Positions 1 through 64,000 of a stretch of 64,000 nucleotides of DNA are shown piece by piece (within the stretch, counting starts at the first letter, position 1; every line of letters starts with the position of its first letter). Source of the DNA: Crambe crambe. Lineage: Eukaryota; Porifera; Demospongiae; Poecilosclerida; Crambeidae. Position numbers and translations under genes: made by a program. The stretch lies in assembly GCA_963924555.1 (NCBI GenBank), contig OZ004585.1, forward strand, positions 4,291,488 to 4,355,487, read 5' to 3'. Under the pieces are notes generated by a model that worked only from the letters and a program-made list of their open reading frames with translations, made no database searches and was not told the origin of the DNA.

Positions 1-560
1 TGAGAGAGGTAGGTTTGGGAAGTATCTTGGAATTTTGGAAATACAGTATAGAGTATGAATGCTCAACAATAACTAGCATTAGTGTATGATGATTGGCCTT
101 ATATATAGCATGCACCTGAATCATATAGCTAGTATGCTAGCAAATCCCTGCAGAACTGTGAAGTTCAATTGTCTTATAAAAGTACCCTCAATATTGAATG
201 AGATTTCTTGGAGATGCATGGGTCATAAGAATATTGTCATCATAAACTTATAGTCATTCTTATGGTCAGGATTTCATTACTAGCTATCCAATCAGTATCT
301 TTTATTTAGTTAGACAACATGTGTGCATTCTATAGAAAAGCATAATTGTTTTGTCATATTTTATCATGTTATGGATAGTATGATAACATGTATGCATGGT
401 CTGGACTTGTCCCTCAAGTGGAATCATGCTTTGTTCATGCATGATAACTATAATAGTCATGCCCTAACTTACAGTATTGCCTATAACATTAGACACTCAA
501 ACCGTAACCAAATTGTCATTCCCTTAGAACTATAACTGTGTTATAGGATACCTGTGCAGG
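1..560. repeat. Upstream flank of a further receptor unit off the left edge
   Basis: This stretch resembles by eye the sequence just 5' of the receptor first exons elsewhere: the TTTGGGA(G/A)GAAT..., 'ccctgcagaactgtgaagtt' and 'atgcatggtctggactt' words recur at about 6,930-7,060, 11,395-11,720, 26,310-26,440 and 33,290-33,530. Because those genes are on the minus strand, another copy of the receptor unit probably lies to the left of position 1. No coding region is supported here. Confidence 0.5.
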
Positions 561-1246
561 CAAGTATGGTTATCTTAAAAGCACCCACTTCCGCTTGAGG
601 TAATAAATTTTGTGTGACTTACTGAAGTAGTACAGTGCATACATGAGCATAAATATAATATAGTATACAGAAAGACTGTACTTTCATGCTTTCCAAACTT
701 CATACGTATATAACTAGCTACCCTCCCACACACCTTGAACCTTGAAACCACCCACACCTTGGAAAGCCGTGATAGCGAAGCCCTTGGCAAAATAGCCTGG
801 GCTGGCACTATGTAGTCCCTCTGGTGTCTAGTGAGGTCCTTCCACACACACACATGAAGGTCTTCTCTTGGGAACCACCACAGCACTCCACCAATGTCCA
901 ACTTCCCACTACTAAACTCCTTCTACTAGAGTTTTTCCTCATATTTTGGCTAAACATAATATCCTACAGTATAATGACATCACCTCTCTTGGGTTGCAAG
1001 CGCAACGTAAGTTTTCAACCATTGATATCTGGTCTACATATTCAACAGTAGTTGAGTAGATTTAGCTAGATATTGCCCGTCTTGGAGCACTGGCATAGGA
1101 ACAAGGGGGGCCACAGGGCCCCCCCCCCCTATTATTTTCAGACAGGGGTGGAAGTCAGGCCCCCCTATTTTTAGCTATTAATGCTATAGCTATTGCCTAT
1201 AACATTAGACAGTCAAACCGTAACATTCCCTTAGAACTAACTGAAA
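478..1246. repeat. Segment flanked by ~50-bp direct repeats
   Basis: The words at 478-533 (GCCTATAACATTAGACACTC... through CCCTTAGAACTA) recur with small gaps at 1,194-1,240. The roughly 0.66 kb between them is absent from the other unit copies near 7,090-7,140 and 11,750-11,790, so it looks like an insertion or a local duplication. It contains a C-run at 1,121-1,131. The open frames inside have no recognisable product. Confidence 0.45.
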
Positions 1247-1648
1247 GAGAATTACCATTACTCCCTGACTACTCTTAAACTAGCTAGGGAATGTTATTGA
1301 ATTAGGACTTATCAATCAAAAACATTTAAAAATGAACTTGATGCAAAAACAATAGCAAAAAAACAAACTAAAAAAACTGGTTATTCATGTTGTAGTAAGT
1401 ACGTATAGTTACTTGTTATGCAAACAATTGAAGCTGTTGTGTATAACTAGCAATCTCCTACTCTCTACAATGAAATGTTTCATGCACATAATAAGGAGCT
1501 ATAATAATTATAGTAAACTTGTCATACAGTGAATGATATTCTCAACATTTGCTATTTCAATTTTTTTTGGTAATCACTCCATAAGCAGAACATTGTTGGA
1601 TCTTAATATCACCCTCATGTGAAGTAGGGATGTCTAAATCACAAATCT

Positions 1649-4487
1649 TCATGTCTTCATAGTTGTGATGGCAGAAATCTGTGGCTTGATTTGCTGCTGC
1701 ATAAGCAGGGCATTGTGTAATGCTGTATGAGGCATAGCAATTTCTTCATATATGACTGTGCTAGGTACAGATTCTACTACAGTTTCAGACGCATTCAATT
1801 GAACCTGAGGTTTCCTTGGTCTTTCTCTAAAATAGTGTTCATAAAAATCAATAATACCATTGATTGAGTGAACTCTCTAATATAGTTGTATAGAGAGCTT
1901 ACCCTAAATCCGTGCATTGCTTACGAGCGATTAAAATTCCACCAGTTAATGAAACGGTTATTATAAGAAGAGTACCAGCTACTCCAATCACAATGCCTGT
2001 GTGTATTATTTAATGTGGACAAAATATGGTCAATAAGTTATGATTGAAACTTGGCAATTCTACCCACTTCCAGACAAGAATATCTCCACCCCCTCCACAC
2101 ACACACATGTATGCATGCACATATGCATGTGTTTATATAATGGAGAGTGCATGCAGCAAGGAAACATTTGCGCAACCATAATAGGGGTACAGAAAGCGTA
2201 CACAATGAAATGATATTATTCCATGATACTATGCTATTTAGTAATAGTCTGGTAAGTGGTCACTCACATTTTCCTGAATAATATCATGTCTTACCTATTA
2301 CAATAAAATTTTCTTGTTGAGAATCCACAGTAAGTATCACTGTTGTTCCATTTTCTTTTCGAGGATTCACCATCGAAGTTACCATTTGACCATTTTCTCC
2401 TAGTCGAAGATGGATTAATGGCATTCATGATAGTTAATTGAAAATTCTACCACTCACCTAAATTTAATTCTTGAAGATATGCAGAGAACGTAAAGGTAAT
2501 GTTAATGTTATCTCCCCTTAGTGATGAAGAGATCAGATTTTGCTCCACAATGCACTGAATTGTGTAGTTTTCCATTATAAGCTCAGCAGTACTGATCTCC
2601 AAGGTGGAGTTAATTATGAAACTATTATTATTTTCTCTCTCAATTCTATTAATAGACATCCCATTCTGTTCACAGCTATCAGGACCACAAGGTGATCCAT
2701 TAAATATCCACCTCACACTGATGTTACTTCCTTTAGCATTGCAATGAAAGGTGGCTGTGTCACCATTTGCTACTGTCTGGGATGAAGGGGAGACCATTAT
2801 TTCACTTCTCTCTAGAATGATAAGTGTATAAAAAGTTCCACTAAAGTTGTCTTTACAAACTACATAAAAATGTAGCTACAACGAATCAATTTTCAAAACA
2901 ATGGTAGCTTTGGAGCCACTTTTTTGGAACTCTCATTGTATGCTTTAATTCGGTACCAATATCTCAAAACTTGTGTAATTTTTTTGTGTGAAATTATATT
3001 TTTTTCTCAGACATACATAAATATACTTATCAACCTACATAGCACACGGACCTTCATGAGAGGTCCTGTCACTTCCCACTGACAGCTCTCAGGAAGAGAG
3101 CATCGTTGCATTCTTAACTTATACTGGAATGCCCTCTGATCGAAAGAGTCTGATATAAGTACAGAAAGGGTTCTGTTATCTTGAGAAAGCACATATTCTC
3201 TTGACTCTGTATCATTCATTAACTGCATTCGATGTGAGTCCACAGTTACTTGTTCCCATTTTATAGTATAAAGAGTAGGCAGTGGTATGGGACATGTCAG
3301 CATGTATCAAGGAATACATCAGTCAAGATAGTTTCATTAGACACACTTGGAACAGCTGCATTAAGATAAGAAAACAATAATTATTTGCTAATAATTTTTA
3401 TGCTTTAGATTTGGCTATGCTGTACCATGCTTCATGTAATGGTTATAGCATGCCTATAATAGCTAATTTTAAGTCAATACGTATGTGCACATGAGGATAA
3501 TGTGATAGCTAGTGCACTCGGTTACATAATGCACTTGCCTTTGGCTAGTGCCTCATGCACTATCACATCATCCGAGTGTGCCTCATTAAAGACACAAAGT
3601 TAGCTAGGCTTGTCATAGCTTAGTGTTTTATTGCTGGTCACATGTCTTGGGTCTAATCAAATTTCAGTTAGCTAGTGAAATGCCAAAGTTTATAAAAGAA
3701 GACATTCAGTTTTGTAAGCAATTGGGACTGAGGCTGGAAGGTCATAGTAAGTGGATCTGCCTATGTATCTTCACCACAAGTTCCTCAAGTGTGCAATAAA
3801 CATTAAAATGTATTCAGAGGATCTGTTGGTCACAATTAAGTCATGTAACTACCAATAATGTCATGTACTATGCTGACTCTTGGTACATGGTTACATAGGT
3901 ACCTATTGTAAGTGACATGCTAGCAATTGCTCTTTTAATATTATGTTACGTAGAAACTGAATCCTTTGAGATCATGCAAGATCTCTTTGGGTTCTAATTC
4001 ACTTTAATCGTGTTACTCAATCAGCTATGAATTTTCGACAGGTTATTAAAGCTACTGCTAAACTAATAGCTGTAGGCAGGCACAGTTAGTAGCTAAACTG
4101 CAACACTCCTTTACATGCACTCATTAACTACATAATTGTGTAGATATTATAGCTAGTATATTATTACTATCACTAACCATAGAACATTACAGATTCAGAG
4201 TGTTGTCCTTGTATTTCACAACGAATATTAACTTCAAAATAAGCTGCAATGTCGTATGTCAGATAGTCTTCATTAACATCTGTAGGTTGCTCCATCAATA
4301 ACACACCACTGGTATTATAAAACTTGAATCCTGCATTGGTGTCAGCCACACCACTGTCGGCAATACATTCAAGCCTTAGTACATTTGGAGCTTCCCTTGA
4401 AGGCGTGTAATAGTCCAGAGTAGGAATGCCTAGAATGACATGGATGGAGCACCAAACTAGAGTGTAGATGAACAAAGATGCCATCAT
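1649..4487 (-). pseudogene. Ig-like receptor copy A (degenerate)
   Basis: This is a damaged copy of the three-Ig transmembrane receptor that is intact at 7,911-11,040. Exons by comparison are signal+Ig1 4,178-4,487, Ig2 about 3,040-3,355, Ig3 2,458-2,815, stalk 2,295-2,399, TM 1,903-1,996 and tail from 1,826. Several lesions are visible. A 7-nt deletion in the Ig2 exon (near 3,302) causes a frameshift. The donor after Ig2 has changed from CTAG/GTAAGT to CTATGTAGGT, so either possible junction creates a stop. A second 7-nt deletion in the tail (near 1,730) leads to a stop at 1,649-1,651, keeping the YEEI motif but removing the YEDI region. The second Ig2 cysteine is tyrosine (FQYKL). The signal/Ig1 exon remains open. 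A role as an RNA or a secreted Ig1 fragment cannot be excluded. Confidence 0.75.
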
Positions 4488-4924
4488 GAGATGTTTCGCA
4501 CATCAGATAAAGAGACGTTCACAGATTATAACATTGATGAATAACACTTAGTATCTTAAATGGAACGAGAAGCGTCAGTTTTCATGATGCAATACCATGA
4601 TAGGGTACAAATAGAACTTGTATACATATTGGAGTATAGTCAATATCTGACATAATACACTGTTTTTTACACACACAAGTAACATTTTCCAAACTGAAAT
4701 TCTCTGTACAAAAAAAAAGCAACTAAATGAGTACTAATATATAGCTGGTCATAAGAGGTTGCTGTACAAAATGATGGTGGATTTCTTGATTTAGCTGCTG
4801 GTAAACTAGCACAAAGAATGCAAGAGACAAATGAGGGAGGGGCTGGAAGTGAGAGGTTTGGGAAGAATTTTACATGCTCACCAATCAGTGTATGATTGGA
4901 TGCACCTAAATCATATTATATAAA

Positions 4925-6917
4925 GGTTTATTCTAAATTAAAAAAAGTATAGGTATGGCTGTGTACGGTTCAAAAAAGTTCAGCAACAAGAGAGTGAACT
5001 TCAGTAAGTAACCCCTTACCAGTCACCAATATTACCAAGCTATGAGCTAACTATTCCTATACTCCGCTCCCATGACAGGCCATATCAGTGATGGGTAATA
5101 GTCAGGTGGCTTAGTGAAATTATGGGGACACTCTGGACAAATGTGCCAAACTTTGTACAGCTAGTCTTACTGATCCATGGAATGATTTGAAGATAGGATC
5201 CACCATAGAATTCTTTCCTATCTCAAAATGGAGCAAGAAATTGTATAGTTGCTATATGCACAATTTTTTTTATTTTCGTGGTACATAGAGATATGGCAAA
5301 AATTTTAACACCAAAAATATTTTGGAAAACTGGTTCTATTGCATTTGCAAAGTTTAGTGCAAGTCCAATTTGCTTTCTTGCAGCCACACCTGGTACCACA
5401 GCCTTTGCTACTCTTGCAATTACATTTTACAAGGCTTGGCTGGTTATTTGAAGAGTGGTGTCCATTATGTTGTGGACTCATCTCAACTCCAACCCCATGA
5501 TGCTGGACTTGGTCTGTTCTGCTGAGGTAGTTCACTGGTAGTCCGTATGCTGGGTTGGTACGTATTATAGTCCTCAATAAAATTTAATGTTGAAAAAGAG
5601 CAGCTCTTGTAGGTAGAAGATTTTGTTTGTATGATAAAATAGCTCCATTCTGGTTTCATTCACACTTTCATGGTTACTGCTTTTGTCACTACAAATCTTT
5701 TCAGGAGAGAGAAAAATGGGAAAAATAGCTTGGAAGTCCTTTCCTGATTCAACTAGAGGATTTACAAACATAATTATGCACCCCTGAATGATATGACTTA
5801 TTTCCCCTTTCCAAAAAAACCTGATGTGGTATCACAGCCTGTGAAGCTGTGGAAGACTATTAATAGTAATGCTGAAGATATCTCTTCACCCAAAATAGTG
5901 CAGACAGAATTGATGTGCCAGTAGGAGAAATTTTTTCCCCTTCCAAAGGCCACCCAAATATTAATGTTGGGGTTCAAGGAAAGTAAGTTAAAAATTTGCC
6001 TATCAGGATGACAATAATGTCAGTATCCACAGTGTGGATCAAACTACTTTGACCTTTTTGTAATGCATCTGCTGTATGAACCAAAAGTCTAGTGTCTGAC
6101 TCTTCATGGTCACATGCTTGCATTAGCTGATCAGTACCTTTTGAAAGTACTTCAGTATCAGAGGTTATATATACCTAATTACTTTTCCAGCTGCTTGAGG
6201 AATCTGGACAACAACATTATCAGCATACTGGTTAAATGTAATGATGTTAACAGTGGAAAGAAGGTGAACAAGAGCACCACCATCAAATACAATTATATTG
6301 AAAGAATCTGGAGGATTGCCAGTCATTTTGAGCCAACAGGGGCAATAAGTAATTTACCATACTCAGATATAGAAGGAGTCCAAGAATAATCCGTAGTAGC
6401 TAGCTAAATATTTTTTCCGTTGCATACTTGTTCATCACCTTTTTTGATGCAATGCTATTCATAACCAGACTAGTGCCTAGGGTTTACGTGATCTTTAGTC
6501 AGTTGTGAGGTCACATGTATAGGGCGAGGCATAATGTCTGCCACATTGTAGGTTGAAAACTAGCAAGTTGGTGCTATTTTTAAACATGTTGAGTTAAAGA
6601 TAAAGGATTATAGCTCAGTCAAGTTTGAGTAGTGTGGTATAAAAATTATAGCATTTGAATGAACCATTTCTGAAATAAGTTGCTTGATGATGATGATGAT
6701 GAACAATCAGAAGAAAATGACGATTTAGAAGTTGCTGTAAAATGATACTGCTTCGTCTTTTGCTCTTCATACTTTAGTCCTAGCACATTGAAGGTGTCCT
6801 GTCTTCAAGTTAGGAATTGCTTACAGCAGGAGAGAAGTATTCTTGAAGTTATGAAATTATTAGTCCAATGGGGCCATCCGTGCCATCCCTACTTAAAAGA
6901 GTACTATCGTACTCTAA
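4925..6917. mobile_element. Foldback element enclosing an EADTR/TGCDT gene relic (left copy)
   Basis: The left end (4,925-5,080) is one arm of the same palindrome seen complete at 48,926-49,228: TTTATTCTAAAT, a GGATGGCTGTGT box, and a GTTCAGCAACAAGAGAGTGAACTT stretch. The right end has the other arm's outer part (about 6,407-6,445), then the 'ataaccagactagtgcctag' body, and finishes with CATCCCTACTT and a decayed small hairpin (6,897-6,915). Between them lies the minus-strand gene relic. The gene-less 1.1-kb elements at 48,926-50,022 and 55,937-57,048 share both ends. The relationship, full-length element versus deletion derivative, is inferred. Confidence 0.5.
5305..6400 (-). pseudogene. EADTR/TGCDT family protein with Cys-rich C-terminus (relic, left copy)
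   Basis: Reading on the minus strand from about 6,120 downward, the conserved blocks come in the family's usual order: a HEESDTRLLVHTADA segment, TVDTDIIVIL, then GKFxxY-type and FHSFTGCDTTS blocks (about 5,800-6,000, broken here by a 1-nt loss at 5,821), and an open C-terminal 90-residue stretch (5,305-5,577). That last stretch contains KCNCKSSKGC...CGCKKANW.C...LCKC, a cysteine-rich CXC-like cluster. I recognise this block order from uncharacterised, repetitive proteins of cnidarians and other invertebrates. Acidic DTD/EADT motifs suggest a PIN/FEN-like nuclease, but that is a guess. Frame changes near 5,575, 5,821 and 5,990 make it a relic. It is nearly identical to 24,685-25,785. Confidence 0.6.
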
Positions 6918-7910
6918 CTAATCTCTGCATGCAGAACTGTGAAGTTCAATTGTAACTATCTCATCATTGAGCTTCAGAATTCTTTAGTTAGACAAGATGC
7001 ATCAAGATCTAGCTTGTTTCACATTTTATCATGTTATTATAGCTAGCATGCATGGTCTGGACTTATCAATTGGAATGCCTGATAATTATAAGTCATGCAG
7101 TATATTGCCTATAATATTAAGCACTTGAACCACAACCAACTTTTTATTCTATATAACTGGAAAGAGATTATTTATAAGCAAGCCTCATTTAATGGATACA
7201 TGGGAGAGGGAATGTTTTTGAATTGGAAGTTATGAACTCTTGCATGCAAAACAATAATAATAATACTGTAAGCTTGTATATTTTCCGAATTCATAGCAAG
7301 TGGCATATATTCCAATAGCCACTCCATTAGCAGAGCATTAATTCAACCTCTCTGAAGATGTGTCTTTAATCACTATAACATTAATTGGGTAATCTCTGCT
7401 ACAGCTTAGCCACTCAGGATCCATGCTTTGCTTGTGATTTGTGAGCAATGATCATGCCAATCAGGTCAGTCCTTCAACCTCCACGCCCACACATTCATGT
7501 GAATGAATACAAGCTTAATTATTATTCAGCTGTTGATTCAACTGATGATGATTGGGAGTATGGTAAACTAGCATGAGGAGAAGGAATGGGACAGTACAAT
7601 GTGTTGGTCTCTTTTTTTCTTCATCTTCTTCTTACCTTCATCCTTGATTATACTCTTAAACCAGCTACGTATAGGGAATGTTATTGAACTGGGACTTACA
7701 TCAATTGAAAACATTCAAATTTAAAATTGACTCTAATACGTAAAGACGGTTATTTGTACGTAAGTAGTTAACTGTTAAGTAAACAAGTCATTGTGTCAAT
7801 CTCCTGCTCTCCGCACGATGAAAATGTAATGTCATACACATAATAAAGAGCTATAGCTAGTTATTATAATAAACAAATTATCAAACAGTGAATGATATTC
7901 TCAACATTTG
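6918..7910. other. 3' flank of receptor B, no gene seen
   Basis: This sequence is shared with 26,298-27,283 and partly with 11,460-12,240 and 33,360-34,020. It contains receptor-unit flanking words but no supported exon. A short tract of TTCTTC near 7,615-7,635 is the only low-complexity feature noticed. Confidence 0.5.
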
Positions 7911-10900
7911 CTATTTCTTGGTAGTCACTCCATAAGCAGAACATTGTTGGATCTTAATATCACCCTCATGTGAAGTAGGGACATCTAAATCACAAATCTC
8001 TATGTCTTCATAATTGTGATGGCAGGAAACTGTGATTTCATTTGCTGCTGCATAAGCAGGGCATTGTGTAAAGCTGTATGAAGTAGAAGGCATAGCAATT
8101 TCTTCATATATGACAGTGCCGGGTACAGATTCTACTCCAGTTTCAGACATATTCAATTGAACCTGAGGTTTCCTTGGTCTTTCTCTAAAATAGTGTTCAT
8201 AAAAATCAATAATAACATTGATTGAGTGAACTCTCTAATATAGTTGTATAGACAGCTTACCCTAAATCCATGCATTGCTTACGAGCAATTAAAATTCCAC
8301 CAACTAAGAAAACAGTTATTATAAGAAGAGTACCAGCTACTCCAATCACAATGCCTGTATGTACATAAATACTATTTAAACCCCTAGTTTAAATTGAGTT
8401 AACATTCAAAGGATGCCTGGGCGGAGCCAGGGGCACTAGGATCGTTCACGCATGCCCAAGGGTGGTTGATTAGATCCGTAGCATTCAGACCGCTGAGCAG
8501 CAACTAGAGTTTCTAGCTACGTACGAAGCTAGCTACCTGCAGAACGCTAGCATCCTTCCCACCCACTTCTCCCACAGTTAGTTACTGGTACTACATGAGC
8601 TTGTAATTATTCATGTTTGTTATTAATCTGTACAATTCTCCACCCCTTGGGGTGTGAAATTACAAGGGGCGCAATGAAGCAGCCCCCTTCGGGAGGATGT
8701 ATCAGCCAACATACACTCCCCTACCTACTGTATGTTCGGTGCCGGGTCCACCAGGCAGCCTGCAGACGCATGCTGCCAGGGGCTAGCAGGGCCGGGTCAG
8801 GCCATAAGCTGTTGCGGGCCCCTGGTAAAGAGGGGAGGGTGGCAGGTCAGTCTCCTCCCCCAGATAGACGAGCTATGCCAGGTCAGGCATCTTTGCTCGG
8901 TAAAGGGCACATGGGGAGCTGACCCGGCACACGAATGTCAGTCTGGATGCCAGGTCAGGCATCCCAATATGTTTAGTCACTCAGGGGACCAACCTTTTCT
9001 CCATCTGCTAAGTTACGGAGAATGGCCTAACTCAAGGCCAAGTACTATCATAGGAAGGTTAATGTGGATTAAATATGGTAGCTGGTATAATTCAATAAGA
9101 CTAGTTATGATTCTCTTCCTGATAAAATTTCTTCACCCCCCTCCTCACAAACACATCATGTACGCACATAATATGCATGTGGTTATATAATGTAGAGAGC
9201 ACATTTGCTCAACCATAATAAGGGTACAGAAAAACTTATATTATACAACGAAATGACATGATACTAGCTATACTATTTAGATGATACGTGGTCTGGTAAG
9301 TAGTTACTCACTTTTTTCCTGAATAATTATGTCTTACCTATTACAATAAAATTTTCTTGTTTAGAATCCCCAATAAATATCACTGTTGTACCATTTTCTT
9401 TTTGAGGATTCACCATCGAAGTCACCATTTGACCATTTTCTCCTAGTCGAAGATGGCATTCATGATAGTTAATTGAAAATTCTACCACTCACCTGAATTT
9501 AATTCTTGAAGATATGTAGATAATGTGAAGGCAATGTTAATATTATCTCCCCTTAGTGATGAAGATGTCAGATTTTGTTCCACAATGCAGTGAATTGTGT
9601 GGTTTTCTGTTATAAGCTCACCAGTACTGATCTCCAAGGTGGAGTTAATCATGAAACTATTATTATTTACTCTCTCAGTTCTATTAATAGATATCCCATT
9701 CTGTTCACAGCTATCAGGACCACAAGGTGATCCATTAAATATCCACCTCACACTGATGTTACTTCCTCTAGCATTGCAATGAAAGATAGCTGTGTCACCA
9801 TTTGCTACTGTCTGGGATGAAGGGGAGACCATTATTTCACTTCTCTCTAGAATATAATCAGTGTATAAAAAGTTCCACTAAAGTTATACATATCAACTTA
9901 CCTAGCACACGGACCTTCATGAGAGGTCCTGTCACATCCCACTGACAGTTCTGAAGAGAGCATCGTTGCATTCTTAACTTACACTGGAATGCCCTCTGAT
10001 CAATAGAGTCTGATATAAGTACAGAAAGGGTTCTGTTATCTTGAGAGAGCACATATTCTCTTGACTCTGTATCATTCATTAACTGCATTCGATGTGAATC
10101 CACATATACTTGTTCCCATATTATAGTATAAAGAGTAGGCAGTGGTATGGGGCATGTCAGCATTGCATATGTATCAAGGAATACATCAGTCAAGATAGTT
10201 TCATTGGACACATTTGGAACAGCTGCATTAAGATAAGAATTCAGTCATGTGCATGTCAGATTTATGTTGTAGCTACCTAGCTACAGTAATCTCGTTCTTT
10301 ATTGTCATGTGTTGATACTATAGCTACGTAGTTACGTATAGTTACAGTATTATGATGATCTTACATATGTAGAAACTGAATCATTTGGAATTATGCAAGA
10401 TCTCTTTAGGTTCTAATTTACTTTAATTATGTTACTCAATCAGATCTGAATTTTAAACAGGTTATTAAAGCTACTGCTAAACTAATAGCTATAGGAAACT
10501 ACTTTTATGTTATACATGTAGCTAGCATATGTAATTACAATAGCTAAGCATTGAACATAGCTCTTTGGGATCTTATTCATGTTTGTAAATCAGCTAGCTC
10601 TATGGCATCACAATTTTAACAGGTAGCTATACTGCTAAATTATAGGCACAGTTAGTAAACTGCAACACTGAAGTCATATAGCTACGTAACTACTTATGCA
10701 TTGTAATTGTGTAGATATACTACCACTAACCATAGAATGTAGCAAATTCAGAGTGTTCTCCTTGTATTTCACAACTAATATTGACTTCAAAATCTGCTGC
10801 AATGTCGTAAGTCAGATAGTCTTCATTATCATCTGTAGGTTGTTCCATCAATAACACACCACTAGTGTTATAGAAATTGAATCTTGCATTGGTGTCAGGC

Positions 10901-11040
10901 ACACCATCGTCACCAATACATTCGAGCCTTAGTACATTTGGAGCTTCCCTTGAAGGCAAGTAATTGTCCAGAGTAGGAATGCCTTGAATGACATGGATGG
11001 ACCACCAAACTAGAGTGTAAATGAACAAAGATGCCATCAT
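7911..11040 (-). CDS. Ig-like transmembrane receptor B with ITIM-like tail (intact)
   Basis: Six exons with matching GT/AG sites join in one frame: 10,731-11,040; 9,902-10,222; 9,493-9,846; 9,338-9,442; 8,261-8,354; 7,911-8,184 (1,458 nt, 485 residues). Residues 1-20 are a hydrophobic signal peptide (MMASLFIYTLVWW...). Residues 21-103 form Ig-like domain 1 (LECIGDD ... NISCEI). Residues 104-210 form domain 2 (LTCPIP, IIWEQ, FQCKL). Residues 211-328 form domain 3 (FHCNARG, VRWIF, IHCIV). A stalk with a QEN motif follows, then a TM helix near 359-388 and a positive stop (ARKQC). The tail has Tyr421 in VIYEEI, which fits the ITIM pattern [SIVL]xYxx[IVL] and is also the classic Src-SH2 pYEEI, and Tyr453 in NYEDI. 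The predicted role is a cell-surface recognition receptor that signals through SH2 proteins. Ligand and function are unknown. Most introns are phase 1; the TM/tail intron is phase 2. Confidence 0.85.
8393..9060. repeat. GC-rich repeat insertion in the stalk-TM intron of receptor B
   Basis: Copy A has only about 300 bp in this intron, whereas B and E carry an extra GC-rich block with repeated GCCAGGTCAGGCAT words, CCGGGTC and CAGGGGCTAGCAGGGCCGGG. The 8,457-8,565 part (TTAGATCCGTAGCATTCAGACC...) also occurs at 27,836-27,930 and 43,339-43,411, so it is a dispersed repeat. Open frames across it are composition effects. The uninterrupted CCGG at 8,742-8,745 is the empty target site of the element inserted at 28,114. 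Confidence 0.6.
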
Positions 11041-12244
11041 GATGTCTTTCTCATTTCAGATAGAGAGATATGCACACATGTAGATTATAACAATGATGAA
11101 TATGCAGTTAGTATATCTTAATTGGAGTGAGTAGCATCAATTTTCATGATGCAACACCATATATGGTATGAATGGAAACTTGCGTATCGGAGTATAGTCA
11201 AAAAGTTTATAATTAATTATTATAGCTAGCTATACACACACACAAGTAACATTTTCAAAACTGAAATTCTCTGTTCAATGACAGAGCAATGAAATAAGTA
11301 CTAATATATAGCTGGTCATAAGAGGATGTTGTACAATGATGGTGGATTCCTTGTTTTAGCTGCTGGTAAACTAGCACAGAGAGTGCAAGAGAGCAATGAG
11401 GGAGCATTAGTGTATGATTGCCCTAACCTGAATTATATTGTATGCCTAGCTAATCCCTGCAGAACTGTGAAGTTCGATTGTACCTCATTATAGGTTCAGA
11501 ATTCTTTCATTTTTAGTAGATAAGATGCATCAAGATCTATGCTTCATACATGCAGTATTACACTGTAAAAACAAAAGTGTTTACTGCACACCATTTTGTC
11601 CCAATACACACACTGTTTTGTTTTTAGTGTGTGTATTGGGACAATTTAGCGTGCTGTACACACTTTCATTTTTACAGTGTATGATAGCTGGACTTGTCAA
11701 GTGGAATCATGCTTTGTTCATGATAATTATAATAGTGATGCAGTATTGCTTATAATATTAAGCACTCAAACCATAATCAAATTTCTATTCTAACTTGAAA
11801 GATATTAGCTAAGCAAGCCTCAATTAATGGGACTTAAAGAAGTTATATATGAACTCTTGATGCAAAAGATATTATTGTAAGCTTGTATCTGATACCACAA
11901 GCAGTGTGAATGAGTACGAGCAGAATTATTATTTATCTGTTGATTCAACTGATGAAGGATTTTTTGGTTAAAGAGAAGGAATGGGACAGTAGCTAGCTAT
12001 GTGTTGGCTTCATCTTCTTCCTTTTTTTATCCTCGACTACTCTTAAATCAGCTATAGGGAATGTTATCGAACTGGGACTTAAAATCAACTCTTATATTGA
12101 TACAAAAACAGGTTATTCATGTTGCAGTAAGTATGTAGTTAACTGTTATGTAAACAAAATCATTGTGCATAACTAGCACCACAATGATGTTTTTGATGCA
12201 CAAAAAAGCTATAGCTATACGTAGTTACAGTAAATGTTATTCTC
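11041..12244. other. 5' flank of receptor B
   Basis: This is non-coding flank homologous to 32,908-34,027. It contains the 121-bp hairpin MITE at 11,560-11,680. No recognisable exon or promoter motif can be asserted. Confidence 0.5.
11560..11680. mobile_element. 121-bp palindromic MITE
   Basis: It begins ACACTGTAAAAAC and ends TTTTTACAGTGT. The two halves are complementary through AAGTGT, TGCACAC and TGTCCCAATACACAC. The homologous place in the right block (near 33,500) reads GTATTATGATAG without the element, so insertion was precise, between GTATT and ATGATAG, with no obvious target duplication. Confidence 0.7.
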
Positions 12245-12484
12245 AACATTTGCTATTTCAATTTTTCTTGGTAGTCACTTCATAAGCAGAACATTGTTGG
12301 ATCTTAATATCACCCTCATGTGAAGTAGGGACACAAATCTCCATATCTTCATAGTTGTGATGGCAGGAATCTGTGATTTCAAGCAGGGCATTGTGTAAAG
12401 CTGTACGTGGTAGGAGTAGCGATTTCTTCATATACGTAGGCCTATGACAGTGCTAGGTACAGATTCTACTCCGGTTTCAGAACT
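12245..12484 (-). pseudogene. Relic of receptor tail exon (left)
   Basis: On the minus strand this matches the tail exons at 7,911-8,184 and 27,284-27,557, from the SETGVESVP coding start to the 3' end. Internal deletions remove the AAANE region and the DLDV codons, and an insertion interrupts the VIYEEI coding. No TM exon lies upstream, so the piece is a leftover of an extra receptor copy. A partner relic lies at 34,028-34,290. Confidence 0.6.
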
Positions 12485-13087
12485 GGAGTAGAATGAAGGC
12501 TTTTCCTTTCCTTACTGTGATGATTTGATTGTAGAGCAGACGTGACTGTACTTCCCCCCCCTTAATTAGATAAGTCCTTGATTGGAAACATAGGGAATTC
12601 TATGGATCCTGATTACCCTTTTGTATTATGTGGTAGGCGCATTCCTTCAAATGTTCATTAAATTGGTATTTATGGTCTGGTGTGTATAGGCTCCTGCAAA
12701 TCGTGCTAAAAATTTTGCCTAAAAATTTATTTTCAGATCCATTCATACATAGCAAATAGGAAGAAACACAACAACTTATCAGCAGAGTACACTTAGGAAA
12801 AGAAGTTATTCTGTACGTAGTATACTTGGGAAAAGAAATTTATTTTGCTAAAATTAATAAATTCCTTGGGGAAAGGTCATTCATTGAAACAGTGAACTGA
12901 TCTTAGTAGCTAATACCCTTTGTGTTTGACACCTGAGGCCAAGTGAATCAGCAGGGATGTATACATAATAATTTTGTACTGCACTGCATCTGGTCAATTA
13001 TAGCTTATCGAATATAGCTAGCTATGCATAGCTTTGCAGCTCTACTCTGTTCAGACAGACAACCTAACATAGCTAATGAATCATGCT

Positions 13088-13704
13088 TTAATTAATAAGA
13101 CTGGTGTAGCAGTCTGGTTGGCTATACACTGTTATGTTGATGGTAACACAAAATGGCACCCGAGTGGATTTCACAGCGGTTTTTTTCACAGCAGTTTTGG
13201 TGGATTTTTTATTAACTGCAGAATAAATATGGGAAGGATCCCATGTTTCAGAACCCTGAGTTACCTTTTGCACTGAAACATCACATAGTGTAAGATCTAT
13301 TTCTTCGTAACTGTTTGCAGCATTTGTGAATGTTTTCTTCATCACTGTAGCAGAGTGGGAGCCATCCCAATAATCAGATGCGTATGATTTCTTCTTTCGC
13401 TCAACTTGAGGAAATTTATCAATACATTGTGCATGTTTGAATGATGTTACTGCACTATAATATGGATCATTGTCAGTAATCTCAAAATCTTGGTTAGATA
13501 AATCTTCACGAGTTTCTCTGTTCTCCAATTCTGTTGCAGGAAGGTTTTCAGTTACATTCAGTGTTGATGCTATGCCTACTGCAGTCTTGTTCTTGACGTG
13601 AGTTTTAATGAGATATAGTCTACATAATGTTATTGAACTGATGATACTAATAATTGTCAGTAATAAAAAGGCTCCAATTCCAACTCCAACTCCAATTTGT
13701 ATTA
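13088..13704 (-). CDS. Alternative TM plus cytoplasmic tail exon (C) with three YxxV/I motifs
   Basis: An acceptor (CCAATACTTTTAG) at 13,705 opens a 617-nt exon ending in a stop at 13,088. It encodes a hydrophobic helix (IQIGVGVGIGAFLLLTIIS...), a basic stop-transfer (RLYLIKTHVKNK) and a tail of about 160 residues with DPYYSAV, NSYEEI and HIYSAV: three tyrosine sites, the middle one a pYEEI-type SH2 ligand. The tail is unrelated in sequence to that of receptors B and E. Entry phase is 1, the same as the stalk exon of receptor D (21,677-21,739), which lacks its own TM exon. D plus C therefore probably form one gene across an ~8 kb intron filled by the 15-21 kb foldback pair. The extreme 3' end recurs at 34,837-34,917. 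Confidence 0.65.
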
Positions 13705-13801
13705 CTAAAAGTATTGGAAGAATAATAATTATAGTTATCATGTAAATAGGTACAAATACTTAACTCTGTTACTCTCTGAATTGGCTAAAACCATAATATT
13801 A

Positions 13802-14104
13802 TAAGGGAAAAAGCATTTCGTGAAATGAAAAAAAGATGTAGGGATGACCACTGCTCAAAAAAGTAAGGAAACAAGAAGGATGGAAATGGGATCAATCTTT
13901 GTTCTGTATATCCAGCCAACAATCTCTACATATACACACATTACTACACTATAATCTGAAGTTACCTGACGTATATGTAGGGATTGTTGGCTGGATATAC
14001 AGAACAAAGATTGATCCCATTTCCATCCTTCTTGTTTCCTTACTTTTTTGAGCAGTGGTCATCCCTACATCTTTTTTTCATTTCACGAAATGCTTTTTCC
14101 CTTA
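13802..14104. mobile_element. Foldback hairpin element (TTTCGTGAAATG family)
   Basis: A roughly 303-bp palindrome centred near 13,953. Outer ends are TAAGGGAAAAAGCATTTCG and its complement, with GATGTAGGGATGACC about 35 bp in on each side. Relatives lie at 40,933-41,209 and 48,265-48,385. Overlapping open frames are artefacts of the palindrome. Confidence 0.8.
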
Positions 14105-14322
14105 CTTGTTCCTGGTCTTTTTTCCTCTCTTTTATGGTTTTAGCTATGATTAGAGTTCATTCTTCTATGTGTATGCAGGGACAGATGAAAGAAGTTCTCC
14201 AATAGCATACCAGCCCAATCATTTATCGAGTCAAGGTGTTGTGTTGTTGAGCCATACTTGAAGGTCGAAGATGCTGAAATAGAGTCTACCGTGGTGAATC
14301 TAAATCCCCGAATCGATACAGT

Positions 14323-14490
14323 AGTCTATATAATAGTTAGACAACGAGACCAAGGGATCTACGGTCTATTTAGAAACCTGAGAGCCCTGGGCTGTAGCGT
14401 CCCGAGCGCAGCGAGGGCGCTACTAAGGGCCCGAAGGTTTCTAAACAGACCGTAGATCCCGTTGGTCGAGGTGTCTAACTTATTTAGACT
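14323..14490. mobile_element. Short CpG-rich palindromic MITE
   Basis: Imperfect inverted arms (AGTCTATATAATAGTTAGACA...GGGATCTACGG and complement, with AGAAACCT near the loop) flank a CpG-rich centre, CGTCCCGAGCGCAGCGAGGG. Base composition is unlike the neighbours. Its short reading frame is not considered coding. Confidence 0.6.
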
Positions 14491-14639
14491 ATAGCCAATC
14501 ACTGGAGTTGTTTAACTTACCTCAACACGCACTTGGAAACAATAACCATGGTTTTTAAATGCAACAAACATGAATCAGAGCGCACCTAGAAACAATAACC
14601 GTGGCCACCGCGATGCGTTGCTAGAATTGGACCAATTGG

Positions 14640-14745
14640 AATGACCATCTTTACCGGGTTTACCTAGGGCAAGTGAATTCTAAGTGCTATAAGGCGTGAT
14701 TCTAAGTGCCATAAGGCGTGATTCTAAGTGAATAGAATTCACCAA
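14640..14745. repeat. Short tandem repeat, ~24-bp unit
   Basis: Three imperfect units of GTGATTCTAAGTG(C/A)... ATAAGGC follow one another between about 14,670 and 14,735. No coding content. Confidence 0.5.
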
Positions 14746-14825
14746 ATGGACCAATCAGATTCCTTGATTGTGACTAGCTATAGTCTAACATCAGCTAGAG
14801 CTAGCTAGCTAGAGACAGCTGAGTA

Positions 14826-15050
14826 ATATTATGATTTCGAATAATTGGATATTCAAATACATGCGCATGCGTATTATAGAAAAGATGGCTTCCTAATTGA
14901 ATTAGTCGAGTGCTGTGCTCCTTAGTGTCTCCTTTTTCATCGACTCTTTCGAGGATCAGCGAGTAGAAAAGATCGTAGTTCGTAGAATTTGGAGTGGATT
15001 TGTCCAGAAATCATAGCTGTAGCTTGAGTGGTTCGAGAGATATGGTTGTC
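14826..15050. repeat. Dispersed repeat, inverted copy at 39,605-39,815
   Basis: Words such as ATGCGCATGCGTATTATAGAAA, GTGCTGTGCTCC, GACTCTTTCGAGGAT and TTGAGTGGTTCGAGAGATATGG recur in reverse orientation at 39,605-39,815. It sits directly outside the small hairpin terminus at 15,086, and the other copy is also near a foldback terminus. Confidence 0.6.
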
Positions 15051-15083
15051 TAAGAAGAATAATAATAAGAAGAATAATAATAA

Positions 15084-16814
15084 TCAGAGAGTGCGGTAGC
15101 ACTCTCTAAGTAGGGATGGCAGGTCAAAGTCCATAGGACAGTATAAACTAAAAACTCTTCTTTCTCTTCTACCCTTACTCTACAGGTTCTCAGAAGGCTA
15201 CAGTGAATTATTATATCTACAAAGAAGAGAGGAGAATGTTCAAAAGCCAAAAATTCATTCGCCAACATAAGAAAAAAACGAGTTCTAAAATTGACTTTTC
15301 GTTCTTTTTCTTTATAATAATAATAATAATAATAAGGATAATAATAATAATAAGATCGACGTACCGACTTACTGGCTATAGTCATCAAAATTCTGCTTTG
15401 GCCATCTGTTAGAGCGGCACCTAGAGGCTGATCTTTTGCTATTAGTTTTGACTAAGGCTCTACTTCACTATTCGATAGCACTCGGAACACAGCTGCTAAT
15501 CTTTCTACGCCATTTTGAAGGGGGCGGGGCTTATGGGCGGAGCCACGTAAGCTTAAGTTTAGCTATAGCCAAGGTCTTCATTCATTATCTGATGATGTTC
15601 CAGTCACTCCTTGCTGAATTACAGTACAGATGCTCATCCTATAGTAGCATTATAGCCAGTACTTGGCTGTAGTGTAGTCAGCTCACTTCACCATGCCGTG
15701 TACATGTCATTTACATTGCTGTTGCTGTAAAGTTTTATATCAACAAAACTTAAATAGCTAAACAAATTCTTCAACCAGAGACACTGTATGTACCTACAAA
15801 AGAGGTTTATGTAGAGCTGGCTTTGTATAGTACTGTACTGTAGCCTCCCTCATTCAACTTCAAGCACTAAGAAAAAGGATAGAAACAAGTGAGCGTAAAA
15901 AATAAAAAGGTTAAGTAGGGATAGCCTAAAATCAAGCTGGGCTATCTATAATGTGCTGCAGCCTCGTATGAAAAAAATCTTCGCGATATTACCTCATAAA
16001 AGGGGTGGGGCAATTAATAGCAGTTCTCCTCATATAACACCTGCACAGGATGTGGCCGTTTGATGGCATCCACTATTATGATCACTACACCAAATGCATA
16101 AACTCCCCATACTCCTCCCTCAAGCAAGACATACGTAGCTACCATCTCAATAATTATTTCAGTGATCACATATGTAACAATTAGCTAATGCTGTTCACTT
16201 TTTAAAATGTTCACTCCTTTCAGTACTCCATTACACTGCAGATGATCATCCTTCAAACTCTCCTCCCTGAACAGAATGAAATACTGATCATTAAATAAAT
16301 TTAGTTCAATCAAGGAAGCCTTTAGTGTCTATCAATTTTCATAATCACAAAGAAAAAGAATGCAAACAAGTGAATGTAAAAAATTTCTTCGAAATAAAAA
16401 TGTGAAGTAGGGATGCTATTATAACTGCAGCTTCATTATGAAAACCAAGTACTGCAGCATCGAAGCAGTATGGCCCAAAAATCTAGCTGGAATATGTATT
16501 ATAACTGCATGCAAGAGAGTGAACTTAGTGAAGTGACCCTTACCCATCATCAAGTACAAGATACTATTCCTACTTCACTCCCATGATCAAGGGCCAAGGG
16601 AGTGAAGTAGGAATAGTATCTCGTACTTGATGATGGGTAAGGGTCACTTCACTAAATTCACTCTCTTGCATGCAGTTATAATACATATTCCAGCTAGATT
16701 TTTGGGCCATACTGCTTCGATGCTGCAGTACTTGGTTTTCATAATGAAGCTGCAGTTATAATAGCATCCCTACTTCACATTTTTATTTCGAAGAAATTTT
16801 TTACATTCACTTGT
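15084..16814. mobile_element. 1.7-kb foldback element, left member of an inverted pair
   Basis: It starts TCAGAGAGTGCGGTAGCACTC (small hairpin 15,086-15,107) followed by TAAGTAGGGATGGC, and ends with the long palindrome 16,366-16,814 (ACAAGTGAATGTAA ... TTACATTCACTTGT). The body contains GGGGGCGGGGCTTATGGGCGG. The inverted copy is 19,253-21,034. Open frames of 65-112 residues in both copies carry no known domain and show no coding support. Confidence 0.7.
16366..16814. repeat. Long palindrome (449 bp)
   Basis: Near-perfect arms around a centre close to 16,590 (CTCCCATGATCAAGGGCCAAGGGAG). Each arm carries GAAGTAGGGATGC about 45 bp from the end and a GAGAGTGAACTTAGTGAAGTGACCC block. The same palindrome occurs at 19,253-19,759 with an extra CACAAATTTAGCACATAAT segment in each arm. 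Confidence 0.85.
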
Positions 16815-17066
16815 AATAATAATAATAGAGAAGAAGAAGAATATAGCGATTTATCTGCTTGCCGTATTTCTGAAACGGTAAGCTCCCTGGTCCTGAAACT
16901 TGGTCTGCACATTGTAGTAGGCTCTAGTAGACTGGATAATCATTCACAGTAGCTTTTGTTAGGTCTAAGTGGGAGAACTAGAATTTCACTTTAGTATTAG
17001 TCTATAGGCGGCGCGCGCGGCCGTCCGAGTCATCCCTACATAGAGAGTGCTACCGCACTCTCTGAT
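16815..17066. mobile_element. Foldback-type terminus fragment
   Basis: AATAATAATAGAGAAGAAGAAG runs into TGCCGTATTTCTGAAACGG and ends CATCCCTACATAGAGAGTGC plus the small hairpin at 17,042-17,063. An inverted, longer-diverged copy lies at about 39,157-39,415 with the same CCGTATTTCTGAAACG(T/G)GG block, so this is another family using the same terminus. Confidence 0.55.
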
Positions 17067-17278
17067 TATTCATGAGAGAGAGACTAAATAATTATAGGGA
17101 TAGTGGAACAAATACTATCCATACATCTGATTCACACTTTACCAACCTTTACCACATGCGCATGCGCGTGCAAGCCATATCAGTACCAGTGAACTATTAG
17201 CTAAAACGATACAGTAAATAAACTAAAGGTCATTAACTAAAGTTGATACAGAAAGTAAAGGTCTTTTAAAAAGTAAAC

Positions 17279-17536
17279 AAACAAGTGAAGGGAAAAACAT
17301 TATGCTAATGAAAGGCCATGTAGGGTTAGTCTGTATAGCAGTTTCTGTGAACAAATATCATAATTATGCTGCCTACATCACTTCCTAAACCAAGCACAAC
17401 TGACATGAACAATTAAAGCAGCTTGGTGGGAGGTAGTGATGTAGGTATTATTATTGAAGGCAGCATAATTTTGATGGAAACTGCTATACAGACTAACCCT
17501 TTTTATTTAGCATAATTTTTTTCCCTTCACTTGTTT
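17279..17536. mobile_element. 258-bp foldback hairpin
   Basis: Ends AAACAAGTGAAGGGAAAAA and complement. The arms include GTAGGGTTAGTCTGTATAGCAG and CTACATCACT. It resembles the other long palindromes only at the outer ~20 bp and the GTAGGG box. Confidence 0.75.
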
Positions 17537-19252
17537 AGCCTTTAGCCAACCTTTACCAATGCTTACACTAATTGACCATGCACACTGTAAAACCACCAGT
17601 CACTGATACCTGTATAAATACTCAGTCTGTAACTGGTTAACTACTACAGGGATGGCCCAGTAATGGAGTTTCTCAGACAAATTTGTGTGTAGTAAACACT
17701 TTCATATTTACTTTTACAATGTATGAATTACGTAATACTGTTTTCTAACTCCGTGTTATCCTATCATCTAAATTTTATGCTACATAAGATTTATTATCAG
17801 GGATGGCACAGCCGATCCAAACATAGTGGAGCTAGAAAAATGATTCTGTTTAGTGTGCCCCCAAGAAAGCGCAAAGCGCAGAAATAATCAGTATAATGAT
17901 GAGCTTCAAGTGTCATTGCTTTCTTGCAATATCTCTTCCAGGGGTGGCTGAGGAACCCAAAAAGTGGGGGGGGGGGGGGGGGGGGGGCTCAAAATTGCGC
18001 ATCGATCACTACTCCCACATTAGTGACTTGAAACAATGCAGTCACTAATGTGCAACATCATTTGTGACTTGAAACAATCATTAGTGACTAGACAGTACGT
18101 AGACTTTACTGCTGCAGTTAGTCAATTATAATAGCTAATGGGTCAAAAAAGTGGGGGGAGAGGGGGGCTCTAGCCCCTCTCGCCCCCACCCTCAGCCGCC
18201 ACTGTCTTCTTTATGTAGGTACCATACGTAAATCATCATAGCAGTATAAGAAAGTGGCCCCCAGCCCCCATGTATGCCCCCCCCCCCCCCCCTGATTATA
18301 GGAAAATGCATAGCTAGTCATCTGTATTGTCAGCTGACATAAATTTCTCTGGACTGAAAATTATAGGAAAAAAATAATGGAAGGTAAGTTATGAAACACA
18401 TAATCTAGACATGAAGTATAATGCCCAATTTTTTTCCTAGAGAGGAGTAATTGATAGGAGAGTCATAAGGAACTATCGACCCACAAAAGAAAAGATTAAA
18501 TTGTCTTTTTATTGTCTGAAACTCTTTCTGTCTTCCTGGGTTTTAGACTTTTTTCCCACCTTTGCTGGGAGAGGGCAGTCTCTCTCTCCTTTTCTTTTTT
18601 CTTTTTGTCTTGTGTGAAATCACAAAAATCGTTGTCCAAGTGTTCTGGCTTGATTCACAGAGTCTGGGATGCACTGGGCTGGGAGGAAATTACCTGACTG
18701 GGGATTGGGGATTACTAGATGTTGACCACAGGTTGTTACATGTAGTCACCAAAGGGAGGAATTAATGACCAATTTGGGATACTTCAGAGTAGTAAGCATT
18801 TTTGGCTTTGGGCTATGTACAGAAGGGGGCACATCCCCCTCCCCTCACTGTGGCCTATGGCCATGTAATTGGTGAGCTTCCTCCCCAAGGTGAAATTCCT
18901 AGATGAAACCCTGTTTAGTTGGCTAAAGCAATTGACTTTATAAAGACATACATACGTAGACTGAGAAATGTGAGTTCCAGCACACAATAATTCCATGCAA
19001 AATATGTAGTTTAAATTTTTCTATAGCTAGCTAGCTACATATAATGGGATTTAGAATCTTCAGTCTGTCCATCTATCCAATAAGCTATGCATATGATAGT
19101 CCTTCAAGTATGAGAGGTCAATTGAAATGGTACTTAACATATTTGACAGCTGCCTAACCACTCTAACTTGGAAAAAAAGAGCCACTAAGTGTGGTAACTA
19201 GCTAGCTACACTATTATGGACCAACAGTCGGTTTGTTTAGAATCCTATATCT
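17537..19252. other. Spacer of the inverted pair, no gene supported
   Basis: This holds a G-run at about 17,967-17,987, a C-run at about 18,279-18,292, flanking 'gtggctgagg' words and pyrimidine tracts near 18,580-18,610. Short open frames at 18,512-18,996 show no recognisable protein. Confidence 0.5.
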
Positions 19253-21034
19253 ACAAGTGAATGCAAAAAATTTCTTCGAAATAAAAATGTGAAGTAGGGA
19301 GCGATGACCACAAATTTAGCACATAATAATTATTATAACTGCAGCTTCATTATGAAAACCAAGTACTGCAGCATCGAAGCAGTATGGCCCAAAAATCTAG
19401 CTGGAATATGTATTATAACTGCATGCAAGAGAGTGAACTTAGTGAAGTGACCCTTACCCATCATTAAGTACGAGATACTATTCCTACTTCACTCCCTTGG
19501 CCCTATATCATGGGAGTGAAGTAGGAATAGTATCTTGTACTTGATGATGGGTAAGGGTCACTTCACTAAGTTCACTCTCTTGCATGCAGTTATAATACAT
19601 ATTCCAGCTAGATTTTTGGGCCATACTGCTTCGATGCTGCAGTACTTGGTTTCATAATGAAGCTGCAGTTATAATAGCTATAATAATTATTATGTGCTAA
19701 ATTTGTGGTCATCCCTACTTCACATTTTTATTTCGAAGAAATTTTTTGCATTCACTTGTTTGCATTCTTTTTCTTTGTGATTATGAAAATTGATAGACAC
19801 TAAAGGTATAGCTAATGCTTCCTTGATTGAACTATTGATCAGTATTTCATTCTGTTCAGGGAGGAGAGTTTGAAGGATGATCATCTGCAGTGTAATGGAG
19901 TACTGAAAGGAGTGAACATTTTAAAAAGTGAACAGCATTAGCTAATTGTTACATATGTGATCACTGAAATAATTATTGAGATGGTACGTATGTCTTGCTT
20001 GAGGGAGGAGTATGGGGAGTTTATGCATTTGGTGTAGTGATCATAATAGTGGATGCCATCAAATGGCCACATCCTGTGCAGGTGTTATATGAGGAGAACT
20101 GCTATTAATTGCCCCACCCCTTTTATGAGGTAATATCGCGAAGATGTTTTTCATACGAGGCTGCAGCACATTATAGATAGCCCAGCTAGATTTTAGGCTA
20201 TCCCTACTTAACCTTTTTATTTGAAGAAATTTTTTACGCTCACTTGTTTCTATCCTTTTTTCTTAGTGCTTGAAGTTGAATGAGGGAGGCTACAGTACAG
20301 TACTATACAAAGCCAGTTCTACATAAACCTCTTTTGTAGGTACATACAGTGTCTCTGGTTGAAGAATTAGTTTAGCTATTTAAGTTTTGTTGATATAAAA
20401 CTTTACAGCAACAGCAATGTAAATGACATGTACATGGCATGGTGAAGTGAGCTGACTACACTACAGCAAAGTACTGGCTATAATGCTACTATAGGATGAG
20501 CATCTGTACTGTAATTCAGCAAAGAGTGACTGGAACATCATCAGATAATAAATGAAGACCTTGGCTATAGCTAAACTTAAGCTTACGTGGCTCCGCCCAT
20601 AAGCCCCGCCCCCTTCAAAATGGCGTAGAAAGATTAGCAGTGTTCCGAGTGCTATCGAATAGTGAAGTAGAGCCTTAGTCAAAACTAATAGCAAAAGATC
20701 AGCCTCTAGGTACCGTTCTAACAGATGGCCAAAGCAGAATTTTGATGACTATAGCCAGTAAGTCGGTACGTCGATCTGATTATTATTATTATTATCCTTA
20801 TTATAAAGAAAAAGAACGAAAGGTCAATTTTAGAACTCGTTTTTTCTTATGTTAGCGAATGAATTTTTGGCTTTTGAACATTCACCTCTCTTCTTTGTAG
20901 ATATAATAATTCACTGTAGCCTTCTGAGAACCTGTAGAGTAAGGGTAGAAGAGAAAGAAGAGTTTTTAGTTTTATACTGTCCTATGGACTTTGACCTGCC
21001 ATCCCTACTTAGAGAGTGCTACCGCACTCTCTGA
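19253..21034. mobile_element. 1.8-kb foldback element, right member of an inverted pair
   Basis: This is the inverted copy of 15,084-16,814: long palindrome 19,253-19,759 at the left, small hairpin 21,011-21,032 at the right, preceded by GCCATCCCTACTT. Small indels between the copies (for example the ATAATAATAAGGAT tract) show they are not an exact assembly echo. Confidence 0.75.
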
Positions 21035-21676
21035 TGCATTCAAAATTGACTAGTTACGTAGGTATTTGATTATACTGCAGAGTTATTAATTGAATTCACC
21101 CAGACTCTTAATTTCATGTGAGCATGTGGTTACTTATAAATTATGGAATTTTTATTTATTATCTTGGTCATGTTCAATAGCGAAAATTAATCACATTAAA
21201 TAATTACTTTGTAAAAAATAGTATGAAAGCTAATTATAAGTAAGTTGTAACAATGAAAATAAATTAACATGAATAATATCTGCGTAACAAGAATTTCCCT
21301 ATTTATGGTAGTTCAGATCAAATACCCATGGGTTCTTTAGATTAACAAGAATGGTGGCTGGAAGGGGGGGGGGGGGGGGGGGGGGAGGAGTAATGCATCT
21401 CACTGAGCCTTAGTATTGATATAGTACGTAGTATACTGAGACCATAGGAATAATTATGTTTTACTATTAGGGAGGCAATGATATGGGGGGTAGAGCTGAC
21501 TGTGTGGCAGTGATGGAAAAGGTATGTGCATAAATAGCTATATACCACAACCAGCTATAGTATTATGGGGCGGGGGAGCTCCACCCCTCAGCACCCTCCA
21601 TTCCACTGCACTATAGGCAAATTGCTAGCTGTATAACTCACTCTTAACTACATTTAGTGAATTACATGCATCTTAC
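21035..21676. other. Intergenic/intronic, low complexity
   Basis: AT-rich sequence with a G-run at about 21,366-21,385 and GGGGCGGGGGAGCTCC at about 21,568. It replaces the TM and tail exons expected downstream of receptor D. No gene seen. Confidence 0.5.
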
Positions 21677-23864
21677 CAATTATAGTTCTATTTTCTTGTT
21701 GAGGGTCATCAGTCAATATCACTGTCGTACCATTTTCTTCTAAATTCAATAATAGTAGCATTCATGATAGCTATTCGAGGTTTTTAAAAATTCTGCCACT
21801 CACCAAAATTTATTACTTGAAGATATGCAGACAAAGTGATGGTAATGTTAATATTATCACTTCTTAGTGATGAAGAGGTCAGATTTTGTTCCTCAATGCA
21901 CTGAATTGTGTAGTTTTCCATTATAAGCTCACCAGTACTGATCTCCAAGGTGGAATTAATCAAGAAACTATTATTATTTACTCTCTCAGTTCTAACCCAT
22001 TTTGTTCACAGCTATCAGGACCACAAGGTGATCCATTAAATATCCACCTCACACTGATGTTACTTCCTCTAGCATTGCAATGAAAGATAGCTGTGTCACC
22101 ATTCACTACTGTCTGGGATGAAGGGGAGACCATTATTTCACTTCTCTCTAGAATATAATCACGGTACAAAAAGTTCCACTAAAATTGTCCATACAAACTA
22201 CACAAATGTAGCTACAATGAATCTAATTTTCAAAACAATAGTAGCTTTGGAACCACTTTTTTAGAACTTTCATTGTATGCTTCGATTTGGTATCAATATC
22301 TCAAAACTTGTGTTGCAAGAAATTATATTTTTTTCTCAGTCATACATTAATACTATACCTATTACACTTATCAACTTACCTAGCACACGGACCTTCATGA
22401 GAGGTCCTGTCACTTCCCACTGACAGTTCTCAGGAAGAGAGCATCGTTGCATTCTTAACTTACTCTGGAATGCCCTCTGATCAATAGAGTCTGATATAAG
22501 TACAGAAAGGGTTCTGTTATCTTGACAGAGCACATATTCTCTTGACTCTGTACCATTCATTAACTCTATTCGAATTAAATCCACAATTTGTTCCCATATT
22601 ATAGTATAAAGAGTAGGCAGTGGTATGGGGCATGTCAGCATTGCATATGTATCAAGGAATACATCAGTCAAGATAGTTTCACTAGACACATTTGGAACAG
22701 CTGCATTAAGATAAGAAAACAATAATTATTTGCTCAGTCAATGTGCATGTTTCTAATTATGCTTTGGATTTAGCTATGTTGTACCATGTTTCATGTAATG
22801 GTTATAACATACCTATAGGTAATTTTAAGTCAATATGTACACATGAGGACAATGTGATATCTAGTGCACTCGGTTACATAATGCACTCACCTTTGGCTTG
22901 TGCATTATGTAACCTCATGCACTATCACATCATCCGAATGTGCCTCATTAAAAGACGTAAAGCATAGGCTTGTCATAAGTGTTTTATTGCTGGTCACATG
23001 TCTTGGGTCTAATCAAATTTCAGTTAACTGGTGAAATGCCAAAGTTTATAAAAGATGACTTTCAGTTCTGTAAGCACTTGGGACTGAGGCTGGAAGGCCA
23101 TAGTCCAAGTGGATCTGCCTATGTACAGTACATATCTTTACCACAAGTTCCTCAAGTGTGCAATAAAAATTAATAATGTGTAGATAAAGTACACTCTTCA
23201 GAGGATTTGTTGGTTACAATTAAGTCATGTAACTAGCAATAATGTCATGTACTATACTGACTCTTGGTACATGGTACCATAGGTACCTATTGTAAGTGGC
23301 ATGCTAGCAATTGCTCTTTTAATATTATGTTACGTCGAAACTGAATCCTTTGAGATTATGCAAGAGCTCTTAGGGTTCTAATTCATGTTTCTCAATCAGC
23401 TATGAATTTTAAACAGGTTATTAAAGCTACTGCAAAACTAATAGCTGTGCAGGCACAGTTAGTACCTACGTACGTAAACTGCAACGCTCTTTTACATGCA
23501 CTCATTAATAGCTAACTATATAATTATTGTGTAGATAATATTACTATAACTAACCATAGAACATGACAGATTCAGAGTGTTCTCCTTGTATTTCACAATG
23601 AATATTAACTTCAAAATCTGCTGCAATGTCGTATGTCAGATCATCTTCATTGAAATCTGTAGGTTGCTCCATCAATAACACACCACTAGCATTATAAAAC
23701 TTGAATCTTGCTTTGGTGTCAGCCACACCACTGTCGGCAATACATTCGCGCCTTAGTACATTTGGAACTTCCCTTGAAGGCAAGTAATGGTCCAGAGTAG
23801 GAATGCCTAGAATGACATGGATGGAGCACCAAACTAGAGTGTAGATGAACAAAGATGCCATCAT
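21677..23864 (-). pseudogene. Ig-like receptor copy D (Ig3 exon frameshifted, own TM missing)
   Basis: Exons are signal+Ig1 23,555-23,864 (open), Ig2 22,380-22,700 (open), Ig3 21,804-22,147 and a shortened stalk 21,677-21,739. The Ig3 exon is 344 nt instead of 354. A net 10-nt loss near 21,995 removes the ISINRTE region and shifts the frame to an early stop. The second Ig2 cysteine is serine (FQSKL). All junctions are phase 1, so skipping Ig3 keeps the frame: Ig1-Ig2-stalk joined to exon C (13,088-13,704) gives 436 residues. It may therefore still be expressed as a two-Ig receptor with a different tail, or be a pseudogene. The Ig1 exon differs from that of copy A at about 12 positions. Confidence 0.65.
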
Positions 23865-24299
23865 GAGATGTTTCGCATATCAGATAAAGAGACGTTCACA
23901 GATTATAACATTGATGAATAACACTTAGTATATTAAATGGAGCGAGAAGCGTCAGTTTTCATGATGATAGGGTACAAATAGAACTTGTATACATATTGGA
24001 GTATAATCAATATCCGACATAATACACTGTTTTTTACACACACAAGTAACATTTTCCAAACTGAAATTCTCTGTACAAAAACAAAGCAACTAAATGAGTA
24101 CTAATATATAGCTGGTCATAAGAGGTTGCTGTACAAAATGATGGTGGATTTCTTGATTTAGCTGCTGGTAAACTAGCACAAAGAATGCAAGAGACAAATG
24201 AGGGAGGGGCTGGAAGTGAGACGTTTGGGAAGAATTTTACATGCTCACCAATCAGTGTATGATTGCCCTTAGGATGCACCTAAATAATATTATATAAAG

Positions 24300-26297
24300 T
24301 TTTATTCTAAATAAAAAAAAGTATAGGTATGGTTGTGTACGGTTCAAAAAGTTCAGCAACAAGAGAGTGAACTTCAGTAAGTAACCCCTTACCCATCACC
24401 AATATTAATTACGAGCTAACTATTCCTATACTCCGCTCCCATGACAGGCCATATCTTGGTAATATCAGTGATGGGTAATAGTCAGGTGGCTTAGTGAAAT
24501 TATGGGGGCACTCTGGACAAATGTGCCAAACTTTGTACAGCTAGTCTTACTGATCCATGGAATGATTTGAAGATAGGATCCACCATAGAATTCTTTCCTA
24601 TCTCAAAATGGAGCAAGAAATTGTATAGTTGCTATATGCACAATTTTTTTTATTTTCGTGGTACATAGAGATATGGCAAAATTTTTAACACCAAAAATAT
24701 TTTGGAAAACTGGTTCTATTGCATTTGCAAAGTTCAGTGCAAGTCCAATTTGCTTTCTTGCAGCCACACCTGGTACCACAGCCTTTGCTACTCTTGCAAT
24801 TACATTTTACAAGGCTTGGCTGGTTATTTGAAGAGTGGTGTCCATTATGTTGTGGACTCATCTCAACTCCAACTCCATGATGCTGGATTTGGTCTGTTCT
24901 GCTGAGGTAGTTCACTGGTAGTTCGTATGCTGGGTTGGTACGTATTATAGTCCTCAATAAAATTTAATGTTAAAAAAGAGCAGCTCTTGTAGGTAGAAGA
25001 TTTTGTTTCTATGATAAAATAGCTCCATTCTGGTTTCGCTCACACTTTCAAGGCTACTGCTTTTGTCACTACAAATCTTTTCAGGAGAGAGAAAAATGGG
25101 AAGAATAGCTAAGGAAGCTTGGAAGTCCTTTCCTGATTCAACTAGAGCATTTACAAACATAATTATGCACCCCTGAATGATATGACTTATTTCCCCTTTC
25201 CAAAAAAACCTGGATGTGGTATCACAGCCTGTGAAGCTGTGGAAGACTATTAATAGTAATGCTGAAGATATCTCTTCACCCAAAATAGTGCAGACAGAAT
25301 TGATGTGCCAGTAGGAGAAATTTTTTCCCCTTCCAAAGGCCACCCAAATATTAATGTTGGGGTTCAAGGTAAGTAAGTAAAAAATTTGCCTATCAGGATG
25401 ACAATAATGTCAGTATCCACAGTGTGGATCAAACTACTTTGACCTTTTTGTAATGCATCTGCTGTATGAACCAAAAGTCTAGTGTCTGACTCTTCATGGT
25501 CACATGCTTGCATTAGCTGATCAGTACCTTTTGAAAGTACTTCAGTATCAGAGGTTATATATACCTAATTACTTTTCCAGCTGCTTGAGGAATCTAGACA
25601 ACAACATTATCAGCATGCTGGTTAAATGTAATGATGTTAACAGTGGAAAGAAGGTGAACAAGAGCACCACCATCAAACACAATTATATTGGAGGATTGCC
25701 AGTCATTTTGAGCCAACAGGGGAAATAAGTAATTTATCATACTCAGATATAGAAGGAGTCCAAGAATAATCTGTAGTAGCTAGCTAAATATTTTTTCCAT
25801 TGCGTACTTGTTCATCACCTTTTTTGATGCAATGCTATTCATAACCAGACTAGTGCCTAGGGTTTACGTGATCTTTAGTCAGTTGTGAGGTCACATGTAT
25901 AGGGCGAGGCATAATGTCTGCCACATTGTAGGTTGAAAACTAGCAAGTTGGTACTATTTTTAAACATGTTGAGTTAAAGGTAAAGGATTATAGCTCAGTC
26001 AAGTTTGAGTAGTGTGGTATAAAAATTATAGCATTTGAATGAACCATTTCTGAAATAAGTTGCTTGATGATGATGATGATGAACAATCAGAAGAAAATGG
26101 CGATTTAGAAGTTGCTGTAAAATGATACTGCTTTGTCTTTTGCTCTTCATACTTTAGTCCTAGCACATTGAAGGTGTCCTGTCTTCAAGTTAGGAATTGC
26201 TTACAGCAGGAGGGAAGTATTCTTGAAGTTATGAAATTATTAGTCCAATGGGGCCATCCGTGCCATCCCTACTTAAAAGAGTACTATCGTACTCTAA
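24300..26297. mobile_element. Foldback element enclosing an EADTR/TGCDT gene relic (right copy)
   Basis: Duplicate of 4,925-6,917, with the same palindrome arm (24,307-24,480), gene relic and decayed small hairpin terminus (26,277-26,295). Because it came with the segmental duplication it is not an independent insertion. Confidence 0.5.
24685..25785 (-). pseudogene. EADTR/TGCDT family protein with Cys-rich C-terminus (relic, right copy)
   Basis: This copy is better preserved than the left one. The minus strand has one open run from 25,367 to 24,954 holding INIWVAFGRGKNFSYWH, a SSALLLIVFHSF block, TGCDTTS and FFWKGEI. The Cys-rich C-terminal stretch follows at 24,957-24,685 in another frame, with KCNCKSSKGC and LCKCN. 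Upstream, about 25,380-25,510 carries HEESDTRLL and TVDTDIIVIL. The order matches uncharacterised repetitive proteins known in invertebrates. At least two frame changes remain, so this is a decayed gene unless unrecognised introns explain them. Confidence 0.6.
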
Positions 26298-27283
26298 CTA
26301 ATCTCTGCATGCAGAACTGTGAAGTACGATTGTAACTATCTCATCATTGAGCTTCAGAATTCTTTAGTTAGACAAGATGCATCAAGATCTAGCTTGTTTC
26401 ACATTTTATCATGTTATTATAGCTAGCATGCATGGTCTGGACTTATCAATTGGAATGCCTGATAATTATAAGTCATGCAGTAGCTATATTGCCTATAATA
26501 TTAAGCACTTGAACCATAACCAACTTTTTATTCTATATAACTGGAAAGAGATTATTTATAAGCAAGCCTCACTTAATGGATACATGGGAGAGGGAATGTT
26601 TTTGAATTGGAAGTTATGAACTCTTGCATGCAAAACAATAATAATAATACTGTAAGCTTGTATATTTTCTGAATTCATAGCAAGTGGCATATATTCCAAT
26701 AGCCACTCCATTAGCAGAGCATTAATTCAACCTCTCTGAAGATGTGTCTTTAATCACTATAACATTAATTGAGTAATCTCTGCTACAGCTTAGCCACTCA
26801 GGATCCATGCTTTGCTTGTGATTTGTGAGCAATGATCATGCCAATCAGGTCAGTCCTTCAACCTCCACACCCACACATTCATGTGAATGAGTACAAGCTT
26901 AATTATTATTCAGCTGTTGATTCAACTGATGATGATTGGGAGTATGGTAAACTAGCATGAGGAGAAGGAATGGGACAGTACAATGTGTTGGTCTCTTTTT
27001 TTCTTCATCTTCTTCTTATTTTCATCCTTGATTATACTCTTAAACCAGCTATAGGGAATGTTATTGAACCGGGACTTACATCAATTGAAAACATTCAAAT
27101 TTAAAATTGACTCTATAAAGACGGTTATTTGTAAGTATAGTTAACTGTTAAGTAAACAAGTCATTGTGTCAATCTCCTGCTCTCCGCACGATAAAAATGT
27201 AATGTCATACACATAATAAAGAGCTATAGCTAGTTATTATAATAAACAAATTATCAAACAGTGAATGATATTCTCAACATTTG

Positions 27284-30200
27284 CTATTTCTTGGTAGTCA
27301 CTCCATAAGCAGAACATTGTTGGATCTTAATATCACCCTCATGTGAAGTAGGGACATCTAAATCACAAATCTCTATGTCTTCATAATTGTGATGGCAGGA
27401 AACTGTGATTTCATTTGCTGCTGCATAAGCAGGGCATTGTGTAAAGCTGTATGAAGTAGAAGGCATAGCAATTTCTTCATATATGACAGTGCCAGGTACA
27501 GATTCTACTCCAGTTTCAGACATATTCAATTGAACCTGAGGTTTCCTTGGTCTTTCTCTAAAATAGTGTTCATAAAAATCAATAATACCATTGATTGAGT
27601 GAACTTTCTAATATAGTTGTATAGACAGCTTACCCTAAATCCATGCATTGCTTACGAGCAATTAAAATTCCACCAGCTAATGAAACAGTTATTATAAGAA
27701 GAGTACCAGCTACTCCAATCACAATGCCTGTATGTACATAAATACTATTTAAACCCCTAGTTTAAATTGAGTTAATATTCAAAGGATGCCTGGGCGGAGC
27801 CAGGGGCACTAGGATCGTTCACGCATGCCCAAGGGTGGTTGATTAGATCCGTAGCATTCAGACCGCTGAGCAGCAACTAGAGTTTCTAGCTACGTACGAA
27901 GCTAGCTACCTGCAGAACGCTAGCATCCTTCCCACCCACCTCTCCCACAGTTAGTTACTGGTACTACATGAGCTTGTAATTATTCATGTTTGTTATTAAT
28001 CTGTACTCCACCCCTTGGGGTGTGAAATTACAAGGGGCGCAATGAGGCAGCCCCCTTCGGGAGGATGTATCAGCCAACATACACTCCCCTACCTACTGTA
28101 TGTTCGGTGCCGGTGTCAAGTAAAAATGGGGACCCCCACAAAATGGGGACCCCCATCCCCATTTTTAAGTAATTTTGGGGACCCCCATGCCCAAATTTGG
28201 GGATCCTTCAAGAATTTTAGGGACCCCCGTATTTTTAAGGATCCCCATGCCTAAATTAATGGGGATCCCTCAAGAATTTTGGGGACTCCCTGATATGACA
28301 AGATATCGATATTAATGATTTTTTTATCTGTAGCTATAGCTACTTAGCACAATACCAATCCTTTTTTTTTTTGTTCTTCCAGAAATCTGGTGGTACATGG
28401 GCACACCGATTAGGAAGGCTATCATATACGTTGACAGTCCTCAGGAGAACTATCACCAGCTAGCTATAGTTATCCAGTGAGAGCCATACACATTCAGGCA
28501 GTCCCTTCTCTGAATGTCAAATCCACTGCACTGCAAGTGAAGTGGGCTGTAATCCTTTCATATTTGGTGAGAAATTTAGTACCAGCTGCATCAGTAAGCC
28601 ACTTGCCCTGTAGTAAGGCAGTTTTGTCCTCATCAAATCCTTCTTCCAATATTGAACAGGCTTATAAACAAGATCATTCTTTCTACAATAAAATTATTCA
28701 TGAGTTTATGTTGACATGTTCCAACCTGTGGAAAACTTTAATACAAATGAATTGCTTAGCCACGATAGCTATTATAGCTACATAGGTTGAAATAATAACC
28801 AGGCCAATAATATTTTTTACAGACTAGATCATTGATTCGGTGCGGCTATCATCATGAATAGTTGCAGCATCTTCAACCTGCCATAAGCTTGGATTAAGCT
28901 CGAGAATTTTCCTTACCTACTCAAATACAGTCATATAATCGCCTATAGACATAAATGCCCAGAACATGGCTATAAACTCTACCCTCATAGCTATAGGGCT
29001 ATGGAAATGTTAGTTGTGCACCAATTCATGGGTTGTTAATGCACCAGGGTCTCATGACTTTATTGAAGGGCTCCCTCCCTCCCTCCCTCCCTCCCCCCTC
29101 TCTCTCTCCATGGATGATCAATATAAGCCTAAGGGCTCGTAGCTAGCTACATATATTATGAAACAAGGCTGGCCGCATGCAACTGTTGTTCAATATTATT
29201 GCTTTATTATAGTAGACTAGAGTTTACAACTATTATGCCCCCAGTTAGCTCACCAGTACAGATCAGCCTCTTCAGCATGAAAAACTTGCACTTTTTTTCT
29301 TAGTTTGTCACCCTTTTCAAAGCTGGCATACGCATGCGCATGGGGTCCCTAATTTTACAGGGGGGACCCTGATTTTACGATAATTTTGGGGTCGGGGGTC
29401 CCCAAATTTATGGGGTCCCTAAATTTACGTGACACCGGGTCCACCAGGCAGCCCGCAGACGCATGCTGCCAGGGGCTAGCAGGGCCGGGTCAGGCCATAA
29501 GCTGTTGCGGGCCCCTGGTAAAGAGGGGAGGGTGGCAGGTCAGTCTCCTCCCCCAGATAGACGAGCTATGCCAGGTCAGGCATCTTTGCTCGGTAAAGGG
29601 CACATGGGGAGCTGACCCGGCACATGAATGTCAGTCTGGATGCCAGGTCAGGCATCCCAATATGTTTAGTCACTCAGGGGAGTAGCCCCTTGTATATACC
29701 AACCTTTTCTCCATCTGCTAAGTTACGGAGAATGGCCTCACTCAAGGCCAAGTACTATCATGGGAAGGTTAATGTGGATTAAATATGGTAGCTGGTATAA
29801 TTCAATAAGACTAGTTATGATTGAAACTTGACCCTCTTCCTGATAAAATTTCTTCACCCCCCTCCTCACAAACACATCATGTATGCACATAATATGCATG
29901 TGGTTATATAATGTAGAGAGCAGCAAGAACACAATTTTGCTCAACCATAATAAGGGTACAGAAAAGCTTATATTATACAACGAAATGACATGATACTAGC
30001 TATACTATTTAGATGATACGTGGTCTAGTAAGTAGTTACTCACTTTTTTCCTGAATAATTATGTCTTACCTATTACAATAAAATTTTCTTGTTTAGAATC
30101 CCCAATAAATATCACTGTTGTACCATTTTCTTTTTGAAGATTCACCATCGAAGTCACCATTTGACCATTTTCTCCTAGTCGAAGATGGCATTCATGATAG

Positions 30201-32907
30201 TTAATTGAAAATTCTACCACTCACCTGAATTTAATTCTTGAAGATATGTAGATAATGTGAAGGCAATGTTAATATTGTCTCCCCTTAGTGATGAAGAGGT
30301 CAGATTTTGTTCCACAATGCAGTGAATTGTGTGGTTTTCTGTTATAAGCTCACCAGTACTGATCTCCAAGGTGGAGTTAATCATGAAACTATTATTATTT
30401 ACTTTCTCAGTTCTATTAATAGATATCCCATTCTGTTCACAGCTATCAGGACCACAAGGTGATCCATTAAATATCCACCTCACACTGATGTTACTTCCTC
30501 TAGCATTGCAATGAAAGATAGCTGTGTCACCATTTGCTACTGTCTGGGATGAAGGGGAGACTATTATTTCACTTCTCTCTAGAATGATAAGTGTATGAAA
30601 AGTTCCACTAAAGTTGTCCTTACAAACTACATAAAAAATGTAGCTACAACGAATCAATTTTCAAAACAATGGTAGCTTTGGAACCACTTTTTTTAAACTT
30701 TCATTGTATGCTTCAATTCAGTACCAATAATTATTTCAAAACTTGTGTAATTTTTTATGTGAAATCAGTCATACATAAATACCTATTATACTTATCAACC
30801 TACGTACCTAGCACATGAACCTTCATGAGAGGTCCTGTTACTTCCCACTGACAGTTCTCAGGACGAGAGCATCGTTGCATTCTTAACTTACACTGGAATG
30901 TCCTCTGATCAATAGAGTCTGATATAAGTACAGAAAGGGTTCTGTTATCTTGAGAGAGCACATATTCTCTTGACTCTGTATCATTTATTAACTGCATTCG
31001 AAATGGAACCACAATTTGTTCCCATATTAAAGTATAAAGAGTAGGCAGTGGTATGGGGCATGTCAGCATTGCATATGTATCAAGGAATACATCAGTCAAG
31101 ATAGTTTCATTAGACACATTTGGAACAGCTGCATTAAGATAAGAATATTAGTAAAACAATAATTATTTGCTCAGTTATGTGCATGTGTCTAATTTATACT
31201 TTAGATCTAGCTATATTATACCTTGCTTCATGTAATAGCCTTTAAGTCAATATGCACACACAAGGATGATTTGATAGTGGATTCAGTTACATAATGCATT
31301 ATCGCATCATCTGAGTGTGCCTCGTGATACAAGGCTTGTCATAAGTGTTTTATTACTGGTCACATGACTTGGGTCTAATCAGATTTCAGTTGGTCCTTAT
31401 ATGATGAACACTGTTGCTCCTCACCATACTCTTTCTTTTCCTAAGTTTTGCCTATTTGAAAACTCAATACAACTATAGTGAAATCCCAAAGTCAATAAAA
31501 GAAGACATTCAGTTCCTGTCTTACTGTAAGCACTTGGGTAGTCCTAGTGGATCTTCCACCAGTATTCCTCAAAATGTGCAATAAACGTTTAGTGCTGGTC
31601 ACATGACTTGTGACCAATCAGATCCTCTGAAAAGTGTGCATAAAGCACACTTTAATGTGCACTAAGTATTTAGTGCACACTTGAGGAACTGTGCTGAAGG
31701 TACATAGGAGCATAGCGGAAGATCCACTAGGACTAGTTATGACCTTCCAACTTCAATTTGATTGGTCACAAGTCATGTGATCAGCACTAAAATGTTTAGA
31801 TCACTCTTTTCTAGCTCCATGTGTTTTAATGCATGGTGCACTTGAATGATGCTATATATAATGCTCTCTCGCCTTCGGCTCGTGCATTACATTCACCTCG
31901 AGCATTAAAGCATCATTCTTGTGCAGGTGCGAACTAAATATTAATTATTGCACCTAAAAGTGTGCTTTAAGAGATTAAAAGTACACTTTTCTGATTGGTC
32001 ACAATTAAGTCATGTGACCAGCAATAATGTCATGTATGATGATTCTTGGTACATAGTTACATACGTAGGTACCTATGGTAAGTGACATGCTAGAAATTGT
32101 ATGGTGACTTTTTAAACTTACTCTCTTGCTCTTTTAATATTATATGTTACAGTATTATGATGTCATTACATAGAAACTGAATCATGTGGGATTATGCAAG
32201 ATCTCTTTAGGTTCTAATTCACGTTAATCATGTTACCCAATTAGCTATTTGGAATTTGAAACAGGTTATTAAAGCTATTGCTAAACTAATAGCTATGGGG
32301 ACAGTTAGTAAACTGTGATGCTCCTTTACAGGCACTAACAACTTTTTATTATATTATTTCAAAAGGGAAACATGTAGCTAGCATAATTACAATAGCTAAC
32401 CAGTGAACATAGATCTTTGGGTTTTAATTCATGCTTTGTAAATCAGCTAGCTCTGTGGCATCATGCACAATTTTATACTGCTAAACTATAGGCACAGTTA
32501 GTAACTAAACTGCAACACTCCTTTACATGCACTCATCAATAGCAAACTAAATAATTGTGTAGATATTATAGCTATATAGCATATTACTACAACTAACCAT
32601 AGAACATAACAGATTCAGAGTGTTCTCCTTGTATTTCACAACGAATATTAACTTCAAAATCTGCTGCAATGTCGTATGTCAGATAGTTTTCATTGACATC
32701 TGTAGGTTGCTCCATCAATAACTCATCACTAGTATTATAAAACTTGAATCTTGCTTTGGTGTCAGCCACACCACTGTCAGTAATACATTCGAGCCTTAGT
32801 ACATTTGGAGCTTCCCTTGATGGCAAGTAATAGTCCAGAGTAGGAATGCCTAGAATGACATAGATGGAGTACCAAACTAGAGTGTAGATGAACAAAGATG
32901 CCATCAT
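27284..32907 (-). CDS. Ig-like transmembrane receptor E with ITIM-like tail (intact)
   Basis: Six exons: 32,598-32,907; 30,808-31,128; 30,225-30,578; 30,070-30,174; 27,634-27,727; 27,284-27,557. Their lengths equal those of receptor B exactly and they join in frame (485 residues). The domains are the same: signal peptide, three Ig-like domains with paired cysteines, stalk, TM helix, and a tail with VIYEEI and NYEDI. Against B, I count by eye about 17 changes in the 103 residues of signal+Ig1, 2 in Ig3, and none in the last 81 tail residues. The stalk-TM intron carries a 1.32-kb transposon, and intron 1 is longer than in B. It is predicted to be a surface recognition receptor whose tail is read by SH2-domain proteins. 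The ligand is unknown. Confidence 0.85.
28114..29434. mobile_element. 1.32-kb TIR transposon inserted in receptor E intron
   Basis: It begins TGTCAAGTAAAAATGGGGAC and ends GGGGTCCCTAAATTTACGTG followed by ACA, an imperfect terminal inverted repeat of about 24 bp. It is flanked on both sides by CCGG (28,110-28,113 and 29,435-29,438), while receptor B retains the single CCGG at 8,742-8,745: a 4-bp target duplication with a preserved empty site. Both ends carry reiterated GGGGACCCCCAT-like units with AAATTT spacers. The largest frame inside (28,477-28,785) matches nothing I recognise, and no transposase is visible, so the element is probably non-autonomous. A (CTCC)n tract lies at 29,069-29,097. 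Confidence 0.8.
29435..29760. repeat. GC-rich repeat, continuation after the transposon
   Basis: This is the counterpart of 8,742-9,060 in receptor B, with the same GCCAGGTCAGGCAT repeats and CAGGGGCTAGCAGGGCCGGG. Its open frame is not considered coding because it lies inside an intron and has no domain. Confidence 0.55.
31140..32590. other. Enlarged intron 1 of receptor E
   Basis: Roughly 1 kb longer than the same intron in B. It contains interleaved inverted repeats: GTCCTAGTGGATCTTCC (about 31,541) with GGAAGATCCACTAGGAC (about 31,718), and GGTCACATGACTTGTGACCAATC (about 31,600) with its complement near 31,760. No exon was found. Confidence 0.5.
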
Positions 32908-34027
32908 GAGATCTTTCTCATTTCAGATAGAGAGATATGCACGCATGTAGATTATAACATTGATGAATATGCAGTTAGTAGTATCTTAATTGAAGCGAGT
33001 AGCATCAGTTTTCATGATGCAATACCATATAGGGTATGAATGGAAACTTGTGTATTGGAGTATAGTCAAAAAGTTTATCATTATTATAGCTAGCTATAGA
33101 CACGTAATATTTTCAAAACTGAAATTCTCTGTACAAATTATTTCAATGAGATGAGTACTAATATAATTTTATAGCTGGTCATAAGAGGTTGTTGTACAAA
33201 AAAGTGGAACATCCTTGTTTTAGCTGCTGGTAAACTGGCACAGAGAGTGCAAGAGAGCAATGGCAATGAGGGAGGGGCAGGTAGCGAGAGGTTTGGGAGG
33301 AATTTACATGTATATTATGAATGCTCGCCAATCGGTAGCATTAGTGTATGATTGCCATTAGGATGCAATCATATTGTATGCCTAGTTCTATTGTACCTCA
33401 TTATTGAGATGGATGAGCTTCAGAATTCTTTCATTTATTAGTAGACAAGATGCATCAAGATCTATGCTTCATGCATAGCTTGTTTCATCAGATTTCATTG
33501 TATTATGATAGTATGCATGGTCTGGACTTGTCAAGTGGAATAATGCTTTGTTATAGTCATGCCTTAACTTACAATATTAAGCACTCAAACCATACAAATT
33601 TCTACTTAACTGGAAAGAGATTAGCTAAGCAAGCCTCAATTAATGGGACTTAAAGAAGTTATGAACTCTTGATGCAAAACAATGAAATAATATTGTAAGC
33701 TTGTAGTGATACCACAAGTGATGTGAATGAGTACAAGCATAATTATTATTTAGCTGTTGATTCAACTGATAATGGATTTTTTTTTGGTTGAAGAGAAGCT
33801 AGCATATGTGTTGGATTCATCATCTTCTTTTTTTCATCCTCAAGTATAGGGAATGTTATTGAACTGGGACTTAAAACCAACTCTTATGTTGATACAAAAA
33901 CAGGTTATTCATGTTGCAGTAAGTAGTTAATTGTTATGTAAATAAAATCATTGTGCATAACTAGCACCACAATGATGTTTTCGATGCAAAAAAGAGCTAG
34001 CTATAGCTACGTAGTTACAGTGAATGT

Positions 34028-34290
34028 TATTCTCAACATTTGCTATTTCAATTTTTCTTGGTAGTCGACCACTCCATAAGCAGAACATTATTGAATCTTA
34101 ATATCACCCTCATGTGAAGTAGGGACATCTAGGTCACAAATCTCTATGTCTTCATAGTTGTGATGGCAGGAATCTGTGATTTCATTTGCTGCTGCATATA
34201 AGCAGGGCATTGTGTAAAGCTGTATATGGTAGAAGAATTAACGATTTCTTTATGACAGTGCTAAGTACAGATTCTACTCCAGTTTCAGAG
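34028..34290 (-). pseudogene. Relic of receptor tail exon (right)
   Basis: Counterpart of 12,245-12,484. It keeps the SETGVESV start, part of the YEEI region and the CSAYGV end, with several indels (for example an extra TA in the AAANE region and loss of ATATATG before the tyrosine motif). It has no TM exon next to it and ends in the same GTTTCAG/AGCAGACGTGAC junction. Confidence 0.55.
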
Positions 34291-34836
34291 CAGACGTGAC
34301 TGTACTTTTCCCCCTTAATTAGACAAGTCTTTGATTGGAAACTTAGGGAATTCTATGAATCCTGATTACCCTTTTGTATTATGTGGTAGGCGCATTCTTT
34401 CAAATGTTGGTACTTATGATCTGGTGTGTAGGCTCCTGCAAATTGTAGCAGCTAAAAAATTTGCCTAAAAATTTATTTTCAGATCTATTCATACATAGCA
34501 AGTAGGAAGAAACACAACAACTTATCAGCAGAGTACACTTGGGAAAAGAAGTTATTATGTAGTACACTTGGGAAAAGAAATTTATTTTGCTAAAATTAAT
34601 AAATTCCTTGGGGAAAGGTCATTCATTGAAACAGTGAACTGATCTTAGTAGCTAATACCCTTTGTGTTTGACACCAGAGTAACATTTCCGGTGTCTAAGG
34701 CCAAGTGAATCAGTAGGGATGTACATAATAATTTGTACTGCACTGCATCTGGTCAATTATAGCTTATCGAATATAGCTATGCATAGCTTTGCAGCTCTAC
34801 TCTGTTCAGACAGACAACCTAACATAGCTAATGAAT

Positions 34837-35120
34837 CATGCTTTAATTAATAAGACTGGTGTAGCAGTCTGGTTGGCTATACACCGTTATGTTGATGGTA
34901 ACACAAAATGGCACCATGCATGCTTAATAATTACATAGTCTGTGAATATAGCTAACTACGTCACTTCCCACTGACAGTTCTCAGGAAGAGAGCATCGTTG
35001 CTTTCTTAACTTACACTGGAATGCCCTCTGATCAATAGAGTCTGATATAAGTACAGAGTGTTCTGTTATCTTGAGAGAGCACATATTCTCTTGACTCTGT
35101 ATCATTCATTAACTGTATTT
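34837..35120 (-). pseudogene. Fragment F: 3' end of exon C plus partial Ig2 exon
   Basis: 34,837-34,917 matches the last ~80 bp of exon C (13,076-13,157). About 45 bp further on, 34,960-35,120 matches the 3' two-thirds of the Ig2 exon (TCACTTCCCACTGACAGTTC ... ATCATTCATTAACTG) with a small internal deletion. Thus the right block too has C-type and Ig sequences side by side in D-C order, which supports D and C belonging to one gene before an internal deletion. Confidence 0.6.
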
Positions 35121-35742
35121 GCTTTATGTTGTACTGTGCTTTATTGTCACGTATATGCTGATTCTTGGTACTATGGGAAGTGACATGCTAGAAATTGCTA
35201 CCTAACTGCATAGACTTGCTCTCTTGAATCCTTTGGGATTGTGCAAGATCTCTTTGGGTTCTAATTGTTAATTATATTCTCAATCAGTTTTTAAACAGGT
35301 TATTAAAGCTAATTGATAGCTATAAGCACAGTTAGTAAACTACGATGCTCCTTGCATTACTACTTTTGTGTTATGTACGTATGTAGTTAGCATAATTACA
35401 ATAGCTAAGCATTAAACATAGCTCTTTGGGTTTTAATTGTAAATCAGCTAGCTCTATGGCATCACAATTTAAATAGCTAGCTATACTGCTGAACTCTATA
35501 GGCACAGTTAGCTAGTAAACTGCAACACTCTTTTACATGCAGTTGTAGCTAACTATACTTATGCATTATAATTGTGTAGATATTAGCTAGCTAGTGATTA
35601 TGGAGGGTTCATCTGTGCAGTTAAAGTCTTATAGAGACACCGAGGATTGAATTCCTCTCGAAATCACCAATGTACATGTAGGCTAGGTATAATTTGGATC
35701 GCTGATAACCAGAAATAATATATGTAGCCAGCTATAGTCAGT

Positions 35743-35747
35743 ATAAA

Positions 35748-35821
<74 letters not shown>

Positions 35822-35822
35822 A
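35743..35822. repeat. (AGT)n microsatellite
   Basis: About 26 uninterrupted AGT triplets followed by AATAATTG. It lies in the non-coding region between fragment F and the NHL exon. Confidence 0.9.
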
Positions 35823-36386
35823 TAATTGATAGAGGGAATGATCTATACTATATATGACACCGTGCCATCCCTACTTATAGAGTGACTCTCTGATACAGCC
35901 CCGCTAAATTTAAGCCATCCCCACTTAACCCTAAAGAAATTTTTTGCACTCACATGTTTGCATCCTTTTTCTTTGTAGCTAACCAGCTAAGATGTGTTTC
36001 CTTTTTAGTGACTGATGAAGTTGAAAGTAATGAGGCTACAATACTTTACTAAGCCAACAATACTTTACTAAGCCATCCCTACATAACCTTTTTTTTTCTT
36101 TTGTAAGTAATCTTATATAGTGATCATAAGATTTATTCTTTTGTTTTAATTATCATCAAACTTTACAGCAACAGCAATGTACGTAAAATAATGATGGCAT
36201 GGTGAAGAGAAGAATAGCCCAAACTGCCATGCACTTGTGTCATAATAATAATCATGTAGCTAAATGAGGTAGAGATTTCAACTAAGTAGCTAAGTAGAAC
36301 ACAACTAGCTAAATGTTTCAACAATTTTTATAATCATAAGTAATGATGTATCATAAAAGGTCCAATATAAATGTATAAGTAGCTAT
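35823..36386. other. Foldback-element remnants, no gene
   Basis: Carries CCATCCCTACTTATAGAGTG ACTCTCTGATA (decayed small hairpin terminus, 35,870-35,895) and AAGAAATTTTTTGCACTCACATG (long-palindrome outer end, about 35,935), pieces of the foldback family of 15-21 kb. Confidence 0.5.
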
Positions 36387-37162
36387 CTAAGAATCCAATA
36401 AAAAAGATTGCACACGGCCACCTCCATAATCAGCAGTGTATATTTTCCCCTCATTATCAACTGCTATGCCAATGAGATCTGTGAATTCAATGTCCTTATC
36501 TTCATCTTCAGCAAATGAAGTGAGCAACTCTCCTTTAAGGTTGAATATACATACACGTTGGTTATCATGATCAGCAACCAATACATGGCCATTAGAATCA
36601 ATGCACACTCCTACAGGACTTTTAAGTTCGTCATTACCAAACTCTCTGGTATATTCTCCATCAGCACTGAAGACTTGTACACGATTATTGCATCTGTCAG
36701 TTACATAGACAGAGCCATCATTAGCCACTGCCACATCACGTGGAAAATCAAACTCGCCTTTTCGATAACCCCTGGTACCAAACTCCTTGAGTAATTCAAG
36801 ATTCGAGTCCAACACTCGAATTCTGCAGTTCTTTTCATCAGCTATGTAAATATGTCCAATATTCGAGTTAACTGCAATGCCACAATTGCCTCCAATTACT
36901 CTTTTCTTCTCTTCTTTACAGTCTCCACTGAAGTCATACCTTGAAATGGCTTTATTTTGTTTATCGGTAATGAATAGGTGTTCCTTATATATTAATACTC
37001 CTCTGGGTTTTGGTTTTTTTTCTCCTTTGAGTTTGAAAGAATTAATTAACTTTCCTCCCTTGGAATAGATGTTGACATGATTAGAAGAATCTCCCACTAT
37101 CACTACCTTGTCATCAGTCACTGCTAACATATTGGGACATTTGACTTTAATCAATGTAGGTG
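36387..37162 (-). CDS. NHL-repeat beta-propeller exon (3' terminal)
   Basis: A 776-nt exon opens after ATTATTTCAG and ends with a stop at 36,387. It encodes about 258 residues with six NHL-type blades. Blade signatures are DEKNCRIRVL, DRCNNRVQVF, DHDNQRVCIF and DYGGGRVQSF, each preceded by a VAVANDGSVYVTD-like strand. NHL propellers of six blades bind protein or RNA, as in TRIM-NHL proteins, but no RING, B-box or coiled coil is seen here. Phase-1 entry fits the linker exon at 38,266-38,334, whose 5' partner is an ankyrin exon, so this is the C-terminal part of an ankyrin-NHL protein. Confidence 0.85.
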
Positions 37163-37565
37163 CTGAAATAATAAATTAGAAAGTATTTTAGATTATGCAT
37201 GTGAGAATTGATAATTTTGTGACAGTCCCATGATTGTAGGAATCATGCTTTCTTGTGCTTTGATGAATGTTTGTTTTCAAGATTTCTATAATGGTTATAC
37301 TATAGTTTCCAGACCATGCATGGCCACTAGTATAGTCATGAGTTGTGGTGTATGTCTAATATTTGATTTCTACGTACCAGCGATTGTCAAAGCAAAATCC
37401 AACTACTCAACCTGGTGAGGCAGACAGCCTTACCACAAAATCATGCCCCTTACCCTATGGTTATTACTGAGGTTTATGCAATGTAGGGATCATCTTTTCA
37501 ATCATAGCTGTAAATAGTACATTCCTGAGCATTCCATACCAGCTGCAGAGTTGGGTTTAGGACAG

Positions 37566-37985
37566 TCTTCATCATAAAAAAGTTCCATTGTGTTGCCATA
37601 CAACGTCGGTAGAACGCTCAAGGATTGTGAAAAAACCATGTGCGAATGCTTTATAAATGCAAAGCAGGTGTTATAGTGCTTTGTGTTGAACAGCCCAATT
37701 AAATGTAGTTGAGTTTGAAATTATGTACTAAACGTTTTTACGGTATGAAAGCACACAGCAATTCCAGCAAAAAACATTTATCAACAGCATCAACAGATCG
37801 TCAGCGAGATGAGTCTCTGAGGAAGGCCTTGAGCTCTTCGTAGCTAATAATACACAGATATCAACTCATGTATGCTAGTGGTGGTACAATTTCTTCTGCC
37901 TTCATTGTGACTGTGTAGAAACTACAATGGTCAAGGCGTTCAACACCAGTCTTACGTGGACGGAACGGGAACTTTTTTTGTGGCC
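37566..37985. repeat. Dispersed ~0.4-kb repeat family (copy 1)
   Basis: Carries TCATCATAAAAAAGTT, GGTAGAACGCTCAAG, GCAAAGCAGGTGTTATAGTGC, CTGAGGAAGGCCTTGAGCTC and CAGTCTTACGTGGACGGAAC. The same blocks occur at 41,690-41,935, inverted at 54,478-54,850 and 58,203-58,437, and the outer GTGGACGGAAC block inverted at 57,800-57,965. No coding frame is conserved between copies. Confidence 0.7.
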
Positions 37986-38265
37986 TACGTAACTGTCATA
38001 CATACTATGCAGCTATAATTATCTCCTTCATGCTTGTGTGGCCAATAAAGAACTTAATATACACACTTATCTCATAATGGTTTGAATTTCCCTTATAGCT
38101 GAATAGAGGACACTGTCATGTTTGGTTCTCCAGTCCATCAAGCCCAATCAATTTAAATGTACAGTGACCATAAACAGTGATTTCAAATTAATAGATGCCT
38201 ATTATAATTATAGCTAATTCCCATAGAAGATAACTTATGAGTATAGAACATTTATTATAGCTAAC

Positions 38266-38334
38266 CTGTGGATTCATCTCCATTATTCACTGAACAGACT
38301 TCTTCATCAATATCTTTGGCATTGTCATTCACAC
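38266..38334 (-). CDS. Linker exon between ankyrin and NHL exons
   Basis: A 69-nt exon with clean borders (AAACAG/GTGTGAATG ... TCCACAG/GTTAGC) encoding an acidic linker VNDNAKDIDEEVCSVNNGDE. It is phase 1 on both sides. The paralogous 72-nt exon at 46,634-46,705 lies in the same position relative to the second ankyrin exon, which argues that both are genuine. Confidence 0.8.
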
Positions 38335-38475
38335 CTGTTTATAATGCCATAAAAATAAACAAACAGATAGATAAACAGAAAGAGACAGACAGACAGGCAG
38401 ACGGCAGATGGACAAACAGACAAATACAAAGTAACAAGTTATTGATTAATAATATTTTGTTGATATCTACAGTAC

Positions 38476-39036
38476 CTTCCGGGAGCAATGATATTATTTC
38501 ATCATGTCTTGCAAAACTCCTGGCAGACTGTCCTTTTTTGTTCTTGAGATTTACGTCAGCATCATATTCAAGTAATAATTTAATAATTTCGGTGCGAGCA
38601 TGTAAACATGCATCCATTAAGGGAGACATTCCCTTGTTGTTTAGTAGATCCACTGGAGCACCTTTCTTAAGAAGTAGTTTAGCTGCATCGATGTTGTTCC
38701 ACTCACAAGCAATGAATAGAGCAGAGTATCCCATGCTGTTGCACAAACCTACTTGAGCCTGATTATTCTCACGCAGCAGTAGCTTGATCATTTCAATACT
38801 TCCCCCATAAATTGCCCACATTAGAGGAGACCATTGATTCTTATCTTTTTTTTCAACCGAAGCACCATTCGTGAGCAATAATTTAGCGATATCAGTGTGT
38901 CCTTTCATGCTTGCTAACATCAAAGCAGTTTTACCTTCTTCATTCATTGAATCAATATCAATTTCTTGTCTAATTTTTTTGCTCACAGTATCAAGATTCC
39001 CTATGCTAGCTGCATATAGAAATGATTCAGGATCTC
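38476..39036 (-). CDS. Ankyrin-repeat exon 1
   Basis: A 561-nt exon (CAATTATAG/GAGATCC ... CCGGAAG/GTACTG) with about five ankyrin repeats. Helix motifs are KTALMLASMKGHTDIAKLLL, SPLMWAIYGGSIEMIKLLL, SALFIACEWNNIDAAKLLL and SPLMDACLHARTEIIKLLL. Ankyrin stacks mediate protein-protein binding. Entry and exit are phase 1, leading into the linker and the NHL exon. No start codon is in this exon, so a 5' exon is needed. The second ankyrin exon (47,137-47,700), followed by its own linker, joins in phase. Confidence 0.85.
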
Positions 39037-39156
39037 CTATAATTGTAATATAAAAGTAATGTAACTGGGGTATGCTGATAATACAGCATAAAGAAGGTTG
39101 ATGAGCAAAGCATTCTCTATACACACCTCATCTTCTTTTATCGTTAAAATACGGTA

Positions 39157-39415
39157 AAGCATCAGAGCGGTAGCTCTCCCTATGTAGGGATGATGTGGAC
39201 AGCTGTGTGCGCCGCATATAGATTAATACAAAAGTGAAATTCTAGTTCCCCCACTTAGAATTAACAAAAGCTACTGTGAATAATTATCCAGCCTACTAGA
39301 ACCTACTACAAAGTGCAGACCAAGTTTCAGGACCACGTTTCAGAAATACGGCAAGCAGGTAAATCCCAGGGAACCTTCTCTATTCTTCTTCTTCTTCTAC
39401 CTGTGTAGAATTCAG
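39157..39415. repeat. Foldback-family fragment (inverted relative to 16,815-17,066)
   Basis: Begins with a decayed hairpin, AGAGCGGTAGCTCTCCCTATG, then TAGGGATGATG, continues with CCACTTAGAATTAACAAAAG and CCGT(A)TTTCTGAAACG-type blocks in reverse orientation, and ends TATTCTTCTTCTTCTTCT. Confidence 0.5.
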
Positions 39416-39824
39416 CACGCAACTACACTCTGCTAAAGCGCGTAAATAATACATCACGAAGATATGCGCTAACACGCTTTATCATAATAATAATTCCGCA
39501 GAAAACGGCAATAATCTCGTGTAAGATAACATCTACAAATGCTGTTTATTGTTGCGATTTAACACGCTTTAGCATGCAAATGCGCGATAAGGTCAACATG
39601 GGTAACCATATCTCTCAAACCACTCAAGCTATGATTTCTGGATAAATCCGCTCCAAATTTTACCAGCTACAATCTCTTGTACTCGTCAATCCTCGAAAGA
39701 GTCGCTGTATAAGGAGACACTATGGAGCACAGTACTCGACTAACTTAATTATAGGAAGCCATTTTTTTAATAATACGCATGCGCATGTCCAATTATTCGA
39801 AATTATAATATTGCTCAGCTAGCT

Positions 39825-40634
39825 AAAGTCTATTCGCGTTCACCTCGACCCCGGAAGTAGCTGTGGTGTAGTAAGCTTACGTAAGAACGCGTATTAATCC
39901 AATTAGCCACATAGTTATGGCTATAAGTATGCGCGGGTAATTGGAGCCAAGCCACGTGTTATCAGTTTAGATCAAGTTATTTTCTCGTTTCTTTTCTCGT
40001 TTTTGCGTGACTTTCTCTCATGCCTGCCATGACTCTCCCTGGACTTCTGCCTTGTTCTTCTACTGGACAATCCCCAGAGATGTAGGGTGGTTCAGCTGAC
40101 ATCTCAAGCCTGCTCCTTCCTTTCCTGATCCCAGCAACTCCTGGAGGGTTTAGCAATGAATGTTCTGTATAAGCTAAACTGCCGGGAAGATTAGCAGTGA
40201 TTCGAATATTGTAGTTAAACTTGAAAATGTGACTTCTTATTGATTCTATCGATCTAGTTAGCTAAAAGATTCTGTGATTCAGTTTTCTAGTTAGCTGAAC
40301 TATTCTATAATTCATATTTCTTAGTTTTAACCAGCAGTTACTTGCGTAAGCTAGCTAACTTACTCGAGATTCAGTAGCATCTGGCAGCCATTGTTGTTGC
40401 TCTATCGCGCGCAATGCGCGTGCACTACATTCCTTGTGGTGAATGGCAGCTCCATACTTTGCTTATGGGACATACAGCTAACTTCTTACTGGTAAGGATT
40501 GAATCTTTATAAAAACTATCATCATAAATCTCGGATAATTAGCTAGCTGCTGGTGTTTGAAATTTTGAAATTGGTCAAGAATTGAGCAAGTTATCACGGA
40601 TATAAAAAGGTCGAGGTGAACGCGAATAGACTTT
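39825..40634. mobile_element. 810-bp TIR element
   Basis: Perfect 26-bp terminal inverted repeats: AAAGTCTATTCGCGTTCACC then TCGACC at 39,825-39,850, and the exact complement at 40,609-40,634. AGCT lies on both sides. The interior has no open frame of note, so this is a non-autonomous DNA transposon of unassigned family. Confidence 0.75.
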
Positions 40635-40932
40635 AGCTAGCTGGCTCTGCATGCTAGATCATAGACTACTTTATCAACTCGGGGATTTAGATTCATCAAT
40701 CCATATACCTACTGGCAGACTCTATTTCAGATTTATCTGCATCCTCAACCTCCAACTTACTATAGCTCTACAGTTCAAGCCTTGACTCACTGATAAATAT
40801 GAGGATTGGGCTGCTATGCTATTTGAGAAGTATACATCTCAAGAAACTTCTGTCCCTGCATTACATAGAAGAATAAACTCTTGCATTTATGCGTACATAC
40901 ATAAAACCATAAAGAGAGGGAAAAAAGTACCA

Positions 40933-41209
40933 GGGAAAAACATTTCCGTGAAATGAAAAAAAAATGTAGGGATGACCATTACTTGAAAAAGTAAGGAAAT
41001 AAGGGTAGGGATGAAGGATGGAAATGGGATCAATCTTTATTCTGTATATCCAGCCAACAATCCCTACATAAACGTCCTGATTGTAGTAACATACGTATAT
41101 GTAGGGATTTTTGGCTGGATATAGAGAATAAAGTTTCCATCCTTCATTCCTACCCTTGTTTCCTTACTTTTTTGAGCAATGGTCATTTTTTCATTTCACG
41201 GAAAATTAT
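40933..41209. mobile_element. Foldback hairpin element (TTTCGTGAAATG family, copy 2)
   Basis: Same family as 13,802-14,104 (GGATCAATCTTTATTCTGTATATCC, AGCCAACAATCCCTACAT). Arms differ by small indels. GTAGGGATGACC is present near the left end and decayed at the right. Confidence 0.75.
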
Positions 41210-41689
41210 ACATAATTACAAACATTGACCTACCTAAATTGCCTATCATACTCACTATGAATCAAATCAAAAAATGCCTATATACGTATGTAGCTAGCTA
41301 TCCATCACTACAAGAATGTAGAAGCTGAGAAAAGTCTTTGCTGGTTCCTGGAGGGAGGATAAACTGGTTATAGACTTACTTTACCTAAGACTGTGTCTAG
41401 CAAAAAGAATGTACCTACTTTAATCGTTAACCAGGCTCATGATCCCAACTAAGTACTAAGTAGCTAGCTACTAGCTAGAGTTTAGAGCACAATTTTCATA
41501 TAGATTAGATATGGACAACATACACAACTAGCTAACTAAAGATGACACAAAAGCTTAGTTCTAATTGAGACACTGAAAATATGAGGATAAAATGTAGTCG
41601 GATATTTGGGTCATCAGTGTTGCTGGCACTCCATGTGTATAGTAAGGATCTTGAGCCATTGTACAGAAGAGCCAAAACTATTCAACGGT

Positions 41690-41935
41690 CTTCATCATAA
41701 AAAAGTTACCATTGCGTTGCAGTACAACATTGGTAGAACGCTCAAGTATTGTGAAAAAACCGTGTGCGAACACTGTATAAATGCAAAGCAGGCGTTATAG
41801 TGCTTTGCGTTGAATGGCTTACGGTATGAAAGCATGCAGCAATTCCAGCAAAAAACGTTCATTAGCAGATCGACAGTGAGATGACCTGCAGGCAGTCTCC
41901 GAGGAAGGCCTTGCTCTGCCTTCATCGTGTCTGTA
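41690..41935. repeat. Dispersed ~0.4-kb repeat family (copy 2, partial)
   Basis: Shares TCATCATAAAAAAGTTACCATTG, GGTAGAACGCTCAAG, GTATGAAAGCATGCAGCAATTCC and CTCCGAGGAAGGCCTTG with 37,566-37,985, same orientation, with an internal deletion. Confidence 0.65.
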
Positions 41936-42547
41936 AAGTTTCAAATCTGACAATAGAACATCATCATAAACATAGGTGGTGTTATACTATAGCTACGTAG
42001 ATAGCTAGCTACATATACTTCTCTAGGCTGGCTCGCGAGACTAGCTAGTCTATATTAATTTAACATAAGGTTACGTTTTGTAACAACGTTTTTTCACCTA
42101 CGTACGTACATGAATGGTGGGCACAGGTGTGCAACGCTTGAATGTTAACGGTGTAGAAAATTAAATGCACGGGTGACTCCGTGGATATGAAACGCTCCCA
42201 GATATTCATTTTCTTGAGGTTTAATCATTGCAGTGCCCATTTACGGAATACTAATTAAAATTACGATAAAAATACGGACTTTCATAGCTGCATCCAGGAA
42301 GAGACTTTAGAAGTAAGTTGCAACAGCAGGATGGTCATCAGTGATTATATAATACTGTAGCTAGGTTATAGATACATAGTAGTGTGATATTATTCAAATA
42401 AATTCTTAAAATTATATTAAAAAGGACAGATATTCAAGAATTTATAAATCTAAGAGATTTGCAAGAATAATGGTCCAGGTGAATGGGCAGATGTCCAACA
42501 GCAGACCACCACAGTCTTGTGTTCTTTAGGAAACAGCATTATCATCA

Positions 42548-42850
42548 TCAGGTGCACTTCCAGAAGGTGTTTGAAAATCTTCTATCAAATGAAAGTTGCT
42601 GTACCACACATATACATTGATGAATAAGCACATTCATCATATAATCTTTTGAACAGCTTGAGATTGTTGGTGCACCTGTGGTTAATACCTGCTGATGTTC
42701 ATCGGGTAAAGTGGTAGTGCACAGACGATCAGTCGTAGATGGAAGAGTGCTTATGAAGTTGTGCATGTTATATATGCCAACAAGATCTCCACATTCTCCA
42801 AGCACACTGACTTGTGTACTACAATAATACACACAGTTTAAGTGAATCAT
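42548..42850 (-). other. Open reading frame of unknown nature
   Basis: A 100-residue minus-strand frame with a possible acceptor (ACTTGTGTACTACAATAATAC region). It has several cysteines (GECGDLVG, SSCSKDY, HQCICVVQQ) and no known domain. It lies in the interval between the two ankyrin exons. No splice phase or paralogue supports it, so it may be chance. Confidence 0.15.
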
Positions 42851-43338
42851 TCAATAACTCTCTGAAATAATCTAACACAAAATGGAGGACCTTAATTTTG
42901 GAAAAGGTGCCAATACTCTTTTTCCATAGTTTATTATACTTCAATACTAGATTCTCCAAGTATTTGATAAAGAATTGAAGCTCCATGCAAACTAGATTCT
43001 TCTACAATAGATATCCAGTGTAAGAAAATCTAACACAAAGTTGTTACTAGGGAAATCATTCATTTCATTCTGGCCCTCTGCTTGGTCTAATCAAAAACAA
43101 CAAATTATATTCTTGCTACTAGTCACCTTGTGTATTGTCCACAGTTTCACACTGAAATGACCTGAATCAAGGCTCATGAGAAGCTCCAGCAGCCCAAACT
43201 TAGCTGCAGCCCTGGTAGGGTTGTCTGGTTACATCTCGCGATTTCTTAGTTACAGAATAACAAGCGCTGCAATGATTGTCCTGAGATATATCCGTATACT
43301 ATCTGTATTCACGGGCGTTTCATATCCACGGAGTGCTC

Positions 43339-43411
43339 TGATTAGATCCATAGCATTCAGACCGCTGAGCAGCAACTAGAGTTTCTAGCTACGTAGCTAC
43401 CTGCAGAACGC
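43339..43411. repeat. Dispersed repeat, third copy
   Basis: GATTAGATCCATAGCATTCAGACCGCTGAGC and following words match 8,464-8,560 and 27,842-27,930 inside the receptor introns. Confidence 0.7.
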
Positions 43412-43504
43412 TAGCATCCTTTACTTTAGCAGCAACCCTACGTAGCTAGCATGCCGAGATCAATGAGAAAGCGTGGCGGTTGACGGGGCGCCTCGCGACT
43501 GCTG

Positions 43505-44738
43505 TTAAAAAGAGAAGAAACACTCGACAATCGCGAGCTCCTCGTGGGGATGAGGACCTGCCAGCGCTTCCAGACAGAGTGGCCAGCAACATCGGGTCGA
43601 AGATCTCATGAACGCTGTGGGGCAGCGGGTCAGGGAGGAGCTGCAGTCCAGCGCCGCTCGGGCAGGATCAGTACTACCACCTCCAGCCGACGACACCCAA
43701 CCAGTGAACCAGCCACTCCTCCATAGTGATGGTGGCCATGCATCTGACCAGTCAACCAGCAGTGAGACACTTTGCTATTACTTAGCTGGTTAATCATGTG
43801 TTAGTTGTTAGTTAGATAGCTATAGTTTATAGTTTATATTATAGTCCGGGGGGGGGGGGGGGGGGGGGGGATAATAACACGATAGTATCTTACTTATACT
43901 GGTCCATGTCGGACTTAATAATAGTCCATGGTACCCTTGGGATATTGCGCTGTGCTGGCAACCTGCTGGGATGGCTGTAACCACAACTACTCATCATCAC
44001 CAAAAAGCGATGATCTGTCAGTACATGGTTAGCCCACCAGTCATTACCACCTGAGGTGACGATTAGACACACGTTTTCTTCCGAGGGCCTTTTTTGGCAG
44101 GCTCCAACATTAGCAGGCCTTAGTTCTTGTCTTAGGTGGCTTAATTGCACTCTGCTTAACTTACATAGCCTATATTTAGCATCCCCTCTTGTGTTTTCTG
44201 GGCCAATCCGCATCTGGGGTTCGTTCTCTGGGCTCCCTCCCGGCCCCAGCAGCACTTGCACCTGTGGCTCTTCTGTCTGGCCCCAGAGACATCACTAGCT
44301 GCCACTGCTGGAGCTACACCCTTGTCAGGGCACCCATCCATTGCCGCCGGTCTCAGCTTATCCCAAGCTATAGAGCCCTTCCCCCAGAAGCTGGTGGACA
44401 GGATTCGTTCGGGTCGCTATGTGGACTTCAGGGACCTCCTGTCTGACAATATTTCACTCCTGCAACAGCTGGAGACCTTCAATAGCCAATACCCCTTACC
44501 GGCTAGAGACATCACCTCCCTGTCATCATGGATGTATTGTTTTCTAGCCTATGTTGCTATTCGACCCCGCAATCCAACGCATGCTGGCATATGGCCGGCT
44601 GATTATCCGGGAGGCACTGAGACACAGTGGCAAGGGCTGTGCTGGTCCAGCGACCATTCCCACCTCGTCTTCCTCAAGGACACATGCACGGAAGTGACGA
44701 CCAGAGTCCCTAAAGCATATATGTGTGTCATGGAATAG
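43505..44738 (+). pseudogene. Gag-like retroelement ORF fragment
   Basis: This GC-richer plus-strand region encodes pieces of a gag-like protein common in sponge and cnidarian retroelements. An N-terminal part (about 43,508-43,790) holds LPALPDRVASNIGSKI, then in another frame NAVGQRVREELQSSAA. The main part (44,256-44,560) holds SLSQAIEPFPQKLVDRIRSG, FRDLLSDNISLLQQLE and SWMYCFLAYVAI. A 1-nt shift near 44,565 then moves to DPAIQRMLAYGRLIIREALR. Such ORFs usually precede tyrosine-recombinase or reverse-transcriptase genes, and none is seen here. A long G-run lies at 43,848-43,870 between the parts. It is broken and probably inert. Confidence 0.6.
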
Positions 44739-44758
44739 GGGGGCCTGTGTCTACCCCG

Positions 44759-45939
44759 CTACAGGCACATCTGTGCGACTTCAGTCAATTTCCTTGCTGC
44801 AGCAGGTATGAATGTGGTCACATTGTGGGGGATCTGGTCATCTGTACACTGCTGCTCTTCCTCCTCATCAACAGTGGTATCATTCACTGTGCACAGTCCA
44901 GTCAGCTCCCCATCAGTAGGCAGCTGGCTCAGGGCAGCCTGGCTGATCTCAATGTTGTGGTAATACTTGTTATGCTGCTTTAGCCACTGGAGAGCACGAA
45001 GCACTACCGATCTCCGGACCCTGAAGTCGTGATGAGAATTTTCCACACCCTCCTTCCTCATGAGCAGGACATCAAGTTCTGATGGAAGTCTTGGTAGACT
45101 GGTGGCAAAGGTGGTGAGATCCTGAGGCAAGTTTATCACGTAACCCCTGTATCCATACTGCCCGTGAGGAAGGCGATAGATGGCCATAAGAGGCATGACT
45201 GCTGAAATCAGCATTTGTTCTGCTTGAGACAAACCCTGCATGTCACATACATACAATATTGTAGTATTATCTTATGCAGTATATTAACATTAAGTATGTG
45301 CTGACCTGCAGCTCTTGTGGAACAGGTCCAGGAATCATATTATTAGCTGCAGAATACAGTTTAGGATTAAGCTTGTCTCGACTGCATCTTAGACACTCAG
45401 AAACTGAGTTTAGCTTCATCCCAGGAACAAGCGGAGCAAGTTACAGCTTGTGAGTGTATTTCCTGGTGAAATTTTATCATCTTTTCCTGCACACTGTGAT
45501 GTTCAATAAAGGGGAGCTGTGTTTCTTGGTGGGATATTCTGCTTTGCCTCATATTTTCCAGCCTCCTAGCTCTCTGCTCAATGGACTCTGTTGTCAGTCT
45601 TTCCCTCTGGAGAGTCCTTACTTGCTCAAGTCTGGCAGCTCGCTATTCAGCAGACTCTGCAGCAAGTCTCTCATTCTGTCGGGCCCTTAGTTTCTCCAGT
45701 CTGGCAGCTCTGTGTTCTTCTGTCTCTTCTTTCCTCCTGGCTCTCATTTCCTCTGCTCTTGATCTTGCAGCCTTATCTTCTGCTGACTCCCTTCTCCTGG
45801 CTCTATCCCTTGGATTTCTTTTTGATAGTCTTTCTTTTCTCTGTTCTTCTGGTTCTGTTATCCTTCTAGCTCTGTCCCTTTCATTTCTCCTTCGCTTCTT
45901 TTCTGGTTCCATAATACTTGCTATTAGACCATGTACCAA
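44759..45939 (-). mobile_element. Helitron-type protein, N-terminal fragment
   Basis: The minus strand starts at 45,939 with an Arg/Glu-rich coil (KKRRRNERDRARR ... RESAEDKAARSRAEEMRARR) typical of animal Helitron helicase proteins. It runs with frame breaks through a Cys segment to RDKLNPKLYSAANNMIPGPV. After a likely 70-nt intron (45,236-45,305) it continues GLSQAEQMLISAVMPLM, YRLPHGQYGYRGYVINL and SLPRLPSELDVLL, then an acidic end. This is the DUF6570-like region that normally precedes the Rep and helicase domains, which are missing. The frame ends exactly where the gag-like ORF begins on the other strand, so one element truncated the other. Confidence 0.75.
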
Positions 45940-46633
45940 CGTTGCTTAGTAGCTATTTCATGCGCATGCGTAAGCGCATGCGCAATTTAATTGACGTACG
46001 TGTAACATATAAATATCGCAATTTTCTATTTTGACCAATTAGTGTGGGGCTTCGCTCGTTCGCCAATAATTGTCTATAGTAAGCGCTAAGTGCTTTGTGG
46101 CTAGCATTACAGCTTCCTCTGTATGCAGTTGCCAGGCTGAACTGCCACTTACTACAGCAGCTAGCTAAGGAGTTGAGGCACATCTACGTAAAAGGTATAG
46201 CTGTACTTGCTGTCAAATGTTTTTACTTGCTTTACTTGTTGTCAAATGTTGCACGTTGCCATATTTCTAGGAGTTCAGCAGAATGTTTTATATTTTTAAT
46301 TTCAAACTCTTGAAAAGGAAGTAAAGTCTAATATATTATCATGGCTATAAAATAAATCATTATGCAAAGATTGCCCAGGGAGACGTAATATGACTATGCG
46401 ATATGACTATATGATAAAACATCACCCTAGTTATGATACTACTATTCTCTATGGGACATACTCAGTAGCTACATAATAATAAAATAATGTGATGTATGTA
46501 CGTATCATATGATTGAAATCTCAATTTGCATGAATGGGGCTTGCTTTGTCAATTATAGGATGCACATCTATGCACTTGAACTCTTGAGAATATTTTCCAC
46601 CCACATTTCTATTGAAACCAACATAGCTATTAC

Positions 46634-46705
46634 CTGTGAATTCATCTCTACTACTCACTGAACAGACTTCATCAGTATCTTTGGCATTATCATTTGGTGT
46701 AGAAC
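46634..46705 (-). CDS. Linker exon after ankyrin exon 2
   Basis: A 72-nt exon (ATAAACAG/GTTCTACACC ... TTCACAG/GTAATAG) encoding STPNDNAKDTDEVCSVSS and RDEFT. It is paralogous to 38,266-38,334 and phase 1 on both sides. Downstream in this direction there is no second NHL exon before the Helitron, but the exon can splice in frame to the ankyrin exon at 39,036. Confidence 0.75.
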
Positions 46706-47136
46706 CTGTTTATAATGTAATATAAATAAACAAACAGATAAACAGAGACAGACAAAAATACAGCTATTCCCAATCCATTGCAACTCTAGGATTAGATTAA
46801 TCTCCTAACTTTATAGTATAACCACAATACATCCATAGAGTTACATCCATTATTTTATGGCATGGTGGTAAGTACCTTTCTTGAGAACGACAAGATGTCT
46901 TACTTAAGATTTAGCCATAACATTGCAATAACTTCTAATTGCAGCTCTATTAGATTAATCCTAACTAACCAAGAGAGTTGTAAATGCTACCACTTTGCTT
47001 GCCAATCTGAAGTAAGATCTGTGTACTTATACTCTTAAGCTCATATAATTACAAATGAAGCATTGTGTGTGATATGTACATCGTGCATGATAATTAAATT
47101 TATGTACATTTTTATTAGTAACATAGTTATTGATAC

Positions 47137-47700
47137 CTTTGTCAAGCAATAATTTGATTGCTTCAGTATGATCCTCACGAATTGCAAGGCTTAAGGCAGA
47201 TTCTCCTTTCTTGTTTTTGAAATTTAATTTAGCTCCATGATCAAGTAGTAATTTCATAATATCTTTGAAATCTCTTGAACTTGCATCCATTAATGGAGTC
47301 ATTCCTTTATCATTTTTTTGGTTTACTGGAGCACCATTTGCTAGTAACATTTCTGCTATGTTACCATATCTCCAGTGACATGCATTCATTAGAGCAGACC
47401 ATTTCATTTTATTACATAGATCTACTTTTGCTTTCTTATCAAGTAGTACTCTAACCACTTCATCATGTCCCATATAACTCGCTAATATTAGAGAAGACCA
47501 TCCTTCTTTATCTTGGTGATCAACTGAAGCACCCTTCTTGAGTAGCAGCTTGACAATTTCAATACGTCCTTCCTTACTTGCTATCAACAAAGCAGTCTTC
47601 CCTTCTTCATTCTGAAAATTTAGATTGATTCCTTTTTCAATTAGTTCACTCACAATATCAAGATTTCTTTTTTCAACTGCACTGAGAAATTCATTCTCTT
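47137..47700 (-). CDS. Ankyrin-repeat exon 2
   Basis: A 564-nt exon (GACAAAACAG/AAGAGAATG ... GACAAAG/GTATCA) with five to six ankyrin repeats: KTALLIASKEGRIEIVKLLL, SSLILASYMGHDEVVRVLL, SALMNACHWRYGNIAEMLL, TPLMDASSRDFKDIMKLLL and SALSLAIREDHTEAIKLLL. Entry phase 1 fits the small exon at 51,423-51,462, and exit phase 1 fits the linker at 46,634. By structure and sequence it is the sister of the 38,476-39,036 exon, so an ankyrin+linker pair was duplicated. Confidence 0.85.
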
Positions 47701-48264
47701 CTGTTTTGTCTATGATAGGATAAAAAATAAGTAATCAAATCTAATGAAAATTTTTTGGCTACATTCTTCTGTCTGAGGAGGGGGCCAGGTACATAGCCAC
47801 AGCTCGAGGGCACAGTGCCATGGTTGGGCACCGACCTAGCTGGGCAGCTAGAAGTAAGCTGGTATGCTGAATGCCAGCTCAATTGAAAGCCAGCAAGGAA
47901 GTTTTGCTTTTTATGCTTGTTAGCTACTTCAAAATGTGGATGTAGTCAATGAGTACGATAGTACTCTCTAAGTAGGAATTTTCGCTTATCTAAGTGGATT
48001 GTAAGCACTAAACTTATCTAAGTGCTTTGTGGTAAGCATTACAGCTTTCTTAGAATCTATTCATGCAGCTGCCCACTTACAATATTCAATAGCAAATGAA
48101 TTAGCTATCAATTAGGAGCCTAGGAATACTTGCTTGCTCAAATGTTGCACATTGCCCTAGTATTATGCTTACTACAAAGTTAGATAGCTGAGTCATTATC
48201 TAAACAATAATTATTAATGAATGGCTGCTACATGCTTGCTAGCAAATTATTATAATAAAGGGAA

Positions 48265-48385
48265 ATCATTTCCGTGAAATGAAAAAAATGTAGGGATGAC
48301 CATTGCTTCATACCCATCCTTGTTTCCTTACGTATTTTTTTGAGCAATGGTCATCCCTACATTTTTTCATTTCACAGAAATATTC
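48265..48385. mobile_element. Short foldback hairpin (TTTCGTGAAATG family, copy 3)
   Basis: About 120 bp: TTTCCGTGAAATGAAAAAA, TGTAGGGATGACCATTGC and complement, with most of the family's centre deleted. Confidence 0.75.
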
Positions 48386-48744
48386 TCAGATAGAGGCAAA
48401 CATAAGCTTCAAGGTAATGTAGCCATTATCTAACCTATTAAAGAGCACCTAGGCATAATAATGAATGTTCCCTGGATTTTTCTTTTGTTTCCTGGATGTC
48501 TGGATTTGACACCCAATCCTTGGATAATCCAGGGAAATCTGGATAGTTATGTAACATAGGCACACTACATAGATTGACATTGCACAATTTGAACTATAAA
48601 ATAAGTTAGTCTGCCTGCCATGAAAGCTTTATGAATCCAAAATCACCAGGCGTGATGACTGGAATAATGTTCACATACATAATTATGACATTGTTGCTTA
48701 TTCAGCATTTGAAAAGCATGGTTGCCCTTGAAATAAACAAAAAA

Positions 48745-48805
48745 TGACCAAACAAACAAACAAACAAACAAATAAACAAACAAACAAACAAACAACAAAA
48801 AAAAC
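48745..48805. repeat. (CAAA)n simple repeat
   Basis: About a dozen CAAA/AAAC units from ACCAAACAAACAAAC to AACAAAAAAAACC. Confidence 0.85.
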
Positions 48806-48925
48806 CTTTTCTAGAGCTGATTGGCTCCAACTAGTATAATTAGTGAATGGCTATTCCAGCTAGGAAGCTGCATATGTAGAGAGCTGAAATGTTTACCACA
48901 AAGAAAGCATTTGGGCCTATAGTGA

Positions 48926-50022
48926 TAAAGGAAAAAATATTTATTCTAAATAAAAAAGAGAAGTAGGGATGGCTGTGTGCAGTTCAAAAAAGTTCAGCAA
49001 CAAGAGAGTGAATTTCAGTCCAGTAACCTCTTACCCATCACCAACTACGAGCCAACTATTCCTACTTCATTCCCATAGCTAAAGGGAGTGAAGTAGGAAT
49101 AGTTGGCTCATAGTTGATGGGTAAGGGGTTACTTGACTGAAGTTCACTCTCTTGTTCCTGAACTTTTTTGAACCTCACACAGCCATCCCTACTTCTCTTT
49201 TTTATTTAGAATAAATATTTTTCCTTTACTTTTTTTTGATGTAATGTTCTATTATTAAATTTTTATTATAGGCAACTGGATGTTATCAAAAGTTAAAGTT
49301 CATGTATTGTTACTATGTAGTTCATTGCTGATCTCATCATAATATTGTATGTGAGCCAACTGATCTGGAAGATCTATACAGTTTATAATAAGATTGCCAT
49401 TGACATAATTTTGTATATAATTTTTAAGGCCTTTACTGATATGTACCTGATATGCTGTTGCATCAAGGGTTGATTCATTCATAACCAGACTAGTGCCTAG
49501 GGTTTACGCTCTGAGCATTGAGAGACCAACATCGAGAGAAAGCTAATGACAGATTCACTAGCTAGTCAGTTGCGAGGTCAAAGTCCAAGAATCATGTGTA
49601 CGGGGCGGGGCATAAAAATGTCTGCCTTGTTGTAGGTTGAAAGCTAACAAGTTGGAAAATGACATGCTATTTTTGAACATGTCTATCTAAAGGTAAAGGA
49701 TTATAGCGCAGTCATTTCTGAGTATAATAGATTGGTACAAGAATTATAGCATTTAAATGAACCATTTCTGAAATAAGTTGTTTGATGATGATGATGATGA
49801 CCAGATGAAAACGGCGATTTTTGAAGTCGCTGTAAAATGATGCTGCTTTGTTCTCTGCTCTTCATACTTGAGTCCTAGCATGTTGAAGGTGTTCTGTCTT
49901 CAAGTTAGGAGTTGCTGACTGCAGGAGGTAAGTATTCTGGAGTTATGAAAGAAAATATCAAGTACTACTCCAATGGAGCATCCGCGCCATCTCTACTTAG
50001 AGAGTACTATCGTACTCTCTGA
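48926..50022. mobile_element. 1.1-kb foldback element (complete)
   Basis: The left end is a 303-bp palindrome, 48,926-49,228 (TAAAGGAAAAAATATTTATT... and complement; boxes GTAGGGATGGCTGTG and CAGCCATCCCTAC). The body carries GGCAACTGGATG, 'ataaccagactagtgcctag' and GTTGTTTGATGATGATGATG. The right end is CATCTCTACTT plus the small hairpin AGAGAGTAC-TATC-GTACTCTCT (49,999-50,020) and GAT. GATAAA occurs at both outer borders. It contains no transposase frame. Inverted full copy: 55,937-57,048. Confidence 0.8.
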
Positions 50023-50500
50023 TAAACAACTATATGCATGTCAGTTGCTTATTACAATCTCATAGGAGTATACACAAGTATAACTAAGATGCATACTATA
50101 GTTAATGCTCCATAAGCCTGGGGTATTTTGGAGTATAAACCTAGACTAAGGGTGTATGCCATTGACATGCATGTGGCTATGAATTATAATTATTAATTGG
50201 TTCAATTGGTTATTGTGAGGGCATTATTAAATTTAATCCACTATCCAAAGGAATAAAAATTAAGTTGGTCTGGCTTAATAACAAAATGGAATTTTAAATG
50301 AGGTTAACATTGCATGAATCACGCCCCCAGAGCACGTGCTTTCAGATTACCCAGCTGCCACGAGGAGCATGAGGAGCCAGAAAGGGTTGCCACTGGCATT
50401 ACTACTCTGTTTCTCCTGCCCACCTCTCCCTCTTATAGTAAGGTACAATATATAATATTGTTTTGCAATGTATTTTGTTATACAATGTGTTTTGTGACGT

Positions 50501-51275
50501 GTGTGATGTATTTTGTTATTGCACCTGTTGTATTTGAGTTTTTTTACCAATGTGTTGGTTCTGTGTTGTATTTGTTCATTCCTCTTGTATTTATGTCTTT
50601 GTTTTGTGATGCACACAGACATTCAAGCTCCACTCTCCTCGGAGAGTGTGATAGTGCAAGAGCCATTGCACACATCCCCCAGCTACTTACATTTGGGTGC
50701 CAGGTCCGATTAACCTGGATGTTGTAGCCAACACTTAGGCCAGGCTCCTGGCCGCACCAAGGTGCCATGTTCTGCATCATTGGGCCAACTGCCTTTATAT
50801 TGAATGCACCTTGCCTAGGCCCAGCACCCCTAGCCAATGCAAGTGGTCCCACCCAGGACCTGACACCCCCTACCCCCTCTGCTTGGGGAGTGAGTGTTGG
50901 CTACAACATCCTCCGCTCAGAGGTTAATCGGACCTGGCACCTAAATGTAATTAGCTGGAGGGTGTGTGCAATGGCTCTTGCCTATCACACTCTCCGAGGA
51001 GAGTGGAGATTAAATGTTTGTGTGCATCACGAAACAAAGAACATTATACAAGAGGAACGAACAAATACAACACAGAACCAACACATTGGTAACAAACTCA
51101 AATACAACAGGTGCAATAACAAAATACATCACACGCACAAAAGCTGCCCACCAACTGAGTGCTCCCACAGCCAGGCTCCTGGCCGCACCAAGGTGCCAGG
51201 TCCTGCACCTTGCCTAGGCCCAGCACCCCTAGCCAATGCAAGTGGTCCCACTCAGGACCTGACACCCCTGGGGAG
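50501..51275. repeat. Inverted repeat with nested direct repeat, GC-richer
   Basis: Arms 50,501-50,744 and 50,892-51,135 are complementary (GTGTGATGTATTTTGTTATT, GCACACAGACATTC, ACACTCTCC/GGAGAGTGT, GTGCCAGGTCCGATTAACC). The block GCCAGGCTCCTGGCCGCACC ... CAGGACCTGACACCCC occurs directly repeated at about 50,738-50,870 and 51,170-51,272. Overlapping open frames (up to 211 residues) show no domain and come from the GC-rich repeat. Confidence 0.7.
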
Positions 51276-51422
51276 TTGGGAGCACTCATTTGGGGGGTGG
51301 CTCTTGCACATTACCAAACCTTTTCTCCTTCTCCTTAAGAGTTTTGGAGATGCAGGATGGCTGGTTTTCAGTAGCGTGATCATAGCAAGGTTATGTAGCT
51401 AATATTAAATATATCAACACAC

Positions 51423-51462
51423 CTTGTGATGGAGCATCTGTAAGAGAAGTAGAATCTGCTGA
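51423..51462 (-). CDS. Small juxtamembrane exon b (candidate)
   Basis: A 40-nt exon (CACATGCAG/TCAGCAGATTC ... CATCACAAG/GTGTG) encoding SADSTSLTDAPSQ. It enters in phase 0 and leaves in phase 1, matching the end of 51,553-51,596 and the start of ankyrin exon 2. It is short, so support rests on splice sites and phase only. Confidence 0.45.
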
Positions 51463-51552
51463 CTGCATGTGACATAATGACATAATGTCAACAGATAGAC
51501 CAACAATACCTACGTACTTAATTAATCTCAAATAGCAATAGGTCTTACTTAC

Positions 51553-51596
51553 ATTTGGGGAGATCTGCTGAAGTTGTACATTATTCTCTGGAACAT
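51553..51596 (-). CDS. Small juxtamembrane exon a (candidate)
   Basis: A 44-nt exon (TTGTCTTTCAG/ATGTTCC ... CCCCAAAT/GTAAGTAAG) with a strong acceptor and a near-ideal donor, encoding DVPENNVQLQQISPN when joined to the TM exon. It would place a polar juxtamembrane segment right after the KRIIMKR stop-transfer. Confidence 0.5.
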
Positions 51597-52559
51597 CTGA
51601 AAGACAAAATAGTAACTAAGTATTTCACAAAGTTCTTTATTGAAAGTCCAACCACAGAAAGTATGACACAATTTGGTCACATATAATACAATGATGGCTT
51701 GGCTTTATTGTATTTTGATTTGCATGCATGCATAATAATTATTGATCACCTTGAAACCAGAATTACTAATGTGTGTACGTACTTAATTTGCTTTAAGATG
51801 AGCTACATCAGAAGTAAACTTTTTTATGCTGACCTATGTACATTTATACAGCTAGTAAGTTTTATTAGCTCTGCTGCTTATACTCTCACATGTCGGGGCT
51901 ATTCCTCAAGCTATCCCGGTGCAACAGGAGTAGTTTTACACTACTAGTGAAGAAGGGATAGTCAGTCCAAGTAGTGCAAATAGTTACGTATTGAAAATAA
52001 GGGTATTTTGGTTAAAAAGTTAGCTAGTATTTCTACTCTCTTTAAGACTTCTGTGACAGCTCTTGTCTTGCATAGGAGTAAGTACTCTAGCTCAAGTAGT
52101 CGGGCATGCAATGTGGGTACGTGTAGTTGGGGGAGGGTGGGGGCGATTGGTAAGGAGTAACTTATCAGGGGTAGATTTAGCCCTTGAAATTGATAGTTTT
52201 CCACCTGTGGTAATACCTGGTGCACTTTTTCACCAGAAATTTTAAGCTGACCACACCCATATTTATTAACCATGCCCATTTCACAACAATAACAGTATTA
52301 AAGAGTAGTTTGGTATAAGAATTTGATATTGGTGCTGATGAAGATGGCTTTGAAGATGGTGCTGACTGATGGCCCAGCTATTTCTATGTCTAAAGCTTCA
52401 TAACATTCAGCTCTGTATCTCAATGTCTAAACATTCAGCTGTAGCCTCTAAAGTAGCTAGAAACTATACTGGCTGAAACCTAACCAAAATGCTAAGTGCT
52501 ATAGCTACATTCCCATCGCTTCTTTCTCAGATTAAAAATTATGCTTCCAGCTTTGAGTG

Positions 52560-52720
52560 TAAAGACGATTATAAAAAAAAAAACAAAAAAAAAAAAACAA
52601 AAAAAAACCAAAAGAGAAATAAAAATGGGACAAATGAAAACAACAACAAAAACAAATTAACAAAAATCAAAAGAAAAGCAACAACATTTAAAAAAATGAG
52701 AACCCAAAACAGTCTGTGCA
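52560..52720. repeat. A-rich low-complexity tract
   Basis: Runs of AAAAAC and CAAAAAAAAAAAAC up to about 52,720. The lysine-rich frame across it is not considered coding. Confidence 0.8.
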
Positions 52721-52820
52721 TGTGCTGACAATCTAATATTCAACCATTTTCTGGAACACTAGCTAAATCTGCCCCATGTTCATGAACCGTTTACCCCATC
52801 CCTTGCTACTAATACAGATA

Positions 52821-53117
52821 GAAAAATATTTGGCCTATTCTAAATAAAAAGAAAAATAGCTAGCTAGGGATGGTTGTGTGCAGTAGCTACAAAAAAGTTC
52901 AGCAACAAAAGAGTGAACTTCAATCAAGTAGCTAACCCCTTACCCATCACCAATATGACCAAACTACAACTACAAGCTAACTATTCCTACTTCACTCCCT
53001 TAATATTTCATCTTGGCCTGTCATTGGAGCTCATAGTTTATTGGTGATGGGTAATGGGTTACTTGACTCTCTTGTTGCTGACTTTTTTGAACCGCACACA
53101 TCTTTTTTTCCTTCACC
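52821..53117. mobile_element. Degenerate foldback palindrome (AAATATTTATTC family)
   Basis: Same blocks as 48,926-49,228 (GGGATGGTTGTGTGCAG, AAGTTCAGCAACAAAAGAG, TAACCCCTTACCCATCACC), with losses in the right arm. A decayed small-hairpin piece, AGTACTATCATACTCTCTGAT, lies at 53,414-53,434, so the whole damaged element may span 52,821-53,434. Confidence 0.6.
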
Positions 53118-53618
53118 ATTTTCTGATGCTATAGGAAACTGGATGCTGTTATCCTGCTATCCAAGTGAAAGTTCATGTATTGTAGCTATGTAGTTCATTG
53201 GAGGTTTCATCATAATATTGTATGAGCTAACTGGAAGGACAAATGCTGATCACATCTAGCTACGTATACAGTTTACTGTAGATTCAGGCTAATAAGCACA
53301 TGTGCTTATCACACTAGACGACAAGGTTTATGCGCAATATGCACCTAATTATCTTAACCACACCCACATGTTACCATTATGCTTATGGCTGTTTATAAAC
53401 ACTAATAGACTAAGTACTATCATACTCTCTGATAAATAAATTTCTTTTACTCGTGATACTAGGTACAGTGCCTTGCTGACTTGTAGCTTGTCAGGTTAAT
53501 CAAAAGCAGGAGTTACTATAAGCAATCTATGGATTGGCTAGTGTATCCATAAGATAATTGACCCGACAAAAATTGTGAAACCATAATGCATAATCTAAAG
53601 TGCATCCTTATAGCTAAC

Positions 53619-53744
53619 CTCTTTTCATAATGATTCTTTTTATAATGATTATGATGATAGTCACAGTCAGTGTCATCGCAATCACAATCACAATCACAAT
53701 CACAGTTGGTACCACAATCTGAACCAGAGTTCCAGTTCTATCGC
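53619..53744 (-). CDS. Transmembrane-helix exon of a receptor
   Basis: A 126-nt exon (ATAATTATAG/GCGATAG ... AAAAGAG/GTTAGC), phase 1 both sides, encoding GDRTGTLVQIVVPT, then a run of alternating Val/Ile from repeated GTGATT codons, then AMTLTVTIIIIIIKRIIMKR. The helix of about 25-28 residues plus the basic KRIIMKR end marks a type I membrane protein with the C-terminus inside the cell. The 5' neighbour is the Ser/Thr repeat exon at 54,003-54,158. It resembles the receptor TM exons in phase and position, not in sequence. Confidence 0.65.
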
Positions 53745-53911
53745 CTATAATTATTAATGAGGGAAGGAAATCCAGGTAGTGAAAGAATTGTATGACATTG
53801 TATATTATCTATATACCTAATTCCTCTACATAATAATAATCTTTGAATTATACTGTAAAGTACATAAATTTGCTATTGGCATTTATTGTTCATGCTATCT
53901 CTGCCTATGCA

Positions 53912-53937
53912 ACGTGTGTGTGTGTGTGTGTGTGTGT
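53912..53937. repeat. (TG)n microsatellite
   Basis: About 12 GT units in the intron between the TM and the mucin-like exons. Confidence 0.9.
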
Positions 53938-54002
53938 GGGAACTATTATTAAGTTAGTCAACAATCTCCATCTTTGGGGTATGACCTGTAGAATGACAGT
54001 AC

Positions 54003-54158
54003 CTGTTGGTGTTGAGTCAGAAGTTGTTGTGAAACTTGTAGTTGACGCTGTGTCAAAGCTTGTGGTGAAACTTGCATTGAAGCTTGTGGTGAAACTTGCA
54101 TTGAAGCTTGTGGTGAAACTTGCATTGAAGCTTGTGGTGAAGCTTGTAGTGAAGGATC
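54003..54158 (-). CDS. Mucin-like stalk exon built from a 24-bp minisatellite
   Basis: A 156-nt exon (ATTTTTTTAG/GATCC ... CCAACAG/GTACTG), phase 1 both sides. It encodes about 52 residues made of a repeated SFTTSFNA unit (three near-identical 8-residue copies, more degenerate ones around them) and ending TTTSDSTPT. Each unit has an N-A-S glycosylation sequon and Ser/Thr for O-glycans. This is a typical extended, glycosylated stalk next to a membrane helix. Upstream extracellular exons (beyond 54,158) were not found and may lie behind the repeats or outside the window. Confidence 0.6.
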
Positions 54159-54477
54159 CTAAAAAAATATTCGTAAATAGCTAGCTACTACTATTTTATT
54201 TAGTGATATACGTACATAAGGGTATATGCATTTTTTGAGGTATATAGCTAGTATGCTTCTTCAGCATTTTGGCGAGTTAGGCATTTTGTATCCCATGCCA
54301 AGATTTTTGGGGCTCAAATGATATTTTCTTTATGCTGTCAACAATTAATCAAGCCTCATTCCTAGGCCTTCTTTGTGGGGAGGAAAAGGTGCCTGGCATC
54401 CATTGTTTGTGCATGTGCCAGATTATTCTCACTACACTAGCTATAGTATAACACCACCTATGTTTATGATGATGTTC

Positions 54478-54850
54478 TATTGTCAGTGTGATGAAACTTT
54501 ACAGACATGATGAAGGCAGAAGAAATTGTACCACCACTAGCATGCACGAGTCAATATCTGTGTATTATTAGTTATGTAGAGCTCAAGGCCTTCCTCGGAG
54601 ACTGCCTGCAGGTCATCTCACTGTTGATCTGCTGATGAACGTTTTTGCTGGAATTGCTGCATGCTTTCATACCTTAAAAACGTTTAGTAATTTCTAACTC
54701 AACTATGTTTAATTGGGCCGTTCAACGCAAAGTGCTATAATGCCTGCTTTGCGTTTATTCGCACACGGTTTTTTTACAATGCTTGAGCGTTCTAACGACG
54801 TTGTACAGCAACGCAATGGGAACTTTTTTATGATGAAGACTGTAGCTGAA
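54478..54850. repeat. Dispersed ~0.4-kb repeat family (copy 3, inverted)
   Basis: Carries ATGATGAAGGCAGAAG, GAGCTCAAGGCCTTCC, GAATTGCTGCATGC, GCGTTCTAACGACGTTG and ATGATGAA in reverse orientation to 37,566-37,985. The open frame on it is incidental. Confidence 0.7.
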
Positions 54851-55935
54851 GATGGCTATTATTTTGCTGTAGCTTTTTTCCTTGGTGATTATAAAGAAGC
54901 GAATAGCCAGGGCAGTTATGTTTCATGTTGAACTTGAGCATTAGCTCAAATATAGAAAACATGAAGATGGGATTAGAAACAATCATTGCCCTGATATAAT
55001 GATGCCATCTATGTTAGCTATCACTAAAATTTCATCACACAAAAACCTGGGAGAAGTCGGCCACAATTTGGCCAGAAAGAAAGCTGAAGAACCGTGGATG
55101 TTACTGGATTTTTATCAGCTATCTAAAGCTAAAGATACTATCTTTCAGGCTATAGCTACATGCAACATGATTGGCCCTCCAGAGACAAAAAAGTTATTTC
55201 ACCTAGAAAGTTCCACATGTCAGTGCCTGTGAAGAGAAAAATAAGAGGCCAAAATGTGTTCAAAAAGCATGTCTTACTGCCATCAGAAACTCTGAACAGC
55301 AGTCTTGACCCACAATCAAGATCTAGGTCCATGAGGCGGGAACTAGCCATGATCAGGTTAGTGTGAGCTCATGCCTTTTGATAGACATTTCTAAAAATTT
55401 ATTTGGCAAGCGAAGTGAGCTTACCCCCTATTCAGATTTTAATACATACTTCACATTTAATATGCATGTGCATACATTCTGACTCCACAAATGAAACAAA
55501 CACTAGAGCTTATTGCTTTCTACAGCATTTTGTCATAGAGGCTCTAGGCTTATCTAAGTGGATTGTAGGCACTTGGCTTTCATTATACAGTCTCCTGTGG
55601 ATGCAGCTATTCATCCTGACAGCAATTTAAAGTTAACCTCACAGGAGACTATACTTACCATACAAAGTTTACGCTGCCGCATGCATGTATATTTAATGAA
55701 TTATGTCATCAATTTAAGTATAATGTGGATGTCATCAGCTTTTTTTAATTAGCGAAATTATCAGTCTATTCCAGACCTTGTTATCATTCTCCTGGGTGCA
55801 AACATCTGAGAACTTGCACTGAACTGTGCTTTAATGACCATTTCTGCTTACTCTGTTTCAAAAGTCCAGCACCCACAGCTCTCAGGAAGGTCCATCGATT
55901 TACTTGCTGTTTTGCACCATCCTTCTGTCCTAAAT
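54851..55935. other. Unassigned region, no supported gene
   Basis: Overlapping short frames on both strands (for example 54,999-55,366) contain no recognised domain. ATTATACAGTCTCCTGTGGATG (about 55,583) and ACCTCACAGGAGACTATA (about 55,637) form a local inverted repeat. Treat as non-coding until expression is seen. Confidence 0.4.
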
Positions 55936-55936
55936 A

Positions 55937-57048
55937 TCAGAGAGTACGATAGTACTCTCTAAGTAGGGATGGCACGGATGCTCCATTGGAGTAGTAGTTG
56001 ATATTTTCTTTCATAACTCCAGAATACTTACCTCCTGCAGTCAGCAACTCCTAACTTGAAGACAGAACACCTTCAACATGCTAGGACTCAAGTATGAAGA
56101 GCAGAGAACAAAGCAGTATCATTTTACAGCGACTTCAAAAATTGCCGTTTTCATCTGGTCGTTCATCATTATCATCATCATCATCATCATCATCAAACAG
56201 CATAATTTTCAGAAATGGTTTATTCAAATACTGTAATTCTTATACCAATCTACTCAGAAATGACTGCGCTTTAATCCTTTACCTTTAAATCGACATGTTC
56301 AAGAATAGCACGTCATTTTCCAACTTGTTAGCTTTCAACCTACAACGAGGCAGACATTTTTATGCCCCGCCCCGTAACACATGATTCTTGGACTTCGACC
56401 TCGCAACTGACTAGTGAATCTGTCATTAGCTTTCTCCGAGGCTTTCTCTCTTGTTGTTGGTCTCTCGATGCTCAGAGCGTAAACCCTAGGCACTAGTCTG
56501 GTTATGAATCAACCCTTGATGTAACAGTATATCAGGTACATATCAGTAAAGGCCTTAAAAATTATATACAAAATTATTTCAACGGCAATCTTATTATAAA
56601 CTATAGATCTTCCAGATCAGTCGGCTCATGATGAAATCTGCAACAAACTACATAGCTACAATACATGAACTTTAACTTTGATAGCATCCAGTTGCCTATA
56701 ATAAAAAAAATTAGAACATTACATCAAAAAAGATGAACAAATAAAGGAAAAAATATTTATTCTAAGAGAAGTAGCGATGGCTGTGTGCAGTTTAAAAAAG
56801 TTCAGCATCAAAAGAGTGAACTTCAGTCAAGTAACCCCTTACCCATCACCAACTACGAGGTAACTATTCCTACTTCACTCCCTTTATATCTCATCATGGG
56901 AGTGAAGTAGGAATAGTTGGCTTGTAGTTGGTGATGGGTAAGGGGTTACTTGACTGAAGTTCACTCTCTTGATGCTGAACTTTTTTGAACCGCACACAGC
57001 CATCCCTACTTCTCTTTTTTATTTAGAATAAATATTTTTTTCCTTTAT
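55937..57048. mobile_element. 1.1-kb foldback element (complete, inverted)
   Basis: Left end TCAGAGAGTACGATAGTACTC (small hairpin 55,939-55,960) with AAGTAGGGATGGC. The body is the complement of 49,230-49,980, including CATCATCATCATC and the GTAAACCCTAGGCACTAGTC block. The right end is the 308-bp palindrome 56,741-57,048. With 48,926-50,022 it defines both ends of the family. AT flanks each border. Confidence 0.8.
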
Positions 57049-57057
57049 TCCATTCTA

Positions 57058-57715
57058 CTAGACCAAAGCAAAACTTTCTTGCAGTCACCACCTTGAAGGA
57101 CCTTTTGATTGAAGAAATAGCCTCTCTGGCTCTTACACCCTCTTTCCAGTCAGTTCAGGGGATTTGCTTAGATGCTGGTGATGTTCTTTCTGTGGCCACT
57201 GTGGTTGATCGAGACAGGCCCAGCCATGATTTAATGGTGGCTAATGGATTCAGTTTATTTCTTGCACCCTTTAAAATCCCGTCGACTGCTAATTTGGAGT
57301 GGAGTGAAGGAATTAGGTACCTTTGTATTCACCATGTATGGGAGAGGTGTCAATCAGTTGATGGGCCATTGCAGGGTATTCGTGTAAGGCCTTGCTTGCC
57401 AATTTCTTGGACAGTTGAGCCAAGAAATTTTGTGGGGTTGTTGACGACATTGTTGGTTACCCTACTACTTATTTTGAAGGATACATACTTAGCTTTTTGC
57501 GGACTTCCCATCGGTCTACAAAAGGCAATGCAATCTTCTCATTTGACTCATCACTCAATATCACTCTTTTGTTTATATCTCATTTTACATGATTTTTTTG
57601 TTGCTGTTGTTGTTTGTTTGTTTGTTTGTTTCATTTTTTGTTGCATTTTAGTTTTGTTTTTTCCTCCTCAACCCTTGCCAAGACTATTGTCAGTCAGATT
57701 TGCTTTGTAGCCTTG
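57058..57715 (+). other. Long open frame of unknown nature
   Basis: A 205-residue plus-strand frame (57,093-57,710, TTG start only). The first part (EEIASLALTPSFQSVQ, DAGDVLSVATVVDRDRP) looks protein-like in composition. The last third is Val/Phe-rich from a (TTG)n/(TTTG)n tract at 57,600-57,635. No domain, splice support or paralogue. It begins immediately after a foldback element. Confidence 0.2.
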
Positions 57716-57799
57716 AGACCTGGGGTAGCTTTTATCATTTTATCATTATTACTTTGCTTACTTGCTCATTATGAATGAAGAAAGTTATGATAATAATGA

Positions 57800-58437
57800 T
57801 TCTACGGTAGGCCGCAAAAAAAAGTTCCTGTTCCGTCCACGTAGGACTGGCGTTGAACACCTTGACCGTTGTAGTTTCTACACAGTCACCCGTGCGTTTA
57901 ATTTTCTACACCGTTAACATCAAGTATTGCACGCCTGTGCCCACCGTTCAACGCTCATGAAGAAATGGTCCCTTTGCCTATCAAAAGTGTGCAATTTTGC
58001 TAAGAAGCATAGCTACAGTATGTACGTACGTAGGTGAAAAAACGTTATTACAAAACGTAACCCTAAGCCTAAAATCTTATAGAACTATACGTAGCTATCT
58101 CTCTAGGCTGACTAGCTATCTCTCTAAGCTGACTAGCACTAGAGCTAGCTAGCTAGCTATGTAGTTCTGCACTTACAGCTAGCTATAGTATATTGTTCTA
58201 TTGTCAGATTTGCAGTATGATGAAACTTTACAGACACGATGAAGGCAGAAGAAATTGTACCACCACTAGCATGCACAAGTCGATATCTGTGTATTATGTA
58301 TTATTATAGCTACGTAGAGCTCAAGACCTTCCTCGGAGACTGCCTGCAGGTCATCTTGCTGTCGATATGCTGATGACATGATATGAACGTTTTTGCTGGA
58401 ATTGCTGCATGCTTTCATACCGTAAAAATTCGAACTC
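57800..58437. repeat. Dispersed ~0.4-kb repeat family (copy 4, split)
   Basis: 57,800-57,965 holds GTTCCGTCCACGTAGGACTG and TTGACCGTTGTAGTTTCTACAC. 58,203-58,437 holds ATGATGAAACTTTACAGACAC, TTCCTCGGAGACTGCCTGCAGG and GGAATTGCTGCATGC. Both are inverted relative to 37,566-37,985, with unrelated sequence between them. TGTGCAACGC/GTTAACGGTGTAG words also link 57,900-57,950 to 42,120-42,165. Confidence 0.6.
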
Positions 58438-59042
58438 AACGGATCTGACTAAAACATGGACCGGACCGGACCACTGGACCACGCACGAAATGAAAAATGC
58501 GCATGCGCGCTTGATTTGCTATCGACTGGCTAAAGATCTGGGACACAGCCCTGGACTTTAGAGGTACCAAGGCAATACAGACCCATGTTTGGCAGCATCC
58601 CATGCAGCCTATGCGATCAGTATGTGAATGAACAGATCCAAGGACAAGAGATGAGCAAGGAAGATATCAAAAAGATCCTTATATCACCCTTATGGACCTT
58701 GCACCTATCATTGCACTATTTTCCACCATGCCCACCTGAAGGGGGCATTTTTTTCATCAGTTTTATTTCACTCTCACTTGTTTGTGCCGCTGTGGCTTAT
58801 TCAAACTTGAATTGAATTGACTAAACATCATGACTAAACATCCTAGCTCAAAATGGAGATTGTTTTCTGCTAAAGTGTGTTAATAGCTAGTTGTATGTGT
58901 TGAGATCAGTACAGTGTATTGCCATTAGCCAGTAACTATAGCTATAGCTATCATGGAATGTACAGTAGTACATCATCTAGTGTTTGCTACTTGCCTTATG
59001 AAGTGATAAATGTGATAACTATGATCTGGCCATTGGTATTTG

Positions 59043-59471
59043 CAGGGGCGGATTTAGAGGGGGGTCTAGGGGGGTCAGGACCCCCCCTCCAACCTCTGCC
59101 TAGTAGCAGTAGCTCCAGTTTATGTCTCAGCGTTCCACATAGTACCACATGCACAGTTGGAAAGCGCGCGATTCGATTACAATTTCTTTCGATGACGACC
59201 ATTGGGTAAACTGAGCATGCGCACATGCACTTTCTGAGTTTGTAGCAATGAAGAGAGCAGCTAGCAGCCATCAAACCACTGACCAAGTATTTCAAAAGGT
59301 ATACGATTTTAGCATAACAATTTATGATTTTATTAATTAACTCGTTGGACACGGTCAAGCACAGTGGCAGATGTGGAATGCCATCTGCATTGAGTACCCG
59401 CTTATCCGTGTGGATATGCCTAACACTATACAACTGACCCCCCCTTCTAAATATTCCTGGATCCGCCCCTG
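59043..59471. mobile_element. 429-bp MITE with CAGGGGCGGAT ends
   Basis: Ends CAGGGGCGGATTTAGAGGGG and its imperfect complement (CTGGATCCGCCCCTG). The 5-bp word ATTTG precedes and follows the element (59,038-59,042; 59,472-59,476). CAGGGGCGGAT termini are known from hAT-type non-autonomous elements in invertebrates, which usually make longer target duplications, so the family call is tentative. Frames across it are not coding. Confidence 0.65.
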
Positions 59472-59702
59472 ATTTGGCATAATTATTCTAACTGTCAGTT
59501 ATAATAAGTGCTTGCTACTTGCCTTACAAAGTGATAACTATGATCTGGCTATGGGTAGTTGTCTTCAGCTCTATTTAGCTACTACATAATCTACAATACA
59601 GTAGCAGTCAAAAAAATTTCCTGTTCCATTTACTGTAGTTCACAATCTAGCTAGTTGTGCTAAGGCTAAGCTTAGACATACTCTTAATCTAGCGCTATTA
59701 TT

Positions 59703-60640
59703 ATAAGTGAGAGTAAAAAAATTTCTTCTAAATGAAAGAGTGATGTAGGCTTGAGTACATGACTATAAAAAGTACGGAAACAAGGTGCTGGCTATGTACT
59801 TCATAGGCTCTACAGAATTGACAAACCCTACAATTGACATAAACCCTACATTGCTGCTGCCATATTATCCTTTTGGCTACACCTTGCAGCGATGTAGGGT
59901 TTATGTCAATTGTAGGGTTTGTCAATTCTGTAGAGCCTATGAAGTACATAGCCAGCACCTTGTTTCCGTACTTTTTATAGTCATGTACTCAAGCCTACAT
60001 CACTCTTTCATTTAGAAGAAATGTTTTTACTCTCACTTGTTTGTATACTTTTTTCAAGGGGTGTGGCTAAGGATGTCAAGAACGACCCTTTACCAAATAA
60101 GCTTACCACGCCCACCGCAACTCAGCAAGACAGTTTTTTCTCAGTGTATATTGCTAACTGTGTCTACGAAGCGTTTTAGCATTCTAATGTTGTCTACGTA
60201 GCGTCTACGAAGTGTATAAACTAACTGTGCTGTCTACGAAGCGTTCGAGAATTTGAGTCGTCCACGAAGGCATTCGAACGGCAATTGACAGTTAGGACTT
60301 GAGCTGTACTTCAATTTGAACGATACCATTCCTTACCTGAGGTGTAGAGCTTCAAGATAGTACCAAGATTGTAGATATAGGATGAAGCAATCGGGAGTTA
60401 TGGCTGTCAAGCGTCCACGAAGGCACTCGAACGGCAATTGACAGCTAGGACTTGAGCTTTACTTTAATTTGAACAAGACCATTCCTTAGATCAGGTGTAG
60501 AGCTTCAATATGGTACCAAGATCGTAGATATAGGATGAAGCAGTCGGGAGTTATGGCTGTCAAGAAGATTATCTTATTATTAATGAGCGTGGGCGTTTTG
60601 CGTGTCAAGCCTACATAGAGAGTGCTACCGCACTCTCTGA
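59703..60640. mobile_element. 0.94-kb foldback element (TGTAGGCTTGA family)
   Basis: Left end: a 338-bp palindrome, 59,703-60,040 (ATAAGTGAGAGTAAAAAAAT; box GATGTAGGCTTGAGTAC; centre near 59,870). The body holds two 153-bp tandem units (60,259-60,564). The right end is CAAGCCTACAT and the small hairpin 60,617-60,638. The box here reads GTAGGCTTG in place of GTAGGGATG at both ends, so the two ends co-vary. Confidence 0.75.
60259..60564. repeat. 153-bp tandem duplication
   Basis: CGTCCACGAAGGCA(T/C)TCGAACGGC ... GGAGTTATGGCTGTCAAG is repeated twice, starting at 60,259 and 60,412. An inverted, diverged copy lies at about 62,513-62,665. Short GTCTACGAAGCG words precede it (60,160-60,250). Confidence 0.75.
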
Positions 60641-60867
60641 TAGATGTGGCATTCTTATCTTGTGTGTGTGCGTATCACAATTACAGTAGAAGCCAGTGCC
60701 AGGCTGTGCAGCTGGATTGATCACTATGTGAGCATATGTGCTGAAGTAGCTGTAATTAGCTATAGTAGTGAGTGGTGACTGGTTTTCATTTTAGTGGACC
60801 ATCAGTTTGATAAGTAGCTATTTCAGTATTGTGAGTAGCTAGTACATACTTTTTTGGGATTGTGACC

Positions 60868-61085
60868 TATGTCAGACTTTGTTGGTCTGTGACCATCAGT
60901 TAGATGAGTCAGATTTCGTTGGTCTGTGATCATCAGTTAGATGCCTTGGTCTGTGACCATCAGTTAGATGAGTCAGACTTTGTTGGTCTGTGACCATCAG
61001 TCTGATACGTATGTTGGTCTGTTTGATATGTTGGACTTTGTCTGTCTATACCATCAGTTTCATATGTTGGATTGTTTGCATCAGT
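60868..61085. repeat. Minisatellite, GTTGGTCTGTGACCATCAGT unit
   Basis: About five to six imperfect units (GACTTTGTTGGTCTGTGACC, ATCAGTTAGATGAGTCA) with length variation, decaying to the right. Non-coding. Confidence 0.7.
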
Positions 61086-61568
61086 TTGATGTGTAGAATG
61101 GCTTTTGGTGGTCATGCGGTGACCCTCAGTTCATAATTATAAATTCAGCTCCTGTGTTGCCTTGGCAATGATGTTCATACAGAATATGAGATGTCCAGCT
61201 AATAGAGAACCAACATTGTAACCAAAACCTTCTCAGCTAGCTGCCGAACCATCATTTTCAACTCTGGGAAACCCGAGGTATTAAAAGAATATCAACATTG
61301 TAAGGTACGTATGTGAAGCCGCGAACTAAGTTGATGAGTTTTGGGAGACTGAATGTAGGCAAATGTGGATGCTACATTGCCTCATGAAATTATTTACTGC
61401 ATTTTTTATCCATATTAAATTCCCCTTCCCTAGCCTTGATCTACATGTGTTATCTGCATGTATAGAATGATTTTGTAGCATGCAGTCTTAGCAAATGATC
61501 GATGTTGGTGGGAGATAAGAGAAGCATTCTTAGCTAGCCTTCAGTCTGATAGCTATAACAAGTTTGTA

Positions 61569-61623
61569 TCAGAGAGTGCGGTAGCACTCTCTATGTAGGC
61601 TTGACATGCAAAATGCCCACGCT

Positions 61624-61669
<46 letters not shown>

Positions 61670-62187
61670 GGAAAAAACATTTGAAAAAAATGAAAGTTGA
61701 TGTAGGGATGACAAAAATAGTGTACAAAAAAATAAAGAAACAAGGAAAGAAATTGCGAAAAGATTTATTATCATCCGTACATCAAGCCAAGGAATTATTG
61801 TAGCTAGATATTAGCTATACTTTGACTATTCAGCTAAATAGCTATCATAAGATGTTCGATGATTACCATATGAAACAATAAAATATATATAATGGTACGA
61901 CTATAGTATTATGTGATGCTACTATAGCTGAAACCACCTGCTAAAATGTGCTAAGAGTGACTGCTAATAGATTTTTATCTTTGAAAGAGGACAGCCTCTC
62001 TATTAGAAGGTTTCTATTATGGTAGATAGCTAGTCCATTGCTATACCATTGATAGGCTTGATGTAGGGATGATAATAAATCAAACATTTTCTTTTCGCAA
62101 TTTCTTTCCTTGTTTCTTTATTTTTTTGTACACTATTTTTGTCATCCCTACATCAACTTTCATTTTTTTCAAATGTTTTTTCCTTTA
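61569..62187. mobile_element. Foldback element: small hairpin joined to a 522-bp palindrome
   Basis: Left end: TCAGAGAGTGC..., small hairpin 61,571-61,592 with TATGTAGGCTTGACA. Then an (AAT)n tract (61,627-61,668), then the palindrome 61,666-62,187 (TAAAGGAAAAAACATTTG; boxes GATGTAGGGATGACA and complement), which has a ~270-bp unpaired loop. The left terminus is an inverted copy of 60,560-60,640, so the hairpin end and the palindrome belong to different families, suggesting a composite. Confidence 0.7.
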
Positions 62188-63318
62188 CTTGTTTTCTTTC
62201 TCTTTTTTTTTTGTAATTAATTCATAGCTCCCCTGCCTACGCATATACGCCCTTGGTATGAAATCAAAAGGTGGGATAGATACATATTAATTTTTTTATA
62301 GAGAACTACTTGCTCGTCCCCGGTTTGTGGAGGCAGTCAATAGAGCACTCTTTGCACATGTGCCAAAAATCCGATTAGGTGGATTTGTAATCTACTTTCA
62401 GTAATCTTCTGTGACACATGATGCCATATGCTGAATCAGCACTGCGGTAGACAGCTATGTACTTCTTCTCGGACAGCTATGTGTCTTTTATATCCTATCT
62501 CAGCTGGAACAACCCCATCTAGTTAAGGAATGGTCTTGTTCAAATTGAAGTAAAGCTCAAGTCCTAACTTTCAATTGTTGTCCGAGTGCCTGGATGCTTG
62601 ACAGCCATAACTCCTGACTGCTTCATCTTATATCTACAATCTTGGTACCATCTTGGGTCTTGTTTTGGTACTGGTAATACTTTGAGGGTGTTCTCTTTGG
62701 CTTTTAAGGCTGTATTGATCAGGGATTTGATGTCTTTGACTGTGTTGATATCATTAGCATGAGAGCTGTTGATGAATTCCTTCTCTGTAGGAGGTCAGTT
62801 TGAAAGGACTGCGTTCTAGGTTCTCCAGCAGCTCCGCCGCTGGAGAACAATAAAATTCAGGTGGTTTATCTTCCCTTCTATGTGTTCAATAGAATACTGC
62901 AAATACCCTTTGATGTGTGAAACCTTCATTAATATTTGGGGAGAACACTGCTAGTAGGTCCATGCCACTTACAAAAAAGAAAGAACAAAGTAAGCTCATT
63001 CTCAAAATAAGATTTGACTACATGTTGTCTGGATGAAGAAACTATAATATAGTGTGTCTATACTTTAATGTATAGTATGTGGAGGATACCACTACAATTA
63101 ATCGGCAGAATTTAACAACTTACTTTTCTATTCATACCCTAAATCACTTATATTTCATTGTTAAAATATTTTCGTATCATGTTAAATGACAACAAAATGT
63201 GTAAGTAGTATTAAAGTCAATTAGTAGATATGAAATTAATTCAACATGAAAAATGTTAAACCAGGAAAGGTATATACATGTATTTGGTAAAAAAGTCATT
63301 ATGTTACCTCTGATGTTA
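62188..63318. other. No gene seen
   Basis: Apart from the inverted copy of the 153-bp unit (62,513-62,665) and a GTTCTCCAGCAGCTCCGCCGC/GGAGAAC hairpin near 62,820, nothing recognisable. AT-rich. Confidence 0.5.
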
Positions 63319-64000
63319 TAAAGGAAAAAATATTTATTCTAAATAAAAAAGAGAAGTAGGGATGGCTGTGTGCGGTTCAAAAAACTTCAGCAACAAGAGA
63401 GTGAACTTCAGTCAAGTAACCCCTTACCCATCACCAACTACGAGGTAACTATTCCTTAAATTATATCTCATCATGAGAGTGAAGTAGAAATAGTTGGCTC
63501 GTAGTTGGTGATGGGTAAGGGGTTACTTGACTGAAGTTCACTCTCTTGTTGCTGAACTTTTGAACCGCACACAGCCATCCCTACTTATTTTTTTATTTAG
63601 AATAAATATTTTTCCCTTTACTTGTTCATCATCTTTTTTGATGTAATGCTCATTACAGGCAACTGGATGCTATCAAAAGTTAAAGTTCACATGTTGTAGC
63701 TATGTAGTTCATTGCAGATTTCATCAGAATCTGATCTGGAAGATCTATACAGTTTATAAATAAGATTGCCATTGACCTAATTTTGTATATAATTTTTAAG
63801 GCCTTTACTGATATGTACTTGATATACTGTTGCATCAAGGGTTGATTCATAACCAGACTAGTGCCTAGGGTTTATGCTCTGAGCATCAAGAGACCGAGAA
63901 AGCTAATGACAGATTCACTAGTCAGTTGCGAGGTCAAGGTCCAAGAATCACGTGAGGTCAAGGTCCAAGAATCACGTGTACGGGGTGGGGCTGCCTCGTT
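63319..64000. mobile_element. 1.1-kb foldback element, cut by the window edge
   Basis: Palindrome 63,319-63,621 (ATAAAGGAAAAAATATTTAT ... with GTAGGGATGGCTGTGTGCGG), then the GGCAACTGGATGC and 'ataaccagactagtgcctag' body. Same family and orientation as 48,926-50,022. A short direct repeat, GAGGTCAAGGTCCAAGAATCACGTG, occurs twice at 63,930-63,978. Confidence 0.8.

Follow-up and report, generated by a model that had tools for sequence, protein, structure and literature searches.

Candidate recognition receptors of the Ig superfamily in the sponge Crambe crambe: a clustered family with interchangeable tyrosine-motif tails

The genome of the poecilosclerid demosponge Crambe crambe analysed here comprises 143.14 Mb in 119 contigs, and the window considered below is a stretch of 64,000 nucleotides of one of them (C8:4291488-4355487). 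Between approximately positions 1563 and 35121, the window contains four copies of a receptor gene along with remnants, all of them on the minus strand (Table 1). The gene model has six exons, encoding in turn the domains D1, D2 and D3, a stalk, a transmembrane (TM) segment and a tail. Copies B and D are intact, copies A and C are damaged, and copy E survives only as a remnant. In copy A the D2 and tail exons are each split across frames; in copy C it is D3 that is split in this way and the tail is truncated. The tails of copies B and D, 90 residues in length and bearing the motif VIYEEI, are identical at the protein level and their D3 exons are 98% identical, yet their D1 exons share just 83%. 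The original prediction, made from this DNA alone, of at least four copies having the same layout and a single orientation, two intact and two damaged, is borne out by the coordinates and reading frames, as is the presence of VIYEEI in the intact tails; the tail of copy C, however, proves to be of a second type, T2, rather than one carrying VIYEEI. Similarly, the locus placed at 1649..35120 is real, but the window holds only a small part of a cluster extending over megabases.

Table 1. Exons, remnants and duplicated block of the receptor genes in the window (positions counted from its first letter)
Feature	Position	Strand	Remarks
Copy D exon 1, signal peptide and D1, intact	32599..32904	-	donor GT, fold model
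Copy D exon 2, D2, predicted I/V-set Ig, intact	30809..31129	-	AF2 model, fold match
Copy D exon 3, D3, Ig, intact	30226..30579	-	
Copy D exon 4, short stalk	30070..30174	-	ends from frame and splice signals
Copy D exon 5, transmembrane segment	27636..27728	-	
Copy D exon 6, tail T1 with VIYEEI and NYEDI	27287..27556	-	
Copy B exon 1, D1, intact	10732..11037	-	
Copy B exon 2, D2, intact	9903..10223	-	
Copy B exon 3, D3, intact, 98% identical to copy D	9494..9847	-	
Copy B exon 4, stalk	9338..9442	-	ends from frame and splice signals
Copy B exon 5, transmembrane segment	8263..8355	-	
Copy B exon 6, tail T1, protein identical to that of copy D	7914..8183	-	
Copy A exon 1, D1, open	4179..4484	-	
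Copy A exon 2, D2, damaged, two frames	3040..3356	-	
Copy A exon 3, D3, open	2459..2812	-	
Copy A exon 4, stalk	2295..2399	-	ends from frame and splice signals
Copy A exon 5, transmembrane segment	1905..1997	-	
Copy A exon 6, tail T1 with VIYEEI, damaged, two frames	1563..1825	-	
Copy C exon 1, D1, open	23556..23861	-	
Copy C exon 2, D2, open	22381..22701	-	
Copy C exon 3, D3, damaged, two frames	21808..22148	-	
Copy C T2 TM and long-tail exon, open 223 aa, truncated relative to ~320 aa in intact paralogues	13091..13759	-	
T1 tail remnant downstream of the T2 exon of copy C	12264..12481	-	
Copy E D2 remnant	34959..35121	-	
Copy E T1 tail remnant, internal stop	34070..34254	-	
Duplicated block, 93.5% identical to 21784-28117, ends inside genes	2438..8748	.	

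The proposed six-exon layout is upheld by the conservation of splice dinucleotides in the copies fetched from the genome. A donor GT follows D1 in 27/27 copies; acceptor AG and donor GT flank D2 in 24/24 and 23/24 copies respectively, and D3 in 23/23 and 22/23; and the TM exon is preceded by AG in 14/14. The single D2 copy lacking the GT donor reads straight on into D3 in one open frame. The stalk, a short exon lying between D3 and TM, has AG before it and GT after it in most of 23 aligned copies, and the introns between ectodomain exons are of phase 1, according to the boundaries as read. Chance can be excluded as the origin of the copies, since D3 DNA matches at least 40 places at 78-100% identity, all of them on the window's own contig (40 of 82 candidates scored). 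Within the window a 6.3-kb block is present twice (Table 1) and, because its ends fall inside genes, the duplication brings a tail from one gene together with an ectodomain belonging to the next. Repeats are present both within and between the copies.

Six-frame searches of the whole genome yielded at least 101 matches to D1, 105 to D2 and 89 to D3. At least 77 D1 exons are open and near full length, and for at least 56 of them open D2 and D3 exons come next on that strand, ahead of any further D1. The duplicating receptor family originally proposed is therefore confirmed on a genome-wide scale, with at least 46 of the 56 ordered loci lying between 3.92 and 6.13 Mb of the window's contig; the locus count drew on every D1 and D2 row and, for D3, on 80 rows out of 89, and all these figures are lower bounds. 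In the regions fetched for closer comparison, D1, D2 and D3 are all intact in 19 of the 27 genes that bear D1, the remaining eight, as read, being without an intact set.

Among the exons submitted to Pfam (D1, D2, D3, T1 and T2), cut-offs were reached by Ig families only: D3 scored above those for I-set and C2-set_2, and slightly under that for Ig_3. The AF2 model of D2 has a pLDDT of 87 and Ig chains head its fold matches, the best being to the adhesion proteins Sidekick, contactin and Dscam. The D1 model is a beta-sandwich with two cysteines, situated on strands B and F, and matches macroglobulin MG1, GPVI and cytokine-receptor domains about equally well, which does not establish an Ig V-set. 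As judged from the models and profiles, D2 and D3 are Ig domains, and D1 is a predicted two-cysteine beta-sandwich whose class is uncertain. The suggestion that all three domains adopt Ig folds is thus sustained by Pfam, AF2 and fold matches for D2 and D3, but for D1 the fold class is tied; by the D3 profile and the D2 model, the ectodomain belongs to the Ig superfamily by fold. Overall dN/dS is below one in each exon (D1, 0.49; D3, 0.60; D2, 0.89 with an interval of 0.52-1.61). Variation in D2 is concentrated on the predicted GFCC' face, where dN/dS is 1.12 (0.58-2.38) and positive selection is not significant, this face having been picked after the variable D2 columns had been seen.

Two different tails, T1 and T2, are joined to this one ectodomain family, a feature that the original prediction missed. 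T1 is encoded by a separate exon and carries the motifs VIYEEI, CPAY, NYE[DE][IV] and SAYG. T2 is a single long exon that includes its own membrane helix, encoding about 320 residues in intact copies, with the motifs NYS[AT]V, NYEEIDL, HIYSAV, YAVVDK, PPRS, MYSN and YSVI. At its outer edge the T2 helix has Arg in 7/12 copies, Gln in 4/12 and Pro in 1/12; no basic residue is present, as read, in the helices of T1 or in those on contig C18. The intact genes of the fetched regions are divided almost evenly, nine of the 19 having T1 and ten T2. T1-like tails also occur elsewhere, on contig C6 in combination with another ectodomain and on contigs C9, C14, C18 and C66, and a third type of tail was found on C18.

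The tyrosine motifs described originally recur in related tails that are only about 40% identical. Of 27 T1 tails, 25 have the YEEI-type site, 24 have CPAY, 25 have YE[EDG][IVM] and 22 have AYG, figures to be read in the light of the composition of the set (8 core tails and 19 collected by similarity to these), which favours carriers of the motifs. Conservation reaches 93% in three T1 tyrosine columns, the average over all columns being 59%; since 11 of the 94 columns match the best tyrosines, it is whole blocks, rather than the tyrosines alone, that are conserved. For T2 (17 rows), the most frequent motifs are the HIYS type (16), NYEEIDL (15), the YAVVDK type (14) and PPR (13), followed by NYS[AT]V (12) and the MYSN and YSVI types (10 each). 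Just two T2 tyrosine columns, conserved at 88% and 94%, clearly exceed the mean of 67%, most of the other tyrosines being conserved no better than many other columns. The strict pattern [SIVL]xYxx[IVL] is matched at least once in 20/27 T1 rows and 15/17 T2 rows, a few of these matches lying in read-through flanking sequence. The term ITIM denotes here a match to the consensus only, a consensus that also fits sites other than ITIMs.

Candidate partners for such tails are encoded in the same genome, in which 135 SH2 matches were found. On contig C18, a phosphatase domain shares a strand with a pair of SH2 exons, the second of which has human PTPN11 (SHP-2) as its best match (E 1.3e-57), and for one phosphatase exon receptor phosphatases are best (6.4e-43) with PTPN11 next (1.8e-34). 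On these matches, the Crambe crambe genome encodes a predicted phosphatase of SHP-2 type. Contig C5 has a cluster of paired SH2 exons adjoining Kelch-repeat exons.

The exons of the 19 intact genes have not travelled together. By the AU test, the alignments of D1, D2 and D3 are each incompatible with the trees from the other two (p <= 3.6e-4). Distances are correlated between D1 and D2 (Mantel r 0.37, p 0.001), and in these 19 genes no significant correlation was seen between D1 and D3 (r 0.13, p 0.13) or D2 and D3 (r 0.10, p 0.24). In the same genes tail type shows no relation to D1 (p 0.94) or to D2 (p 0.58) and a weak one to D3 (p 0.027). A clear instance is provided by genes 4291197 and 4175763, whose D1 exons differ by 2.3% and whose tails are of different types, T2 and T1 respectively. 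The histories of D1, D2, D3 and tail type thus conflict with one another, so that recombination reassorts the binding parts and the outputs of these receptors. The incompatible exon histories are the second point absent from the original prediction.

These observations lend good support to a multigene family of receptors for recognition, in which tails bearing tyrosine motifs are interchanged. We think it probable, going further, that Crambe crambe possesses a large family of single-pass cell-surface receptors of this kind whose T1 and T2 tails carry phosphotyrosine-docking motifs. The predicted product of each gene consists of a signal peptide, three extracellular beta-sandwich domains, then stalk and membrane helix, and lastly a tail of one of at least two kinds. 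Residues that vary in D2, together with loops of D1, may contact a ligand on another cell or on a microbe, whereupon a Src-type kinase would phosphorylate the tail. T1, through VIYEEI and YE[DE][IV], could then recruit a tandem-SH2 protein such as an SHP-2-type phosphatase, and T2 could assemble a larger complex of SH2 and SH3 proteins. Unequal crossing-over and conversion would keep making new combinations of ectodomain and tail, by which one specificity could be wired to different outputs.

As regards what is recognised, it is possible that the family consists of germline-diversified innate receptors, organised in the manner of KIR and LILR and tuned to microbes or symbionts, not kin. The family has expanded by birth and death, has exchanged exons among its genes, and includes damaged copies and more than one kind of signalling tail, all of which fits a cluster of innate receptors, but Ig families alone reached Pfam cut-offs, and not known microbe-binding domains, in the five exons submitted. 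The comparison with the leukocyte receptor complex (KIR, LILR, GPVI) is one of organisation, no sequence homology having been found and the D1 fold tying with unrelated folds; furthermore, T2 has a long tail of its own and would not rely on an adaptor. The activating forms of KIR and LILR pair with an ITAM adaptor by means of a basic transmembrane residue, to be compared with the Arg, Gln or Pro of the T2 helix.

Somewhat unlikely, by our assessment, is that this is an allorecognition locus, encoding self/non-self determinants or receptors that decide between fusion and rejection of sponges, as at Hydractinia Alr and Botryllus fuhc. The analogy draws strength from both those invertebrate models, in which, in the available text of two papers, clustered IgSF receptors with tyrosine-motif tails are the allorecognition candidates (PMC12065747, PMC11067881), and also from sequences outside this assembly. 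A D1 profile search of a large protein set found 43 proteins, none with a given name. On a 2.91-Mb contig carrying the window's own D1 exons, nine of 14 proteins equal D1 exons of our comparison set. On contigs of 1.04, 0.96 and 0.33 Mb, which also carry relatives of T2, 0/18 do so; 13 of these 18 are of core type and are 86-97% identical to the nearest compared D1, the set including 26 of the 27 closest core copies and the 90% clustering of the protein set hiding close alleles. For four of the 13, with each contig represented, a search of the whole genome gave no exact match, the best identities being 92% (P0003) and 94% (P0017) for the 1.04-Mb contig, 96% (P0015) for the 0.96-Mb contig and 97% (P0004) for the 0.33-Mb contig. 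The likeliest source of these additional D1 sequences is an alternate haplotype, which suggests haplotype polymorphism, and divergent Hydractinia Alr1 alleles are likewise held on separate scaffolds, according to passages of one paper (PMC11067881). Against this, the contigs could come from another individual or species, the alternate haplotype being what we infer, and the other five of the 14 proteins on the 2.91-Mb contig likewise match no compared D1, the comparison set being only part of the family. Moreover, a term search of the available text of a paper on the Amphimedon grafting transcriptome (PMC5450542) did not return the word immunoglobulin.

We consider it unlikely that the genes constitute an ordinary family of duplicated Ig cell-adhesion proteins, non-discriminating, with tails that anchor signalling scaffolds for tissue cohesion. 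Such a role would accord with the preference of the D2 fold for Sidekick, contactin and Dscam and with dN/dS values mostly below one, but constitutive adhesion genes would not normally be expected to number at least 56 loci, with recent exon shuffling and variation concentrated on a single sheet, and the family differs from adhesion proteins of the Sidekick/Dscam type in having only three domains, a clustered multigene arrangement and tyrosine-motif tails. A bolder and quite doubtful proposal is a sponge histocompatibility complex of haplotype-divergent Ig receptors, in which the D2 face would read the identity of the neighbouring cell and T1 and T2 would wire opposing SH2 outputs, namely the SHP-2-type phosphatase and the expanded tandem-SH2/Kelch family, T2 perhaps also pairing with an adaptor through its membrane-edge arginine; if true, this would extend recognition by Ig domains plus tyrosine motifs to sponges. 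Neutral, transposon-driven amplification leaving most copies non-functional is highly improbable, for while remnants, frameshifted copies and repeats would fit it, the open D1, D2 and D3 of most fetched genes, the nearly always intact splice sites and the motifs retained by such divergent tails argue against it.

Returning to the receptor family favoured here, we read the cluster, by analogy, as a sponge counterpart of the Alr, fuhc and LRC clusters, alike in organisation and claimed as a member of none. Sponge aggregation factors, with their Calx-beta and von Willebrand type domains, are the usual allorecognition candidates in sponges and are thus likewise candidate self-recognition genes; none of these domains appeared in the Pfam results for exons D1, D2, D3, T1 and T2. 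Hydractinia Alr, in the text available from two papers, consists of clustered single-pass IgSF genes with many pseudogenes, an Ig assignment backed by structure prediction and ITIM/ITAM-type tail motifs (PMC12065747, PMC11067881). Crambe shares with it the clustered single-pass IgSF receptors and tail tyrosine motifs, a likeness at the level of description, and differs in having close paralogues (about 80-98% identical), shuffled exons and two interchangeable tails, with polymorphism only suggested. The FcoR genes of Botryllus fuhc, as outlined in part of a 2025 review (PMC12065747), similarly form a clustered IgSF family with differing signalling motifs (ITIM, hemITAM), whereas in Crambe the alternative tails sit on one ectodomain family. 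According to the same portion of that review, candidate allorecognition proteins lack conservation across sponges, cnidarians and ascidians, yet ITIM/ITAM signalling is a point of convergence for the candidate receptors of animals ranging from cnidarians to mammals (PMC12065747). With a comparable cluster in a sponge, this convergence would reach a further deep branch of the animals; our topical searches of open-licence literature found no report of one. The locus is now mapped in a species for which an alternate haplotype has been published, according to part of the source (PMC12166358). Six further D1 matches, on short contigs and 36-63% identical to the query, suggest that relatives exist in other organisms.

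At the outer edge of the membrane helix encoded by T2, the long exon that also supplies a tail of some 320 amino acids, Arg predominates, being found in 7 of the 12 copies, with Gln in four and Pro in the remaining one. Arg occupies the corresponding place in adaptor-coupled receptors such as GPVI.

Both T2-like and T1 (VIYEEI-type tail) exons are present, in that order, in a single gene on contig C8, an arrangement that may reflect alternative splicing or may be ancestral. Elsewhere on C8, two sites around 50 kb apart match in their combination of D1 fragments (from the first ectodomain exon) with a broken T2 tail, suggesting a large segmental duplication. Within the window, an inverted repeat of transposon-like character lies between D3, the third ectodomain exon, and the T2 tail of the damaged copy C.

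On contig C6, T1-like tails that retain VIYEEI and HDYEEVKL are joined to a different ectodomain, the exons of which appear by eye to be Ig-like and FN3-like; these exons gave no Pfam match.

The SH2 exons clustered on contig C5 are frequently paired, with a spacing of around 430 bp, carry FLIRES/FLVRQS motifs and are adjoined by Kelch-repeat exons. The two exon types could possibly constitute an expanded family of tandem-SH2/Kelch adaptors. Tyrosine-phosphatase matches in the genome number 183, and the share held by contigs C12, C9 and C13, which is the majority among the matches listed, suggests that the phosphatase family has expanded.

Locations of features in the Crambe crambe assembly (G000, by contig), in the window or in named genome regions (L numbers)
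Feature	Location	Strand
T2 exons, examples	G000:C8:4288505, 4262178, 4186581	
T1-like tails, different ectodomain	G000:C6:7739201-7914499 and 5.01-5.14 Mb (L051)	
Dense SH2 exon cluster beside Kelch-repeat exons	G000:C5:1417826-1522148 (L094, C5:1471500-1478500)	
T2-like exon then T1 tail exon, single gene	L053 (G000:C8:4868501-4878000)	
D1-D2-D3 family members, short third tail type	L052 (G000:C18:1799001-1806000)	
D2 and D3 exons merged in one open frame, no intron	L020 7798-8478	
D1 fragments with broken T2 tail	G000:C8 4234253-4236677 and 4284382-4287177	
Large inverted repeat, arms ~1.3 kb, 95% identical, with nested palindromes	window 15083-21042	
Neighbouring open frames with NHL and ankyrin repeats	window 36387-37175, 38339-39127, 47027-47734	minus
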